This document shows, in pieces, positions 1 through 64,000 of a stretch of DNA of 64,000 nt. The stretch lies in assembly GCA_910575155.1 (NCBI GenBank), contig CAJTDX010000007.1, forward strand, positions 62,001 through 126,000, read 5' to 3'. The stretch comes from Lachnospiraceae bacterium (GTDB lineage Bacteria; Bacillota; Clostridia; Lachnospirales; Lachnospiraceae). Within the stretch, counting starts at the first letter, position 1; every line of letters begins with the position of its first letter. The notes under the pieces were generated by a model that was not told the DNA's origin, made no database searches, and saw only the letters and a list, made by a program, of their open reading frames with translations. The position numbers and the translations under genes are program-made.

Positions 1-184
1 GACTTTCCTGACCCATATTATTGACACTTATATGGGTAACTCTGTATTGCTGAATAACGGCTCCGTCGGCAATATCCTCATGATCAATAACCAGAGACTC
101 TCCCGTCCGCTGCTGCGTCTCACTTCAGATGAATATATTGATCTTGGAAAGCACCCTGAACTTTATATTCAGGCAATTATTTAA
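1..184 (+). CDS. C-terminal tail of an HD-GYP-like protein (partial)
   Basis: An open frame enters from the left edge and stops at TAA 182-184. The 60 visible residues contain a GSVGNILMINNQRLSRPLLRL-like stretch followed by EYIDLGKHPEL. This resembles the short beta-rich tail that follows the HD-GYP phosphodiesterase domain in clostridial proteins (glycine-containing turn, LSRPLLRL, then a D-L pair). The catalytic HD and GYP motifs lie outside the window, so the assignment rests only on the tail pattern. It is co-directional with the DUF1292 gene 26 bp downstream and may be cotranscribed with it. Confidence 0.5.
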   Translation, partial: TFLTHIIDTYMGNSVLLNNGSVGNILMINNQRLSRPLLRLTSDEYIDLGKHPELYIQAII

Positions 185-210
185 TATGTAGAAAGAATGA
201 GGTAATTTTT

Positions 211-555
211 ATGAGTGACAATCCCAATACCAGCCCTCTGAGCGACATGGATGAAGACGATATGGAAGATGTGCGTGTCACCTTAACCATGGATGATGAT
301 TCTGAGGTAGAATGCAGAATTCTCACAATTTTCGATTTAGACGACCATGATTATATTGTTTTGCTTCCTCTGGACAGCGAAGGCGAGGATAACGAAGAAG
401 GCGAAGTATTTATTTACCGTTATTTTGAAGATTCAGAAGGAAATCCCAACCTTGAGGATATTAACAGTGAAGAAGAATATGAAGCGGTGGCAGACCGCTT
501 TGAAGAACTCTTAGACGAGGCGGAATGGGACGCTTTGCTGGATGATGATGAATGA
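211..555 (+). CDS. DUF1292 family acidic protein
   Basis: This is a 114-aa, strongly acidic protein with Asp/Glu runs at both ends. The core (VRVTLTMDDDSEVECRILTIF, then DYIVLLPLDS and EVFIYRY) matches DUF1292, the YrzB-type family found across Firmicutes. Family members are small cytoplasmic proteins without a settled biochemical role. The ATG at 211 is preceded by GAGGT about 9 bp upstream. The length is normal for the family and there are no membrane segments. The downstream neighbour (uvrD) is convergent. Confidence 0.85.
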   Translation: MSDNPNTSPLSDMDEDDMEDVRVTLTMDDDSEVECRILTIFDLDDHDYIVLLPLDSEGEDNEEGEVFIYRYFEDSEGNPNLEDINSEEEYEAVADRFEELLDEAEWDALLDDDE

Positions 556-598
556 TACCAACCGTCCTCTTTGACAGTGTTCTGAACTCTGTATAAAT

Positions 599-712
599 GA
601 AAGTATTGCACCGGCAGTTGATTGACGTACCAATACCTGCTCAGACATCTGACAACACGGAATATAAATTTCAGGCATATTACCTGATTCTGATCGTCGG
701 CGCAATACTTTC
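599..712. other. Intergenic inverted-repeat structure (possible small RNA or MITE)
   Basis: Two perfect 11-bp arms, GAAAGTATTGC (599-609) and GCAATACTTTC (702-712), enclose about 90 bp with smaller hairpins such as CAGG...CCTG. A TTGACA box lies at 571-576 and TATAAA at 592-597, a short 15-bp spacer, so transcription could start near the left arm. No convincing ORF overlaps. It could be a structured RNA or a non-autonomous inverted-repeat element; only the pairing is directly seen. Confidence 0.3.
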
Positions 713-742
713 TATTTGGGCTTTTACAAATAAATCTGAACT

Positions 743-2602
743 TCAGCCGGATGTCCCCTGCATTTCCGATATAAATCTGGAAACCTCCAGCTCTCTTCCA
801 TTGAACTTTTTCACACTGTGAACATGCAATCGCTCTTTGGCACGGGTGATTCCCACATAGAACATTCTCCGTTCTTCCTGCAGATCTGCATCCAGAAGGG
901 CTTTTTTATACGGCATCAATTCCTCATTGACATCCAAAATATGTACAATCGGATATTCCAGCCCTTTGGCGCTGTGGAGCGTAGCAAGGGAAACACAGTC
1001 TGTCAGCGTTTCCTGACGGCGTTTCTGTTCCAACAGCTCTTTGGTATACTCCTCCATATGAGAAAACCACGCCTCATAACTGGAAAACGCCTGCGCATCG
1101 TCCTGCAGTTCATCCAGCACCTCCAACAGATTATCCTGACTGATTCTGCGGTAATCTGCATATTCCTTAAGAAAATTCTCATATCCAATGCCCATGCGGA
1201 TATAATTCAGGGCCGCATAAGGCGAAAGACGGCTCAGTACCCGTAAGTCGGCCTCTAATTGCTCAATCCGTTCTGCAACCCAGTGCTGCTTCTTATCATA
1301 AAAATAATCCGCCCACACGTCAAACGCCACATCAGACTCTTCGAGACTCTCCCTGGTAATATAGCGGTTGGGACGATTCATAATCTTCAAAAGATCCTGA
1401 CGGCTGCGGCTTCCGAGAGCCAGACGAATGTATGTCAGCAGATCTCTGGTAATCCAATGTTCATAGAGATTGGGAATGTTATCCCTGGTACGGAAAGGAA
1501 TGTTGTACGCCATAAGCTGGGACATAAAGTATCTGGGCTGGGTATTGGTGCGGAACAAAACGGCAATGTCATTATAAGACGCTCCCTGCCGGCAGGATTT
1601 TAAAATATGCTCTATAATCGCTTTGCCTTCTTCCTGCTGTCCATTCCAGAGATGATAAAAAACCCGCCGCTGATTCCCCTCCGCTTTTACTTCTTTCTCC
1701 TGCCTGGCATGTATGATCTTATCAAACCGCTCGGAATTATGGGAAATCAACCGCAGCGACGCTTCCACAATCTCTTTGTGAGAACGGTAATTCACATCCA
1801 GAAGTACTCTTTTTGCCTCAGGATAAGCCTTCTCAAAACCCAGCATCAGCTCCGGCTTCGCACCCCGAAACCGATAAATGGACTGGTCGTCATCTCCTAC
1901 GGCAAACAGGTTATTCTCCGGCAGGGCAAGCATTCTCATAATCGCAAACTGGACACTGTTGATATCCTGAAATTCATCAATCAATATATAGCGGAATTTG
2001 TTCTGCCACGCGGAGAGAATGTCTTTGCGCTCTTTTAGCAGCTCATAGCAATATACCAGCATATCATCAAAATCAATCAGCCTGTGGCGGCGCATCCTCT
2101 GGTCATATCCCTGATAAATCTGCTCAAAAATCTCTTTGCCGCAATTTTTAGGATAATAATGTTCCAAACGGATTCCTGTGTTTTTCACCATACTGATTTC
2201 TCCCAGCAAATCGCCGATAAATTCATGTTCATCTTCATATTCCAAATGCATATTCTGAATGATTTCCCGAATAAATTGAAACCGCTGTTCTTCTCTGGCA
2301 ATATTTCCCCCATGAAACCCATAGGCATGTTTTAAAATCTGAAAAAAGACAGCATGAAAAGTCCCAAAGGTAACGGGCTCTTTCCTTCCCATCAGCCCCT
2401 GAAACCGCTCTTTCATCTCTGCTGCCGCCGCTCTGGTAAACGTGATGACGAGAATATGCGAAGCTTCTATTCCCTTTTGCAAAATCAGATGTCTGGTCCG
2501 CTCTGTGATAACAGTGGTCTTACCGGACCCCGGACCTGCCAATACCAGCATCGGTCCGGTTGTGTGTCCGATTGCCTCTGTCTGAGACTTGTTAAAACTC
2601 AT
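743..2602 (-). CDS. UvrD/PcrA-type superfamily 1 DNA helicase
   Basis: An ATP-dependent 3'-5' helicase of the UvrD/Rep/PcrA family, 619 aa from the preferred ATG. Visible motifs are the Walker A GPGSGKTT (about residues 23-30, Lys28), motif Ia TFTRAAAAEMKER, DEFQD (motif II), GDDDQSIYRFRGA (motif III), VNYRS (motif IV), TLHSAKGLEYPIV (motif V) and GITRAKERL (motif VI). The start at 2602 is chosen over an upstream in-frame codon at 2680. It is preceded by TAAGGG and lies 4 bp after the gltX stop, giving a tight gltX-uvrD operon. At about 619 aa it is shorter than PcrA (about 720-750 aa), as in many clostridial paralogues. Its role in repair is inferred from the family. Confidence 0.9.
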   Translation of the reverse strand: MSFNKSQTEAIGHTTGPMLVLAGPGSGKTTVITERTRHLILQKGIEASHILVITFTRAAAAEMKERFQGLMGRKEPVTFGTFHAVFFQILKHAYGFHGGNIAREEQRFQFIREIIQNMHLEYEDEHEFIGDLLGEISMVKNTGIRLEHYYPKNCGKEIFEQIYQGYDQRMRRHRLIDFDDMLVYCYELLKERKDILSAWQNKFRYILIDEFQDINSVQFAIMRMLALPENNLFAVGDDDQSIYRFRGAKPELMLGFEKAYPEAKRVLLDVNYRSHKEIVEASLRLISHNSERFDKIIHARQEKEVKAEGNQRRVFYHLWNGQQEEGKAIIEHILKSCRQGASYNDIAVLFRTNTQPRYFMSQLMAYNIPFRTRDNIPNLYEHWITRDLLTYIRLALGSRSRQDLLKIMNRPNRYITRESLEESDVAFDVWADYFYDKKQHWVAERIEQLEADLRVLSRLSPYAALNYIRMGIGYENFLKEYADYRRISQDNLLEVLDELQDDAQAFSSYEAWFSHMEEYTKELLEQKRRQETLTDCVSLATLHSAKGLEYPIVHILDVNEELMPYKKALLDADLQEERRMFYVGITRAKERLHVHSVKKFNGRELEVSRFISEMQGTSG

Positions 2603-2606
2603 ATAA

Positions 2607-4076
2607 TTAACCCTTAGCTGTATCTGCCTGCAGCTTTGCCACCGCTGCCCGCAGTCTTGCCAGGGATTCTTCTTTGCCAAGCACTTCCATAAGCTCGGTA
2701 GCGCCTCCCGGCGTCATCTGTTTTCCGGATACCGCAGTGCGCACCGGCCACATAACATAGCCGTTTTTGCATCCTTTTTCTGAGACGTATTTACAAAGCG
2801 CATCATATAATGCATCATTGGAATAATCCTCCTGCGCTTCCAGGACAGGAAGCAGCTCTTTGAGAACCTCCAGGGAAGATTCCGGCGTAGTCTTCATTTT
2901 CTTATGGGCGTACATGGAACTGTCATAATCCGGCACTTGTTCAAAGAAGTCTATATGCTCTGCAATATCCGGAAAAATCTCAATCCTTGTCTTTACCATC
3001 GCTGCAATCTTCTTAAAATCAAGGTCTTTTGTCAGGCATTTTCTGATATAAGGTTGTGCCATCTCATAGAATTTATCAAAATCCATGGCTTTCAGATATT
3101 CTCCATTCATCCATTTCAGCTTCACAATATCAAAAACTGCCGGAGATTTGCTGATTCTGTGATAATCAAATTTCTCAATCAATTCCTCCAGGGTAAAAAT
3201 TTCCTGGTTTTCCTCGGGACTCCACCCTAACAGGGCAATATAATTCACCACTGCCTCTGTGAGAAATCCCTGATCGATCAATTCCTCAAAAGAAGCATGT
3301 CCGCTGCGCTTGGACAGCTTCTTATGGTTCTCGTCAGTAATCAGCGGCAAATGGATATAAACCGGAGACTCCCAGCCAAAAGCATCATAAAGCCTCTGAT
3401 ACTTAGGCGCAGAGGACAGATATTCATTTCCCCGCACTACATGAGTAATATTCATAGTGTGGTCATCCACCACATTTGCAAAATTATAAGTGGGATAACC
3501 GTCTGATTTGATCAGGATCATATCATCCAGCTCCGCGTTTTCCACGCTGATCTCTCCATACAGTTCGTCATGAAACGTGGTGGTTCCTTCTTTTGGAATA
3601 TTCTGGCGGATAACAAAAGGCTTTCCTGCGGCGAGATTTGCCTGCACTTCTTCCTCCGACAGAAAGAGGCAGTGTTTGTCATACATCATGATTTCCTTGC
3701 CCTCCACAATCTCTGTCTTTAAGGACTCCAGGCGTTCTCTGTCACAAAAACAATAGTACGCCTCTCCCCGCTCCACAAGTTTTCTGGCATACTCCATATA
3801 AATTCCGCTTTTCATACGTTCACTCTGGACGTATGGGCCAAAGCCGCCATCCTTGTCGGGTCCCTCGTCATGTTCCAGCCCCGCCTTGTCCAACGTCCGG
3901 TAAATAATCTCGGTGGCTCCTTCTACAAAGCGTTCCTGATCTGTATCCTCAATCCGGAGCATAAAATCTCCGCCTGCATGTTTTGCAATCAAAAATTCAT
4001 ACAGAGCTGAGCGAAGATTTCCCACATGCATCTTTCCCGTGGGACTGGGTGCGTATCTTGTTCGTACTTTATTCAT
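2607..4076 (-). CDS. gltX: Glutamyl-tRNA synthetase
   Basis: A class I aminoacyl-tRNA synthetase of 489 aa that charges tRNA-Glu (and, in many Firmicutes, tRNA-Gln for later amidation). The N-terminus [16 protein letters not shown] carries the HIGH signature as [12 protein letters not shown] is the KMSKS loop. The C-terminal half is the alpha-helical anticodon-binding region. The ATG at 4076 is preceded by AAGGAGAA at good spacing. The length is normal for the family. The upstream region is now truncated by a dispersed repeat that begins about 45 bp before the start, so its promoter must lie close to the gene or inside the repeat. Confidence 0.95.
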
Positions 4077-4119
4077 TGTAATTCTCCTTTTTTCTTAGCT
4101 GATGCTTATTATATACCAC

Positions 4120-4155
4120 CCTTCCACAATTTACAAGTAAAAGGGCCGCCAGATC
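4120..4155. repeat. Left half of a dispersed repeat interrupted by an IS
   Basis: This 36-bp stretch matches positions 8724-8759 with one mismatch (CCTTCCRCAATTTACAAG, then TAAAAGGGCCGCCAGATC). It ends exactly where the 19-bp terminal repeat of the IS begins. The rest of the same repeat resumes at 6040. The last 10 bp, CCGCCAGATC, are duplicated at 6040-6049. Confidence 0.8.
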
Positions 4156-6039
4156 CACGACAAACGCATGAATGTGTTTCACGACCACATCCATACAACT
4201 AATAAATTTTTATAAATTTATAATCTGCTCCAGATGTTTTTCTGGGTTCATACCGATTGCATACCCGGAAGTTTGACAATTGAATAATCCAAAAAGTACT
4301 CGCAGGTAGCACAAAACCTGCTTTTTTTGTGTCAATTTATTTGTTTTTATATATGCTATTTTATGTTATTGTATGGTATAATAAGAGAAGGAGGGATGAT
4401 ACATGAATCTTCACATAACAAAATCTAAAAATGCAGAGTCTTTTTATATCTGCAAATCTTATGTAAAAGCAAATGGAAGCACTACTTCTACAATTGTACG
4501 CAAGCTGGGAACTTTAGAACAGCTTCTTCCCGAGCATGGCACTACAAGAGATGATGTTGTTGCATAGGCAAGAAATGAAGCAAAAATAGAGACTGAAAAA
4601 TACAAAATGGAAAAACAAGCAAAAACAGTATTGATCCCATTCCACGCTGACAGGCAATTAGATTATAGGAAACAGGCCTTCTTCCGCGGCGGCTATCTTT
4701 TTCTCCAATCCGTTTATTATCAGCTGCAAATGAATAAGATCTGCCGGAAGTTAAAACAGAAATATCATTTCAAGTATGATATCAACGCAATCCTGTCTGA
4801 CTTGATCTACACAAAGATTTTGGAGCCTTGCAGCAAGCGTTCTTCTTACAAGGCAACATCTGCGTTTTTAGAGAAACCTTCTTACGAACTCCATGATGTG
4901 TACCAGGCATTGGATGTCCTTGGCGCTGAATGTGACCTAATCCAGGCAGAAGTCTATAAAAACAGCCATTATCTTGGAAAGAGAAATGACAAGATCATTT
5001 ATGTAGTGATGCCAGACTGGGTTCTGAATCCATCAGGGAATACAATCACATGGGAGAACGAGCTTATATCGTATCGCAGTCCATCAAAAAGCTGAAGAAA
5101 GAAGCAAAAGAATGGGCTTTAAATCCGCAAGGCTTTAAAAGAATATCTGATGATACCCCTGTCGATATCACAAAGCTTTCTGCGGATGACAAAGGGCTTT
5201 ATTACAAAGACGAACCCTATACCACAAAGAAACTGCATCAGCGCTTGATCATTACGTATTCCCCTAAATATGCCCTTTATCAGAAATCGATCCGTGACAA
5301 ACAGGTAGAGAGAGCACAGAAGATGCTGGATTCAGGGAAGTCCAAAAAAATCGGAAAAATCCCAATGACCCGGCCCGTTTTATTGGAAAAATAGCAGTTA
5401 CAGAAGAAGGGGAAGCTGCTGATATCCAACATTATCTGGATGAAAAGAAGATTTCTGACGAAGCTGGGTACGACGGACTCTATGCAGTATGCACAGACCT
5501 TTTGGATGATGAGGTCAGTGATATCCTAAAAGTAAGTGAGGGCAGATAGAGGAATGTTTGCGGATCATGAAAACAGATTTTTGTGCAAGGCCGGTTTATT
5601 TACAGGATGAAAATCGGATCAAAGCACATTTTCTGATTTGTTTTCTCGCATTAACACTCTACCGTTTTCTTGAGAAAAAACTGGATTATAAGTATACCTG
5701 CGGAGAAGTATTAGATACACTAAAAGCAATAAATTTCGCCGGAATACAGGAACAGGGATTTATCCCACTATACAGGAGGGAGCTTATCACGGATGCGCTC
5801 CATGAAGTCTGTGGTTTCCGAACGGATTATCAATTCATAACCAAAAGCAGCATGAGAACCATTCAGAAAAAAGTAAAGGGAAAGAATAAATTACTATAAT
5901 TCGTAACAACGAGAACAATCGCTGTAGCCCAGAAAATACAAGGGATACAGCAATTTTTTCTTTTGCTAACTGTCAAAGACAGGATTATACCAAAAATAGA
6001 TGAAATGTTCATAATTTATTCATTCATGCGTTTGTCGTG
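4156..6039. mobile_element. Decayed IS1634-type insertion sequence with terminal repeats and target duplication
   Basis: The element is bounded by perfect 19-bp inverted repeats: CACGACAAACGCATGAATG at 4156-4174 and its reverse complement at 6021-6039. It is flanked by a 10-bp direct repeat, CCGCCAGATC, at 4146-4155 and 6040-6049, the expected target-site duplication. The length, 1884 bp, fits a DDE transposase element of the IS4/IS1634 type. An uninterrupted version of the insertion site is present at 8724-8806. The only gene inside is a broken transposase, so the copy cannot move by itself. Confidence 0.85.
4403..5899 (+). pseudogene. IS1634-family DDE transposase, multiply disrupted
   Basis: The fragments read in order as one transposase. 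The first, MNLHITKSKNAESFYICKSY, starts at 4403 behind GGAGGG. An in-frame TAG follows at 4565-4567, then the same frame continues to about 5000. An internal deletion then removes the region where the DDE catalytic core should start. The frame shifts into 5050-5394 (RAYIVSQSIKKLKKEAKEW), shifts again near 5375 (RFIGKIAVTEEGE) and hits another stop near 5547. It ends with the typical C-terminus at 5558-5899 (FLICFLALTLYRFLEKKL, GFIPLYRRELITDALHE). One nonsense codon, at least one deletion and frameshifts make it non-functional. The family call rests on the C-terminal pattern. Confidence 0.85.
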
Positions 6040-6096
6040 CCGCCAGATCTGTGATTCAAATACCCCGGGACGTTTGCTTTTCGCCCGCGGCCATGC
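6040..6096. repeat. Right half of the interrupted dispersed repeat
   Basis: This matches 8750-8806 with two mismatches, including CCCCGGGAC and the GC-rich end GCCCGCGGCCATGC. The first 10 bp are the IS target duplication. Together with 4120-4155 it reconstitutes the same 83-bp unit seen intact at 8724-8806. Confidence 0.8.
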
Positions 6097-7077
6097 CTGG
6101 GTGTTTGACACATCAATAATCAAAAAAGTACTTCTAAACCTTGTAATAGGCTTATTTTTTTGTCAACTTTTTTTATACCACATCAACTTGACAAAGAACC
6201 AAACTAATTTACACTACCAAATAATTAAATTAGCATATTGCAGAAAGATTGATTTTTATCTACAAAAATTTTAGGAATTCAAAAGCTGACATACTTGTTC
6301 TCTATATGTGGAAAAATATAAGCAATGAATAGCTGATTTTCTTAATGCTTAACAAACCTACCACGGTGTCGTCGTGGTAGGTAGTTCCACATTTGTTTAC
6401 CTATAATGTATTGCAATCTTTGCAGTTGATAGTTACCTCAATTTAAAAAGAAAAGGCTTTTATTCTTTAAATTGATATTTTATGTTCTCACGTTCTATTA
6501 TAAAAGTTATATTTGCGCATGTTTGCTTCTAATGCGCTCTAAGCGTCAGTTACTATTAGAATTTCATAGAGTTTCCTTAAGCCTTGTGCGAGCAAAGATA
6601 CAACGAACGACACTCGTTGTTTCTATTATACACAGCTTCACTTTGGCAGTGTGGTTCTGCCGAATTTCGCCTTATGCATCAGCTACATATTGTGTTATAG
6701 GAACAAGGCAGAGTCAAAAGTTTTTTTAATATTTTCAATTAAACCAACTCCTTTCTTTGCCATTCGGGCAATATCATTATAACAAAGATAAGTTAATAAG
6801 TAAATAATTAGGTAATGTAAATTCAGAATAAACGCATGAATGAACATGTAGGGATATTTCAGAAAAAATTGTGCATATTTGCGAAGGTATATTTTACCAA
6901 TACTCTTTATCTGACATCGAAAATCGTATATACTATGCCTGAAATAAACCAGATCATAGTTTAGAAAGGTAAATAAAAGAGATGTCAAAGAAAGATACCA
7001 GGCTTCAGAGTTTATTTTGATTATTGATTTTCACATGATATAGCTACAAGAAAATTAATTTTATTTTGATAAATAAT
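6097..7077. other. Non-coding A+T-rich gap with hairpins
   Basis: No gene is supported across about 980 bp; the short frames here lack ribosome binding sites and family resemblance. A 10-bp perfect hairpin ACCTACCACG / CGTGGTAGGT lies at 6356-6382 but has no U-tract. A second region at 6581-6709 can close a GCCTTGT / ACAAGGC helix around an ACAACGA / TCGTTGT hairpin (6600-6620), followed by a T7 run at 6720-6726. This could be a structured RNA or decayed mobile DNA. Confidence 0.35.
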
Positions 7078-7181
7078 TCATTGGAAATAGATAATGCAGT
7101 TATAAGTTTCCTCATAACTGCATTGTTTACTGATAGTAATTATTATTTTTTTTGATAATGCATTCAAAATATGCCGTTTGC

Positions 7182-7556
7182 TCGGATTCAGGAGTTTTAA
7201 AGCCCACATAGCCTGTTCAGCAGTCCAGTCCATACTATCCATTAAATTCTTGATAGAGAATAAAATGCTTTCTAGCCTGCCCTGCTCCAGTCCAATCAAA
7301 ATGTCTCGTTCTTCTACACCTTTGCTTAGATTACACATAGGAGACACCTCACTTGTAAGGTTATTTGTTAAGTTTACAGGAATATACACTTTGTTCGGAT
7401 TCAGGAATTTTTAAAGCCTGCATAGCCTGTTCAGCAGTCCAATCCATACTATCCATTAAATTCTTGATAGAGGATAAAATGCCCTGTTCCAACCCAATCA
7501 AAATGCCCTGTTCTTCAACGCCTTTACTTAGATTACACATAAGAGACACCTCACTT
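7182..7556 (-). repeat. Tandem duplication of the 3' end of an Rpn-family gene
   Basis: Two imperfect direct copies of about 165 bp lie at 7182-7354 and 7395-7556. The right copy is the real 3' end of the Rpn-family gene (MCNLSKGVEEQGILIG and NLMDSMDWTAEQAM). The left copy encodes the same residues with substitutions (MCNLSKGVEERDILIG) and can be read as a separate 103-aa frame, 7078-7389. Small indels separate them. It looks like a partial tandem duplication and not an independent gene. Confidence 0.8.
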
Positions 7557-8320
7557 TCTAATTCCTTTGTCATCTTAATTTTAAAATCATTCTGTAATAT
7601 TATCTTCTTTTCTTCTGGTTCTTTTTGAGAAGAAAGAAGTACCTCCAGGAGCTTTAGTATTCCAGTATATCTCTCGTCCTGGGAATTTCCAAGGCAGATC
7701 ATAATTGCTGTCATTAAGTCATAATTTTCTTTCTTTTCAGATACCATTCCAATTAGATTCTCTTCCTGGATGATGTATCTTGTAATGGTATTTTTCCGGT
7801 GTGCCGGCGGGTTAATACAAATCCAAATGGAGTAAACTTTCCGAATCTTCTCATAATGAGAATCTGTAAATTCTGTTCCGTATTGTGCGGAAATTAAGCG
7901 GCTGCAGTAGTAGATGCCGCGTTTTATTATTGGATAGCCAGGGTAAAAATCATTTTGTGCTTCGACATTTAAAATTAATTTTATGGTTTCTTTTGTTCTG
8001 GGAACAGAAGCGAAAAAACGTATGTCATAGTTAATTGTGCCTTCTGTAATTGTACTGTCTTCCGTGCCGCTGCGGCTTATTTGCTCGCTGCGGAACGGTG
8101 TTTCATCCTGGTTTACCGGGATTTTGGAAATTGTTGGGTGATCTTCTATATACTCCTGTGCAATTTGTTCCACGTCAAAATCCCGATATTCTTCCAGACA
8201 GCTTTTCATAATCCATGCAAGGATAATTTTATTTGCAAGCAGCCGTTTACAAGATGCATCATAATTTGCTTTATTACTTGCTGTGCTAATGTTTTTTGCA
8301 AGCATGTTCTCAATTTCCAT
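7361..8320 (-). CDS. Rpn-family PD-(D/E)XK nuclease/putative transposase
   Basis: A 319-aa protein of the type annotated as Rpn family recombination-promoting nuclease or PD-(D/E)XK nuclease family transposase, abundant in Lachnospiraceae. The nuclease core is visible as INYDIRF (metal-binding Asp) followed by KLILNVEAQND (ExQ). The C-terminal region is acidic and helical, with GILIGLEQG and DWTAEQAM motifs. The start ATG at 8320 has TTGGAG about 7 bp upstream. The last residues (KIPESEQSVYSCKLNK) run into the duplicated tail region, so the natural C-terminus may have been altered. E. coli Rpn proteins cut DNA and promote RecA-independent recombination; the same role here is inferred. Confidence 0.8.
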   Translation of the reverse strand: MEIENMLAKNISTASNKANYDASCKRLLANKIILAWIMKSCLEEYRDFDVEQIAQEYIEDHPTISKIPVNQDETPFRSEQISRSGTEDSTITEGTINYDIRFFASVPRTKETIKLILNVEAQNDFYPGYPIIKRGIYYCSRLISAQYGTEFTDSHYEKIRKVYSIWICINPPAHRKNTITRYIIQEENLIGMVSEKKENYDLMTAIMICLGNSQDERYTGILKLLEVLLSSQKEPEEKKIILQNDFKIKMTKELESEVSLMCNLSKGVEEQGILIGLEQGILSSIKNLMDSMDWTAEQAMQALKIPESEQSVYSCKLNK

Positions 8321-8610
8321 CGTGATTCTCCAATCTGTATTTTTTATCGTAAATTGCGTGCATTTGCTTATTATTTCATACTATCGGGATTTCTTTATGC
8401 TTTAATTATATATGGTAACAGTAAAAAAAACAATAAACGATTTTTTAGCACAATAATACCTTTGAATATATAAAATCTTGCCAATATTTTAAATCATGTG
8501 TACAGTATTCATAACAGTATTCCAAAGCAGGCACATAGTTTTTACAAAACATAAAACAGCCTTATTTCCGAGTTTTTCTGTTGCATCTCCGGCTATTAAG
8601 ACGTTCTCTA

Positions 8611-8727
8611 AAGGACGCTTATACCACAGAACAATTACTTCAGACTTTAAGGAACACAAAATTTGCAGATGTAGAAGAACAAGGATTTATGCCTGTATAT
8701 GAGTGTCAGAAGATAACGGATGACCTT
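8611..8727 (+). pseudogene. C-terminal fragment of an IS1634-like transposase
   Basis: The frame reads YTTEQLLQTLRNTKFADVEE then GFMPVYECQKITDDL. This aligns with the C-terminal segment of the transposase at 5558-5899 (YTCGEVLDTLKAINFAGIQE, GFIPLYRRELITDAL). It breaks off exactly where the dispersed repeat begins (8724). No start codon or catalytic residues remain. Confidence 0.65.
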
Positions 8728-8806
8728 CCGCAATTTACAAGTAAAAGGGCCGCCAGATCTGTGATTCAAACACCCCGGGACATTTGCTTTTCGCCCGCGG
8801 CCATGC
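8724..8806. repeat. Intact copy of the 83-bp dispersed repeat (empty IS site)
   Basis: This is the uninterrupted counterpart of the split copy at 4120-4155 plus 6040-6096. Here the CCGCCAGATC target is present once. The unit is GC-rich at its right end (CCCGGGAC, GCCCGCGGCCATGC) in otherwise A+T-rich DNA. Its function is unknown. Confidence 0.8.
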
Positions 8807-8843
8807 ACACAGATACGGCAGCCTTTACAAAACATAAATGACG

Positions 8844-10031
8844 TTATTTTGAAAACATCACTTTTTCATTGTCAAACATTTTAGCAAGTACGAAAGCTCC
8901 TATACCAGCATAACAGACATTTGCGATTACAGTAACAATAATATTCACTAAATCTGGCTCCATGGAAAAAATGCCGTTCATGCTCTGCACGCTGTTGTAC
9001 AAAGGAATCAGATACCAAACCGGCTCCGTCTTACAGAGGCTTTCCACCATAGAAGTCACTCCCAGAAGCATGGAAATAATCATAATCGGAGTTACCCAGC
9101 CTGTGGCTTCTTTTACATTTTTTGCAAACGCTGAAACAATGGAAACTATGGCAATAACCACCAATACAGTTGATAAAATCACCAGGAGCGTCAACGCATA
9201 ATCATCCATTCCATATACGCCGGCATTTACATTTTCCTGCTCTCCCATCAATTTGGGCAGAGACAGCATCGTTCCCAAAAAGCTGGAAAGACCGCTTAAA
9301 ATTGCAATAACACTCAAACTGATAATCTTACCAACGGCAAGATGGCTGCGCTTTACCGGAGTAACCAGAAGCGTTGCAATTGTTCCTCGTTCTTTTTCAC
9401 CCGCTATGGATTCCGGAGCCACCGCCATACAGCCGCTAAACAAAAATATCATCAGAAGCATAGGCACCATCATGGAAAATACCTGCGCCGACAAATCTTC
9501 TTCCGTTGCCATATCGTAAACTTCTTCACCCGGATTGACGTCAAATTTATTGGCAAGCGCCGACTCATACGTATCCAGAAAATCACGCATCATATTGTAT
9601 GCTGACTGAGAATCTGGGGCTGTGGAATTATAATAAAGCTTTACCGCTGGAGCTTCTGTTCCGGACGTCACATCATATGCCGCTACCTGCGCGTCAAAAT
9701 CCTCCGGAAATACCGCTACAATATCATAGCCTTCCTCTGTATTCTGAAGCGACTCCAGCGCCCGCTCTGTTTCTTCCCCGGAAACATCATGGAACTCCAC
9801 AGGCATCCCGCTTTCCGTTACCGCTTTCATACTGTCCGGCAGATGCTCTGCATAAATACCTGCGATGTGTTCTTTCGAAGAATCAAATTTAGTACTCAAT
9901 CCGCTTCCCATAAAAGAATATAAAACATAAATCATCAGTCCCGGCATAAGCAGCGTGGTCAGTACCATTCTGCGGTCTGTAAAAAACCGTGTAAATTCCT
10001 TCTTCATTACCGTTATTATACTATTTTTCAT
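8844..10031 (-). CDS. ABC-2 type transporter permease (NatB-like)
   Basis: A 395-aa membrane protein. One N-terminal transmembrane helix (TTLLMPGLMIYVLYSFM) is followed by a long extracytoplasmic domain (about residues 45-180) and then at least five C-terminal helices, the ABC-2/NatB layout. AGEKERGTIATLLVTPV is the conserved coupling segment of this family. The ATG at 10031 is preferred because AGGTGAG stands 4 bp upstream; an in-frame GTG at 10040 has no better signal. It overlaps the 3' end of the ATPase gene by 11 bp, so the two form one exporter operon. The substrate is unknown; NatAB exports Na+, and related systems export peptides or drugs. Confidence 0.85.
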   Translation of the reverse strand: MKNSIITVMKKEFTRFFTDRRMVLTTLLMPGLMIYVLYSFMGSGLSTKFDSSKEHIAGIYAEHLPDSMKAVTESGMPVEFHDVSGEETERALESLQNTEEGYDIVAVFPEDFDAQVAAYDVTSGTEAPAVKLYYNSTAPDSQSAYNMMRDFLDTYESALANKFDVNPGEEVYDMATEEDLSAQVFSMMVPMLLMIFLFSGCMAVAPESIAGEKERGTIATLLVTPVKRSHLAVGKIISLSVIAILSGLSSFLGTMLSLPKLMGEQENVNAGVYGMDDYALTLLVILSTVLVVIAIVSIVSAFAKNVKEATGWVTPIMIISMLLGVTSMVESLCKTEPVWYLIPLYNSVQSMNGIFSMEPDLVNIIVTVIANVCYAGIGAFVLAKMFDNEKVMFSK

Positions 10032-10803
10032 AAGTCTCACCTACTCTTTCTGCATAAATATCAAAGAACTTATCTTCCAGAGATTTTTCTGCGGTAAGGT
10101 GCTCCAGGGTATCGCAAACCGCCATCTTTCCATCAATAATAACGCCTACCCTGTCACAGATTTTCTCAATCAGACTGAAAATATGGGTAGATACAATGAT
10201 CGTCTTGCCCTGTTCTTTCAGTTCCAGAAGAAAATCTGTCACTACCTTCGCAGTCAGCACATCCAGCCCATTGGTGGGTTCGTCAAAAATAATAATATCC
10301 GGATCATGGACAATCGAAACTACCAGCGATACTTTCTGTTTCATTCCTGTGGAGAGATTGCCTACTTTAACCTCCGCAAATTTAGTAATTCCAAAGCGTT
10401 CAAATAATTTCTGTTTTCTTGCTTCAGTCTCCGCTTTGCCCACGCCATGAAGTTCTGCAAAAAATGAAAAGAGATAATTGGGCGTAAAGAACTCTTCCAG
10501 TTTCAGTTCACTGGTAAGAAAACCGATCTTACTGCGGACTTCAGCCGGTTTTTTCACAGCGCTGGAACCTTCTACCAGAACATCTCCCTGATCCGGTTTC
10601 ACCAGCGCCGACATCATTCGCAGCGTGGTCGTCTTACCTGCGCCATTCGGTCCCAGCAGTCCGAATACCTCTCCCTCATACGCCGTAAAACTCAGATTAT
10701 CTACCGCTACTTTTATGCGCTCTTTTGTATTCTGAATCTTCTGCTGTTTCGGAGAAATCTTAAAGCTTTTCCTTAAGTTCTGCACTTTTAGTAATTCTTT
10801 CAT
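10021..10803 (-). CDS. ABC transporter ATP-binding protein (NatA-like)
   Basis: A nucleotide-binding subunit of about 260 aa. It has Walker A GPNGAGKTT, a signature in the variant form LSTGMKQK, Walker B IIIFDEPTNGLD and the switch histidine in STHIF. An unusual lysine-rich insertion (SPKQQKIQNTKER) follows the first strand. ATG 10803 is chosen, with AAAGGA upstream. It energises the overlapping ABC-2 permease. The variant signature is common in NatA-like ATPases. Confidence 0.88.
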   Translation of the reverse strand: MKELLKVQNLRKSFKISPKQQKIQNTKERIKVAVDNLSFTAYEGEVFGLLGPNGAGKTTTLRMMSALVKPDQGDVLVEGSSAVKKPAEVRSKIGFLTSELKLEEFFTPNYLFSFFAELHGVGKAETEARKQKLFERFGITKFAEVKVGNLSTGMKQKVSLVVSIVHDPDIIIFDEPTNGLDVLTAKVVTDFLLELKEQGKTIIVSTHIFSLIEKICDRVGVIIDGKMAVCDTLEHLTAEKSLEDKFFDIYAERVGETYEK

Positions 10804-10895
10804 ACGCAATCCTTTCTCTATGTATTATTGTACTATTTGTATAATACAATAATACAGTTGTTCCTTTTTGTCAAGAAAAATTTCCAACCAAACGA

Positions 10896-11452
10896 TCAAT
10901 TACACTTTAATTTATTAATCTTCCTGGTCAACCGCGCAACCATGGCCATTATTACAGTCGTAAAAGCATACACCAGGCACAATCCCAGAATCATAACCGT
11001 ATTCTCACCCAGACTTGGGCCCCAAAAATTAGTAATATAATTGATATAATTTGCCGTCTGCACCACAGAGAGAAAAAATCTATCAGTCCCACAATCAAAA
11101 ACAACCGCCGCAAACGTTCAAACAGTCTGATTTCCGACTCTGCATCTGTATAAAGCTTAAACATTCCTTTCGCTGTTTCTTTACGGAAAATCATATAAAA
11201 CGTCCAGGAACATACATATTCAGCCCCAGTTGATTCCACAAATTCTATATACTCCCGCTTTTCCTGATCCCGACTGCCTTTTGTCCCCCGCAAATCCGGC
11301 AAATCCACCCGATATGTATATTGGCCTGGAGCGCATGGAAAAAAGGTGTAGCATCCCAGAAAAAAATTTGTCATCCCCCATCCCTGCCGGCACATTTCAT
11401 TCAGCCATGCTTCCTCTTTATCTTTATCATAATACAGTCTGAATTTTCTCAT
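10896..11452 (-). pseudogene. DUF2812 membrane protein with a frameshift
   Basis: The N-terminal part (MRKFRLYYDKDKEEAWLNEM) is a DUF2812 domain. This family is usually encoded beside PadR regulators and carries C-terminal membrane helices. Reading stays in frame to LFLIVGLIDFF, then meets a run of six A on the plus strand near 11078-11083. One extra base there would continue into VVQTANYINYITNF, GPSLGENTVMILGLCLVY and AFTTVIMAMVARL, with a stop at 10896-10898. Without correction the frame ends near 10991 in an unrelated tail. It starts at 11452 behind GGAGGT and overlaps padR by 26 bp. This may be a true phase-variable tract, a fixed mutation or a sequencing error. Confidence 0.75.
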
Positions 11453-11789
11453 GTCTTACCTCCTCACCCGCTTCTGTGCGCATAATCTTCCTGCCATTCT
11501 TAAGCAGCTCTTCCAAACGCCGGATTTCTGTTTCCAGCGCCATTTCTCCCCGCTCCGTTATCAGGTACTGCTTCTTCTTCCGGGAATGTTTATCTTCACT
11601 GTAGAGCCGGATCCACTCCCGGTCCAGCAGGGTATTCACCGCCCCATAAAGAGTGCCTGCTCCCAGTTCCAGTCTTCCCTCCGTTAATTCCAGTGTATTT
11701 TGAATAATACCATATCCGTGATTTGGTGTTTTCAAAGACAACAGAATATAATATACCGCCTCTGTCATTGCCGTCTGTTTTTCCGCCAA
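11427..11789 (-). CDS. PadR-family transcriptional regulator
   Basis: A winged-helix repressor of about 120 aa. The PadR core is visible as MTEAVYYILLSLKTPNHGYG, then ELGAGTLYGAVNTLLDREWI and KKKQYLITERG. The best start is a TTG at 11789 because AGGAGGGGGG lies just upstream; an in-frame ATG at 11819 has no such site. It overlaps the DUF2812 gene and probably represses this two-gene operon through the twin palindromes at 11821-11865. The acidic/basic C-terminal helix pair fits the PadR-s1 dimerisation segment. Confidence 0.88.
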   Translation of the reverse strand: MAEKQTAMTEAVYYILLSLKTPNHGYGIIQNTLELTEGRLELGAGTLYGAVNTLLDREWIRLYSEDKHSRKKKQYLITERGEMALETEIRRLEELLKNGRKIMRTEAGEEVRHEKIQTVL

Positions 11790-11820
11790 ACAATTCCCCC
11801 CTCCTGCATATCGTTTCAAG

Positions 11821-11865
11821 ATATATCATCTCCCGATATATTTAATATATCAGAAGACGATATAT
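11821..11865. promoter_or_regulatory. Twin palindromic operator, probably for PadR
   Basis: Two copies of ATATATC-N7-GATATAT lie at 11821-11841 and 11845-11865, 24 bp start to start. They are directly upstream of the padR-like gene. The spacing of about two helical turns places both on one DNA face. Autorepression by PadR is the natural inference from family behaviour. Confidence 0.7.
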
Positions 11866-11961
11866 TTGTCAAAGGTTCTCTTACAAATAATCCGAGCAGT
11901 TTCACCTTCGGCGTAAACTCTGCCTTGCATATTTTATTCTATAAAAGATTTTGAAATCACA

Positions 11962-11989
11962 AAGGGATCCTGCAACTGCAGAATCCCTT
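11962..11989 (-). terminator. Hairpin terminator after the beta-galactosidase gene
   Basis: AAGGGAT / ATCCCTT arms continue inward as CTGCA / TGCAG with one mismatched pair, ending in a T-rich stretch on the minus strand. It lies 21 bp beyond the stop of the large beta-galactosidase gene. Confidence 0.6.
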
Positions 11990-12009
11990 CGTAAATAAAA
12001 CGCAAAATC

Positions 12010-17567
<5,558 letters not shown>

Positions 17568-19196
17568 ATGACAGAAGAAAAATTTTTCCAAAAACATTTG
17601 TTGCACACGTTAACCATTATCTCATTGTTGTTCCTGCTTACCGTGTTAAGCATATTGCCGGGAATAAAGACGCAGGCAGCAGAACTGAAAGAAAATCCTG
17701 CTTACACCTTTACTTCCACCAATGGAACATCAGTCTCTACCAAAGCCAACCCCAACGAAACTACCGTTCTGATATTCGGCTACATAGGATGCGGAAAAAC
17801 AAGATCTACACTGAACAGTATCTCTTCCTGCAGCTGGGTAAAACGTTCTGATATCCGGGTAATTTTTGCAGAGACAAATGGTAAGACTCAGGAAGAAGTT
17901 GAAGCATACAGACAAGGTTATCAATGTCCGGAACTGACATTTTGTTACGATGAAGATTATAATATTTTCCAAAGCATGGCGGCATATGAACAGCTCTACG
18001 GCATGAACGGCGGATCATACCCAATGATCGTACTGATTGATAAGGACAATAAGATACAAAACTTACTGACCGGTACAAAAACGGCGGATGAACTCCTGAC
18101 GGAAATCAAAAAATTTGCGGCTGTTGATGATAACGGAAGCACAACGCCTCCCGCTGATTCTGATTCCGGCATTGAAAATATTAATTACGCCCTGAATACG
18201 ATAGCGGGCACGACTATTTCCACAAAAGCCAGCGCCAATCAAACTACGGTCCTGCTGTTTGGGTATACCACCTGCGGATTGACTAAATCTACTTTACAAA
18301 GTATTGACGGCAGCAATTGGGTTGGCAGGTCAGATATACGGGTAATTTTTGCCGACGTATATGGCGCTTCTTTAGAAGACACAAAAGAATTTTCGCAAAA
18401 CTTTTCCGGCAAAAATATTATATACTGTCATGATACATCTATGCTGAATTTTAACCTCGCATTATCTTATCTTAAATTATACAATTATACGGGCGGAACT
18501 TTTCCCTACATTGTACTGATTGACAGTAATAACAAAATTCAAAATATAACCTTAGGTCCCAAAACAGCCGATGAAATTTTAAAAGAAATAGAAAAGTTTA
18601 CCAAAAAAGAGGAGGCGGATACTCCAAAACCGGAACCACTGCCGACAGTGTCCGACGTAAGCGGACTGAATACAGCTTCTTCCGCCGCCAGAAATGTCAG
18701 GCTGACCTGGAAAAAAGTTTCCAATGCAACAGGTTATATCATCTATCAATATAACAATTCCAGCAAAACATGGGTTGAGAAAGCAAAAACAAACGCTGTT
18801 TCCTATACCGTCAAAGGTTTAACCCCGGGCACTGCTTATCGTTTTGCAGTAAAAGCATACATTCAGCAAAAAAACGGAACACAGATCAGCAGTAAATCTT
18901 TTACTTCGCTTAATACTGCGACAGCGCCCAACGCTGTGAAATTTAAAGTAACATCCAAAAAGAAAAAAGCCGTTATTAAATGGAACAAAGTCAAGGGCGC
19001 CACTGGCTATACCGTCTACTATAAAGCTAAAGCAAAAGACGCCTGGAAAAAATTAAAAAATACAAAAACTGCCAGCTACACAAAAAATAAATTAAAATCC
19101 GGAAAAACTTATTTCTTTACCGTAAAAGCATATAAGACTTATGGCGGAAAAACTTATACCAGCAGTTTCCAGTCAAAAAAAGTTAAAATCAAATAA
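17568..19196 (+). CDS. Secreted protein with two thioredoxin-like and two Fn3 domains
   Basis: A 542-aa exported protein. The ATG at 17568 follows GGGAGG at good spacing; an upstream in-frame start at 17478 lacks one. A signal sequence (TIISLLFLLTVLSIL) ends near IKTQAAE. Two homologous thioredoxin-fold repeats follow (about residues 40-185 and 205-350), each with TVLIFGY/TVLLFGY, an AGC/CGK-like turn and a PMIVLID/PYIVLID strand ending in a cis-Pro-like segment. The usual CxxC pair is absent: the sites read YIGCGKTRST and YTTCGLTKST. Two Fn3 modules close the protein, the last very lysine-rich and similar to the beta-galactosidase tail. A redox role is doubtful with one Cys per domain; binding or scaffolding is possible. 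Confidence 0.75.
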   Translation: MTEEKFFQKHLLHTLTIISLLFLLTVLSILPGIKTQAAELKENPAYTFTSTNGTSVSTKANPNETTVLIFGYIGCGKTRSTLNSISSCSWVKRSDIRVIFAETNGKTQEEVEAYRQGYQCPELTFCYDEDYNIFQSMAAYEQLYGMNGGSYPMIVLIDKDNKIQNLLTGTKTADELLTEIKKFAAVDDNGSTTPPADSDSGIENINYALNTIAGTTISTKASANQTTVLLFGYTTCGLTKSTLQSIDGSNWVGRSDIRVIFADVYGASLEDTKEFSQNFSGKNIIYCHDTSMLNFNLALSYLKLYNYTGGTFPYIVLIDSNNKIQNITLGPKTADEILKEIEKFTKKEEADTPKPEPLPTVSDVSGLNTASSAARNVRLTWKKVSNATGYIIYQYNNSSKTWVEKAKTNAVSYTVKGLTPGTAYRFAVKAYIQQKNGTQISSKSFTSLNTATAPNAVKFKVTSKKKKAVIKWNKVKGATGYTVYYKAKAKDAWKKLKNTKTASYTKNKLKSGKTYFFTVKAYKTYGGKTYTSSFQSKKVKIK

Positions 19197-19204
19197 AGAA
19201 AAAA

Positions 19205-19240
19205 GCGCCGCAGCTCACCTGTTCTGATGAGTTGCGGCGC
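19205..19240 (+). terminator. Rho-independent terminator after the twin-thioredoxin gene
   Basis: GCGCCGCAGCTCA (19205-19217) pairs with TGAGTTGCGGCGC (19228-19240), 12 of 13 positions Watson-Crick, followed by TCCTTTTGTCTCTTTT. It lies 8 bp past the stop codon. Confidence 0.85.
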
Positions 19241-19267
19241 TCCTTTTGTCTCTTTTCAGATAACGGA

Positions 19268-19318
19268 AAAGAGCTGTTGCTCCGACAGACGATTCATCTG
19301 CTTTTGCAACAGCTCTTT
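19268..19318 (-). terminator. Rho-independent terminator after the hydrogenase gene
   Basis: AAAGAGCTGTTGC (19268-19280) pairs perfectly with GCAACAGCTCTTT (19306-19318), and the loop itself can fold as CAGAC/ATCTG. On the minus strand the stem is followed by TTTTCC. It lies 18 bp beyond the hydrogenase stop. Confidence 0.8.
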
Positions 19319-19335
19319 CTACACTAAACTGCCTC

Positions 19336-20784
19336 TTAATGACGATGCATGGAGAAGCTGTCCATCTCGTAGTTTCCTAAATTCTCAAGAATTCCACGTT
19401 CATCTGCCTGTGAAATCAGAGTATCACGATTTCTTCTGGAAGAAGTCTGATCGCTGAACGCGCTTGGACCTCCCACACATCCGCCGTCGCAGATCATACC
19501 TTCGATAAAATCTTCCGGCAGCTTCGCAACCTTGAGAAGAAGAAGGGCTTTCTTACAGTCTGCCGCACCGTTTGCTTTGCAGACCTTCGCATTGATCTCA
19601 TCTCCGGATTCTTTCAGGCTCTCAAGCACCGCTTCTGTAACCCCGCCGGAATTAGCAAATCTCTTACCGTATACAGATGCAATCTGGTCATCATTGGGAC
19701 AAGGCTCCAAAGCTACATCCTTGGCTTTCATAATCGCACGAATCTCACTGTATGTCAGTACATAGTCTGCATTCCCTGGAATCTTCTGGTCCACAACCTC
19801 AGACTTCTTGGCAATACACGGCCCGATAAATACAGTCACCGCATCCGGATCTTTGGCCTTAATCAGACGTGAAACTGCACACATCGGAGAAACTGTGGTT
19901 GAAACGCATTCCGCAAGCTCCGGATAGTGCTGACGCACCATATTTACAAACGCCGGACAGCAGGAAGTTACTTTTTTCTTTCCATCCTTATATGCTTCCG
20001 CCCACTCTTCCGCTTCATAGGCAGCCGTCATATCTCCGCCCAGTCCAACGTCATAAAAATCTTCAAATCCTAATTCTTTCATGGCCTTTTTCCAGCTTGC
20101 CATGGTGATATCTGCGCCAAACTGTCCTTCTGTGGCCGGCGCCGCCATTGCGTATACTTTTTTGCCGGATTTGAGCGCTTCCACAACATCTACAATAAAT
20201 GTCTTGGATCCGATTGCTCCAAACGGACAGCTATGGATACATTTGCCGCAGCGAATGCACTTTTCCTTATCAATGATAGAAATACCGTGCTCGTCATATG
20301 TAATCGCATCCACCGGACAACTGTATTTACAAGGTCTTTTCAGGTGCGCGATCGCATTGTAAGGACATGCCTGCGCACATTTTCCGCACTCCTTGCATTT
20401 GGAGGCATCAATATGGGAACGTTCTCTTCCTGTGGAAATGGCTCCGAACTTACATGCATTGATACATGCCTTACCAATACAATTCTGACAATTTTCCGTC
20501 ACCGTGTAACTGGAAATAGGGCAGTCTTCACAGGCTGAGCTGATTACCTGGATAATATTTCCATCGTCCTCAGAACCGGGCGCTTTTCCTTCAGCAAGGC
20601 GGACTCTCTGTCTGATAATCTCTCTCTCTTTGTAGATACAGCAGCGGAACTGGGGATTCGGTCCGGGAATTAATTCCACTGCAATGTGATCCCTCTTGGA
20701 ATCCAGTTCTCCTTCAAAGGCAAGCCTCGCCACTTCATGTAGTACATCATGTTTGATTCTAATCACATTTTCATCTGCATACAT
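19336..20784 (-). CDS. [FeFe] hydrogenase with ferredoxin domains (group B-like)
   Basis: A 482-aa enzyme that would reduce protons with electrons from reduced ferredoxin in the cytoplasm. N-terminal Fe-S clusters are supplied by CEDCP...CQNCIGKAC, CKECGKCAQACP, CKYSCP and CIRCGKCIHSCP. The H-cluster motifs are TSCCPAF (L1), SPMCAVSRLIK (L2, in place of the canonical MPCxxKxxE) and GMICDGGCVGGP (L3). The altered L2 and the Arg/Lys in it match the less-studied group B hydrogenases of Clostridia. The ATG at 20784 has GAGAGGT upstream. It is monocistronic with its own terminator. H2 evolution in vivo is inferred. Confidence 0.88.
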   Translation of the reverse strand: MYADENVIRIKHDVLHEVARLAFEGELDSKRDHIAVELIPGPNPQFRCCIYKEREIIRQRVRLAEGKAPGSEDDGNIIQVISSACEDCPISSYTVTENCQNCIGKACINACKFGAISTGRERSHIDASKCKECGKCAQACPYNAIAHLKRPCKYSCPVDAITYDEHGISIIDKEKCIRCGKCIHSCPFGAIGSKTFIVDVVEALKSGKKVYAMAAPATEGQFGADITMASWKKAMKELGFEDFYDVGLGGDMTAAYEAEEWAEAYKDGKKKVTSCCPAFVNMVRQHYPELAECVSTTVSPMCAVSRLIKAKDPDAVTVFIGPCIAKKSEVVDQKIPGNADYVLTYSEIRAIMKAKDVALEPCPNDDQIASVYGKRFANSGGVTEAVLESLKESGDEINAKVCKANGAADCKKALLLLKVAKLPEDFIEGMICDGGCVGGPSAFSDQTSSRRNRDTLISQADERGILENLGNYEMDSFSMHRH

Positions 20785-20889
20785 CGTAATTACCTCTCTC
20801 TTTTCTATTTACCAGTATTTTAACACGGTATTGTTCCTTCTTGCAAGAAAATTCCCTTGTTTTTCAAAAAAACATTTTCTTCCAATCTC

Positions 20890-22875
20890 TCAAAACAGCA
20901 AACTTCCAATCTGGTAAACCAACACGGACGCTGTCCAGGCAGCCAAAAGCTGAAATCCCATCATTTGCAAGGTAAATTTCAGCGAACGCGTTTCTTTGCG
21001 AATCGTGCCAATGGTAGCTGCACATGGAATATATAACAGACAGAATACCATCATAGCATAAGCGTTCAGCGGACCAAATCCTGCCTGCGCAAGCTGATCT
21101 GTCAAGACTGCCATTCCCGCGGCAGAGTTCACATTATTGATGCCAAACAGCACACAGAAACTGCTGACAACCACTTCTTTCGCCGAGATCCCGGAAATCA
21201 GAGCCACTCCGATCTGCCACATTCCAAGTCCCGCAGGAGCCAGCAGCGGCTCCATCCAATGTCCGAGCACGGCTCCAAAACTGGCCGAGACATCTTCTGT
21301 CATTCCATGAATACCAAAATTTAAGAGAAACCAGATAATAATGGAGGCAATAAAAATCGTCGTTCCCGCTTTGGTAAGATAATCTTTCACTTTTTCCCAT
21401 ACGTAAACGGCAATCGTTCTTGCATTGGGCGTCTTATACTCGGGCAATTCAATCAACAATGTATGATGCTCTGTATGCGTCTCAATCCGGTGAATGATAA
21501 ACGCGGTCAAAACTGCGGTCAGCATTCCCAGAAAATACATGGATAATGCCGCAAGCATGGCATATTTTCCAAAAAACATCTCTGCGAAGAGCACATAAAC
21601 AGGAAGCCTTGCGGAACAGGACATAAACGGCGTAATTAAAATTGTCCTTTTGCGGTCTGCCTCTTTTTCAAGCGTCCTGGACGCCATCACCGCCGGAACG
21701 GTACAGCCGAACCCCAGCACCATTGGCAGAAAAGCTTTTCCGGATAAGCCCAGGTATCCCATCAGTCCATCCATCACATAAGCGACTCTTGCCATGTAAC
21801 CGCTGTCTTCCAGAAATGCAAGCGCAAGAAACAGAATAAATATATTGGGCAGAAAAGTCAGAATCCCTCCCACGCCTGCAATGATGCCGTCCACGATCAG
21901 AGAAATCAGCCAGGGCGCTACCTTTATATATTCCAGAAAATGCTGCGTTCCCCCGGAAGCGGAATCCAGAATCACTTCAAAGCCGCCTTTTAACGTATCT
22001 CCCACAAAAAAGGTGAGAAAGAATACCACCGCCATCACTCCGAAAAAAATCGGCATTCCCCAGATATGATGGGTCAGTACCTGATCCACCTTATCTGTAA
22101 ACGCTGCTTTCTCTGATTTATAGAACAGGGTATCTTCCACAATTTCTTCTATGTAATCATATTTCTGGTTAATCAGGTCTTTCTCATAATTTCGATCCAG
22201 AATCTCCGGCCGCTTTAGCGGAAACTTTTCTGAAATTTCCTCATCCTGTTCCAACAACTTAATGGCGTACCAGCGAACATTTTCCGTAAGCTGATACTGC
22301 TCTCTGAGCGCCTGTTCCAGCGCTGTAATTTTTTCCTCGATATTTTTCTGATAATGCACCACGTCCGCCTGATGTTTTTCCTCATAATGATGTACTGCCG
22401 CGTGAAGAAGTACGTCCAATCCGCTGCGTTTTCTGGCGGAGACCGGAACCACCGGAATTCCTCCCAGCATTTCCGGCAGACGGTGCAAATCAATCTCCAT
22501 TCCGCGCTCTTCCACAATATCCATCATATTCAACGCCAGAACAACGGGCTTGCCAAGTTCCAGCAGCTGCATGGTCAGATAAAGATTCCTCTCCAGGGCC
22601 GACGCATCCACAATATTGATAATCACATCCACCTCGCGTTCCATAATGCATCGTCTGGACACTTTTTCTTCTATGGAATATGACGTAAGGCTGTATATTC
22701 CCGGCAGGTCAATGAGCTTTAGTTTCTGCCCTTTATACCGGGTCTCTCCTTCCATTTTCTCCACGGTAACTCCCGGCCAGTTCGCCACCTTCAGATTCGC
22801 TCCTGTATAAGCATTAAATAATGTCGTTTTCCCACAGTTGGGATTTCCCACAAATCCAACTCTAATCGTCTCCAT
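20890..22875 (-). CDS. feoB: Ferrous iron transport protein B
   Basis: A 661-aa Fe(II) importer. The N-terminal G domain shows GNPNCGKTT (G1), DLPGIYSLT (G3) and NMMDI (G4). A helical linker domain follows (about residues 170-270). The remainder is membrane-embedded with Gate motifs (GFGCTVPAVMASR, FMSCSARLPVYVLFAEMFF). ATG 22875 is preferred since AAGGGGG sits 8 bp upstream; an ATG at 22881 is too close. The start overlaps the feoA stop, so the genes are translationally coupled. The length is typical of clostridial FeoB. No clear Fur box was found upstream. Confidence 0.95.
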   Translation of the reverse strand: METIRVGFVGNPNCGKTTLFNAYTGANLKVANWPGVTVEKMEGETRYKGQKLKLIDLPGIYSLTSYSIEEKVSRRCIMEREVDVIINIVDASALERNLYLTMQLLELGKPVVLALNMMDIVEERGMEIDLHRLPEMLGGIPVVPVSARKRSGLDVLLHAAVHHYEEKHQADVVHYQKNIEEKITALEQALREQYQLTENVRWYAIKLLEQDEEISEKFPLKRPEILDRNYEKDLINQKYDYIEEIVEDTLFYKSEKAAFTDKVDQVLTHHIWGMPIFFGVMAVVFFLTFFVGDTLKGGFEVILDSASGGTQHFLEYIKVAPWLISLIVDGIIAGVGGILTFLPNIFILFLALAFLEDSGYMARVAYVMDGLMGYLGLSGKAFLPMVLGFGCTVPAVMASRTLEKEADRKRTILITPFMSCSARLPVYVLFAEMFFGKYAMLAALSMYFLGMLTAVLTAFIIHRIETHTEHHTLLIELPEYKTPNARTIAVYVWEKVKDYLTKAGTTIFIASIIIWFLLNFGIHGMTEDVSASFGAVLGHWMEPLLAPAGLGMWQIGVALISGISAKEVVVSSFCVLFGINNVNSAAGMAVLTDQLAQAGFGPLNAYAMMVFCLLYIPCAATIGTIRKETRSLKFTLQMMGFQLLAAWTASVLVYQIGSLLF

Positions 22876-23119
22876 GAGCATCCCCCTTGTCTATTTGTTC
22901 TGCCGGCGTCACCTGAATTCCTCCTGCTATATCACGCCCAATTGCCCAGCGGGTGCCCCGCACCTTAATAATCACTGTTCCATTTTTCTTCCGGTTCATC
23001 ATTTGCAGCCTGCTGCCGCTGTTAATTCCCAATGCTTCCAGACGGCGCATAATGGTTTTATCCATTACAAGATCGGTCACGATATAATCATGCCTGATAG
23101 TTCCTTCTAAAATTGTCAT
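22862..23119 (-). CDS. feoA: Ferrous iron transport protein A
   Basis: An 85-aa SH3-like FeoA protein with the family pattern IMRRLEALGINSGSRLQMM, then NGTVIIKVRGTRWAIGRDIA. It is a cytoplasmic partner of FeoB. The ATG at 23119 is preceded by AAGGAA. It overlaps feoB by 14 bp and is the first gene of the feoAB operon. Confidence 0.92.
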   Translation of the reverse strand: MTILEGTIRHDYIVTDLVMDKTIMRRLEALGINSGSRLQMMNRKKNGTVIIKVRGTRWAIGRDIAGGIQVTPAEQIDKGDAHGDD

Positions 23120-23326
23120 TTTGCATTCCTTGCCTTCCTCTGTGGTTCTATGTCACTAACTCCGATTATATACCATGTTCAGAAGATTAGCAATAGCATA
23201 AATATACCAGCAGTACGCTCCTCTGTGATCTTTGCGCCAGGGAATTTGTATCTTAGAGGAAGGCACCTTTTACTTTTTTTGTCATATTCTATAAAGAACA
23301 GAATATATGAGAAAGGAATCAGCAAT

Positions 23327-23614
23327 ATGGCAAATTATAATATGACTCCTGATTGTGGCTGCAGCCAAAGACCTCCTCAGCGGCAAAACGGATGCGCTTC
23401 CGGCAGACCTCAGCGCCCCACGCGAACACGTCCGCCTATGCCGCATCCCTGCCCGGATCATACAGATCCTCTGTCTGGCATGGCTATTGCAATGGCTTAT
23501 GTGCCCTGGCAGTTTATGAACGAAACTTATGAGCCAGATAAAGCGCTTCAATACGGCACTATTTTCCCAGAATTAAATAAACCTTTTTACGGGAAAGGAG
23601 GCTGCATGAGATGA
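23327..23614 (+). CDS. cotJA: Spore coat-associated protein CotJA
   Basis: A 95-aa protein. The N-terminus is Cys/Pro/Arg-rich and low-complexity; the C-terminus has the CotJA core GMAIAMAYVPWQFMNETYEP followed by ALQYGTIFPELNKPF. The start at 23327 follows AAAGGA; the longer upstream frame has no support. First gene of cotJABC, expressed in the mother cell under sigma-E in Bacillus. A TCATATT at 23282-23288 fits a sigma-E -35, but a convincing -10 is not apparent at correct spacing. Its stop overlaps cotJB by 4 bp. Confidence 0.9.
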   Translation: MANYNMTPDCGCSQRPPQRQNGCASGRPQRPTRTRPPMPHPCPDHTDPLSGMAIAMAYVPWQFMNETYEPDKALQYGTIFPELNKPFYGKGGCMR

Positions 23615-23877
23615 ATAGAAATCAAATGGAACAGGTAAAATTATTTCAATGGATCAACATGGTAAGCTTTGCCGTCAATGATATCGTACTCTATCTCGAT
23701 ACTCACCCCACGGACCAGAAAGCGCTTTCCTACTTCAATCATTTCCGTGAAGTACGCATGAAAGCTTTGAAAGAATATGAAGAGAACTACGGCCCTCTTA
23801 CCCTGGACACTGCAAAACCGGATCAGATGTGGCTTTGGTCTACTCAGCCAATGCCATGGGAAGGAGGTTATTGCTAA
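23611..23877 (+). CDS. cotJB: Spore coat protein CotJB
   Basis: An 88-aa coat protein with the CotJB pattern: FQWINMVSFAVNDIVLYLDTH, then ALSYFNHFREVRMKALKEYE and the terminal WLWSTQPMPWEGGYC. It overlaps cotJA (ATGAGATGA arrangement, GGAGG upstream) and is followed immediately by cotJC. CotJB is needed for assembly of the CotJ complex in the spore coat of Bacillus; the same role is inferred. Confidence 0.93.
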   Translation: MNRNQMEQVKLFQWINMVSFAVNDIVLYLDTHPTDQKALSYFNHFREVRMKALKEYEENYGPLTLDTAKPDQMWLWSTQPMPWEGGYC

Positions 23878-24207
23878 ATGTGGAATTATGAAAAACGATT
23901 ACAGTATCCTGTAAATATTACACAGACGAATCCTCAAATAGCGCAGGTAATCATCAGTCAGTTCGGCGGTCCTGACGGCGAGCTGTCCGCATCCATGCGC
24001 TATCTGTCTCAGCGTTACACGATTCCTTACCGGGAAGTTGCGGGATTACTGACCGATATAGGTAGAGAAGCCCCTGAAATGTTCCATCTCAAAGACCTCG
24101 CTTTTTTCGCTCTGTGTGCGGGGGAAACTTCCAGTGGATGCTTTCCCGTAAACGGTTTTACCCTGCGGGACAATTTACGCTTTTTGCATCCGTGTAGCTC
24201 CATTTAA
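23878..24207 (+). pseudogene. cotJC: 5' part of cotJC, interrupted by the 18-kb element
   Basis: The first 61 codons (MWNYEKRLQYPVNITQTNPQ to VAGLLTDI) are a normal CotJC N-terminus, with GGPDGELSASMRYLSQRY. At GGT 24061 the sequence enters the element and the frame runs through unrelated DNA (GREAPEMFHL...) to TAA at 24205. The truncated product lacks the ExxH manganese-binding motifs of this manganese-catalase-like coat protein. The missing 140 codons are found intact at 42181-42603. The two parts would rejoin in frame on excision, so the gene may be restored during sporulation; it is marked pseudogene only in its present split state. Confidence 0.92.
24041..24080. other. Left attachment junction (attL) in cotJC
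   Basis: Host sequence ...GACCGATATA meets GGTA (24061-24064) and then element sequence GAGAAGCCCC. The shared core with the right junction is GGTA. The boundary is set by where the CotJC protein pattern stops and by the matching resumption at 42181. Confidence 0.85.
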
Positions 24208-25825
24208 GGGGGAGCAGGTTCAAATACACATCAATATGTTCTTTGTCGTTTACGACCATTTTATCTAAGATTTCTTTATAAAAATCATCTTCATATTCCA
24301 CACCGTCTATAAGCTCATTCATCGCTTCTGTAATTTCAGAAACAAGCTCCTGCAGTTTGGAGAGCCTCTCCCTTTTCTGATCTACGCATTCTAAAACGGA
24401 TTGCAGTTCGTCAATCTCATTCTCACATTTTGCTCTTGCTACTGTAAATTCATCTCTGGTAATATCGCCAGATGTATAAAGGTCAATAAGGTTTGTGCGT
24501 TTTTGCAGGGTCGTTTTTATCTGTGATTTTAATTTCTCACTGTCTGTACCTGCGGGATTCATTGCCGCGTCCTTCAGGCATACCTTAGTACCATCCGGCA
24601 AATCAGCGGAAATAACAGACTTGATAATAATAAGCAAATTTTCAGTGATTTTCTTCGTATTATACTTTAAGCTCTTCGTGACAAGGTGCATGATATAGAC
24701 TGCATCTTCATTGCGTATGCTTAATCCTTTGCATCCAACTTGATTCCCTGCTTTGTCCACATGGGGACTCCCATGCCTTGCGGCTTCCAGACACCGCCAC
24801 GCCTGATAACGTTTTCCATTTTTTCGGGTTTTATACCGTGCCACATAACTTGAACCGCAGCATCCGCATTTGATTTTCCCGGAAAACGGATAGCGGTTGC
24901 TATACTTTGATTTTCCCTCCTGCGAACGTGATTTTTCGTCTAACATGCGGTTTGCCTGATCAAACAGCTCACGGGAGATAATCGGCTCGTGATGGTCTTT
25001 GATAATCACAAATTCCTCCTCTCCAAGGTTTACTTTCTTTTCATGGGATAGAAAGTCTGGCGTATAGGTTTTCTTCTGCACCAAATCACCGCAGTATTTT
25101 TCATTGCGGATAACACGGAGAATGACTGTGTTCTGCCATTCTTTTACCCGCATGGGCTGAATGCCCTCCTCCCGAAGTTCGCGGGCAATCACATGAGTTC
25201 CTTTCCCCTCATCTACAAACTTGTGGAAGATCAGACGGACAACTTTTGCCCCCTCCTCATTGATATACATTTTGCCAGCTTTCACATCGTAGCCAAGCAT
25301 ACTCCGCCCGAACACAACTCCCTGCTCCATCTGGCGTTTCTGCCCCCATTTCACACGCTCGGACGTTTTACGGCTCTCCTCCTGTGCAATCGAGGACATA
25401 ATGGCAAGACGAAGCTCCGCGTCGCTATCTAACGTGTTGATGTTATCATTCAGAAAGATAACGCCTACGCCGTGCTTCTTGAGGTCACGGGTATAGAATA
25501 TGCTGTCAAGGGTATTTCTTGCAAAACGGGAGATTTCTTTTGTTACAATCAAATCAAAATCGCCGTTTTTCGCACACGCAATCATGCGGTTAAATTCTTT
25601 CCGTTTTTTTGTGCTCGTGCCAGAGATGCCTTCATCTGCGAACACTTCATAAAGCTCCCAATCGGGATTACGCTCTATATACTGTCTGAAGTAACGCTGC
25701 TGGCTTTCAAATGAATTTGCCTGGTCTTCGTTGTCCGTGGATACGCGGCAGTAAGCGGCAACCTTTCTTTTTATGTGCTGTATTTTTCTTTCTTGATTCA
25801 GGGTTTCGTATTTATCTATCGACAT
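24158..25825 (-). CDS. Large serine recombinase/integrase
   Basis: A 555-aa site-specific recombinase. The resolvase domain carries the catalytic serine at residue 29 (AAYCRVSTDNEDQ), with DEGISGTS, KEISRFARNTLD and MSSIAQEESRKTSERVKWG. A recombinase domain (about 175-290), a zinc ribbon (IKCGCCGSSYVARY and a later Cys pair) and a C-terminal coiled coil (about 430-500) follow, the normal large serine integrase order. ATG 25825 has AAAGGAGAT upstream. The gene reads toward attL and stops 94 bp from the core. It almost certainly integrated the element and, with a directionality factor, would excise it to restore cotJC. Confidence 0.93.
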   Translation of the reverse strand: MSIDKYETLNQERKIQHIKRKVAAYCRVSTDNEDQANSFESQQRYFRQYIERNPDWELYEVFADEGISGTSTKKRKEFNRMIACAKNGDFDLIVTKEISRFARNTLDSIFYTRDLKKHGVGVIFLNDNINTLDSDAELRLAIMSSIAQEESRKTSERVKWGQKRQMEQGVVFGRSMLGYDVKAGKMYINEEGAKVVRLIFHKFVDEGKGTHVIARELREEGIQPMRVKEWQNTVILRVIRNEKYCGDLVQKKTYTPDFLSHEKKVNLGEEEFVIIKDHHEPIISRELFDQANRMLDEKSRSQEGKSKYSNRYPFSGKIKCGCCGSSYVARYKTRKNGKRYQAWRCLEAARHGSPHVDKAGNQVGCKGLSIRNEDAVYIMHLVTKSLKYNTKKITENLLIIIKSVISADLPDGTKVCLKDAAMNPAGTDSEKLKSQIKTTLQKRTNLIDLYTSGDITRDEFTVARAKCENEIDELQSVLECVDQKRERLSKLQELVSEITEAMNELIDGVEYEDDFYKEILDKMVVNDKEHIDVYLNLLPLKWSYTDAKSVNCPAG

Positions 25826-25926
25826 AAGAATATCTCCTTTCTTTGATTTTACCCATTTTTACAGGCATGAAGATTTCATTTGATTATGTAAAAACGTCAA
25901 GCGGTTATGCCTGACGTTGTTTTTTT

Positions 25927-26163
25927 CTAATATGGACGATATTGTTTTTCAAGCTCAAGCAAACAGCGTTCCCGCTGTGATGCGGTCAACAGATTCCGTT
26001 TTTCTAATGATAAAAGGATTGACCTTTGAACATTCATAAGAAATGCTGCGTGTTCCCGCTCGTTCAATTCTGGAACAGGATCGCCAGCATAAATAAATTC
26101 TCTATGTTTCAATATAGACAACACCTCCCTCATTCTCAATGTATGAGCAAATGATTGTACCAT
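25927..26163 (-). CDS. Small basic protein upstream of the recombinase
   Basis: A protein of up to 78 aa with the conserved-looking segment HREFIYAGDPVPELNEREHA, then AAFLMNVQRSILLSLEKRNLL and RERCLLELEKQY. Similar short proteins occur next to large serine recombinases in clostridial elements. The true start is uncertain: GGGAGGTG lies inside the frame, so translation may begin at a later TTG near residue 19. The position makes it a candidate recombination directionality factor or a regulator, but nothing in the sequence proves this. Confidence 0.6.
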   Translation of the reverse strand: MVQSFAHTLRMREVLSILKHREFIYAGDPVPELNEREHAAFLMNVQRSILLSLEKRNLLTASQRERCLLELEKQYRPY

Positions 26164-26287
26164 ATAACGAGGGGGCTAATCCTTTTTTTGAACACTGTCA
26201 TCATGAAGCGTACAGCGTTCATGCACAAATATTGAAGCAGATTGCAAATGACCGCTTAACTCAATGCTGATTGCCAATACATAAAAT

Positions 26288-26340
26288 AAAACAGAATCGA
26301 TAAACTGCAAAATGGAGACTTGTTCATCGACTCTGTTTTT
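26288..26340 (-). terminator. Hairpin terminator
   Basis: AAAACAGAATCGAT (26288-26301) pairs with ATCGACTCTGTTTT (26326-26339) with a single mismatch. On the minus strand it lies about 60 bp beyond the stop of the sigma-like remnant and ends in a U-rich run, so it probably closed the bacteriocin operon. Confidence 0.6.
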
Positions 26341-26397
26341 AAAAATCAATTCAATGCTTTAGTATGTATCTGCACTATCATACTTGTGGTATGTTTC

Positions 26398-26560
26398 TCA
26401 AGATGTCTGATCATATATGATTTCGCGCAGAACTTTCAGAGCCTTTGAATGAAGCAGCTTTACATAGCTGTATGAAATATCCATTAGTTCTGCGATACTT
26501 TTCAATGTTTTCCCGTTATAATAGTGCAGGATCATGATATTGCGTTCCCGCTGAGGGAGT
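26398..26560 (-). pseudogene. Sigma-70 region 4-like helix-turn-helix remnant
   Basis: The minus strand reads EQLPQRERNIMILHYYNGKT followed by LKSIAELMDISYSYVKLLHSKALKVLREII and a stop at 26398. This is a recognisable sigma region 4 helix-turn-helix. The frame has a stop just upstream and no start codon, and it is +1 relative to the overlapping peptide ORF, so it appears to be the tail of a deleted or frameshifted sigma-like gene. Confidence 0.65.
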
Positions 26561-26705
26561 TGTTCGCAGCATTCACCTGTTCCAGTTCTTCATCTGAAAG
26601 CGCCTCGCCGTAACGTTTCTCAGTTTCATCCTTCATTTCGGCAAGACGCAGATTTACCGAAAATTTCTGGAAGTCAAACAGCCGCCGTAATTCCTCTTCC
26701 ATCAT
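26532..26705 (-). CDS. Small leader-peptide-like protein coupled to the C39/radical-SAM ORF
   Basis: A 57-aa acidic protein starting ATGATGGAAGAGG at 26705, with GGAGGGCGA just upstream and overlapping the stop of the preceding ORF. Its middle (KRYGEALSDEELEQVNAAN) resembles leader peptides of RiPP precursors, which often end in LSDEELExVxGG. The double-Gly cleavage site is not present, and the last 10 residues appear to be an out-of-frame reading of the sigma-like segment. It may be a broken precursor or a decayed accessory gene. Recognition is tentative. Confidence 0.45.
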   Translation of the reverse strand: MMEEELRRLFDFQKFSVNLRLAEMKDETEKRYGEALSDEELEQVNAANNSLSGNAIS

Positions 26706-29335
26706 TCGCCCTCCATAGGCGATAAATTTTTCCAGCCCCGGAATGTTTCCTTGATTTTCCTGTGCCAGCCTTTTTGGAAAAATAGACATTTTGCGGGATC
26801 AATGCCAAATTTATCATCCGTAATCGCCAGTGCCAGCGCGCGGCAGCCACCCCCGCAGTGTTTAAAATAAGGACACACCGCGCAGGTTTCATTGTTCTCT
26901 GACAACTGCCCCAGTGTAGCGCAGACCTCGCTCAGATATCTTCCTTCCTGCAAAATTGGCTGCAATCCCTCTTTTTTAACATTGCCCAGGAAATTATTCT
27001 TCGCGCTAAAATACCCAGACATCTGCATACAAGGGTAGACATTTCCGTCTGCTGCAACCGCAACCATCCCCCGGTTCCCACGGCACACGGGCATACTGTC
27101 CCGGTACTCTCCTGCAATGTATTCAACGGGGCGCAGATGGTAAGATTCTGTTCGTGGAAACACCGTAAGAAACTGCCAGATATCTATTGTCATATTGTGT
27201 TTCTTTTTAACATATCTGTCGGCAAATTCCAACATACTTTCGTAATATTCCTCAACCTCTAAGCAGGAACCACCTGCATTTTCCTTCCAGCGCGGCGATT
27301 CTGAAGTGCGGATTACCCGCATTTCGTCCACGCCCATTTCGTCTAACATTTCCGCTGTAGGCAACATGGATTCGATATTGAGCCGATGAACGTTCGTCTG
27401 CACTTTTACACGAAAACCCTTTTCCACGCACAGGCGAATTGCCCGAAGCGCGTCCGTCTCCGCCCCCTTGCGGTTTCTGAGCCAGTCGTGATGCCCGATT
27501 CCATCAAAGGATATTTTAATCAGCGGATTACCGCCGATTTTCCGAAATTGCTCTAATGCTGTCTCGTCAAGGAAAGAACCATTCGTGTTCAGATCCTCAA
27601 GGTGCATTCCGTGTGCGTAAATACTCTCCACAATCTCAAAAAAATTCTTATGCTTTCCGTCAAATAAGATTTCGCCTTCCCAGGGCCTGTAAAGCCCTGA
27701 AATCAGCTTTGACAGTGTGGATTTCCCGCAGCCTGATGTGCCGACAAACGCCACGCGGCTGCCGGTTTTGAGCGTTAAATGAAAATCCCTGATCAGAGGC
27801 TCTGCGAGACGCGAATAGCCGAAGGTGACGTTTTTAAGTTCCACACTGCCCGATAATTTGCTATACTTTGCATCCTCTGAAATTCCATCTCTGCTGCAAT
27901 TCACATCCGTCGGGTATTCCATCACATCCTCCACACGCTCCATCTGCGTGCGCATTTCCTGGAGCGTCTGTCCCGCCGAAATCAACGTCTGCGCGGGTTC
28001 GGTAAAAGAACCTAAAAAGCCCTGAAATGCCATGATCATGCCCACTGTAAATTTCCCATCTATTGTAAAATAAACTCCGAGTATCAGCACGGCAATATTC
28101 GCCAGTGACGATACAAGCTCAGGAATCATGCCAAGATACTGATTGAGACGTTCAAAACGCACCTGCTGTGTATTCACGCTGGCCTGATAGCCCGCCCACT
28201 TCTCAAAAAATCCATTCTCTGCTCCGCTGGCCTTGATGGTTTCCACCATTTCAATCCCCGCCACGGCAGCTCCTGCGAGTTTTCCCGCATCACGCATCTG
28301 TACCCGGGTAATGTTCATGCGCTTATTGGATATAATCTTTGAGACCACAAAATTGATCACGATGGAAGCCACCCCCACCAGCGTCAGAATCGGGCTGTAG
28401 CGAAGCATCACAACAAAATAAAGCGCCAGCATGACCGTATTTAACGCCAACGGCGCGAAAGTCTCTACCAATGACTGGGCAACCGAAGCATTCATTCTCT
28501 GCCTTTGCTGAATATCCCCCGCCATACGCTGGGAGAAAAATTCCATCGGCATCCGCAGAACCTTCCACATATAATCGGCGCTTCCGACCGCCGAAAGCTG
28601 GCCGTTTATTTTCAGCGAATACACAGCTTTGATCCATTCCACAATAAGCTGTATCACGCTTATTCCTCCAAGCGCAAAAATAAACGGCAAAAACCATTCC
28701 GGATTTTCACCGGTAAGCAGCCGATCCAGGAAGATCCGTGAGAATGCCGGGGTGATAATCCCCAGCAGAGCGGTAACCAATGTTGTCAGCGCCACAAACA
28801 CGATTGCTGTTTTGGCCTCTTTCAGCCGTTTTTTCGCAAATGCCAGTATGCTTTTGGGGGCTCCGCCCGGCTCGAAGCTCTTTGCAGGCTCGAACATCAG
28901 GCAAATCCCCGTAAAGGACTTGTCAAATATTTCCATGGGCACGGAATAACTCCCTTTTGCAGGATCGTTCAGGTACGCCTTGCCGCCCTTAAAGCCGTCC
29001 AGCACTACAAAATGATTGAAATTCCAATGAATGATACAGGGAAATTTTCCATTCTCTTTTAAACTCTCCGGCTCATAGCGATAGCCTTTTGCTGCCAGCC
29101 CATAACTGCGCGCTGCTTTTAGGATGTTTTTTGCGTTGGAACCGTCACGCGATACGCCGCAGTCAGCGCGTACCTGCTCAAGCGGTATCCATTTCCGGTA
29201 ATATGCAAGGATCATCGTGAGAGAAGCCGCGCCGCACTCCAGCGCTTCCATCTGCATTACCACAGGAACTTTCACCTTACCGTTTCTGACAGGCTGCTTT
29301 ATCTTTTCGTACCCATCTTCAGACTCTCCTCTCAA
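26702..29335 (-). CDS. Chimera of C39 peptidase-ABC exporter and radical-SAM/SPASM protein
   Basis: An intact 877-aa frame joining two decayed genes. Residues 1-150 are a C39 double-Gly peptidase (Cys34 in ALECGAAS, His108, Asp124). Residues 160-450 are the six-helix exporter domain. Residues 495-557 start an ATPase (Walker A GTSGCGKST near 532-540), but after LFDGK the frame jumps into a radical-SAM protein (FFEIVESIYAHGMHLEDLNT and KISFDGIGHHDWLRNRKGAE) with a complete SPASM tail (CAVCPYFKHCGGGC). The ABC signature and Walker B are gone, as is the radical-SAM CxxxCxxC. The likely cause is a deletion inside an NHLM bacteriocin locus. The start is a TTG overlapping the upstream gene. Neither the ATPase nor the SAM chemistry should work; the peptidase might. 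Confidence 0.8.
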   Translation of the reverse strand: MRGESEDGYEKIKQPVRNGKVKVPVVMQMEALECGAASLTMILAYYRKWIPLEQVRADCGVSRDGSNAKNILKAARSYGLAAKGYRYEPESLKENGKFPCIIHWNFNHFVVLDGFKGGKAYLNDPAKGSYSVPMEIFDKSFTGICLMFEPAKSFEPGGAPKSILAFAKKRLKEAKTAIVFVALTTLVTALLGIITPAFSRIFLDRLLTGENPEWFLPFIFALGGISVIQLIVEWIKAVYSLKINGQLSAVGSADYMWKVLRMPMEFFSQRMAGDIQQRQRMNASVAQSLVETFAPLALNTVMLALYFVVMLRYSPILTLVGVASIVINFVVSKIISNKRMNITRVQMRDAGKLAGAAVAGIEMVETIKASGAENGFFEKWAGYQASVNTQQVRFERLNQYLGMIPELVSSLANIAVLILGVYFTIDGKFTVGMIMAFQGFLGSFTEPAQTLISAGQTLQEMRTQMERVEDVMEYPTDVNCSRDGISEDAKYSKLSGSVELKNVTFGYSRLAEPLIRDFHLTLKTGSRVAFVGTSGCGKSTLSKLISGLYRPWEGEILFDGKHKNFFEIVESIYAHGMHLEDLNTNGSFLDETALEQFRKIGGNPLIKISFDGIGHHDWLRNRKGAETDALRAIRLCVEKGFRVKVQTNVHRLNIESMLPTAEMLDEMGVDEMRVIRTSESPRWKENAGGSCLEVEEYYESMLEFADRYVKKKHNMTIDIWQFLTVFPRTESYHLRPVEYIAGEYRDSMPVCRGNRGMVAVAADGNVYPCMQMSGYFSAKNNFLGNVKKEGLQPILQEGRYLSEVCATLGQLSENNETCAVCPYFKHCGGGCRALALAITDDKFGIDPAKCLFFQKGWHRKIKETFRGWKNLSPMEGE

Positions 29336-29814
29336 TTCAGTATAAACGACATCGGCGATACGCTTTCTGTAACGATTTCCGTCTTGTATGTACCGTCTGG
29401 AAGATCCACATCTGCAATGATCTCATACATCCACGCACCCTCGGAAAAACCTCCGAGATACATCAAATAGGGATCCATATCTGCGTTTACGGAGACCGGC
29501 CTTTCGGCAATTTCAGAAACAGCGAAATCATTCCCGTTTACCTTTACCAGCATTCCCGTTTTCATCTTAGCAGCGTCTTCCTCCGTAACATAACAGATAA
29601 AAATGCCGTTTTCGCTCGTCCCTGCAGAAAGGACCTTGCTTTCAAGACGCCCGAAAATCCCCCAGACGCATACCCCCGCCAGCAAAACAACAACCGCCGC
29701 CAGCATCATCCATACGCTCGGATTGGATACGCGGATATAATCATTTAACTGCTCGGGAGAAGAAACGCGGTCAATACTTGATTTCCGAAAAATTTGCTTT
29801 TCATTATACTTCAT
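29332..29814 (-). CDS. NHLM bacteriocin system secretion (membrane-fusion-like) protein
   Basis: A 160-aa protein with the N-terminal pattern IFRKSSIDRVSSPEQLNDYI seen in NHLM-type bacteriocin secretion proteins, one transmembrane helix (MMLAAVVVLLAGVCVWGIF, about 36-55) and a short extracytoplasmic beta domain. It is shorter than typical HlyD-like partners and lacks the long coiled coil. GAGAGG precedes ATG 29814. The stop overlaps the start of the C39/radical-SAM chimera, its expected partner. It would have guided peptide export across the envelope. Confidence 0.75.
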   Translation of the reverse strand: MKYNEKQIFRKSSIDRVSSPEQLNDYIRVSNPSVWMMLAAVVVLLAGVCVWGIFGRLESKVLSAGTSENGIFICYVTEEDAAKMKTGMLVKVNGNDFAVSEIAERPVSVNADMDPYLMYLGGFSEGAWMYEIIADVDLPDGTYKTEIVTESVSPMSFILN

Positions 29815-29923
29815 GTCAACCTCTCAACCTCCAATTTTTAATATTTTAATACAATAATTAAGCATTTTACATCAAACTGCAAAAAAAGCAGCCTAAATGC
29901 CAAAAATGTCATTTCTAAAATAA

Positions 29924-29941
29924 CAGTCAATAAATTGACTG
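29924..29941. promoter_or_regulatory. 18-bp palindromic operator upstream of the marR remnant
   Basis: CAGTCAAT-AA-ATTGACTG is a perfect palindrome, followed by another AATTGACT half-site at about 29948-29955. A GGAGGCG ribosome site at about 29960 follows but leads to no start codon. This fits a MarR-type operator left in front of a deleted regulator start. Confidence 0.55.
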
Positions 29942-30164
29942 TACTGTAATTGACTTTACAGGAGGCGACAGATCTAACAACTAATACATCGTTCGACAAA
30001 TAACTGGATCAATCACGCAGAATGCTTTTCTGAGTGTGCAGGTCAAAAAACGCAGGCGCAGCGGGCTGCGCTGAGGATTTTTCACCTGTGCAATCGGGAA
30101 AGCAGGCAAGTGGTTGGTGTAGTTATTTGCGCAACGATGTACTAGAGCGTGTTTGTATTGCAAA

Positions 30165-30393
30165 TTTCGGGATGAACAGCTTGCGTTATACGATGAATAC
30201 GCCAAACGCCACGGAAATTTGCCAACGCACCTTTCAGTCTAAACAGACTGTCAATCTGATTATACGGAATCTTTTAAACGAGGAGTATGTAACTGTTGAA
30301 GAACGGAAAGAAAATAAACGAGAGAAGATTGATCTCTCACGGACATTTACAAAAAATCTGACAGAACTTATCCATCAGGAAACGGAGGATTGA
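30165..30393 (+). pseudogene. MarR-family regulator remnant
   Basis: Two out-of-frame pieces are visible: FRDEQLALYDEYAKRHGN from 30165, and NATEICQRTFQSKQTVNLIIRNLLNEEYVT... from about 30207 to the stop at 30391-30393. Together they are the middle and recognition-helix part of a MarR winged helix. The N-terminus and a segment between the pieces are missing. A palindromic operator lies 230 bp upstream. Confidence 0.75.
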
Positions 30394-30396
30394 ATA

Positions 30397-30560
30397 ATGG
30401 AATTTTACGAAGCAATTAACAAGCAGAAAGGATATCCTGCTCAATGCATATACCGCTGAATAAAGAGCAGGATATAGTTAAGAAAAAACCGAAAGCGCCG
30501 CCAACCTATATGATCCCCGTATTTATCGGTATTGGTTACGCAAATCCCAAAGAACTGCAA
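30397..30560 (+). pseudogene. Nitroreductase-family remnant
   Basis: It begins MEFYEAINKQKGY at 30397, 3 bp after the marR remnant, and shifts frame near 30445 into PLNKEQDIVKKKPKAPPTY followed by MIPVFIGIGYANPKE. The start matches nitroreductase N-termini, and the second piece matches the C-terminal IPVFIGIGY region. About 100 codons in between, including the FMN-binding core, have been deleted. marR-nitroreductase pairs are common, so this was probably a regulated flavoenzyme operon. Confidence 0.65.
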
Positions 30561-30588
30561 TTAGTGTGCCCACGCCTGCTCACATTTA

Positions 30589-31104
30589 CTAATCCTCAGT
30601 TGCTATATTCGATATTTCATCCGATGCTGTATCCTGTTCCGCATCAGTAAAAGGCATATCATTATTGGTATCTTGCTTTGAATTTTGATTTGGCGCTTTT
30701 GTTGGCTTAGAAATTTCCAAACTCATAGTGGTTTCCATTCCTCCGACGCTCATTGTCATTACAAGCACCCGTGAACCATCCGGCTTAACAACAATCTCAT
30801 ATACCGGAACTGCCTCCACAGAATTGGCATCCTTAATTTTATACGGCTCTCTTTCGATTGGCAAATCCTGTGACGCAGATCTCTCTTTCCCAGAATACAC
30901 ACCCATACCATAAATACTGGCTGCATTTCCGCTCACATAATTATCCCGTCCGCAAACAGCCGTTGTCTTCCCGCTGCCTGCAGAATCATTTCTGTTAACC
31001 ATACCTGCAATTCGATTAGCAAAATCCTCTCCTGAATTATTTCTCCGTGATTTTCCTGTTTCTCTCCATGCAGGACAGCCTGTTCCAATTCCACTAATAC
31101 TCAT
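30589..31104 (-). CDS. Conserved hypothetical protein
   Basis: A 171-aa protein beginning MSISGIGTGCPAWRETGKSR behind GGAGG. The N-terminal third is polar and probably disordered. A compact region follows (IKDANSVEAVPVYEIVVKPDGSRVLVMT, about 95-130) and the tail is acidic. There is no signal peptide or membrane helix. The reading frame stays open upstream to about 31300 (SGSKSVSAGSNLIRRYNYVG), a coding-like stretch without a start, so the gene may have lost or fused to an upstream neighbour. Function unknown. Confidence 0.6.
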   Translation of the reverse strand: MSISGIGTGCPAWRETGKSRRNNSGEDFANRIAGMVNRNDSAGSGKTTAVCGRDNYVSGNAASIYGMGVYSGKERSASQDLPIEREPYKIKDANSVEAVPVYEIVVKPDGSRVLVMTMSVGGMETTMSLEISKPTKAPNQNSKQDTNNDMPFTDAEQDTASDEISNIATED

Positions 31105-31355
31105 TTTCAAATCCTCCATTGTTATCAATATTTTACTGACAATTTTTCGTCGTTCAGAACCGCCTTTACCTCCGTTCAGGGTCTGTTTGCTTCCAACATA
31201 GTTATAACGTCTGATAAGATTGCTGCCTGCGCTTACAGACTTGCTCCCGGAGTTTCTTCGCCGTTTCTTTTCACTTTTTATATCGGCAGAAATTTTGTAT
31301 AGTAAGCCTCATAAGTCAAAAATTTTTCACTTTTCGTCCGATCTAAGAGCAAATG
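31105..31355. other. Gap with coding-like upstream extension
   Basis: The minus-strand frame upstream of the hypothetical gene stays open to about 31300 and reads SGSKSVSAGSNLIRRYNYVG then SKQTLNGGKGGSERRK. No start codon with a ribosome site is visible. It is probably the remnant of an adjacent gene. Confidence 0.35.
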
Positions 31356-31535
31356 TCACGCAAGGCGGCACATAGAAAACCAGAGGAAATAGATACTTCC
31401 GTAAAAGCATATTACCTCTGGTTTGCCGCTTTCCAATTTCATATTTTCTAAATCAATATGAATAAATTCAAAGTCTTCGTAATCAGCCAGAATGACTGGA
31501 TTGCAGGAAAATTCAAATGATACGGAGGAATTGTA
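31356..31535 (-). pseudogene. Coding-like remnant directly after the ABC permease stop
   Basis: Immediately after the permease TGA the same frame continues for 59 codons (VSFEFSCNPVILADYEDFEF, IHIDLENMKLE, VICFYGSIYFLWFSM) to TGA at 31356. The composition is protein-like but no start codon or ribosome site precedes it. A nested hairpin (GCGGC / GCCGC outside AAACCAGAGG / CCTCTGGTTT, 31366-31429) lies inside. It may be a decayed small gene. Function not recognised. Confidence 0.35.
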
Positions 31536-32276
31536 TCAATCTTTTTCATATCCATTTCTTCGATAAAGTATTAAAAATACAAGAACGCTGATAATCAATT
31601 CTCCGATAAGCACCGCGAGATCCAGAGGTTTTAACGTATATGACATTCCCTCTGCAAATCCACTTGCCATCTCTGTCAACACCCCGGTAAACAAAAATCC
31701 TGAGATATGGTGCAATTTTTCGGAAAGATTTCCAAACATTGGAATCATCATAAATACGATCATCAATGGATAAGAAATCAAATTTGCATTCATCTGATTT
31801 TTGGCGCAGAGACCGACAATCATTCCCATTACACAACTAATCAGAGAGGCTGCCGCACTGACCAGTAAGAAAGCCGCAACAGATACCTGGCTCATAGAAA
31901 TACCACTAATCACCAATACCACAATATTGATTATATTCATCAACACAAATGGAAATAGAATACTTCCGATAAAATACTGCATTCCAGTGACTGATGACGT
32001 CATTAAGACCCGTAACGTATGTTTCTCTTTCTCTTCTGCAATGGCAGTTCCTACCATTAAGAATCCATCCATACACAAATTAAGAGATATTCCCAAACTC
32101 AGGATCAAAGACACCAGCATTGGTGATAAATCACCTCCTGAATTGATGCTATATAAAATTTTGAACATCCATACCATCGCCACAGTCAGAAGCGGCCCGA
32201 TCATAATCGCTGTATTGCGGCTGATACAAATCCATTTAATCTGTGCAACTGCTGTTAATTTATTGATATTATCCAT
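31536..32276 (-). CDS. ABC-2 type transporter permease
   Basis: A 246-aa membrane protein with about six transmembrane helices and the ABC-2 coupling segment AEEKEKHTLRVLMTSSVTGM. It has no large extracellular domain. It lies 13 bp after the ATPase gene and must form one exporter with it. In this setting, followed upstream by a LytTR regulator and a GHKL kinase, such exporters usually handle peptides or confer peptide-antibiotic tolerance; the substrate is not evident. Confidence 0.85.
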   Translation of the reverse strand: MDNINKLTAVAQIKWICISRNTAIMIGPLLTVAMVWMFKILYSINSGGDLSPMLVSLILSLGISLNLCMDGFLMVGTAIAEEKEKHTLRVLMTSSVTGMQYFIGSILFPFVLMNIINIVVLVISGISMSQVSVAAFLLVSAAASLISCVMGMIVGLCAKNQMNANLISYPLMIVFMMIPMFGNLSEKLHHISGFLFTGVLTEMASGFAEGMSYTLKPLDLAVLIGELIISVLVFLILYRRNGYEKD

Positions 32277-32289
32277 CTTAAAACTCCTC

Positions 32290-33156
32290 TCACATACTTG
32301 CTAATCCAAGGGATGCCCCTGTTACTTGTAAAAATACACGTTCCAATGTTGGTTCACAAGAATGAATACACTGTATTTCATCTCTCTGCATCCATTCTGA
32401 AATTTTTGCAATATTTTGAGGACTTTGCTCTAAGACGACTTCTTCCTGATTATTCAAAAGCAGACGATATTTTTTATTTTGATTATATTTCAGGCAAAGT
32501 TCTTTGGGCGAGCCGCACTCGACAATTTTCCCCTGATACAAAAGTGCAACTCTATCACAAAGTTTTGTGGCTTCTTCCATATTATGCGTAGTCAAAAAAA
32601 TTGACATACCTTCTTCTTTCAGTCCCAACAACATTTTATGAATAGATACCGCAGTCGATGGATCTAATCCGCTCGTCGGCTCATCAAGAAATAAAATTCT
32701 TGGCTTATGAAGCACTGCCCTGGCCAAAACAAGTCTTTGCGTCTGCCCTCTGGAAAGTTTACCTGCCGGCTTTTTACGATGTTCATACAATTCCACCTGA
32801 TGTAAGACTTCCTCCACTCTTGCACTGGGAACACGCCATATTTTTGCAAACATAATTAAATTCTGCCATACTGTCATTTTCTCATAAATTCCGCTCTGAT
32901 CAGAAACCACGCCAATTTTTTCATAAATTGATTCATCAATATTAACTGTATCTGTATCAAGAATTTTCGCCTCTCCGGATGTTTGCCTTAACTGTCCTGT
33001 GATTATTTTAATCGTGGTAGTTTTTCCAGCGCCCGACGGCCCTAAAAATCCAAGAATTTCGCCTTTATGAAGCGTAATATTGATATCCTTAAGCGCCAAT
33101 TCCGTCTTATAGCGCTTAGAAATATGTGATAAATCCAGTAATACACTTTGTTCCAT
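32290..33156 (-). CDS. ABC transporter ATP-binding protein
   Basis: A 288-aa ATPase with Walker A GPSGAGKTT, signature LSRGQTQR, Walker B ILFLDEPTSGLD and TTHNMEE. The C-terminal 65 residues form an extra regulatory-type domain common in bacteriocin-resistance ATPases of the BcrA type. ATG 33156 follows AGAGGGTT. It is the first gene of the ATPase-permease pair and lies downstream of the two-component genes on the same strand, separated by about 150 bp. Confidence 0.88.
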   Translation of the reverse strand: MEQSVLLDLSHISKRYKTELALKDINITLHKGEILGFLGPSGAGKTTTIKIITGQLRQTSGEAKILDTDTVNIDESIYEKIGVVSDQSGIYEKMTVWQNLIMFAKIWRVPSARVEEVLHQVELYEHRKKPAGKLSRGQTQRLVLARAVLHKPRILFLDEPTSGLDPSTAVSIHKMLLGLKEEGMSIFLTTHNMEEATKLCDRVALLYQGKIVECGSPKELCLKYNQNKKYRLLLNNQEEVVLEQSPQNIAKISEWMQRDEIQCIHSCEPTLERVFLQVTGASLGLASM

Positions 33157-33309
33157 AACATAACCCTCTTTCTAAATATTTTCTTTATAATTGCCCTGTT
33201 TTTCCAGCAATTATGATGGAAGTATCGTATCATGTTTTATCACCTTTTTGCTGAGTTCTGCCTGAATGATATACCATACTGCCTGAAATAGCCCGTGAAA
33301 CGCTGTCAT

Positions 33310-34044
33310 CTAAATTCTACTCAGCAACTCCCCCTTCATGCTTTTTGAAAACAGACATTTTTCTCCGTTATCCATAAGAATTTCCCGATGCTTTAAATCT
33401 AACTCCTGAATCTTATTTACATTGACCAGATACGACCTGTGAACCCTTAAAAAATGCTCCCTAAACTGCTCTTGCAGCTCCTGTATGCTGCCAATAAAAT
33501 CAATACAGTCATTCTTCGCATGAAGTTCTATTCTGTGTGTACGGGCACCTGTCTCAAAGAACATAATTTCATCCACTGGAACATGCTTGACAATATCCAG
33601 CACCTTTACTGTAAAGTATTCCTTTTGCTCTCCTTGCTCCTTACACATCCGCTCCGTAATGACCGCAAGGTTTTTGTACATTCCAGACAGCATTTTTTCA
33701 GAATCGCCCTTTACTATATAATCCAGCGCTTCCAGGTGATAGCGAAATGTCTCAAATGCCAGATCTGGAAAGGAAGTCACATAGATCAGAAAACCTCTGG
33801 TATCAAACTTACGAATCTGTTGTCCCAGCATAAATCCATCCATCGGCTCATCCTTAAGCTCCACATCCAGAAAATAAATTCCTCTCTTTGGATTCGCTGC
33901 CACCGCTTCAATAATTTCCCGGGGATGCCTGCTGCACAGAGCAATCTGCATATCATAACCTTGCATCATAATTTGTTTTTCTAAAAACGCTCTCTGCGCA
34001 GCGAGTATCATCGCATCATCTTCACAAATATAAATTGGAAGCAT
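33310..34044 (-). CDS. LytTR-family response regulator (AgrA-like)
   Basis: A 244-aa regulator with an N-terminal receiver (acidic pocket CEDD near residues 7-10, phospho-Asp60 in YFLDVEL) and a C-terminal LytTR DNA-binding domain (HRIELHAKNDCIDFIGSIQE, then FLRVHRSYLVNVNKI). ATG 34044 follows GGAGG; the longer frame starts with a TTG lacking a site. It ends 31 bp before the kinase gene start region in operon order and would control the adjacent ABC exporter. Confidence 0.9.
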   Translation of the reverse strand: MLPIYICEDDAMILAAQRAFLEKQIMMQGYDMQIALCSRHPREIIEAVAANPKRGIYFLDVELKDEPMDGFMLGQQIRKFDTRGFLIYVTSFPDLAFETFRYHLEALDYIVKGDSEKMLSGMYKNLAVITERMCKEQGEQKEYFTVKVLDIVKHVPVDEIMFFETGARTHRIELHAKNDCIDFIGSIQELQEQFREHFLRVHRSYLVNVNKIQELDLKHREILMDNGEKCLFSKSMKGELLSRI

Positions 34045-34074
34045 ATTTCTTTCCTCCACAATTTTTAACACTTC

Positions 34075-35451
34075 TTATTCCTGTATCTTTAACTCCTGAA
34101 TAAAATAACCATCCCTGATTGTTGTCAGAGAGAAGACATTTTCATAATGTTGTAAAATACTTTTATAACTTGCAAGTCCAATTCCTCTGTCCGCTCCTCT
34201 GGTAGAATAACCCTGCTGCCAAATTTTGTGAAAATCAATGTTTGAATACAATGAATTTCTTACCTGAAATGTTGTGCATTCTTCCTGGCTGCTAATCATA
34301 ATATGGATCTGCGGTTTTGGCTTCTTACCTTTTTTTCCCTGTACTTCATCAATAGCATTGTCAATCAGTATCCCCAGGCATCTGCACAAGTCAGTCGTTC
34401 TCAGCCGCGTTCTATCAAATGGACGCAATACTTCCAGTTCACAGGAAATCTGCTCCTGCTGCATTTTCTCCATTTTCCCCAACAGTAGCCCTTTTACCTC
34501 AAGCATATGAATATTTCCAAGCTGTGTCAATCTGCGTATCTGTTCCCCCACCTGAAAATCAAAATCACTTGTCATATCCTGGATAAAATTCTGCACTGCT
34601 TCCATATTTCCCTCTTTTGCCTGAAGGTACATGCCAGACATCATATTTTTATAATCATGACGGAATCTTCGCATTTCACTCTGCAGTTTTTCCAAACTCT
34701 CAATATAAGCATTTTGCTGCTGCATACTAATCTGCTGCGTCTGAATTTGCTTCTTTTGCATTTCCTGACGCCCTGCATAACCGAAAATAATAAAAACAAT
34801 CAGTAGATATAACAGAGAAACGACTGCATTATCGTCGCCAACCCGTTCTCCTATTTGTACCGTAAAATAAAGTATTTCAGACAAAATTGGGTATAAACTG
34901 ATAAAAATAATACTTACCTTTTTCGATTCTTTCCGTTCAATCCACAGTCGGAACATTTTCCCAACTCCAGTTTTATACAGAAACAGCACCCAGAGGATCT
35001 CTATAAGAGGTGTTAATAAATACAGAAAAAAATAATATATTAACCGTTCTCCCAAAATATCCAGATGAAAAGTCATATTAGGTGAAAATAAAACTCCTAT
35101 GTGTACCGCAAAAGATTCCAGCATTTCTAAAAAAACAGCCGAAATCCAACAAACCAGCAGATTTTCCCGATAGAGAAAATATAAATAAAACATTGCTCCT
35201 GTCATTCCCATATAGGTAAACAAGATTTGTCCTGCATTATACCTCCATCTAAAGATACCCACTTTATAAAAAACTGTCCCTATCAATGCCCAGACACAGA
35301 TAAATAATATCGTAAAAGCAATCATTTTCACTTTGCGCTCTCTTATTTGATACGGTTTTCGCTCCAAAAGTAACATAGAGATCCAGACCATAAACAGCAC
35401 ACTGATTGTCAAACCAAGGGTATTACCGCAGAAAAGGCCCCAAAAACTCAT
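34075..35451 (-). CDS. GHKL-type sensor histidine kinase (AgrC-like)
   Basis: A 458-aa kinase with six or seven N-terminal transmembrane helices (residues 1-225), a short coiled linker, the phospho-acceptor motif FRHDYKN (His near 265), an N box DNAIDE (near 367) and RGIGLASYK (near 425). This matches AgrC-type peptide sensors. The start follows AGAGGATT. No AgrD-like prepeptide or AgrB protease is visible nearby, so the ligand probably comes from elsewhere, such as a bacteriocin. Confidence 0.9.
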   Translation of the reverse strand: MSFWGLFCGNTLGLTISVLFMVWISMLLLERKPYQIRERKVKMIAFTILFICVWALIGTVFYKVGIFRWRYNAGQILFTYMGMTGAMFYLYFLYRENLLVCWISAVFLEMLESFAVHIGVLFSPNMTFHLDILGERLIYYFFLYLLTPLIEILWVLFLYKTGVGKMFRLWIERKESKKVSIIFISLYPILSEILYFTVQIGERVGDDNAVVSLLYLLIVFIIFGYAGRQEMQKKQIQTQQISMQQQNAYIESLEKLQSEMRRFRHDYKNMMSGMYLQAKEGNMEAVQNFIQDMTSDFDFQVGEQIRRLTQLGNIHMLEVKGLLLGKMEKMQQEQISCELEVLRPFDRTRLRTTDLCRCLGILIDNAIDEVQGKKGKKPKPQIHIMISSQEECTTFQVRNSLYSNIDFHKIWQQGYSTRGADRGIGLASYKSILQHYENVFSLTTIRDGYFIQELKIQE

Positions 35452-36145
35452 AATCCTCTTTTACCTCCTACAACTTCTCACAATCCTGGCAATCCAGGAT
35501 TTGCATTTCTCTTACTGCTGATACAAATCCACCGCGCAAAACTCGCCAGTACTCTGTTTCAACTTTCCTTGTGCCCTATCACTACACTTTTATCTCCTAT
35601 AAGGCAATAAGATTTGGAAATATCCGACATCAGAGAGCTATTGTTAAGTGTTTTTGTAAACTTTTTCTTCATTCTCTCAGATTATATACACAATGAATAT
35701 ATTGGCGTAACCTTTCTCCCCACAGATATCACAACAAAAAGCTATGTATTATAATATATTTATGCTATCGGGTCAAAACCCCTATTTATAATTTTCTCTT
35801 ATGAAAATTGCATAAAAAGTCAGAGTAACTTCATTGACAATCCACTGAAAACACCTTATTTTTTTGCATTATCACGGTAATTTCCCCTGGAAAAGGGTTT
35901 TGACCCCAATATCATATTTATAATATAAATTATTACAAATCAATATTGTATTTAAACAATAAATTTTATTTGTAGATACTTGTAATACTTATAGAGATTT
36001 TTGTAGATTCTTGAATACAAAATAAAAGACTTGCAGTAACTCAATCAAGCCAATTTTATTATATATTCCATGTATATTCATCACCATCTCTGCTAACAAC
36101 AATTTTCTTTTTGCAGATAGCTTTGTTGAGATAATTAGAACCTAC
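35452..36145. other. A+T-rich gap with an inverted-repeat element
   Basis: No intact gene is supported over about 690 bp. A minus-strand stretch near 35470-35560 reads EYWRVLRGGFVSAVREM without a start and could be a remnant. A pair of inverted 12-bp repeats lies at 35770-35781 and 35895-35906. This region must contain the promoter of the two-component operon. Confidence 0.4.
35770..35906. repeat. Inverted-repeat pair GGGTCAAAACCC / GGGTTTTGACCC
   Basis: The two 12-bp arms are perfect reverse complements 137 bp apart end to end, each extended by partial similarity (ATGCTATC versus ATGATATT outside). No coding capacity lies between. This looks like a small non-autonomous element or a regulatory stem. 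Confidence 0.5.
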
Positions 36146-36436
36146 CTAAAGGTAATCCCTCCCGACACGACTCATATCCTTTACTATGACTGTGCTGATG
36201 TCTCCTTTTTCAATTCGGTTTAACATCTGCTTCCATCCCGGACGGTCAAAATTCCCGCCCAAAAATCCGTCATCCGTAAAATGCTCCGTATTGGTGTACC
36301 CGTTGCTTTCTGCATAGTCTTCCAGCATTTTCTTCTGGTTGACTATGCTGTCGCTGTCTCCCGCAAGCCCATCGTCCCTTGAGAGTCGCTTGTAAAGAGC
36401 TGTTATTCTGTTGTCACCAGCCGTCCTGTTGTTCAT
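36146..36436 (-). pseudogene. Truncated serine recombinase (TnpX-like N-terminus)
   Basis: 96 residues of a resolvase domain: ITALYKRLSRDDGLAGDSDS, then IVNQKKMLEDYAESNGY, DDGFLGGNFDRPGW and VIVKDMSRVGRDYL, where it stops. The catalytic-serine motif (YKRLSRDD) is present, but most of the catalytic domain and all of the DNA-binding part are absent. AAAGGAG precedes the ATG. It differs clearly from the recombinase at the left end, so it marks a second mobile element inside or before this one. Confidence 0.8.
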
Positions 36437-36614
36437 TCCGAACTCCTTTCCAGCGGCTGGCTCATCTGTGGTGAATCCATCATATCACAATTTCCGCCTC
36501 CTGTCAGCATCTCATTACATATTAAGGGGATGGTCTGTGACTGACCATGAAGGCATTGCGATTACAATGGCTATGGGGAATACGCCGCAGGCTGTGACGA
36601 TGTAATTACAGAAA

Positions 36615-37028
36615 GGATATGCGGAAAGATACGACTGGATCGTGAAAGAATTTACCGACCTTGCCTTTACCTTTATGACAAGCTTCCTTTATTACATGGA
36701 TTATGATACGATTGATGAACAGACACGCAGCCTATACCGTCAGGGTATTTCCGCTTTCGGCGGCATATCCCCGACTTACCGGCTTGCGCCGGAAAAGGAT
36801 GCGCCCGTTATCGTATGAAATTTCCATTCGCTGCTTGTCATGGTGCAGATGTGCTTTTCCTTCATGCTAACGGATAAGGACACTGATATGCGTATGTGCA
36901 AGCATTGTAAAAAAGCCTTTGTTGCAAGCCGGAAGGGAAATGAATTTTGCAGCCAGAGGTGCAAGAACCAGTTTAACGTCTACAAATTGAGGAAAAAGAA
37001 AAGGAGGAACAAATCGGATAACCGCTAA
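36615..37028 (+). pseudogene. DUF6076-like protein remnant with a nonsense codon
   Basis: The frame reads IVKEFTDLAFTFMTSFLYYM to PEKDAPVIV, meets TGA at about 36816-36818, and continues in frame as HSLLVMVQMCFSFMLTDKD. It then enters a zinc-finger-like tail (MCKHCKKAFVASRKGNEFCS, QRCKNQF) and ends at 37028. The Cys4 tail is characteristic of this hypothetical family. The N-terminal part is missing. The tail alone could be made from ATG 36840, but a function is doubtful. Confidence 0.6.
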
Positions 37029-37069
37029 AAATGCTTGCGGCACTTTGGAGATTGTGGTATATTAAACAT

Positions 37070-37182
37070 AAAGAAGGGCATCTGCGTCAACAGATGCCCA
37101 ACAGGAGCTACCGATAGACGGTTAGCCCAATTAGTTAGATGCAAAAAATAACCGTATCCTTTGGTTGGGGGCGGTTATTTTT
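37070..37182 (+). ncRNA. Antisense antitoxin RNA of a type I toxin locus
   Basis: A promoter TTGCGG (37035-37040)-17 bp-TATATT (37058-37063) would start an RNA near 37070. It begins with a perfect hairpin GGGCATCTG-CGTCAA-CAGATGCCC (37076-37099) and ends at a bidirectional terminator, AAAAATAACCG (37144-37154) with CGGTTATTTTT (37172-37182). The terminator overlaps the toxin stop codon, so the two RNAs can pair at their 3' ends. This layout matches known holin-like toxin/antisense RNA loci of Gram-positive mobile elements. Confidence 0.7.
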
Positions 37183-37279
37183 GTGTCTTGTTATTATCTT
37201 TGCTGCCGATGGCGTATCCGAGACCGAAACAGGTCAGGCATAAGCCAAGCACTGAAATCAATCCTTCTATCGTCAACAT
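37175..37279 (-). CDS. Holin-like type I toxin peptide
   Basis: A 34-aa membrane peptide too short for routine gene calling: MLTIEGLISVLGLCLTCFGL, then GYAIGSKDNN and a basic tail. One hydrophobic helix followed by polar residues is the hallmark of the putative holin-like toxin family. GGAGGG precedes ATG 37279. Overproduction of such peptides damages the membrane; an antisense RNA from the opposite strand should hold it in check. It may help maintain the cotJC element. Confidence 0.8.
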   Translation of the reverse strand: MLTIEGLISVLGLCLTCFGLGYAIGSKDNNKTQK

Positions 37280-37988
37280 TCGCTTCAGCCCTCCTTTCCC
37301 AGATTCCGTTTCCGGTATCTATGTAATCGGAGGGTCACAGTCCCTCCGGAGAGGGCTAACCGCCTACCATCTTAGTAGTTCCAAATAAATACTACCACAT
37401 TTCGACAGGAACTTCAATCTGATTTTCACACCGCACCGTGAAAATTCCCCGAAAACTCCAGCCATATTTTTCACAAAATCCAGCCATTGACATTTTTAAT
37501 GCAATGGGGAACTTTGTTCCCCTTGATCGCCTTTCTTTGTGCTAAACTGTTTACAGATACGAATAAAAGAATTATCACCTTCTCCCTTTACCACAACATC
37601 TGCAAGTTTCCATTCACCACAAATGAGCCAGCCGCATATGTTGTATTTTTGCAGATGTGCATTTCCGCTAAATACTGCGTTTGCCGGAAATGTTTACATC
37701 TACAGTTCACAACATATCACATCTGTGATATAATAGCTTTCCGTAAACATTAATACATCAAACAATAAGTTTCTGATACATTCCACGTAGAATAATTGCT
37801 TCTGAGATACCAGAACGAAAAATAACGGCGCAGCGTGTTGCTATATCTGATTTTTCTGACACAGTAACTGAACAATCAGACAAGTGAATATGACAGTTAT
37901 TTATTATTTGGTGTATAGTACTCATGTGGACAGGCAGTTCTGAACGTCTAAGTACTGACCGGACAGAGCGCCAGAGGAGGCACACAAA
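37280..37988. other. Non-coding region with a promoter-operator
   Basis: No gene is supported. A hairpin GGGGAAC-TTT-GTTCCCC lies at 37506-37522. A promoter with an overlapping palindrome is described separately at 37706-37734. The last 100 bp lead into the ribosome site (AGGAGG) of the next gene. Confidence 0.45.
37706..37734 (+). promoter_or_regulatory. Promoter with a palindromic operator over the -10 box
   Basis: TTCACA (37706-37711) and a perfect TATAAT (37729-37734) are 17 bp apart. An 18-bp palindrome, ATATCACA-TC-TGTGATAT (37714-37731), fills the spacer and overlaps the -10 box, the position of a repressor site. It could drive the hypothetical gene that starts 255 bp downstream. Confidence 0.55.
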
Positions 37989-38990
37989 ATGCACGTATAT
38001 CATAACAAAAATATAGGGGAAAAAGGCAGGACTGAAACCAGGCTGACCGCCCTCCCTGTCAATCATTCTTTTCTATGGGGAGAACAGGAAATGTTGATCC
38101 CGGCGGTCTATACAGGCAAAGCGGGCACCGCACTTGACATATGCGCGAAAATCCCGATAGAAGATATGGCGGCATTCCTGAAAAAATGGAATTATGAACG
38201 GCAAATGTCCTTAAAAACCCCGGAAGAATTTGAACAGATCGATGCCGACAATCCTGGAAGCAGAGAATTCTCCGTAAAAATATGCCTTGATGATACGCCG
38301 CTGTTATGCCGCATGAGCAGCGGCCTGATGTGGTATCCGAAAAGTATAATCCAGATGAAAAACGCCGATTGGGCCAGCGAAGACAAATTCAAAAATCATA
38401 AGTCGGCAGAGGATTGGATGAATGCATATAACTGCGACAGGGAGTGCTGCTGGTATTTTGAGCGGCTTTCCTATCATTGGGAAGGGGAACCGATCCTGTC
38501 ACCACAAAAAATATCACTGGCGTTTCAGGCAAACTCCATTTCCATCACTGCGGGACATTTTACCACTGGCACTTCCTGCGACGGTAAAACAATAAAAACA
38601 ATCCATCCTGTCACCGGGCAGGAATACACTGTGACCCTGCATGGGTGCGAACAGATCAGACATAATTTCGCAGAAATTGGAGCCAAAGGCGTGATTTACC
38701 CGGAATACTGCCAAATACTTTCCTACCGTATTACACCGGAAATTGATCCCAGCATATTCTCCATCCGGGACTGTGCAGAAGGCGACCATCCACGAATGGA
38801 TGATACCCAGGGACAGACAGGCAGGTCAGACGGTTCCATAGCCGTGTTTATGGCTGGAAAAAATACTGTTTCTGAAAAGCAGGCGGCATCTTCCCTGTAT
38901 TTTAGTCCTGTATCGGAAGTGCAATGGAGAATGGTATTCCAGGTAAAGCCAAGGAATGATGTTGAAATCAGTTTTCCCATCAAAGCATAA
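37989..38990 (+). CDS. Conserved hypothetical protein
   Basis: A 333-aa soluble protein with no signal peptide. It starts MHVYHNKNIGEKGRTETRLT behind AGGAGG. Mid-protein motifs such as CDRECCWYFERLSYHWEGEP and ISITAGHFTTGTSC and a strand-rich C-terminus suggest a beta-fold, but I do not recognise a family with an assigned role. It stands alone on its strand between the toxin locus and the immunity genes. Confidence 0.65.
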   Translation: MHVYHNKNIGEKGRTETRLTALPVNHSFLWGEQEMLIPAVYTGKAGTALDICAKIPIEDMAAFLKKWNYERQMSLKTPEEFEQIDADNPGSREFSVKICLDDTPLLCRMSSGLMWYPKSIIQMKNADWASEDKFKNHKSAEDWMNAYNCDRECCWYFERLSYHWEGEPILSPQKISLAFQANSISITAGHFTTGTSCDGKTIKTIHPVTGQEYTVTLHGCEQIRHNFAEIGAKGVIYPEYCQILSYRITPEIDPSIFSIRDCAEGDHPRMDDTQGQTGRSDGSIAVFMAGKNTVSEKQAASSLYFSPVSEVQWRMVFQVKPRNDVEISFPIKA

Positions 38991-39029
38991 ATTCATCCAA
39001 ATAACGGTAAAAACATTAATGCTCTGGTT

Positions 39030-39479
39030 TTATCTGCTGTATTCTGCTTCCAAAGGAGCGATAACTTCTGGATTCTGCTTCACCCATGCCATAGCGCAGC
39101 TGCATAGAATGTGTGTCAATCGGTCATCTATAAACCCCTTTTGTCCATTCTCCTTTAGAAGCGTTACCACAACTCCTGCCATTTCCAAATCTTCTTCGTT
39201 AAATCCATTGCCCAATTGCAGATACTTCAAAAAAACATCCAGCATTTTCTGAAAATCCTCGTCCCAGTTCATACAGCCGTTATCTAAAAACTCATGCTGT
39301 ATTCTGCCGGAAATTCGGATTAGTTCTCCCTGTGCTGTCTGTGCTTTTCCATACGACGGAACAAGGTAATCTCAAAGCATCCGAAACGCCTTATTCTCAT
39401 CCTCCTCATTTGGGACACTGATGGGTGAAACGCCGTCGTGGACAGTTTTTTCTTTGGATTTTATATTATTTTCATCCAT
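39030..39479 (-). pseudogene. Putative immunity-type protein with one in-frame TGA
   Basis: A 149-codon frame starts ATG 39479 behind GGAGGAAAT and reads MDENNIKSKEKTVHDGVSPI to AFRML. It meets TGA at 39372-39374, then continues in frame (DYLVPSYGKAQTAQGELIRI, RIQHEFLDNGCMNWDEDFQK, ILCSCAMAWVKQNPEVI) to 39030. A single substitution therefore splits an otherwise intact gene. The small acidic soluble protein and its position beside Imm51 suggest an immunity protein; the family is not firmly recognised. The 80-aa piece from 39272 could be a restart product. Confidence 0.6.
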
Positions 39480-39504
39480 TATCTATTTCCTCCAGTTTTT
39501 ACAT

Positions 39505-40071
39505 TCAACGATCAAACAGCGAACCTGTACAACTGTGTACAGCGCCGTCATCTTCTGTATATGTTGAGATAAAGCGGGGTTCACGCTTTGCGCAATGATA
39601 AAACCGCAGCAAGAGATCTGCAACACCTGCTTTTTTCTCAATTCCTAAACGATCTGCTAATTCCTGTTGCGCCTGGGGCAGATTAAACGCAATCTCCTCA
39701 GCATGTTCCATATGTTCCTCAAAGACTTCTTTTGCATACGCTTCAAGACTTTCCCTGTCCTGATACGCTCCTTCTTCTAGGTAATCCAGCCAATAGGGAC
39801 AGTTTACCACAAATTCAAAAAACTCTTCCAGATTATCCGCAATTCTGCCGCATTGACCTTCGCTTCCCCAAAAACCGATTGAGCCGTCTTCCAATAATAT
39901 GTACTCGTCTCCGGAACCTGCTCCTGCAAATGTTTTTCCGCAAAGATTATAGACCAAATGTCCGCATTCATCCTGGGGGCGCTTAAATTCCGGGAAAATT
40001 TCTATGTCGCAGACGTCGCATAGCAAGTCTGATAAATCATGATCCTCACGCAGCATCTTAATAAAATCCAT
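39505..40071 (-). CDS. Putative SUKH-like immunity protein
   Basis: A 188-aa acidic soluble protein. The segment YILLEDGSIGFWGSEGQCGR followed by IADNLEEFFEFVVNCPYWLD recalls SMI1/KNR4 (SUKH) immunity folds, where a strand-rich core is followed by a helix monitoring dedicated toxins. The C-terminus (about 120-188) is helical and unassigned. It sits in the same orientation as Imm51 and the split gene, forming an immunity array without a visible toxin. The family call is tentative. Confidence 0.5.
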   Translation of the reverse strand: MDFIKMLREDHDLSDLLCDVCDIEIFPEFKRPQDECGHLVYNLCGKTFAGAGSGDEYILLEDGSIGFWGSEGQCGRIADNLEEFFEFVVNCPYWLDYLEEGAYQDRESLEAYAKEVFEEHMEHAEEIAFNLPQAQQELADRLGIEKKAGVADLLLRFYHCAKREPRFISTYTEDDGAVHSCTGSLFDR

Positions 40072-40105
40072 TTCACAGCGCCTCCATTGAACATCGCTCT
40101 TCTCA

Positions 40106-40459
40106 TTAGTCTGGTTCAGCCCGGCTGAATAACTCAGATATCAGGGCTTGATCCTCACAGGCTTTCTTAAAATGACGGATAAAATCTGCCAGAGCTTCCG
40201 CATCTCCTGAATAGGCGCAGAACATATCCGCTTCCGGGTCAAAGCTGATCTTTCCCTGCTGTTTTGGAAGCCTTTCATCTAAAAATACCTGTGCCAGACG
40301 TTCCCAGTCATAGCCGCTGCCTATAAATCCCTCGTCTGCGCGGGCATCAAAAATATCCTGCAGATACCCGCCTGCATTCAAACAAACAGATGCTCCGGAT
40401 TTTTGCTCCACCCAGAAAAACGGAGCGATTTCGTTTTCAAACTCTTTTGTGACTGCCAT
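40106..40459 (-). CDS. Immunity protein 51 (Imm51) family
   Basis: A 117-aa protein with the Imm51 pattern: PFFWVEQKSGASVCLNAGGY, FIGSGYDWERLAQVFLDERL, ISFDPEADMFCAYSGDAEAL and a helical end DFIRHFKKACED. Imm51 proteins neutralise toxins of contact- or secretion-dependent polymorphic systems. ATG 40459 follows GGAGGG. No toxin gene is near, so this is an orphan immunity gene that may protect against neighbours. Confidence 0.75.
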   Translation of the reverse strand: MAVTKEFENEIAPFFWVEQKSGASVCLNAGGYLQDIFDARADEGFIGSGYDWERLAQVFLDERLPKQQGKISFDPEADMFCAYSGDAEALADFIRHFKKACEDQALISELFSRAEPD

Positions 40460-40474
40460 TTTCATTCCCTCCAA

Positions 40475-40866
40475 TGCTTCTCTATTTCAATCCATAGCAA
40501 ACCGGAAAAAATCAACCTGTCTCTGAAACATGTCTGAAAAATTATTCCCGGCGTCTGTATACCTCACTTTACGTGATTTTTATGTCCCGCACGGTCAACG
40601 CAGCCCGAAATGCAGGATTGATGCTGCCGTCTGTGTTTCTTTGTACTCCGGTTTACTGCTGTGTTAAGTTTAGCACATTCACATACTGTCTGCAAGATAG
40701 CCATACATTCATTTAAAAATAACTTCTCAGTTGCTGCAATTGCCCCTTTCTTTCAAATAAACGCTACATCCGCCAGCAGATCAGGCAGCGTAATTTTCCT
40801 GAACCGCTGGTACCCAGAACAGCATACGCCTTCATATGCAGTTTGGGGTTCTTTATATTCTTTGAC
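40475..40866. other. Gap with a possible P-loop ATPase remnant
   Basis: About 390 bp without an intact gene. On the minus strand, 40835 downward reads MKAYAVLGTSGSGK and then only continues sensibly (TLPDLLADV) after a frameshift, suggesting the relic of an ATPase start. The remainder shows nothing recognisable. Confidence 0.3.
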
Positions 40867-41163
40867 TTATAAATGCCCGCTTTGACCTAATGTACTGACC
40901 ACATTATTTTTTACATCTTCTATGGAATTGGAAAATCCACGAAGCAGGAAATCAACATCTATCGTTGCCCGGCTTTCAAAATTGGTAAGCGTATAGATAA
41001 ACAATCCACCTTTCAGAATAAGATTGTCTTCATAACCAGATTTTGAAAGTTTCCGCAAAAATTCCTCCTGCATAAACAGTTGCAAACACTGTTGATAACT
41101 GATTCCAGAAATCTTAGCTTTGTTTTTCAATTTCGCAAGAACGGATGCCGCCTTATCTGTCAT
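40867..41163 (-). pseudogene. Truncated AbiEii-type nucleotidyltransferase toxin
   Basis: A 98-aa N-terminal piece of an AbiEii/AbiGii-type nucleotidyltransferase (family length roughly 250-300 aa). It contains NLILKGGLFIYTLTNFESRA then TIDVDFLL, the G-G and DxD nucleotidyltransferase motifs, and stops soon after. The C-terminal two thirds are missing. It overlaps the antitoxin stop by TAATG, the usual coupled AbiE layout. It is probably inactive. Confidence 0.8.
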
Positions 41164-41771
41164 TACAACCACACTCCAATCAAATCCTTTACACGCTTTA
41201 GCACCCGCAAAGTCTTTGCGTACTGCATAAGATTCGGAATATTTTTTTTCTGGTCTTTTACATAGCCTTGTATCGCCTTATTAAAAATCTCTTTATCCAT
41301 CTTATTCATATTCCTCAGCACATCGCAAATGGTACGGTCACGGTCATAAATATGAACTTCCTGGAAGTCAATTTCCCCTTTTGTTTTTCCAATGGAAAGC
41401 AACTCTGGCTCAACCCGATAAGCCTTAATAAAAGGATAATCTATATTTGTACGCTTTCTGGAAGTATTTTTGTTTATGGTAATATTCCATTCAGCGGGAT
41501 TCCTGTCACTGTATCTATAATAGAAAAGAGCTGTTTCCATACAAAGAACTGCATCAGGGAACAGGCGGTTGACAATAACCACCTCACTCGCACCATAGTC
41601 ATCCACCCAATGGTAACAGCCCCTTTTTATTCTTTCAATCAATCCTTGTTCCAGCATACGTTGAATATCTCTATAAAACAATTTTTCATTTGTAAGCTGT
41701 GCCGTTGTCATGACATAGCCATAATCAGAAAATATTTTGCTTAGTATTCTTATATCGTTTTGTGTTAGCAT
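41163..41771 (-). CDS. AbiEi-family antitoxin/transcriptional regulator
   Basis: A 202-aa antitoxin of a type IV toxin-antitoxin pair. The N-terminal winged helix (RILSKIFSDYGYVMTTAQLT, then DIQRMLEQGLIERIKRGCYH) binds the promoter. The C-terminal domain (VHIYDRDRTICDVLRNMNKM) is the antitoxin part. AGAGGTGA lies 5 bp before ATG 41771. The gene is intact although its toxin is truncated. It should still autorepress through the two 19-bp repeats upstream. Confidence 0.85.
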   Translation of the reverse strand: MLTQNDIRILSKIFSDYGYVMTTAQLTNEKLFYRDIQRMLEQGLIERIKRGCYHWVDDYGASEVVIVNRLFPDAVLCMETALFYYRYSDRNPAEWNITINKNTSRKRTNIDYPFIKAYRVEPELLSIGKTKGEIDFQEVHIYDRDRTICDVLRNMNKMDKEIFNKAIQGYVKDQKKNIPNLMQYAKTLRVLKRVKDLIGVWL

Positions 41772-41812
41772 TATTTCACCTCTGCACTAAAATACACATA
41801 AATTTTTAATCG

Positions 41813-41909
41813 CTTGTGTGCTTTACTACATTATATCTATTCAGTGCAAAAAATTCAAGCGAATCAAATCGAACAACTTCAAATCTTATACTTGTGTGCT
41901 TTACTACAT
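41813..41909 (-). promoter_or_regulatory. abiEi promoter with paired 19-bp operator repeats
   Basis: On the minus strand TTGAAT (41853-41858) and TATAAT (41830-41835) are 17 bp apart. The 19-bp sequence CTTGTGTGCTTTACTACAT occurs perfectly at 41813-41831, over the transcription start, and at 41891-41909, upstream of the -35 box. AbiEi-type antitoxins are known to bind repeats in their own promoter, so these are the likely sites. Confidence 0.7.
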
Positions 41910-42180
41910 AAAATCAGACCTACTTGTCCACAATAAAACAAATAGGTCTGACACAATTTAACCTGCTATATCAAATCTCGTTGAAGCAATGCCATATATA
42001 ATTATCGTTCTTTCCATCCCTCCAACCTCGATAGAATAAGGCTTCCCAACATTCCATGCCTCCTCATTTTCATCATACTTCTTTATCCTCTCAAACGTCA
42101 AAAAACTATGTATCGGAAAGCCTGCCTGTATCATGCCCGTCCCAAAATACAGTAAGTGGAACATTACCGCTGCTTCTCTG
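41910..42180 (-). other. Right end of the cotJC element
   Basis: A minus-strand frame from the right junction to 41958 reads MIQAGFPIHSFLTFERIKKY, then SIEVGGMERTIIIYGIASTRFDI. It has no start codon inside the element; the frame opens into host cotJC, or in the circular form into the left end. It is probably the tail of a gene cut by the junction or a decayed one. Function not recognised. Confidence 0.35.
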
Positions 42181-42200
42181 GGTACAGAAGAACTGGCGCA
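42165..42200. other. Right attachment junction (attR) in cotJC
   Basis: Element sequence GCTTCTCTG meets GGTA (42181-42184), then host CAGAAGAACTGGCGC. Joined to the left end in a circle, the site would read GCTTCTCTGGGTAGAGAAGC, a perfect 8-bp inverted repeat around GGGT, as expected for a serine recombinase attP. Confidence 0.85.
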
Positions 42201-42603
42201 CATGGAAATGATCTGTGCCATCATCTATCAGCTTACAAAAAATTTGTCCCCAGAGGAAATCAAGGCATCTGGTTTTGACAAATACTATGTGGACCATACG
42301 CTTGCCCTCTGGCCCCAGGCTGCTGGAGGAATCCCTTTCAATGCCTGTGAATTCCAATCCAAGGGGGATCCCATTACTGATTTAATGGAAGATATGGCAG
42401 CAGAACAGAAAGCACGCAGTACCTATGAAAACATCCTGCGCCTTGTGAAGGATCCGGAAGTTGCTGATCCCATTCGCTACCTGCGTGAACGCGAAGTAGT
42501 ACACTTCCAGCGGTTTGGCGAAGGACTCCGCATCACGCAAGAACATTTGGACTCCAAAAATTTCTATGCATTCAATCCGGCCTTCGACTGCCAGCAAAAA
42601 TAA
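42181..42603 (+). pseudogene. cotJC: 3' part of cotJC, right of the element
   Basis: The frame GTEELAHMEMICAIIYQLTK, then AEQKARSTYENILRLVKDPE and REREVVHFQRFGEGL, ending FYAFNPAFDCQQK, is the C-terminal 140 codons of CotJC. It includes the first ExxH motif (EELAH) and the second ligand cluster (EREVVHFQ) of the di-manganese centre. It has no start of its own; reading from ATG 42133 would add 16 codons of element sequence. It is joined in frame to codon 61 upstream when the element is removed. A terminator follows. Confidence 0.92.
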
Positions 42604-42612
42604 CTTACAAAA

Positions 42613-42655
42613 AGCTGCTGCAAAAGCAGATCATACATCTGCCCATGCAGCAGCT
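42613..42655. terminator. Terminator after the cotJ operon
   Basis: AGCTGCTGCA (42613-42622) pairs with TGCAGCAGCT (42646-42655). The loop contains a second GCAGAT/ATCTGC pairing. TCTTCTGTTTT follows on the plus strand. Confidence 0.75.
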
Positions 42656-42769
42656 CTTCTGTTTTATCTTTGTCCCCCTGTTTCACTATACGCCTGTCTG
42701 CAGTATTACTCTGTCAAATATCTGTTTTCAGATTTGGGAAATGGCGATCTTGTTTTGCTCTTCCAATTC

Positions 42770-43501
42770 TCATTCTGCCAGAATCCACTCCTCATAAGGC
42801 AGCATATGGTATAGTTTACGCATCGTAGAACGCTGGCTTTCATATAACTTCGCCAGTTCTCTTTTCTTATTGTAAGCAGATTTATCCATTTCCACCAGAT
42901 CATCAGGAACTTTATCATTCGCATAATATGTTCCAAACCAGTACAAATCAGCCTGACAGCCCGTACTCTCGAATTGCTTCGCCACGCTCTCGTGCGTCAT
43001 AATATGATGCTGGTGCCCGTATTCTCCTTCTGCATTATGGGTCGCCACAACTTCCCATTCCTTATACTGTAAAACAGCCGCAATATCCGCTTCAATATTT
43101 TTTCTCCAAAAGTTCCAGTTACTGCGCCTGCCGCCGATTTTATCCGGATAAGATAAAATCAGCCCTTTATCTCCGGAAGCTCTCAGCACCGCTTCAAACT
43201 CTGCCCGGCGTACCCTGTCATTCCCTCTGGTAAGACAGACTACCAGATAATCATCCTCCAGCAGATGCCTGCCGCCCCAGAGCAGTTCATCATCCGGATG
43301 CGCCACAAACATTACGTTCTGATATTTCTGCAGATGCAGTGTATCCAGATCATCTTTCGTAACGCCTGGCAGATTCATATAGGGATAGTAATCTTTTACA
43401 ACAGAAATCAGAAAAACCACAACTACCGCTCCCAGAACTCCTGCTGCAAAACGCCAGTTCCAAAATTTTCTGAACTCTTTCATATTCTTTCCTGGAATCA
43501 T
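42770..43501 (-). CDS. Membrane-anchored PIG-L family deacetylase
   Basis: A 243-aa protein with an N-terminal membrane anchor (FAAGVLGAVVVVFLISVV, about 17-34) and an extracytoplasmic PIG-L/LmbE domain. Zinc ligands are seen in FVAHPDDELLWGG and the later EYGHQHHIM. The family removes acetyl groups from N-acetylglucosamine-type substrates. ATG 43501 is chosen over 43531 since GAGGAAG lies 6 bp upstream. It is the last gene of the operon that starts with DUF5717 and overlaps nothing; an envelope glycan is the likely substrate. Confidence 0.85.
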   Translation of the reverse strand: MIPGKNMKEFRKFWNWRFAAGVLGAVVVVFLISVVKDYYPYMNLPGVTKDDLDTLHLQKYQNVMFVAHPDDELLWGGRHLLEDDYLVVCLTRGNDRVRRAEFEAVLRASGDKGLILSYPDKIGGRRSNWNFWRKNIEADIAAVLQYKEWEVVATHNAEGEYGHQHHIMTHESVAKQFESTGCQADLYWFGTYYANDKVPDDLVEMDKSAYNKKRELAKLYESQRSTMRKLYHMLPYEEWILAE

Positions 43502-43512
43502 AATTTCTTCCT

Positions 43513-44682
43513 CTACGCTGTCAGACCGCATTCTTTATCCAACGCCTCTAAAATCTCCTGAATTTCTCTGTCGTCTCCCGGATGAGCCTTTACCAGCTTC
43601 TGAATCTCCGTCTTGGCCTCCTGAATATTTGCCACCTGGGCTTCCATGCTGGAACGGAGCTTCTGACGGCGTACTACAAGCTCATGTTTTACCTCCACCA
43701 TCTCCTTCTTATCCAAAAGCGCATGAACCTGATAGATCCAGATCCGGGAATCATAGAGATGATAACCGTGCAGCATCCGTATCAGCTTGTTATTAAAAAT
43801 TTCCAGATCATCGTTGGTACGCTCATATTTTTCACGTTCCTGCGCCGCTTCCAGATACTGCTCCCAGACATAATTCAGCTCGTAAGAATTCTTCACATGA
43901 TACTTTTCACATATATAATCTACCGCGTTCGTAACATTTACATACTTAAAAGAAATCTTATTTAACAGCATAATTGCACGATTGATATTTGCCAGTGATT
44001 TCTTAATGTCCCTCATATCATTCTGCAGACGCAGAACCAGAAGCCCTTCCACTGCCCCGGCCGCAATGACTGCCATTAAAAAGGGCGTGCGTACATCAAA
44101 ATGCATCGTATAGCTCAATACAAAAATCAGGATTATGACCGCAATAAAAACCCCCGCCAGACCAAACAGCAATTTGCGCAATATACGTGTTTCCTGCTCC
44201 AAAGCTTCCTTATAATAGCGCCATTCTTCCCGCTCTCCTTCCAGATACTGCATATCCCTCTTCACTACGCTCTGATAGGATTCATTGTCTTTCAAACGTT
44301 TGATAACATCCGGAATCTGATCCTGAAGCTGCTCCATCTGTGCATATTGGGAATCTGAAATCTTCTTTTCCTTATTGAGATAAGCATCCCTGGATTGATT
44401 CAAAACCATGATATGGCTGGCAACCTCCTGAATTTCCTCCATTTCCTGCTTGGGAAGATTCTCAATACTCTGTATATCTGTAAGATAATCCGTAACCGCC
44501 CGGTAATCCCGCTTCGTTTCCTCCAATGCTTTTGACGCCTTAAGGATCTGGTCGCAATATTCCATCGCAGGGCTTTTCCGCTTTTTTACCGGAGCTTCTT
44601 TTTGCTCTGGCTGCTCCTTCCCATCGTATTCCAGTATTTCTTCAACATATTTAGGTTTTCTTTTTTTTCTGAATAATCCCAT
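43513..44682 (-). CDS. Coiled-coil membrane protein of the DUF5716/5717 operon
   Basis: A 389-aa protein. A basic N-terminus (MGLFRKKRKPKY) leads into a long coiled coil (about 40-175), two transmembrane helices (LLFGLAGVFIAVIILIFVLS and FLMAVIAAGAVEGLLVL, about 180-225), then a second coiled-coil region to the end. The topology places both coiled coils in the cytoplasm. ATG 44682 is used; a GTG at 44691 is also possible. It follows the TPR gene with near overlap. No enzymatic motif; probably a membrane scaffold for the operon products. Confidence 0.75.
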   Translation of the reverse strand: MGLFRKKRKPKYVEEILEYDGKEQPEQKEAPVKKRKSPAMEYCDQILKASKALEETKRDYRAVTDYLTDIQSIENLPKQEMEEIQEVASHIMVLNQSRDAYLNKEKKISDSQYAQMEQLQDQIPDVIKRLKDNESYQSVVKRDMQYLEGEREEWRYYKEALEQETRILRKLLFGLAGVFIAVIILIFVLSYTMHFDVRTPFLMAVIAAGAVEGLLVLRLQNDMRDIKKSLANINRAIMLLNKISFKYVNVTNAVDYICEKYHVKNSYELNYVWEQYLEAAQEREKYERTNDDLEIFNNKLIRMLHGYHLYDSRIWIYQVHALLDKKEMVEVKHELVVRRQKLRSSMEAQVANIQEAKTEIQKLVKAHPGDDREIQEILEALDKECGLTA

Positions 44683-44683
44683 T

Positions 44684-45421
44684 CTACTCACTTTTCCTAT
44701 ATTCTGTTCTTAACCGCAGCAGCATTTCTTCTATTTTTTCTTCATAACCAGCCCTGTTCCCTGACTTCTTCATCAGCTTCAGCCTGGACAAAACTTCTTC
44801 CACATCCGCTTCTTCCTGCGGAGAAACCTGATGATCTCTGCAAGACAGTGCAAGGAGATACGCCTCGCTGCTCTCCGTCTGCTGCCCGGTCTCATACGCA
44901 CGTTTATAACATTCCGCGGCAGCCGTAAACAAAAACTGTCTGGCATAAAGCGTTCCCAGATTATGCCAGATCCGTCCCTGAAAAAATACATCCGTTTCCT
45001 CCTCCAGCGCACTGCGATATTCCCAGAGGGCGTCCCGGTACCTTCCAGACTGCAGAAAACGGTCTCCCCGCAGCTTGGCACACTGCGCCGGACTTTTATT
45101 TTCCATGCTCTTTGCCAAATGAACCGCCTGTTCTATTTCCTGACTGTCCTGCAAACCGCCGTCTTTCAAAATCTGCTCTATAAACCAGCATCCGCCCTGT
45201 TCCTCCTGCAATCCCTCGCTCAAACGCCGCGCAAGTTCCTGGTTTCTGATTTCCTGTTCCAGCCACTGGCAAAGTATTTCATTATAAAAGCTTTCTTCCA
45301 CCGCCTCTGCATTCTGATACAGATAATAACATAATTCTTCAAAGGAATACAAATTAACGCCTGTCTTCACCTTCAAAGGGTGCTTTGCCACAGGATACTG
45401 GCATAACCACACTCTACTCAT
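44684..45421 (-). CDS. TPR-repeat protein of the DUF5716/5717 operon
   Basis: A 245-aa soluble protein with two evident tetratricopeptide repeats (DRFLQSGRYRDALWEYRSAL and IWHNLGTLYARQFLFTAAAE, about 120-185) and helical flanks. ATG 45421 follows GGGAGGG. It overlaps the DUF5716 stop by 8 bp. TPRs bind partner proteins; here the neighbours are an actin-fold protein, a membrane coiled coil and DUF5717. Function of the set unknown. Confidence 0.75.
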   Translation of the reverse strand: MSRVWLCQYPVAKHPLKVKTGVNLYSFEELCYYLYQNAEAVEESFYNEILCQWLEQEIRNQELARRLSEGLQEEQGGCWFIEQILKDGGLQDSQEIEQAVHLAKSMENKSPAQCAKLRGDRFLQSGRYRDALWEYRSALEEETDVFFQGRIWHNLGTLYARQFLFTAAAECYKRAYETGQQTESSEAYLLALSCRDHQVSPQEEADVEEVLSRLKLMKKSGNRAGYEEKIEEMLLRLRTEYRKSE

Positions 45422-46667
45422 GGCTGTCCCTCCCGATCTCATACTCCCATTCCAGTCCGGTTCCCCGCCTTATAATCCCAAAACCCAAATCCCGCACTTT
45501 CAAAAGAATACGCTCTTCCTTCTCCGGAATCACAAGCATGGATAATCTGGACGGTTCTTCTTCTGAAGCCAAAAGCCCCGGCAGCTCCAGACTCTCAATC
45601 CTTGCCTCTCTGCTTCCCGGCTGCTGCATCCACAGTTCCAGAACAGGATCTCCTTTCAGCAGAATACGCAGCTCTTTTCCCACCTCATGATGGTTGCGTC
45701 CTGCCTCGGCAATGGGATAAAAAAAAGTCTCATCCCCCATGTTTACCTTCAGGGAAATATGCTCTTTTATCTTATATTCACAAAAATAAACGGTCTCCGC
45801 CTCCTGCTGGTGCTGCTGCAGCATACCGGCGTAACAGGCTCCTTTGGTATAAAGGTTTTTTCCCTGAAATGCCCTTCTGCCTCTGCACACCATTCCCAGA
45901 GAATCCTTCATCCAGCCCCCCTCAAAGCCCTCCCCGATCAGGTAAGCTGCAGAAACAATCCTGCTTTTGAGAACTTTTTTCAGCATTTCTAAAAACGCCT
46001 TGTCTCTCTTTTTCTGATCCTTGGGCAGCTTTCCCAAAAACGCTTCTGAAGCCCTGGCAATCCTGGGTTTGGTTTTATTGCCGCAAACCAGCAAACGACA
46101 GTATACGCCCTCTCCCTCCTCCTCAAAAAGCACCACATGATGCTGCCAAAGATACGGTTCCTGCGATACTACGTAAGCGTAAAAACTTTCCTTATGATCC
46201 TGTATCTGAATCTGTTCTTCCTCAAATCCCAGTTTTTTTGCCAACCTCCAGATAAATTCCGCAGATTCTGCCGTCACCTGCTCCAGAGAAAACACACATT
46301 TGGTCACTGCGCCGGCTCCTCTGGCCGGAAGCGCCAAACGAAGCGCTTTGCGGAATAATACAAACAGCAAATCTTCTGCCTGATATTCCCCGTCCAGAGA
46401 AACCGTTTCTTTATGAAAAGCACGTTTTAACAAATCCGCCGCATAATAACCTTCTCCCGCTTCTGCAAGTCTTCTGCCCTCTTCGCCAAAACACCACTGG
46501 CCCGTCTGTTTGCGTTTACAAAGCGCTGTGGGAATCTGGTACAGCTCTGTTCCGGCAAGCGTGCTCTGAGTCTCCGGCTCCGTCTGTCCTGCATGGTAAC
46601 AGCTGATCTGTATCCAGCGTCTGCTTGTCTCAATTCCTATATACCACTCTTCTCTGCCTGGTATCAT
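45414..46667 (-). CDS. DUF5716 family protein (ASKHA/Hsp70-like fold)
   Basis: A 417-aa cytoplasmic protein. The N-terminus EWYIGIETSRRWIQISCYHA followed by YQIPTALCKRKQTGQWCFGE has the phosphate-1-like strand pattern of the actin/Hsp70 fold, and a second half (VSAAYLIGEGFEGGW) resembles its adenosine-binding strand. Catalytic motifs are weak, so ATP use is not certain. ATG 46667 follows AAAGGGAAG. It lies 18 bp after the DUF5717 stop and overlaps the TPR gene. The pairing with DUF5717 recurs in Lachnospiraceae; the role is unknown. Confidence 0.75.
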   Translation of the reverse strand: MIPGREEWYIGIETSRRWIQISCYHAGQTEPETQSTLAGTELYQIPTALCKRKQTGQWCFGEEGRRLAEAGEGYYAADLLKRAFHKETVSLDGEYQAEDLLFVLFRKALRLALPARGAGAVTKCVFSLEQVTAESAEFIWRLAKKLGFEEEQIQIQDHKESFYAYVVSQEPYLWQHHVVLFEEEGEGVYCRLLVCGNKTKPRIARASEAFLGKLPKDQKKRDKAFLEMLKKVLKSRIVSAAYLIGEGFEGGWMKDSLGMVCRGRRAFQGKNLYTKGACYAGMLQQHQQEAETVYFCEYKIKEHISLKVNMGDETFFYPIAEAGRNHHEVGKELRILLKGDPVLELWMQQPGSREARIESLELPGLLASEEEPSRLSMLVIPEKEERILLKVRDLGFGIIRRGTGLEWEYEIGRDSHE

Positions 46668-46684
46668 CTTCCCTTTCACCTGCC

Positions 46685-49600
46685 TTAAATCACCAAAAAT
46701 TCCTTATTCACAATCTCGTCCAATTTCCCATATGCTTCCAGGCATTTAAACATGGTTTCCTCATCCTGCATCTGCCAGCCCGCCAACATATCATTTACCA
46801 TTTCATAACGGCTGTCCTCACGTTCGGTGGAGAGCTGTTGGCTTTGAATCCGGCCGCTCTGCGTTACCTTCCACTCTTTGTCTTGTTTTTCCTTGATAAA
46901 ATAGGGCAGACTTTCTCCAAAAAATACCAGAAATTCCTTGGCAAAAATTTCGTCGTACATTTTTTGCATTTCACATTCCACATATTCCGTCCCGCCCTGG
47001 GGGATATAGGCAAGTATTACTCTTGCCTGCGGATTCGTACGGTACTCAAAAACGATTCTGTCATGGATCAAATACTTCCGTTTCAGCGCTTCCGGCAAAT
47101 GCTCATAAAATGCCAAAAAGCAGCCTTTTTTCAACGCTTCTTCCAATATACCGCCAGAAAGTTCCAGCATCTCTTCGGAAAGCTCCGGCTGCGCGGCGCA
47201 CCACTTCAGCAATCCCAGACGGCATACGAAGTTCAACTCCTGCCCCTCTTTCAGCAGTCCGGCTATTTTCTGGAAATTATATTCTGACACAACAGCATCT
47301 CTTATCACATAATGATGACTCATATTTGTAAGATACGCCAGAATCAGAAGCTCTTTTCCCTGGCTTCTGGCGTAATGTTCAAAAACTTCCTCCACATCCG
47401 GCAAATAATCGCCCGTATACAAAAAACGCTTCAGACAATGCTCTTCCAGCTCAAACGTATCCAGTTCAAAATTGCAGGCCGCTTTCCAAAGCATTAACAT
47501 TTCCTCAAGGCTTCCATAAAAATACCGGACCATATATTCTAAAATCTGGTCATTGTATTTGCCGCGCAAAAAAACATTGCGGCACAGTCCCAGCAGAAAA
47601 GCATCTTCTTTCTCCTGACCCGCTTCCCCCAGACGGTGGCAGATAACATAGACGAGCTTTACCGGCGAAATGTTCTCGCACCCATAGTGCTTTAGCAGCT
47701 CATAAGCGCGCCTGTAATGACGCCTTGCCACCAGCAGATTCATCATTTTTTCCCTTGCCGGTCTTTCGATTCCTTCAAAAGAGAGCGTCAAAAGAAATTC
47801 GTCTAAGGTGTCCCCTGTATAGTTATCATAGAAATATTCCACCATTTGAGGACGCAGTTCTTCCCGGTAAGCGTCGCTGATTGCCTCAGAATCCACAAGC
47901 ATCTGCAGCCAGGGAAGATCTTCTTTCTCATAAGTCTGCCAGATTTTTTTCTTGTCAAAATGTTTCAATAGATATGGAAGCTTTTCCTCTGCACAGGCAA
48001 TGCCTTTCTCTAAAAATTTCCCGCTCTCCATAAGAGGCGTTACCTTGAGATCTTTTCCCGGCAAAAATCTTCTTCCTCTTGCATCTTCCAATAAAATCTG
48101 CCAGGAACTGCTGTAAATATTGACATATCCCCTGCCATGGATAAACGGTACGGTCTGTTCTTTTTTTAAAGGATGCTGGCAAATCACTAAATTACAAGCC
48201 TCCGGAATGCTGCAGGTCACTTCACAGGCAAACAATACCTGATCCATATATTTTCCCTGCTCTTCTGCCAGCAGTTCCGGCGTCAGCACTTCCCGGTATA
48301 TAACGGCGAGCGACGCGTCTGTTTTTCCATTCTTTAACTGCCGCAGAGCAAATTCCCTGATATTCTTCTGATAATGAGGCCAGACTCCTTTCCACTGAGC
48401 CTTACTGTTAATCATTGCCGCATAAAATTTTGCCTGAGGATCACTGGCAAGATTGCTGTAGGATTGAAAATACAGAACAATGGCTTTGGGAAGCTTCTGC
48501 ATCTGGTTCCAGTCTGCTGACAGTACCCAGGACTCGTACAATCCGGCAATCCTCAGCTCCTCTTCCACTCCTTTTTGATACCATTTCCAGTATTCGCTTC
48601 CATAACAATGCCCCTTGATGCAATAACTGCAAATTGCCTGCAGGCTTTCCTGATTCTGCGTCAATTGACAGCAGGCCGCCAGAATCCTGTACCAGATAAC
48701 GTCAAATACCGGAAGCTCCGGCACTAATTTTATAACCTGCTGCGCCAACTCTTTATTCAAGGCTTCGTGTTTCACTGCAAAATTCAAAATCTTCCGCTCA
48801 AATTCGCCGGCTCTGCGCAAATGAAACGGTTCCTTCTCCAAAATTCGCCATGCTTCCAGGTAAAGCAGCACACTTTCCCCTTTTCTCCTTAAATGTTTGG
48901 CTATCACTTCCAGCTTTCTGCCTTTGCTGTAATTCAGCTCCTCGTCCAGAAACAGCAAAATCCACAGCAGCGCTTCATTTTCCTGGTTCTTATGATAAAT
49001 CTTGCGAATCTGGCTGGTACACTTATTTACATACGCCGGTTCCGGTTCCCGTAAGGTACACAGATACAGATAATACCCATACATAGGAGAATTCTTGTCC
49101 ACCTTATTCCTGGGAAAAGAATCCATCACCCATTCCGCCTCCTGACGCTGACGATTCACCAGAAATACCTGCGCTTTCATCAGCAGATACCAGTGATTCT
49201 CGGGCTCCAGATCCATTAATTCTTCCAGCTTCTTACTGGAACGCTTTGCCCACACTCCGGTCACGATCTTCCGGAATCCAAAATCCAGATAATCATGTGC
49301 AAGCTCCGCCTGCTTCTTCTGCACAGAGTACACCATCTGTTCTCTTCCCGTCCGCTTTCCCAATGTACACAATTCAATCTCTTCTTTCTGGAAAGGCGTC
49401 TGTAAGATCAATTTGCCATAATTCTTTCCGGCATGAAGCTGTTCCGGAATAATCTTATATTCTACAATTCCCCGGCTTCCCACAAAATCTTCGTCTGTGA
49501 TCCGCCGTTTTAAAGGCTCCAGCCATTCGCCCTGTGCTGTAACTTCCAGGGCAAGATGTCCCCATTCTTCTTTTTTAAGCGTAACATGATGCATCTGTGC

Positions 49601-50221
49601 CTCTGTTACATTGCAAAATTCCCGCTGCGCTTCTTCAAGCTCGAACCGCACTCTGTTTTTCTTGCGCGCCGCTATCAAAAATTCTTCTACCTGCGCCCTG
49701 GTACATGGCTTATGGCAAAGCCCCTGGTAAATCAGCCGTTCTTCTGTCTCGCGAAGACCGAAAATTCCTGCAAATTCCGGCTGTCCAAAAATCTTTACTG
49801 CTTCCTCGTAGGATTCCCGTGCCAGATTGGCAAATTCTGTGACGCTTTTGATCGCGCCTTGAGAGCTGACAGGATAATTCCTGGAAACAGACACTGTAAA
49901 AGGAAGGAGATACTCCCCCTGATCGCTGACTATATGAAGATTCCCCGTCTGGATATCTCCTTCACATAATCCTTCACTTTGAAATTTAAACTTCTGCGTA
50001 ATGGCTGTTCCCTGAAACTCCGGCCTGAGACACTGCATTCTGGGACTGGAGGAATAGATTTTCCCCTCTATGGAAATATGTTCGGTATTCTGTATGGAAA
50101 ATTCACCTATATAAACCGTTCCTTCCAACACTTCAAATTCCAGTTTCTCTGGTGTAAATTCAAGTATGGAAGATTGGCATTGACATGCTCCTGATGCCAT
50201 TTCTTCTATTTTTCTCTGCAA
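46685..50221 (-). CDS. DUF5717 family giant helical-repeat protein
   Basis: A 1178-aa protein. The N-terminal 300 residues are beta-rich (EFTPEKLEFEVLEGTVYIGE, EYLLPFTVSV), like immunoglobulin-type repeats. The rest is a long alpha-solenoid with TPR-like helices (HYRRAYELLKHYGCENISPV, LGLLKWCAAQPEL). There is no signal peptide or catalytic motif. The best start is a TTG at 50221 with AGGTGA 4 bp upstream; an earlier TTG at 50248 has no site. It heads the operon DUF5717-DUF5716-TPR-coiled coil-PIG-L and is large enough to be a scaffold. Function unknown. Confidence 0.8.
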   Translation of the reverse strand: MQRKIEEMASGACQCQSSILEFTPEKLEFEVLEGTVYIGEFSIQNTEHISIEGKIYSSSPRMQCLRPEFQGTAITQKFKFQSEGLCEGDIQTGNLHIVSDQGEYLLPFTVSVSRNYPVSSQGAIKSVTEFANLARESYEEAVKIFGQPEFAGIFGLRETEERLIYQGLCHKPCTRAQVEEFLIAARKKNRVRFELEEAQREFCNVTEAQMHHVTLKKEEWGHLALEVTAQGEWLEPLKRRITDEDFVGSRGIVEYKIIPEQLHAGKNYGKLILQTPFQKEEIELCTLGKRTGREQMVYSVQKKQAELAHDYLDFGFRKIVTGVWAKRSSKKLEELMDLEPENHWYLLMKAQVFLVNRQRQEAEWVMDSFPRNKVDKNSPMYGYYLYLCTLREPEPAYVNKCTSQIRKIYHKNQENEALLWILLFLDEELNYSKGRKLEVIAKHLRRKGESVLLYLEAWRILEKEPFHLRRAGEFERKILNFAVKHEALNKELAQQVIKLVPELPVFDVIWYRILAACCQLTQNQESLQAICSYCIKGHCYGSEYWKWYQKGVEEELRIAGLYESWVLSADWNQMQKLPKAIVLYFQSYSNLASDPQAKFYAAMINSKAQWKGVWPHYQKNIREFALRQLKNGKTDASLAVIYREVLTPELLAEEQGKYMDQVLFACEVTCSIPEACNLVICQHPLKKEQTVPFIHGRGYVNIYSSSWQILLEDARGRRFLPGKDLKVTPLMESGKFLEKGIACAEEKLPYLLKHFDKKKIWQTYEKEDLPWLQMLVDSEAISDAYREELRPQMVEYFYDNYTGDTLDEFLLTLSFEGIERPAREKMMNLLVARRHYRRAYELLKHYGCENISPVKLVYVICHRLGEAGQEKEDAFLLGLCRNVFLRGKYNDQILEYMVRYFYGSLEEMLMLWKAACNFELDTFELEEHCLKRFLYTGDYLPDVEEVFEHYARSQGKELLILAYLTNMSHHYVIRDAVVSEYNFQKIAGLLKEGQELNFVCRLGLLKWCAAQPELSEEMLELSGGILEEALKKGCFLAFYEHLPEALKRKYLIHDRIVFEYRTNPQARVILAYIPQGGTEYVECEMQKMYDEIFAKEFLVFFGESLPYFIKEKQDKEWKVTQSGRIQSQQLSTEREDSRYEMVNDMLAGWQMQDEETMFKCLEAYGKLDEIVNKEFLVI

Positions 50222-50337
50222 ATTGTCACCTGCTTGCTTTTTTATCAATAATCGTTATAATGAAAAGAGTTATGAATTTATTATAAACGATTTGAACGTC
50301 TGTGTAAACAGCCGTATCTATAATTTGGAGGAGAAAT

Positions 50338-51426
50338 ATGATTCAGCACAAAGACCATTTTCACGGAAGTGATTTAGAAAAAATAGAACAAATTTATGGA
50401 TTGAAAAAGGAAGAGATTGTAAGCTTCAGCGCCAATGTAAATCCTCTGGGGATCTCTTCTCTGCTGCGGAACACTCTTGCCAGCCGCATTGATGCGATCA
50501 CTACTTATCCCGACCGGGAATACACTTCTCTCCGTAAGTGTATCGGCGCATATGTGAACACTGATTATGAAAACATTATTATGGGCAACGGCTCTACGGA
50601 GCTGATTTCTCTGTTCATTCAAATTGAACATCCCAGAAAAGCTATGATTATTGGCCCCACTTACTCAGAGTATGAACGGGAAATTTCTCTGGGAGGAGGC
50701 TCCAGCCTTTACTATCCTCTGAAAGAAGAACAGGATTTTGCTCTGGACGTCAAAGATTTTACCGCTCAGCTCAATGAGAGTATTGACTTGTTGGTTATCT
50801 GCAACCCCAATAATCCTACCTCGGGAGCCATCGGCCAGGCATCTATGCGGAAAATTCTGGATGTGTGCAAACAGAATGATATTTTTGTAATGGTGGATGA
50901 GACTTATGTAGAGTTTGCGGATCAGGCGAAACATATTACTTCCATTCCTCTGACAGCATATTACAATAATATCATTATTCTCAGGGGAACTTCCAAATTC
51001 TTTGCCGCGCCTGGGCTGCGCCTGGGATATGCAGTCACTGGAAACCGCGACCTGATAAAAGCCATTAATACAAGAAAGAATCCCTGGACCATTAATTCCC
51101 TTGCAGTCATTGCCGGGGAGATTATGTTCCGGGATTCTTCCTATATTTCCCAGACTAAGGCATTAATTTCAGGGGAACGTGAGCGGATCTATGACTTAAT
51201 CTCCAAGGATAACCGCTTTAAAGCATATCCGCCTAACGGAAACTTTATGCTGCTGCGCCTTCTGGATGATACTTTGACTTCAGAAATCCTCTTTGACCGT
51301 ACGATCCGCAAAGGGATGATGATCCGCGACTGTTCCACCTTTCCATTTTTAAGTAATAAGTATATACGTTTCTGTTTCATGACGCCTGAAATGAATGATA
51401 AACTCCTGACTTGTCTGCTTTCTTAA
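50338..51426 (+). CDS. PLP aminotransferase (HisC/CobD-like)
   Basis: A 362-aa fold-type I PLP enzyme. Features are SANVNPLGISS, MGNGSTELISLF (phosphate cup), CNPNNPTSGAIG, VDETYVEF, Schiff-base Lys220 in RGTSKFFAAPGLRLGY and a final RFCFMTPEM. The SANxNPLG start is typical of the CobD/HisC branch (threonine-phosphate decarboxylase or histidinol-phosphate aminotransferase). There are no cobalamin or histidine genes nearby, so substrate is undecided. GGAGGAG precedes ATG 50338. It is divergent from the DUF5717 operon. Confidence 0.85.
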   Translation: MIQHKDHFHGSDLEKIEQIYGLKKEEIVSFSANVNPLGISSLLRNTLASRIDAITTYPDREYTSLRKCIGAYVNTDYENIIMGNGSTELISLFIQIEHPRKAMIIGPTYSEYEREISLGGGSSLYYPLKEEQDFALDVKDFTAQLNESIDLLVICNPNNPTSGAIGQASMRKILDVCKQNDIFVMVDETYVEFADQAKHITSIPLTAYYNNIIILRGTSKFFAAPGLRLGYAVTGNRDLIKAINTRKNPWTINSLAVIAGEIMFRDSSYISQTKALISGERERIYDLISKDNRFKAYPPNGNFMLLRLLDDTLTSEILFDRTIRKGMMIRDCSTFPFLSNKYIRFCFMTPEMNDKLLTCLLS

Positions 51427-51545
51427 GCTATTACAGAGAACAGATATTGAACCAACCGAGTCAGGTAATTTGCGATCATAATAATCATAAAAAGCGCCAG
51501 TAGAGGCATACTTGCTTTTAGCAAGTCTTTAAAAAAGTCCTTCAT
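51423..51545 (-). CDS. 40-aa membrane peptide coupled to a secreted protein gene
   Basis: The minus strand reads MKDFFKDLLKASMPLLALFM, then IIMIANYLTRLVQYLFSVIA and TAA. It is one continuous hydrophobic helix after an amphipathic start. The ATG lies 2 bp after the stop of the secreted-protein gene, so translational coupling is likely despite no separate ribosome site. Its 3' end overlaps the aminotransferase stop. Function unknown; a membrane partner for the secreted protein is possible. Confidence 0.5.
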   Translation of the reverse strand: MKDFFKDLLKASMPLLALFMIIMIANYLTRLVQYLFSVIA

Positions 51546-51547
51546 AG

Positions 51548-51976
51548 TTAATATACTTTGCTAATACTTGTGTAGTTGAGTTTTTCCCCACCCACATTAA
51601 AGTCAGCAGATACCCGGTAGGTTCCACGGGTGGTTAAAGAGTAAGATTTGGTCATTGTTTTAGTTCCATTATCACTGGATTCTATCCAGGAACAAACTGT
51701 AAGCCATCCAGATCCTAAATATCTCTGAAGCCGCATAGTTACATCAATATGACATACTTTTTTTGCTGTAACAGTACAATGTGAATACGCTTTATTTCCT
51801 TCAATTTTTAAACTAGCTGCAATGTTCATAGTATTCACATATTTAGGCTGAACCTTGTTCCCAGATACTGTTTGTGTTATTGGGATGGGAGCCGCTGTTG
51901 CTAATGCACTGCTGCTGGAGGTAACTGCCAGCATCCCTACCAGTGCCATTATCATTAGTATTTTTTGTTTTTTCAT
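51548..51976 (-). CDS. Small secreted beta-rich protein
   Basis: A 142-aa exported protein. A signal peptide (ILMIMALVGMLAVTSSSSAL) ends near ALATAA. The mature part is strand-rich with HCTVTAKKVCHIDVTMRLQR, SGWLTVCSWIESS and RGTYRVSADFNVGG, a beta-sandwich type common among secreted Lachnospiraceae proteins without assigned function. AAAGGAG precedes ATG 51976. The two internal cysteines could form a disulphide. A membrane peptide gene follows directly. Confidence 0.7.
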   Translation of the reverse strand: MKKQKILMIMALVGMLAVTSSSSALATAAPIPITQTVSGNKVQPKYVNTMNIAASLKIEGNKAYSHCTVTAKKVCHIDVTMRLQRYLGSGWLTVCSWIESSDNGTKTMTKSYSLTTRGTYRVSADFNVGGEKLNYTSISKVY

Positions 51977-52187
51977 ATTTCTCCTTTCCGTTTGCCTTAT
52001 TTTGCCGTCAAGCAGTCTGGTACTCTATAGTAACAATTAAACAAGGAAAAATATGACACTTTTTTTCAATTTTTTTATTATTTATTTAATTCTCCAAAAA
52101 ATTCATCTCATTTCCGTCAAATTTTATTATCTTCACATTTCATCAAAACCTTATTTCCACTCTTCATCTATTCCTTACCGTTTCCAT

Positions 52188-52904
52188 CTATTTACATAAT
52201 CCCTTTGCCAATTCAATCAACTCTTCTTTATTCATCCTTCCACTTAATTCTATCAGAATGTATTTATCTGATAATATTAAGCTACCTATATTTCCATCTT
52301 CCATATAATATCCTTTAAAGTTATCCACATTTATTTCTTCCATTCCCTCTCTACCCAAAGTAACATTTCCCATTGTAATTTCATCTTGTCCATTCTGTTT
52401 AAACAAAAATATCCTCTTTGCCGAATTTCTATAAACTTCTACGCTCTCTTTAAATCCTTCATCTGTCCTTGAATCTATTAATTGATATCCTTCCGGAATC
52501 TTTGTAAGTTTGTATTTCTGAAAACTACTTTCTGTCATATCTTCTGAAATAACAGTTTCTTGCCGATTTACTTTCACATGGTCTTCCTGTTGTTCCAACG
52601 TAATCTGATATAACCATGTAATCAATGTCTTCGCCGCAACCACAGTTCCGCCTAATAATAACAACATTAATGCAATTAACACAACCAACTTTCTTTTGGA
52701 ACGAATAGGCCGATACAATTCCAGAAGAGAAGTTTTTTCTTCCGTTTCCTGTTCTCCGACATCAATCTGTTTCATAAGACGACGCATTTTAAGCCGAAAT
52801 TTCAGAGAGAACCGATGCTCTGGAAACTCCAGCGGACGGTTCTCATATTCTTGTGTTACCATTTCTTCAAATGCCTCTTTTAATAATAAATCCATATTGT
52901 CCAT
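52188..52904 (-). CDS. DUF4367 membrane protein (anti-sigma-like)
   Basis: A 238-aa single-pass protein. The cytoplasmic N-terminus (about 1-70) is charged, one membrane helix (VVLIALMLLLLGGTVVAA, about 74-91) follows, and the extracytoplasmic domain ends in a DUF4367 pattern (YKLTKIPEGYQLID, GNIGSLILSDKYILIELSGR). Such proteins usually follow an ECF sigma gene and restrain it; none is seen here, so the partner is missing or distant. The start is preceded by GGGGAAGATT. Confidence 0.75.
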   Translation of the reverse strand: MDNMDLLLKEAFEEMVTQEYENRPLEFPEHRFSLKFRLKMRRLMKQIDVGEQETEEKTSLLELYRPIRSKRKLVVLIALMLLLLGGTVVAAKTLITWLYQITLEQQEDHVKVNRQETVISEDMTESSFQKYKLTKIPEGYQLIDSRTDEGFKESVEVYRNSAKRIFLFKQNGQDEITMGNVTLGREGMEEINVDNFKGYYMEDGNIGSLILSDKYILIELSGRMNKEELIELAKGLCK

Positions 52905-53071
52905 AATCTTCCCCCTTATCCTGTGAGTCTCTGCATCTGCTTATAAAAAACGTATGCAAAACTATGCCTGGTACGCTCCCCCTATTTTATACCTGACACT
53001 GCATTCCTGTCATACACTATTTCATTTTAAGTAAAACCGATTATTTAATATTTTCCACAGACAAACTTCAC

Positions 53072-53434
53072 TTACATAGGCGTTCCAACTTCAATCAAAT
53101 TGCCGTCCGGATCGTAAAACCTGACAACTTTTTGCCCCCAGGAATGCTCCATTAACCTGTTCACATAAACAACTGGCATATCATACTCATCTAACTTTTG
53201 GACAAATTCTTCTATATCTCTTTCCTCAAAATATAATTCAGAGGCATTATTTTTAAAAACCACTTCTGTGCCGATAAAAGATCTCCATATATTTTTGTCC
53301 TGTAATACTAAACCCTCCGTCAAAATTACATTTCCGTCATTGTCCAAAATAACTTCCAGCCCAAACAGGTCTTTATAAAATTTCTTTGAGCGTTCGATGT
53401 CTTCCGTAACAATCAGAACATTTTTCAGCCTCAT
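53072..53434 (-). CDS. VOC-family (glyoxalase/dioxygenase superfamily) protein
   Basis: A 120-aa protein of the vicinal oxygen chelate fold: MRLKNVLIVTEDIERSKKFY then DLFGLEVILDNDG, ELYFEERDIEEFVQKLDEY and the final VVRFYDPDGNLIEVG with a metal-binding Glu. AGGAGG precedes ATG 53434. Members range from glyoxalases to antibiotic-binding proteins; the substrate cannot be told from sequence. It stands alone. Confidence 0.8.
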   Translation of the reverse strand: MRLKNVLIVTEDIERSKKFYKDLFGLEVILDNDGNVILTEGLVLQDKNIWRSFIGTEVVFKNNASELYFEERDIEEFVQKLDEYDMPVVYVNRLMEHSWGQKVVRFYDPDGNLIEVGTPM

Positions 53435-54071
53435 TGATCTCCTCCTGCAAAACATTTATACCCTCGGTTCTTTTATAGTTTTGTCATTCATAACAATGCA
53501 TTCTGCACAGCTCAAATTAAGTGATTACATTTTTTCAGACAAAATAGCAGGACGTCTTTTCATGTATGCAAGTTCAGAATTTCCTGCTGTCTGCTTCTTT
53601 ACCATATTTTACTTTATAAATTATTTTGAATTGCAGAATAATTTTACTTGCCGTATCATATCTGTCCTCGTATTTATAATGTAAAATATTCCGTTTCTCG
53701 TACAATCATTATATTTCGCCATTTTACACATGTCAATGATTTATACAACAAAAAAACAGTTTCCATATCCATGTTACTGCTCATTAATTTACAGACTCCT
53801 GTCTATTTACTAAAAACAATCGTTGTATACATATTCGCAAAAACTAATTAGCAAAATAGCTTGGTTGTGTCAGTATATCTATTCAAAACATATAAAATCT
53901 AAATCAAACTAATCACGACATAAATGCAAAAAAATATTTCTCCAAAATCTTCATTTTCTCATAAAAACTTTTCATAATTATGATGAAAATATCTAAAATG
54001 TTACAATATAAACATATAATTTCTATTTGATACTCAAATACAAAAAAACCGAAAAATTTGAAACATTCTGA
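53435..54071. other. A+T-rich non-coding gap
   Basis: About 640 bp of very A+T-rich DNA downstream of the nitrilase cassette. No gene, hairpin terminator or repeat could be supported. The composition fits an acquired-DNA boundary. Confidence 0.4.
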
Positions 54072-54719
54072 TTACTCGTCAATTATCTCCAAAAGATGAT
54101 TTAATTTGTTTTCAATCCGCCTATTCTGTTTCATCATCATAATCTTCCACAGTTTATCCTCGTTTTCTTTGATGATTTTCCACCATACATCACAATACGA
54201 TTCTTTTACGCCAAATACTCTTTTCATATTTTCGAGCGCATTTTCTTTCGAAAAATTCTCTATAATAACCATATCAATAAAAGTAAATATAATCTTTCTT
54301 AACAGATATAACTGTTTGAGATCCCCTATTGATCCATCCACGCGTTTTTTTCCTATATTCTTTAAAATCAAGTTCTCAAAGCAATAGTCTGTCATCTTTA
54401 CAAATGCTTCATGATCCATGTCTGTCAGGAATGCAGCTTCTTCAAACGGCTTGTTTGATGCATTGATATATTTCTGTATCCATTTTACAAATTTACTATT
54501 ATTCTCATAGTCATCCAGTTCTTCAAACATGTTCCAAAACTTTTCTCGATTTTCAATGTTTCTTACTATACCGGGGCTAATATTAACCAATTCCTTTAAA
54601 GATTCCAAAAAAGATTCTGGCATTTCATCGGAAACAGCCAAAGAATCTCCTTTTACAAATTGATTTAAGTTATAATCGCTTTGCTCTAAAATAGTATTAA
54701 ATAAATTAATTATTGTCAT
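54072..54719 (-). CDS. Hypothetical helical protein, third gene of the nitrilase cassette
   Basis: A 215-aa acidic helical protein with no recognised domain. Segments such as FVKWIQKYINASNKPFEEAA and LYLLRKIIFTFIDMVIIENF suggest a soluble helical bundle. ATG 54719 overlaps the preceding gene by 14 bp (ATGACAATAATTAA); an alternative start is 54758. Very A+T-rich codon use matches its two partners. It is always read with them here as the last gene. Function unknown. Confidence 0.6.
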   Translation of the reverse strand: MTIINLFNTILEQSDYNLNQFVKGDSLAVSDEMPESFLESLKELVNISPGIVRNIENREKFWNMFEELDDYENNSKFVKWIQKYINASNKPFEEAAFLTDMDHEAFVKMTDYCFENLILKNIGKKRVDGSIGDLKQLYLLRKIIFTFIDMVIIENFSKENALENMKRVFGVKESYCDVWWKIIKENEDKLWKIMMMKQNRRIENKLNHLLEIIDE

Positions 54720-55722
54720 AATCCCAGTTTCTTGGGATTGTAAATCTATTCTCTTCATTATTTTTAAACATACTCTCTTTCTCTTTTATCATTACATAAT
54801 GGCAACTTAAAGGATGATACATTTCTTCTCTATCTGAAATAACTTTTTGTGCTATTCCATGATATTTTGACTGGAGTGCATGTTCCCGCTCAGGTGATAA
54901 ATTCTCCAGTTTGAGTTCATATTCTATTCCTCCTTCATAGGAATTCTCCAAAGATTCCATTATAGCATCACAATTCTTATATATCAGTTGATTTACAGAT
55001 TCCCTTGAAAATTTTTCCTGAACATCCATCACATGATCAAAAAATTTTTTACCTGACGGTGAAAGAGAAATTTGAATACCGTCTAATTTTGGACGCATAT
55101 TAAAAAATTTTGAATACTGCCCTAAGAGTTTTTCCAGCTCCTTTTGGGGGATATTGGTCTGCTTCTGAAGCTGTTCCAACTCCATATGTCTTTGCTTACT
55201 AAGATTTTTTAAGACATCTGCCATTTTTTGATATTTTTCCGATATTCGATCATACTCTTCCTTTTCTCTGCGCAGTTGTTCTTCCTTCTCATATAATTCA
55301 TACAGCATATTCATGTGGCTCAAATACGCCGTATCTCTAATCACCTCATTTAATGTGCAAGATACTTTTTCAACCATTATACGATAAATTTTATCAGATG
55401 TTTCCACCCATTGCAGATCATACAATTTGTCTGCAGAAATTGCAGCATCTGTTAATTTTTCCTTACATTCTTTTACCAATTCAATCAGACTGTCTTTGCT
55501 AAATTCTGAGATCTGTTCCGCAATCTTCTCTGTAACAAATCGCTCTTCATATTTTTGAAAAAATTGTTCTTCCAAATCACTCCAAGCCTCTAACTGTCTA
55601 TTTTTTACTCCCGTTTTGATATAATTATGAACAGAATATCCTAACTCTTTTAAATACGTTTCTTTCTCGCGCTCATCTTTCTCATCTATATAAGATTTTT
55701 TCCAAAATTCAGCTTTTCTCAT
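54706..55722 (-). CDS. Coiled-coil winged-helix protein, second gene of the nitrilase cassette
   Basis: A 338-aa soluble protein. The N-terminal half is helical (EEQFFQKYEERFVTEKIAEQ). A coiled coil (YELYEKEEQLRREKEEYDRI, about 140-175) leads into a possible winged helix (LSKQRHMELEQLQKQTNIPQ then KLDGIQISLSPSGKKFF, about 175-230). ATG 55722 follows AAGGTG. It lies 29 bp after the nitrilase-like gene. The winged helix may bind DNA or another protein; the family is not recognised. Confidence 0.6.
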   Translation of the reverse strand: MRKAEFWKKSYIDEKDEREKETYLKELGYSVHNYIKTGVKNRQLEAWSDLEEQFFQKYEERFVTEKIAEQISEFSKDSLIELVKECKEKLTDAAISADKLYDLQWVETSDKIYRIMVEKVSCTLNEVIRDTAYLSHMNMLYELYEKEEQLRREKEEYDRISEKYQKMADVLKNLSKQRHMELEQLQKQTNIPQKELEKLLGQYSKFFNMRPKLDGIQISLSPSGKKFFDHVMDVQEKFSRESVNQLIYKNCDAIMESLENSYEGGIEYELKLENLSPEREHALQSKYHGIAQKVISDREEMYHPLSCHYVMIKEKESMFKNNEENRFTIPRNWDYDNN

Positions 55723-55751
55723 AACTTTCACCTTCTTTACTAAATGAGTCT

Positions 55752-57215
55752 TTAAAATATATCTTCTTCTATCTCATAACTCACACCTTCCGGATATTCT
55801 TTGGTTTGAAAAAAATTAATGATAAATTTTTTTCCTACGCACCTGCGAACGCATTCCTGAGCACAAGACTCTCTTGTATATCTCCTTAGCACGCAGGAAC
55901 GGTCATTCCCATTTTTGGCAGGCAGTGTAATAAAACCAATTCGATCAGCCTCATCCCCTTCTCTTTCTCCTCCCAATGCGGAACATGCATTAGCCGCAAC
56001 CACTATACAATTATATTCCTTCGACAAATCCTCTGCAGAACCCTGTAAATCCATAGAAGCTGTATACGCAGGAACGATCAGCAAATCTGTTCCTATATAT
56101 CTGTGGAATAATTTTACTGTTTCATTTATCAAATCCCTGCAAATTCCAATACCCACTCTTCCAAAACCTTCAATTTCCAAAATTGTATACGCTTTGTTCT
56201 TTTCTTGATCCAAAAACTCTCTATACTTCTCACCATCTTTTTCAAATTCATATGGCTGTTTTTTACAATAATGAAAAATTTCTGTTCCATTCCCATCTGT
56301 AATAACAGACTTATTCACATAATCTTTCCAAATAGAACCATTTACAATAATTTTCGGACTTAAAATTTTCCCGCTATTTTGAACGGCAGAAATTATATAT
56401 TCTGTCATCAGCATTTCTGGAAATATCAAAAAATCTATATCCTCCTGTTCGCACCTGCTGCAAACATTTTTATACCTCTCTCTTAATTCTCTCTCTGCAT
56501 CCTCATACATATTCTGAATATAAAACGCTCTGTGTTCATACTGAACATTCAATATTTCATTTCCTGGCTTGTCCGTAAACGGAACTATTCCAAACACAAT
56601 CTGATTCCGTTCATAAAAATGTTTCACAATAGAACTTTTTTTATCAAAACGATAAATGAAAGTAGGATAATCGTCAATATGCTGTTCGTCCCAAATCATA
56701 TAATTAATTATCTCACGATCTAACAAGGAGCATGCACATTCTCTCCGACCTCTAAACAAAGAATATTTACTGTTGTTTATATTTTTAAATTGTTCCTCTC
56801 CTCTTTCTAAAAAAGTTCCTCTCATTTTGGGAATGATTCTCACTTTATTTTTATATTGTTCATTCATAGAAGAATATTCTATAATTTGTTTCCCTCCCAA
56901 AAGCCTGCCGTTTATTTCTGCCTCGACTAACTCATCAATATATTTTACTACTGCAAAACATTTTTCCACCGTTGTTTCAGGTTTCAGAAAAGAAATTAAA
57001 TAATTTCTTAATTCATCAAAAGCGCTTTTGCTCCCTTTATGATGACGCTCGCAACGATACCGATCTATCGCATCATACACATTATCATAATCATCATCTT
57101 TAAACCTTGCAAATTCATAGCTTTTCTTGTCCAACTCACAAAATATAAAAGAACTGCACAAAGCCATCAAATCATAAATATTATCAATATTCCCAATTTG
57201 CTGTAACACAAACAC
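55752..57215 (-). CDS. Nitrilase-fold (carbon-nitrogen hydrolase) protein, first gene of a cassette
   Basis: A 487-aa protein starting with GTG 57215 behind GGAGGAG. The N-terminal 200 residues are unassigned. The C-terminal half is a nitrilase superfamily domain with the Glu-Lys-Cys triad visible as FPE267 (FLIFPEMLM), Lys318 or Lys319 (HYCKKQPYEF) and Cys359 (GIGICRDLI), then TDLLIVPAYTASMD and CIVVAANACSALGG. A second Cys-rich stretch lies near 441-459. Nitrilase domains also occur in antiphage proteins such as DRT type 1 reverse transcriptases, so a defence role is possible. It heads a three-gene A+T-rich operon with no housekeeping partner. Confidence 0.75.
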   Translation of the reverse strand: MFVLQQIGNIDNIYDLMALCSSFIFCELDKKSYEFARFKDDDYDNVYDAIDRYRCERHHKGSKSAFDELRNYLISFLKPETTVEKCFAVVKYIDELVEAEINGRLLGGKQIIEYSSMNEQYKNKVRIIPKMRGTFLERGEEQFKNINNSKYSLFRGRRECACSLLDREIINYMIWDEQHIDDYPTFIYRFDKKSSIVKHFYERNQIVFGIVPFTDKPGNEILNVQYEHRAFYIQNMYEDAERELRERYKNVCSRCEQEDIDFLIFPEMLMTEYIISAVQNSGKILSPKIIVNGSIWKDYVNKSVITDGNGTEIFHYCKKQPYEFEKDGEKYREFLDQEKNKAYTILEIEGFGRVGIGICRDLINETVKLFHRYIGTDLLIVPAYTASMDLQGSAEDLSKEYNCIVVAANACSALGGEREGDEADRIGFITLPAKNGNDRSCVLRRYTRESCAQECVRRCVGKKFIINFFQTKEYPEGVSYEIEEDIF

Positions 57216-57309
57216 TTTAGCTCCTCCTCATTATTAAATCATTCCAAAAACTTTTCATTTATAATCAATATACCCTGCACCCATTATAGCATTAAACAGC
57301 AATAAATAA

Positions 57310-57344
57310 AAGCCTTTTGAGCAGACATTCTCCCCAAAAGGCTT
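57310..57344 (-). terminator. Terminator after the ABC exporter operon
   Basis: AAGCCTTTTG (57310-57319) pairs with CAAAAGGCTT (57335-57344). On the minus strand the stem is followed by TTATTTATT. It separates the ABC genes from the nitrilase cassette. Confidence 0.75.
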
Positions 57345-57372
57345 CCTTTCCCTAAGCATTACACGCTTTGTT

Positions 57373-58956
57373 TTATTCCATTACTTCCATCCGTGTAAAT
57401 GATACCGACGCAATCACAGCGCCTGCAAAAGTAAGAACTGTCATTACCGCAATCATAACAAAAAAACCTGTCTCAACGCCCAGAAGCACACCGGCCATAG
57501 CGGCAGCCACAATTCCCATTCCCATAGCTACTCCCTGGAACAGGAGCTTTACCAACGAACGCCCCAAATTACCCAGAACATTTCCGACAAGGGCGTCTGC
57601 CAGCATATTATAATAAAGGCGGTTCGCCTGCAGACAGATATACAGCAGCACCGTCAATACCGTCATTACCGGACCAATTCCAAACACAATGGCGCCCGGA
57701 ACTGTTACCAGGATTCCATCCACAATGGCGCGATAATGTTCAATCTTCGTAGAGTACCAGACTTTCTTAAGCGGCGTGTCCGGAATCAGATACGTATAAG
57801 GATTTTCCAGTTCTTTTGACCATTTGGTAGCATAACCGGTAAAGATAAACGTAACATAAGCCACGACCCCCGGAATGATGAAGATCTTGCCTGGCCCAAA
57901 TTGGCCTACCGCATCATTGAAATACCCTACCACCGCAATCACTGCTCCAAGACCGAAGCAAAGCAGACTGTTCCATCCAAAAATAAAAGTTGGATTCTTT
58001 TTATATTCCAGAATCTGCCGGAAATAAATTGCTTTTGCAAACTTGCCTTTGTACTCCACGGTGGCTTCACGCAGTTTCTGTTTCTTCTTCCAGGGAATAT
58101 TCGCAATGCCTTTTTTCTGATTCTGCCTGATTTTCTGGTAATCATCTGCAAATTTCATGGCATCTTCATAATAAGCTCCCGTACACTTCATTTTCCGGGC
58201 CATAATAAACAGCAGCAAAACAGACGCAAGATAAAGTACCGTGCCAATCAGGCTGACCGTATCCGCTCCCAGGAATAACAGACGTATCCATGCAATTGTC
58301 CAGCCTATGATCGGTACAAGCTGAATCACCGGAAATGCAAAATACTCCTGAATCAACTGAAAAGAAGGTTCCCTGGTCATCAGCAGAAATACGGCAATGC
58401 CCGCTATAACTGCCATAAAAAGATACATTACAACAACCAGTCTTTTGAAAAATTTTTCACCAAAACGTTCGTTTCCGTAACAAAATATAATCAGAGATGC
58501 TTCCAGAATACTCTCAAACACAGAAAAAAACAGGAAAAATCCCAGAGCCTGCAGTATCCCGATCTCAAACCAAAAACTTCCCAGAACCGCAACCACAATT
58601 CCCAGCAGAATATTTACTGCAAAAGATTTTACTCCCGCAAACATCAGTACCATTTTAGGGCTGACCGGCGCGGAAAATACAAAATGTACTTCACTGGGAC
58701 GAAAAATCAATCCCTTACGTTTGGAATAAGCAATAATATTTCCAGGAATCAGCAACAATATAATCCCTGACAAAATAGTAACCACATTTTCCGCAGAACC
58801 AATCTGTCCTTCCTCAACCATCGTCTGAAAGCTGAAAAATATCATGCCAATGTATAATACAATGAATACGCCCAAGATATAGCTCACCGGACGCTTCAGG
58901 GCATATTTAATACGATTAAGGATGGTGCGCTGGTAAAGATAAATCATCCCTTTCAT
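57373..58956 (-). CDS. Putative ABC exporter membrane subunit
   Basis: A 527-aa membrane protein with about 12 hydrophobic segments in two groups, separated by a basic cytoplasmic loop (KKGIANIPWKKKQKLREAT). It matches the putative ABC exporter family that pairs with CcmA-like ATPases in Clostridia. ATG 58956 overlaps the ATPase stop by 4 bp (ATGA), so the two are coupled. The substrate is unknown. Confidence 0.8.
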   Translation of the reverse strand: MKGMIYLYQRTILNRIKYALKRPVSYILGVFIVLYIGMIFFSFQTMVEEGQIGSAENVVTILSGIILLLIPGNIIAYSKRKGLIFRPSEVHFVFSAPVSPKMVLMFAGVKSFAVNILLGIVVAVLGSFWFEIGILQALGFFLFFSVFESILEASLIIFCYGNERFGEKFFKRLVVVMYLFMAVIAGIAVFLLMTREPSFQLIQEYFAFPVIQLVPIIGWTIAWIRLLFLGADTVSLIGTVLYLASVLLLFIMARKMKCTGAYYEDAMKFADDYQKIRQNQKKGIANIPWKKKQKLREATVEYKGKFAKAIYFRQILEYKKNPTFIFGWNSLLCFGLGAVIAVVGYFNDAVGQFGPGKIFIIPGVVAYVTFIFTGYATKWSKELENPYTYLIPDTPLKKVWYSTKIEHYRAIVDGILVTVPGAIVFGIGPVMTVLTVLLYICLQANRLYYNMLADALVGNVLGNLGRSLVKLLFQGVAMGMGIVAAAMAGVLLGVETGFFVMIAVMTVLTFAGAVIASVSFTRMEVME

Positions 58957-59654
58957 GATGCCTCACCGCCTTCTGTAATTTTAAAGAACAATTCTTCAAT
59001 ATCTGCGTCTTTCTCTTCCTCTCTATTAAAACTTCCTACAATTTTTCCCTTTTCCATAATAAACATATGGTCCCATAATTCCTTAACCATTTCCAGCATA
59101 TGTGTGCTGATCAATACGGTGACTCCCTGCTGCTTTAACTCCAGCACGACTTCTTTCAGCTCTTTGATCGCCGCCGGATCCAGCCCCACCATCGGCTCAT
59201 CCAACAGGATTACTTTGGGCTTAATGGCAAGGGCGCAGCAGATACTTACTTTCTGCATCATTCCTTTGGAAAGCTCGCGCCCCAGTTTTTTCTGTTTATC
59301 ATCCAGTTCAAACCTGACCAGAAGCTGATTCACTTCATCATCTGTAATATCTGAATCATAAGCCCGTCTGATATATTCAATATGTTCCCGCACGGTCAGT
59401 GCGTCGAACATTGCCGGAACCTCCGGCACATAGGCAAATACTCTCTTTGCTTCCAGAGTTCTTGCCGGCATATGTTCGATTCCAACGCCTCCCTGATACC
59501 GCAGCAGCCCCGCAATACTCTTGATAATTGTGGACTTTCCCGCGCCATTAGGCCCCAGTAAAATACCAACATGACCTGTGGGCACAGTAAAACTTACATG
59601 GTCCACAGCAAGATATTTTCCATATTTTTTCGTCAGTTCCTCAATTTCTAACAT
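58953..59654 (-). CDS. ABC transporter ATP-binding protein
   Basis: A 233-aa ATPase with Walker A GPNGAGKST, signature LSKGMMQK, Walker B VILLDEPMVGLD and STHMLEM. GGAGAGG precedes ATG 59654. It powers the overlapping exporter subunit. An A+T-rich promoter region with TATAAT-like boxes lies upstream (59660-59770). Confidence 0.9.
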   Translation of the reverse strand: MLEIEELTKKYGKYLAVDHVSFTVPTGHVGILLGPNGAGKSTIIKSIAGLLRYQGGVGIEHMPARTLEAKRVFAYVPEVPAMFDALTVREHIEYIRRAYDSDITDDEVNQLLVRFELDDKQKKLGRELSKGMMQKVSICCALAIKPKVILLDEPMVGLDPAAIKELKEVVLELKQQGVTVLISTHMLEMVKELWDHMFIMEKGKIVGSFNREEEKDADIEELFFKITEGGEAS

Positions 59655-59787
59655 AACTACCTCTCCTTCTGATATAATTTATATTCAAGTTCTATGGCAT
59701 AAAAAGTTCCATAGAACGAGAAAACATCACATCCCCACTGTATTACTCTTTTAATACAATAGTACATGCGATGTTTTTTGTCAATAT

Positions 59788-60465
59788 TTAGATCGGTGAA
59801 TTATTCTTTTCGACAATTTCATTTTTATTTTTATAAATAGCATGTGCGGGAACCACTCCCCGCACCATAGACAGGGGATAAATGTTACTATGACTGCCTA
59901 CGACTGTTCCCGGATTCAGTACGCTGTTGCAGCCTACTTCCACCTCGTCTCCCAGCATAGCCCCGAATTTTTTTAAACCGGTAGCAATCTCTTCTGCGGC
60001 ATTTTTCACCACCACCAGCGTCTTGTCAGATTTGACATTGGAGGTAATGGAGCCTGCGCCCATATGAGCCTTATAGCCCAAAATGGAATCTCCGACATAA
60101 TTATAATGAGGTACCTGTACCTTGTTAAACAGCACTACATTTTTCAATTCCGTGGAATTTCCCACAACCGCGCCTTTTCCTACAATGGCATTTCCACGAA
60201 TAAAGGCGCAGTGACGAATTTCTGCCTCCTCATCAATGATCAGAGGCCCGTTCAAAAACGCCGTGGGCGCCACTTTGGCTGTTCTGGCAATCCAGATATG
60301 ATCGCCCCGCTGCTCATATTTCTCCGCTTCCAGCTCTTTGCCAAGCGCGCAAATAAAATCGCCGATTTTAGGAAGCGCTTCCCATGGATAGGTCAGACCT
60401 GCAAACAAATCTGCCGCAATGGTTTCTGACAAATTATATAGAGATTTAATTTCACATGTTTTCAT
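59788..60465 (-). CDS. Left-handed beta-helix (GlmU C-terminal-like) protein
   Basis: A 225-aa protein built of hexapeptide repeats (IWIARTAKVAPTAFLNGPLI, IRHCAFIRGNAIVGKGAVVG, VGCNSVLNPGTVVGSHSNIY). It resembles the acyltransferase half of GlmU without the uridylyltransferase domain. YNYVGDSILGYKAHMGAGSI matches the conserved loop of such nucleotidyltransferase-like proteins. The start overlaps topB by 4 bp (ATGA). The exact acyl or sugar substrate is unknown. Confidence 0.8.
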   Translation of the reverse strand: MKTCEIKSLYNLSETIAADLFAGLTYPWEALPKIGDFICALGKELEAEKYEQRGDHIWIARTAKVAPTAFLNGPLIIDEEAEIRHCAFIRGNAIVGKGAVVGNSTELKNVVLFNKVQVPHYNYVGDSILGYKAHMGAGSITSNVKSDKTLVVVKNAAEEIATGLKKFGAMLGDEVEVGCNSVLNPGTVVGSHSNIYPLSMVRGVVPAHAIYKNKNEIVEKNNSPI

Positions 60466-62528
60466 ACTTTTTTCTTACCTTCTTTCTTTTTTGATGGTTT
60501 ATAAAACAATGAAGCATTCTGAAAACAGCTTCTAAGCATATATTGATTGTTCAGATTCAATACGCCGCTGGTGCGGCTCTGAATAAAATGTTCTAATTTA
60601 ATCATATACTCCTGCGGGGTAATGCTTCCCTCCGCCACATAATTCAGGCCTTTTTCCCAGCTTGCCGTTAATTCCGGATTTAACAAAGAACGTATTGAGG
60701 CGCTTACCACGTCATAAATCATTTCTCCCAATAATGTGGGAGTGATAATCTGCGTTTTCTTATTTAATGCAAGATATTTATTATTTACCAGCTTTTTTAA
60801 AATCTCCGCACGGGTAGCGCTGGTACCGATTCCGCTTCCTTTGATCTGCGCGCGTAATTCCTCGTCTTCAATTAATTGTCCGGCATTCTCCATGGCAAGA
60901 ATCATAGACCCGGAATTATAACGTTTGGGAGGCTGCGTCTCCCCCTCTTTGATCTTTATTGCCGTTACCGGAAGTTCCATACCTTTTTTTACTTTGGACA
61001 ATTTCTCTATAAATTCAGCGTCGCAGGACTGCGCCCTGCCGCCTTCTTTTTCTTCTCCGGAGGAATCTGCGGCCTTTTTCTTCTGAAACGAGTATTCCAT
61101 CACTTTCAGATAACCTGGCTCCAAAAGAATTTTAAAAGAGGCAAAAAATTTTTCTTTTCCCTCTTCCGCGCGTTCCATTGCCGTTATAAGATTTATCTTC
61201 TGATAGACTGCCGCCGGACAGAAGATACTTAAAAACCGCCGCACAATTGTCTCATATACATTCAGAGACGTCTGGCTGAGACTGCGGATTGCTGAAAATC
61301 CCTGACCCGTAGGGATAATAGCGTAATGGTCCGTAATCTGCTTATCATTGACATATCTGGTTCTGGCAATCGTTTTATAGCTCTCGCTTGACAGAATTTC
61401 TTCTGCAAAATGTTTCACAGAGGGAATATTTTTTAATCCACCGATATTTTTATGTATCTCTTTCGCCACCGCTGAAGATAATACTCTGGCATCGGTTCTG
61501 GGATAAGTCACCAGCTTTTTCTCATACAATTCCTGAACAATCTGCAAGGTCTGATCCGGGCTGATTTTAAACAATCTGGAACTTTCATTCTGGAGTTCTG
61601 CAAGATTATATAAAAGAGGCGGATTCTTTGTCTCTTTCTTCTTCTCAATCTTCTCTACCTGCGCCCTCCATGCTTCCACTTCCTTATTATTTATTAATTT
61701 TTGAATTAATTTCTCTGCTTCTTCCTTTTCTTTAAAGCCATTTTCTTTATAAAGTTTGGGAGAATTAAAATATTCCGATCCTTCCACTGCGCGCCATTCC
61801 CCTTCCACGGGATTGCCCTGAATATCCAGAGTATTTAAAACCCGGTAAAAAGGAGTTTTCACAAATTCACGAATCTCCCGTTCCCGGCGCACGACCATTC
61901 CCTGCACGCAGGTCATGACGCGCCCTACGCTGACCACCGTATATTTCGCCCCCATAAAATTTGAAATCGCATTCCCATATTTCAGAGTCAGAAGCCTTGA
62001 AAAGTTAATCCCCATTAAATAATCTTCTTTCGCCCTTAAGTACGCTGATTCACAAAGGTTATCATATTCTGAAAGATTTTTCGCTTCCCGGATTCCCCGA
62101 AGAATCTCTTCTTCTGTCTGAGAGTCAATCCACACTCTCCTGCGTTCCTTATCTTTTACGTTGGCCTGGCGTTCTACCAGACGATAAATATATTCTCCTT
62201 CTCTTCCAGAGTCGGTGCATACATAGATGATACCGACATCTTTTCGATTCAATAGTCCTGAGACAATCTTAAACTGCTTTTTCACTCCCGGAATTACTTC
62301 ATACTTAAATTCTTCCGGAAGAAAGGGAAGTGTGGCAAGGCTCCATTTCTTATACTTCTCGTCGTAAACCTCCGGGTAACTCATGGTCACCAGATGTCCC
62401 ACGCACCAGGTCACCACTGCTTCCGGCGATTCCATATATCCATCCTGATTTTTAAAATCCAGTTTTAATGCTTTGGCAAACTCTCTTGCCACACTGGGTT
62501 TTTCCGCTATATACAAAGCTTTCGCCAT
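60462..62528 (-). CDS. topB: DNA topoisomerase III
   Basis: A 688-aa type IA topoisomerase. The Toprim domain holds EKPSVAR and CTDSGREGEY. The active-site tyrosine is Tyr342 in TYPRTDARVLS. GIGTSATRAEILKKL lies in the conserved domain IV. The C-terminal zinc fingers of TopA are absent, as in TopB. AGGATAT precedes ATG 62528. It overlaps the beta-helix gene and follows the ATPase gene by 19 bp. It relaxes or decatenates DNA. Confidence 0.92.
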   Translation of the reverse strand: MAKALYIAEKPSVAREFAKALKLDFKNQDGYMESPEAVVTWCVGHLVTMSYPEVYDEKYKKWSLATLPFLPEEFKYEVIPGVKKQFKIVSGLLNRKDVGIIYVCTDSGREGEYIYRLVERQANVKDKERRRVWIDSQTEEEILRGIREAKNLSEYDNLCESAYLRAKEDYLMGINFSRLLTLKYGNAISNFMGAKYTVVSVGRVMTCVQGMVVRREREIREFVKTPFYRVLNTLDIQGNPVEGEWRAVEGSEYFNSPKLYKENGFKEKEEAEKLIQKLINNKEVEAWRAQVEKIEKKKETKNPPLLYNLAELQNESSRLFKISPDQTLQIVQELYEKKLVTYPRTDARVLSSAVAKEIHKNIGGLKNIPSVKHFAEEILSSESYKTIARTRYVNDKQITDHYAIIPTGQGFSAIRSLSQTSLNVYETIVRRFLSIFCPAAVYQKINLITAMERAEEGKEKFFASFKILLEPGYLKVMEYSFQKKKAADSSGEEKEGGRAQSCDAEFIEKLSKVKKGMELPVTAIKIKEGETQPPKRYNSGSMILAMENAGQLIEDEELRAQIKGSGIGTSATRAEILKKLVNNKYLALNKKTQIITPTLLGEMIYDVVSASIRSLLNPELTASWEKGLNYVAEGSITPQEYMIKLEHFIQSRTSGVLNLNNQYMLRSCFQNASLFYKPSKKKEGKKKV

Positions 62529-62547
62529 AAATTATATCCTGCTTTCT

Positions 62548-63912
62548 TTAAATTGCCTGATTCATATCCACCAACAGGATACGCGAATCCTTTGACACCA
62601 TTTTTACAAGCTTTTCATCAAACGCCTTTGCGGTAAACAGATAATAAAAATTTGCCGCCACTTTTGCCTGGTCCATACTGGCAAACAGCTTCTGACACAT
62701 CTCAAAGGTCAGTTCCGGCTCTGACCAGTTGCAAAGACAGATCAGATTTTCTCTCACACTGTTTTGAGCAATGATATCAATCGTCCCTTTTTTACCTACC
62801 CAGGTTCCCATTTTATGTATTTTCAGAGGCAGTTTGCTGCTGCTGTCCAAATACTGCAGATATTCCATACACAATTTTACAAAGTAGCGATTCAGATACT
62901 GCTCCAGCTCTCCGGCAATGTATTTTTCATAAAATTCTTCTGGTTCTGTCCGGTACAGTTCTGACAAGTGCGGATATACAAACTTAAACCAGAAATTAAT
63001 AAATGTATCTTTGATTTGATACAATCCTTTTTGTGCGTTTTCCCATCCGCCCGTCTCAAAGGAATATACCTTCTCCACTACGTCAAATTCCATCAGGTTC
63101 TTCAGATAAACGCTGATTTTCGCCCTGGAAAACCCTGTCTCCTGATACAGTTCATTCAATTTCCGTTTTCCGCTTGCCAATGCTTCCAAAATTGTATGGT
63201 ATACTGTCAGTTCCCGTAGCTGGCCTCGTATGAACTCCTCCGCCCTGTCATGGAAATATCCATCCGGGGATAAAATGCTGCGGCAGATATTATATTTCTG
63301 ATCTCCTGAAGCGTCCCAATGACGAAGGTACTCTGGCACTCCTCCTATAATTCCATAAACCTCCACCTTCTGTTTTAATGTGTAATTGGGAAAATAACCT
63401 GCCATATCTAAAAACTGCAGTTCATGAAGCTTGATCATTCCGCTGAATTTTTTTACGGCTTTCCCCAGCAATCCCGGCAATTCCTGCTCTACCCAGGAAA
63501 CGTTGCCGGAACACAAGAGAATCAATACCGGACCTGGATAAAGTTTCTTATCTTTTAGTTTTATCACACTTTCCAGAAACTGCATATCCTTTTTCACAAT
63601 ATGCTGAAATTCCTCAATCACCAGTACCAGCTTGCTGCCGTCCCCGCTCTTGACCCGCTTAAAATAAGTATCATAACTTTCTTCCGCTACAGATACCTGG
63701 TAATATTCTGCAATTTCACTCCTCATTCGGCTTTTCTGCGCCTTTGCCGATACTTCTGGCGCATAATAATAAAAACTTTTCTTCTCTCTGCAAAATTCCT
63801 GTACCAATTGTCTGCCCCGATTGTCTCTTCGTCCGTACAGCACCAGAATCTGATTACCGCTTTGCCTATATAACTGCTCTAAGTAATGCAGTTCCGCTTT
63901 TCTACCTGTCAT
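62548..63912 (-). CDS. AAA/DUF234-type ATPase with a degenerate P-loop
   Basis: A 454-aa protein with the layout of archaeal-type STAND ATPases. It opens TGRKAELHYLEQLYRQS. The P-loop reads LYGRRDNRGRQLV where GRRRVGKT is usual, so the Walker A Lys is missing. LVLVIEEFQHIVKKD corresponds to Walker B. A winged helix (LYQETGFSRAKISVYLKNLM, about 275-310) and a DUF234 nuclease-like C-terminus (KKGTIDIIAQNS) follow. ATG 63912 follows AAAGGA; 63951 has no site. ATP hydrolysis is doubtful. Confidence 0.75.
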   Translation of the reverse strand: MTGRKAELHYLEQLYRQSGNQILVLYGRRDNRGRQLVQEFCREKKSFYYYAPEVSAKAQKSRMRSEIAEYYQVSVAEESYDTYFKRVKSGDGSKLVLVIEEFQHIVKKDMQFLESVIKLKDKKLYPGPVLILLCSGNVSWVEQELPGLLGKAVKKFSGMIKLHELQFLDMAGYFPNYTLKQKVEVYGIIGGVPEYLRHWDASGDQKYNICRSILSPDGYFHDRAEEFIRGQLRELTVYHTILEALASGKRKLNELYQETGFSRAKISVYLKNLMEFDVVEKVYSFETGGWENAQKGLYQIKDTFINFWFKFVYPHLSELYRTEPEEFYEKYIAGELEQYLNRYFVKLCMEYLQYLDSSSKLPLKIHKMGTWVGKKGTIDIIAQNSVRENLICLCNWSEPELTFEMCQKLFASMDQAKVAANFYYLFTAKAFDEKLVKMVSKDSRILLVDMNQAI

Positions 63913-64000
63913 AGCTGTATGTCCTTTCTCCTGCCATGCATTTTTTCTCATTTCATACTATCATGATTTAACTTTTTTCGCAATAGAGATATCTTTATTC
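63913..64000. other. Upstream edge of the window
   Basis: This holds the upstream region of the ATPase gene: an A+T-rich stretch that should contain its promoter. No further gene is visible before the window ends. Confidence 0.4.

Follow-up and report, generated by a model that had tools for sequence, protein, structure and literature searches.

The window, i.e. the whole 64,000-bp stretch of Lachnospiraceae DNA that was analysed, carries a cotJABC operon in which cotJC is split, with an insert of 18,120 bp lying between its two halves. The two genes preceding it are those that we take, from gene order, to be cotJA and cotJB. The features of the locus are as follows.

23329..23614, plus strand: presumed cotJA, which opens the cotJABC operon (ORF)
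23611..23877, plus strand: presumed cotJB (ORF)
23878..24060, plus strand: cotJC 5′ half, codons 1–61 (Pfam Mn_catalase, profile 1–70)
24061..24085, plus strand: putative attL, the left element end, probable GG crossover and P′ arm GGTAGAGAAGCCCCTGAAATGTTCC, kept across genomes; P/P′ symmetry 19/24
24158..25825, minus strand: large serine recombinase, 555 aa, putative integrase of the codon-62 site (Pfam Resolvase, Recombinase, Zn-ribbon)
25927..26112, minus strand: conserved small protein, 61 aa, candidate recombination directionality factor (RDF); translation probably begins at a TTG at 26112, while the longest ORF extends to 26163
26138..26165, minus strand: sigma-E-like promoter of the small gene, with ATAT in the −35 region
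26123..26176, minus strand: weak inverted repeat CCCTCGTT/AATGAGGG, which could hide the ribosome-binding site (RBS) in read-through RNA
26702..35451, minus strand: cargo, peptide/bacteriocin-type genes, partly decayed (Pfam and NCBIfam)
36146..36436, minus strand: 96-aa remnant of another serine recombinase (Pfam Resolvase)
40106..41771, minus strand: cargo, Imm51 immunity protein, AbiEii-like piece and AbiEi-like antitoxin (Pfam; the last at 24.9 bits against a cut-off of 25)
42157..42182, plus strand: putative attR, the right element end, P arm TGGAACATTACCGCTGCTTCTCTG and probable crossover GG, kept across genomes; arm symmetry
42181..42603, plus strand: cotJC 3′ half, codons 62–201 (Pfam Mn_catalase, profile 60–197)

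Codons 1–61 of cotJC end at 24060 and codons 62–201 restart at 42181, base-exact, with GGTA present at both breakpoints (24061–24064 and 42181–42184). Joining 24060 to 42181 gives an open, in-frame CotJC of 201 aa that reads ...LLTDIGTEELAHMEM..., so that the breakpoints and the in-frame rejoining proposed in an earlier, sequence-only reading of this DNA were right to the base; as it stands, the frame of the 5′ half continues to a stop at 24207 and encodes a truncated product of 109 aa. Since the two pieces match consecutive parts of the Mn_catalase profile, together they make up a single protein and are not paralogues, as had been raised as a possible objection, and they are the only Mn-catalase matches in their own genome, a draft of 148 contigs. 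Alignment to 1jku placed the residues that we assume to be the Mn ligands at E35 in the 5′ half and at E65, H68, E136 and H169 in the 3′ half. The split, its ends and the in-frame join are established. cotJC is a mother-cell gene, and a sigma-K-like ACC..CATATTCTA lies upstream of cotJA at ∼23265–23291; such a pattern was also seen, in a count with no control set, in 12 of the 23 genus genomes with enough sequence there.

Comparison with relatives, which the sequence-only reading had suggested, came out in its favour: among 29 genomes of the genus, cotJC was intact in 7, split at codon 62 in 16, interrupted at other sites only in 4 and not found in 2. One of the intact genomes, G014, encodes a 99% identical CotJC and matches the flanking sequence in the window on both sides; it also holds a leftover 3′ half shrunk to ∼33 codons (one case). 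Recurrence of the split is established beyond the genus: other genera show the same element ends, in independent genomes, and the arrangement is met in many Lachnospiraceae and other Clostridia, as their records are titled, on elements down to 3 kb. The predicted attP is a 48-bp imperfect palindrome centred on the shared GG, and a natural P.P′ junction exists between tandem elements in locus L126. Because the same break and ends recur in other genomes and the attP arms match at 19 of 24 positions (∼6 in shuffles), the split is not due to chance. GG was common to both ends in all 26 genomes or loci with both cotJC halves, in every one of which the 5′ half was open, while in 7 of these cases the two ends did not share the next two bases; the crossover is therefore most likely GG alone and not GGTA.

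A large serine recombinase had been placed just inside the left end, and indeed it lies there on the minus strand, with its stop codon 97 bp inside the end. With its Resolvase, Recombinase and zinc-ribbon domains, a short shared crossover and a symmetric attP, the element fits the serine-integrase type, and a split inside the coding region, a frame-restoring join and a recombinase adjoining the att sites would place it in the class of sporulation gene-intervening elements. Among the 80 named loci of recombinase homologues, 66 place the recombinase within 150 bp of a cotJC half; GG stands at codon 62 in 64 of these, and cotJC pieces stood again beside 6 of 13 recombinase relatives on IMG/VR contigs; recombinases at 33–45% identity had a cotJC piece in none of 13 cases (flanks up to 1.5 kb). 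These associations are best explained by a widespread family of integrases specialised for the cotJC site. Deriving the recombinase from a phage or a plasmid was considered and set aside, its matches in the phage and the plasmid collections all being below 60% identity. No sigma-K-type promoter was detected in 83 regions upstream of the recombinase.

The recombinase is not uniformly preserved. A whole copy directly beside the cotJC 5′ half was found in only 7 of the 16 codon-62-split genomes; elsewhere it has an in-frame stop (G011), is fragmentary (G027), lacks its N-terminus (G004), sits 27.6 kb from the 5′ half (G006) or is truncated where the contig stops (G018 and G020). G016, G021 and G022, in which the cotJC halves end at contig edges, yielded no copy. 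The codon-62 elements move horizontally, and many insertions are recent, since in 27 pairs the recombinases are at least 98% identical but the cotJC 5′ halves of their hosts share just 57–73% identity. The pN/pS of the split-cotJC 3′ half is 0.053 and that of intact cotJC 0.066; many insertions being recent, the low value of the split copies largely predates insertion, and purifying selection on the orphan half was discarded as proof of cotJC repair.

As to cargo, the 26702..35451 segment encodes a C39-peptidase ABC exporter fused to a radical-SAM/SPASM part, an ABC-2 transporter, a LytTR regulator, a GHKL kinase and an NHLM-type HlyD-like piece below its cut-off. Among the scanned ORFs of the window, neither phage genes nor relaxase or type IV secretion genes were recognised by Pfam and NCBIfam. 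A relaxase is present in the relative G003, and an 80-kb insert in G025, which may be composite as it has a second right-end arm, carries relaxase, TraG/VirD4 and VirB4-like genes.

The small gene is clearly linked to the recombinase: it lies within 400 bp upstream in 66 of the 80 loci, and among the 29 genus genomes it occurs in 13, in 12 of them beside a recombinase of the codon-62 type. The protein, aligned over 39 sequences, matches no Pfam or NCBIfam family, and its gene is under purifying selection (pN/pS 0.23, n = 17). It is probably the RDF, i.e. the excision factor, of the recombinase.

Upstream of the small gene lies a conserved promoter-like block, which in the window has a −10 element CATACATT at 26145–26138 and a SpoIIID-like GGTACAATC at 26161–26153. 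A sigma-E-like promoter was found in 42 of 70 distinct small-gene upstreams versus 23 of 1306 controls, these being the upstreams of mechanically listed ORFs, and was absent from the other 28, among them a subclade and many sequences of more distant members. For a SpoIIID-like core chosen after the sequences had been viewed, the counts were 52 of 70 versus 94 of 1306, and for both together, with the same post hoc core, 44 of 70 versus 6 of 1306; a stricter SpoIIID form matched only 8 of 70 (controls: 52 of 1306). The sigma-E gene scored above its cut-off in all 29 genus genomes, and the block may be read by sigma-E and SpoIIID. The single sigma-70-like match on the minus strand (26139–26111) overlaps the start codon and so cannot drive the small gene. 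The hairpin that could hide the RBS forms in many of the 45 listed of 67 folds, with a z of only −1.36 in the window, where 17 of 200 shuffles fold as well.

cotJC is entered at more than one position. Four integrase types, mutually 22–30% identical, use four sites in the gene, at about codons 30, 62, 66 and 174, and two insertion sites are sometimes occupied within one gene; the sigma-E-like motif was found in none of 8 upstreams examined for integrases at the other sites. A surprise came from spoIIID, which was found in all 29 genus genomes, whole in 22 and split by an insertion in 7.

From the recurrence, the site-bound recombinase and the small gene with its sigma-E-like promoter, an arrangement resembling that of CD1234 in Clostridioides difficile, we infer that the element is excised in the mother cell; developmental excision is the best explanation of the split cotJC and, in our judgement, quite probable. 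The large serine recombinase would have integrated the 18.1-kb element at the GG of codon 62. During sporulation, mother-cell sigma-E and SpoIIID would activate the adjacent small gene, whose product, as the RDF, would make the recombinase excise instead of integrate; recombination of attL with attR would then free the element and restore the cotJC frame before cotJABC is transcribed in the sigma-K manner. As the forespore would retain the element, the lineage would not lose it. Developmental excision, which the sequence-only reading had also put forward, is supported by the intact and split genomes and by the sigma-E-like/SpoIIID-like block, but no excised or circular (attP) junction was found in any of the 29 genus genomes or in viral_contigs, the search pattern being one that does match the arms in the window and the L126 tandem junction.

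An ordinary site-specific insertion of an ICE or IME, with a dispensable cotJC serving as attB, the gene knocked out and no programmed repair, would accord with the horizontal movement of the elements, the conjugation genes of the 80-kb G025 insert and the several recombinases that are damaged or away from cotJC. It would also accord with a mild effect of cotJC loss in B. subtilis, where absence of CotJC is said to give no apparent defect (PMC12122855), so that selection for repair may be weak. We nevertheless consider such a plain insertion unlikely, as it leaves unexplained the conserved sigma-E/SpoIIID-like block on a recombinase-linked gene, the convergence of four integrase types on four cotJC sites and the insertion in spoIIID. 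Excision might instead be tied to transfer or stress in growing cells, with cotJC reconstitution incidental, as the conjugation genes in G025 and the growth-phase-dependent integrated and excised subpopulations of yin in C. botulinum (PMC10747680) could suggest; this appears very improbable, for no sigma-70-like match is positioned to drive the small gene, and the mother cell, in which sigma-E and SpoIIID are active (PMC517825, PMC5025042), is a place where excision cannot aid transfer. Misassembly or two unrelated paralogous fragments, conceivable in a 148-contig draft, can practically be dismissed, given that both halves lie on one contig, that the same ends occur in independent genomes of other genera, and that the Pfam parts are consecutive with no other Mn-catalase match.

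Taking excision in the mother cell as the preferred reading, we lean slightly towards a broader one, in which cotJC would be a dedicated docking gene for mobile DNA of gut Clostridia, with four integrase types on four positions and a further type in spoIIID. The codon-62 family would cross genera, partly by conjugation, carrying its own sigma-E/SpoIIID-driven excision factor as a portable, host-compatible module that cures the mother cell while the spore keeps the element. This raises a testable question, namely whether mobile elements can evolve to follow the developmental programme of their host, so that a gene is split in the germ line but intact in the soma. Some such bacteria may also look deficient in cotJC or spoIIID in annotation without being so.

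No report of an interrupted cotJC or spoIIID was met in the literature, as judged on titles and abstract openings with few subscription papers among them. The C. difficile phage phi027 was considered as a split-cotJC case and set aside, the available text placing the prophage beside a cotJC homologue and describing no split. The sporulation-excised elements in the accounts consulted are single cases from Bacillus, Geobacillus and Clostridium-type hosts; the cotJC case differs by its recurrent arrangement, its named carriers and a ∼61-aa candidate for a sporulation-controlled excision factor. Dorea sp. 5-2 and Lachnospiraceae bacterium COE1 are two such carriers in which the recombinase is full-length. 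Site-specific families of large serine recombinases, in which diverse enzymes converge on one conserved gene, e.g. at a prolyl isomerase site, offer a parallel (PMC10083194), and, unlike in our proposal for the cotJC element, no developmental control is described in the portion consulted; its main text has 'sporulation' a single time, within the title of a reference, and never mentions 'catalase'. vfbin in spoVFB and vrin in spoVR (PMC4191935) and yin in yabG (PMC10747680) also intervene in sporulation genes, in other genes and hosts, and yin is reported as absent from other strains and species, whereas the cotJC element recurs across families. SP-beta in spsM of Bacillus subtilis (SprA/SprB; PMC4191935) likewise combines a serine recombinase, a late mother-cell gene and a precise join, but is an active phage, while all matches of the cotJC-element recombinase in the phage collection are below 60% identity. 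A non-phage element, as the cotJC element may be too, is gin in gerE of Bacillus cereus (GirC/GirX; PMC5595907); it likewise has an imperfect inverted-repeat att site in a mother-cell gene, and pairs a recombinase with an RDF-like factor where ours has a recombinase and a candidate RDF; its gene and host are other ones and its transfer route is given as unknown, whereas one member of the cotJC elements has conjugation genes.

The closest precedent is skinCd in sigK of C. difficile, with the recombinase CD1231 and the 72-aa RDF CD1234 under sigma-E and SpoIIID (PMC5025042). In both elements a large serine recombinase lies beside one end, and the arrangement predicted here resembles that of skinCd in that an RDF under sigma-E and SpoIIID would lead to the rejoining of a mother-cell gene. 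The target is cotJC instead of sigK, and the small protein, which has no recognised family, is likened to CD1234 by arrangement; unlike skinCd, the cotJC element is met again in many genera and moves horizontally.

In the window, the spore-coat gene cotJC, a member of the Mn-catalase family, is split by an 18,120-bp element, and the relevant features are the following, with cotJA and cotJB being names that we assume from gene order.

23329 onward, + strand: cotJABC operon, by gene order
23878-24060, + strand: cotJC 5′ half, codons 1-61 (ORF; Pfam Mn_catalase)
24158-25825, - strand: large serine recombinase
25927-26112, - strand: small gene, 61 aa, TTG start, directly upstream of the recombinase
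42181-42603, + strand: cotJC 3′ half, codons 62-201 (Pfam Mn_catalase)

The frame of the 5′ half runs into foreign DNA at 24061 and stops at 24207, while the 24060/42181 join gives an open CotJC of 201 aa, bearing out the split after codon 61 and the in-frame rejoining proposed by the sequence-only reading. The Mn_catalase profile is matched over 1-70 in the 5′ piece and 60-197 in the 3′ piece, and no second Mn-catalase match was found elsewhere in the window's own genome (4.19 Mb, 148 contigs). By alignment to the solved Mn catalase 1jku, the positions that we take to be metal ligands map to E35 in the 5′ half and to E65, H68, E136 and H169 in the 3′ half; with the ligands so divided, each half by itself would be expected to be inactive.

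The same reading had proposed a comparison with relatives that carry an uninterrupted cotJC, and one was indeed present in 7 of the 29 genomes of the genus (G001, G002, G005, G009, G014, G015 and G019). The gene was split at codon 62 in 16/29: both halves were present in 13, the 5′ half alone in G011 and G016 and the 3′ half alone in G021, the pairing being inferred wherever halves lay on separate contigs. Another element splits cotJC a few codons past codon 62 in two genomes (G008, G023), two are split only near codon 174 (G007, G028), and no cotJC was found in another two of the 29 (G017, G024). In G004 and G006 cotJC is interrupted twice, at codons 62 and ∼174, and G011 has an additional 5′ half, 73% identical, that adjoins a 48% identical recombinase. 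Among named contigs scanned with a recombinase alignment, for which the best 80 of 540 relatives were kept and some represent the same genomes as the genus set, a cotJC half lay within 150 bp of the recombinase in 66 loci (5′ half in 63, 3′ half in 3), and 64 of these 66 have GG at codon 62; a cotJC piece lay elsewhere in the locus in 10 of the other 14, and none was found in 4. Short flanks contained a cotJC piece in 6/8 loci with recombinases ∼44-52% identical (L042-L049), and flanks in 0/13 with recombinases 33-45% identical (L050-L062). CotJC was matched in 189 of 298 genomes of a family sample, where the matches listed included further pieces beginning near codons 19-29 or ending near 178. 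In G002, a homologue of the window recombinase lies in two pieces ∼64 kb apart (C12:670907-671755 and 735415-736293), with cotJC on a different contig.

The left element end, directly inside the left junction, is GGTAGAGAAGCCCCTGAAATGTTCC, and the right end, directly before the right junction, is TGGAACATTACCGCTGCTTCTCTG, followed by GG. Combined, the two ends form a 48-bp imperfect palindrome about GG with 19/24 arm matches in the window; over 26 cases the element arms averaged 17.0/24 versus ∼6 in shuffles, and the host arms only 4.9/20. Because GG was common to both ends in 26/26 cases taken with both cotJC halves, and the ends disagreed at the next two bases in 7/26, GG is most likely the crossover dinucleotide of the recombinase. 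In locus L126 two elements stand in tandem, their border being a natural copy of the palindromic attP-type site, and in L199 the 3′ half of cotJC is shortened and the left end does not resemble an att site.

The small gene, probably the switch for excision, lay at most 400 bp upstream of the recombinase, on the same strand, in 66/80 named loci; of the remaining 14, 7 had <150 bp of upstream sequence, 4 had the gene elsewhere in the locus and 3 had none. It was found in 13 of the 29 genus genomes, which have many other recombinases, yet 12 of the 13 matches adjoin the window type, in G004 as a fragment, and one, in G007, is weak. The protein has no Pfam or NCBIfam match and is conserved among 39 aligned sequences, with a pN/pS of 0.23 over 17 of them. 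Locus L136, with an 86% identical recombinase and the left-end motif, lacks cotJC, and the usual promoter block is missing at its small gene.

That block in the window is GTTATATGGTACAATCATTNGCTCATACATTGAG. The sigma-E and SpoIIID motif strings applied to the upstreams are assumed ones, and the first sigma-E-like pattern, fixed before the regions were viewed and later tightened, occurred in 43/83 small-gene regions versus 2.5 expected. In its tightened form it was found in 42/70 distinct upstreams versus 23/1306 control upstreams of mechanically listed ORFs (shuffles: mean 0.8, maximum 3, of 70), a SpoIIID-like core picked after viewing the sequences in 52/70 versus 94/1306, and both together in 44/70 versus 6/1306, the upstreams being related and their counts hence not independent. 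A stricter assumed SpoIIID form matched only 8/70 versus 52/1306. The part of PMC517825 seen mentions consensus logos with the strings not spelled out. The sole sigma-70-like match on the small-gene strand overlaps the start codon. All 29 genus genomes have a sigma-E gene above the cut-off and spoIIID, the latter in one piece in 22 and interrupted in 7.

In Clostridioides difficile, according to PMC5025042, the CD1231 recombinase alone integrates; for mother-cell excision of skin from sigK it depends on CD1234, a 72-aa protein whose synthesis is under sigma-E and SpoIIID. Parts of this kind are present in the window. Sigma-E with SpoIIID would produce the small protein in the mother cell, attL × attR recombination would then free the 18,120 bp, and cotJC would be restored by the time of transcription from a sigma-K-type promoter upstream of cotJA, whose pattern, as a pattern only, is seen in the window and in 12/23 genus genomes with enough sequence. 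The mother cell is terminal, so that release there offers the element no route of spread; what it plausibly gains is a healthy spore in which it persists.

Several observations weigh against this scheme. Searches of the 29 genus genomes and of the viral contigs turned up neither an excised nor a circular junction. In 7 of the 16 codon-62-split genomes (G000, the window's own, and G003, G010, G012, G013, G025, G026) the 5′ half is immediately flanked by a whole recombinase. Elsewhere it has an in-frame stop (G011), is fragmentary beside cotJC with a once-stopped copy at another place (G027), lacks its N-terminus (G004), lies 27.6 kb from cotJC (G006), is cut by contig ends (G018, G020), or was not found in genomes whose cotJC halves end at contig edges (G016, G021, G022). 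The pN/pS of the 5′ and 3′ halves was 0.025 and 0.053 in 13 split genomes and 0.025 and 0.066 in the 7 intact ones, and the low values of the split halves are not proof of repair, because the insertions are young. In G014, ∼16.4 kb on from an intact cotJC (L101 4039-4644), an old right end adjoins a ∼33-codon remnant of what was once a 3′ half (L102 858-1160); this is the fossil of a past insertion and, as one case, a useful control in which the leftover half has shrunk beside an intact gene.

Element sizes ranged from 2,958 to 11,997 bp in 14 loci with both cotJC halves. The G003 insert is ∼33 kb with a relaxase, and that of G025 is ∼80 kb, encodes a relaxase together with TraG/VirD4 coupling and VirB4-like proteins, and may be composite, since a second right-end arm lies inside; at L083 14759-16678 it also encodes a protein similar to elongation factor G, apparently of the kind that protects ribosomes from tetracycline. 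Among 60 loci, 27 pairs combined recombinase DNA at least 98% identical with cotJC 5′ halves only 57-73% identical, and between G003 and G012 the values were 99.4% and 79-80%. From such near-identical recombinases in hosts with diverged cotJC, it is concluded that the codon-62 family moves between hosts and that many insertions are recent. CotJC pieces that accompany recombinase relatives in 6/13 loci of IMG/VR contigs (L203, L205-L207, L209, L210) indicate that some cotJC elements are filed as viruses. The window element carries genes for peptide export and maturation, for a regulator and a kinase of Agr-like type and for Imm51, along with pieces resembling AbiE and the remnant of a second recombinase, and no phage or conjugation genes were recognised in the part of its ORFs scanned (Pfam, NCBIfam). 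One 877-aa frame in it, at 26702-29335 (- strand), joins a C39-peptidase ABC exporter to part of a radical-SAM/SPASM maturase, and apparently arose by in-frame deletion within a peptide-biosynthesis cluster.

Other insertion sites in cotJC, and those in the mother-cell regulator gene spoIIID, were located as follows.

cotJC codon ∼30: L127, L146; recombinases of 500-502 aa in both
cotJC codon ∼66: L088-L091; recombinases of 540-545 aa in L088, L090
cotJC codon ∼174: L092, L097-L100, L103; recombinases of 501-502 aa in L092, L098, L100, L103
split spoIIID: L216-L223, L225, L226

Recombinases are 22-30% identical between cotJC sites and 41-97% within one site, and the 4 scanned of the 8 other-site enzymes have the same three Pfam domains as that of the window. 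A sigma-E-like motif was found upstream of 0/8 of these integrases, so for the other cotJC sites it is location that carries the idea. Upstream of the codon-174 recombinase (L092 5230-6735, L098 12998-14506, L100 8407-9915) stands a separate conserved small gene, whose product ends in ...RLYQIFKKYA and may be another directionality factor. The spoIIID splits, near codons 41-49, occur in G002, G003, G005, G012, G015, G021 and G024. In five of these genomes a recombinase sharing 32-34% identity with that of the window lies no more than ∼100 bp from the 3′ half, and in G012 and G015 the distance is ∼2.4 kb; ACAT is common to both junctions in 7/7 and TACAT in 6/7.

Among open-access papers, judged by their listings, we recognised nothing on an interrupted cotJC or spoIIID. 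Taken together, the cotJC element would behave like the sporulation gene-intervening elements of the skin, SP-beta and gin class, from which it differs in its target gene, its spread and its horizontal mobility, and in that the target gene is used by several distant integrase types.
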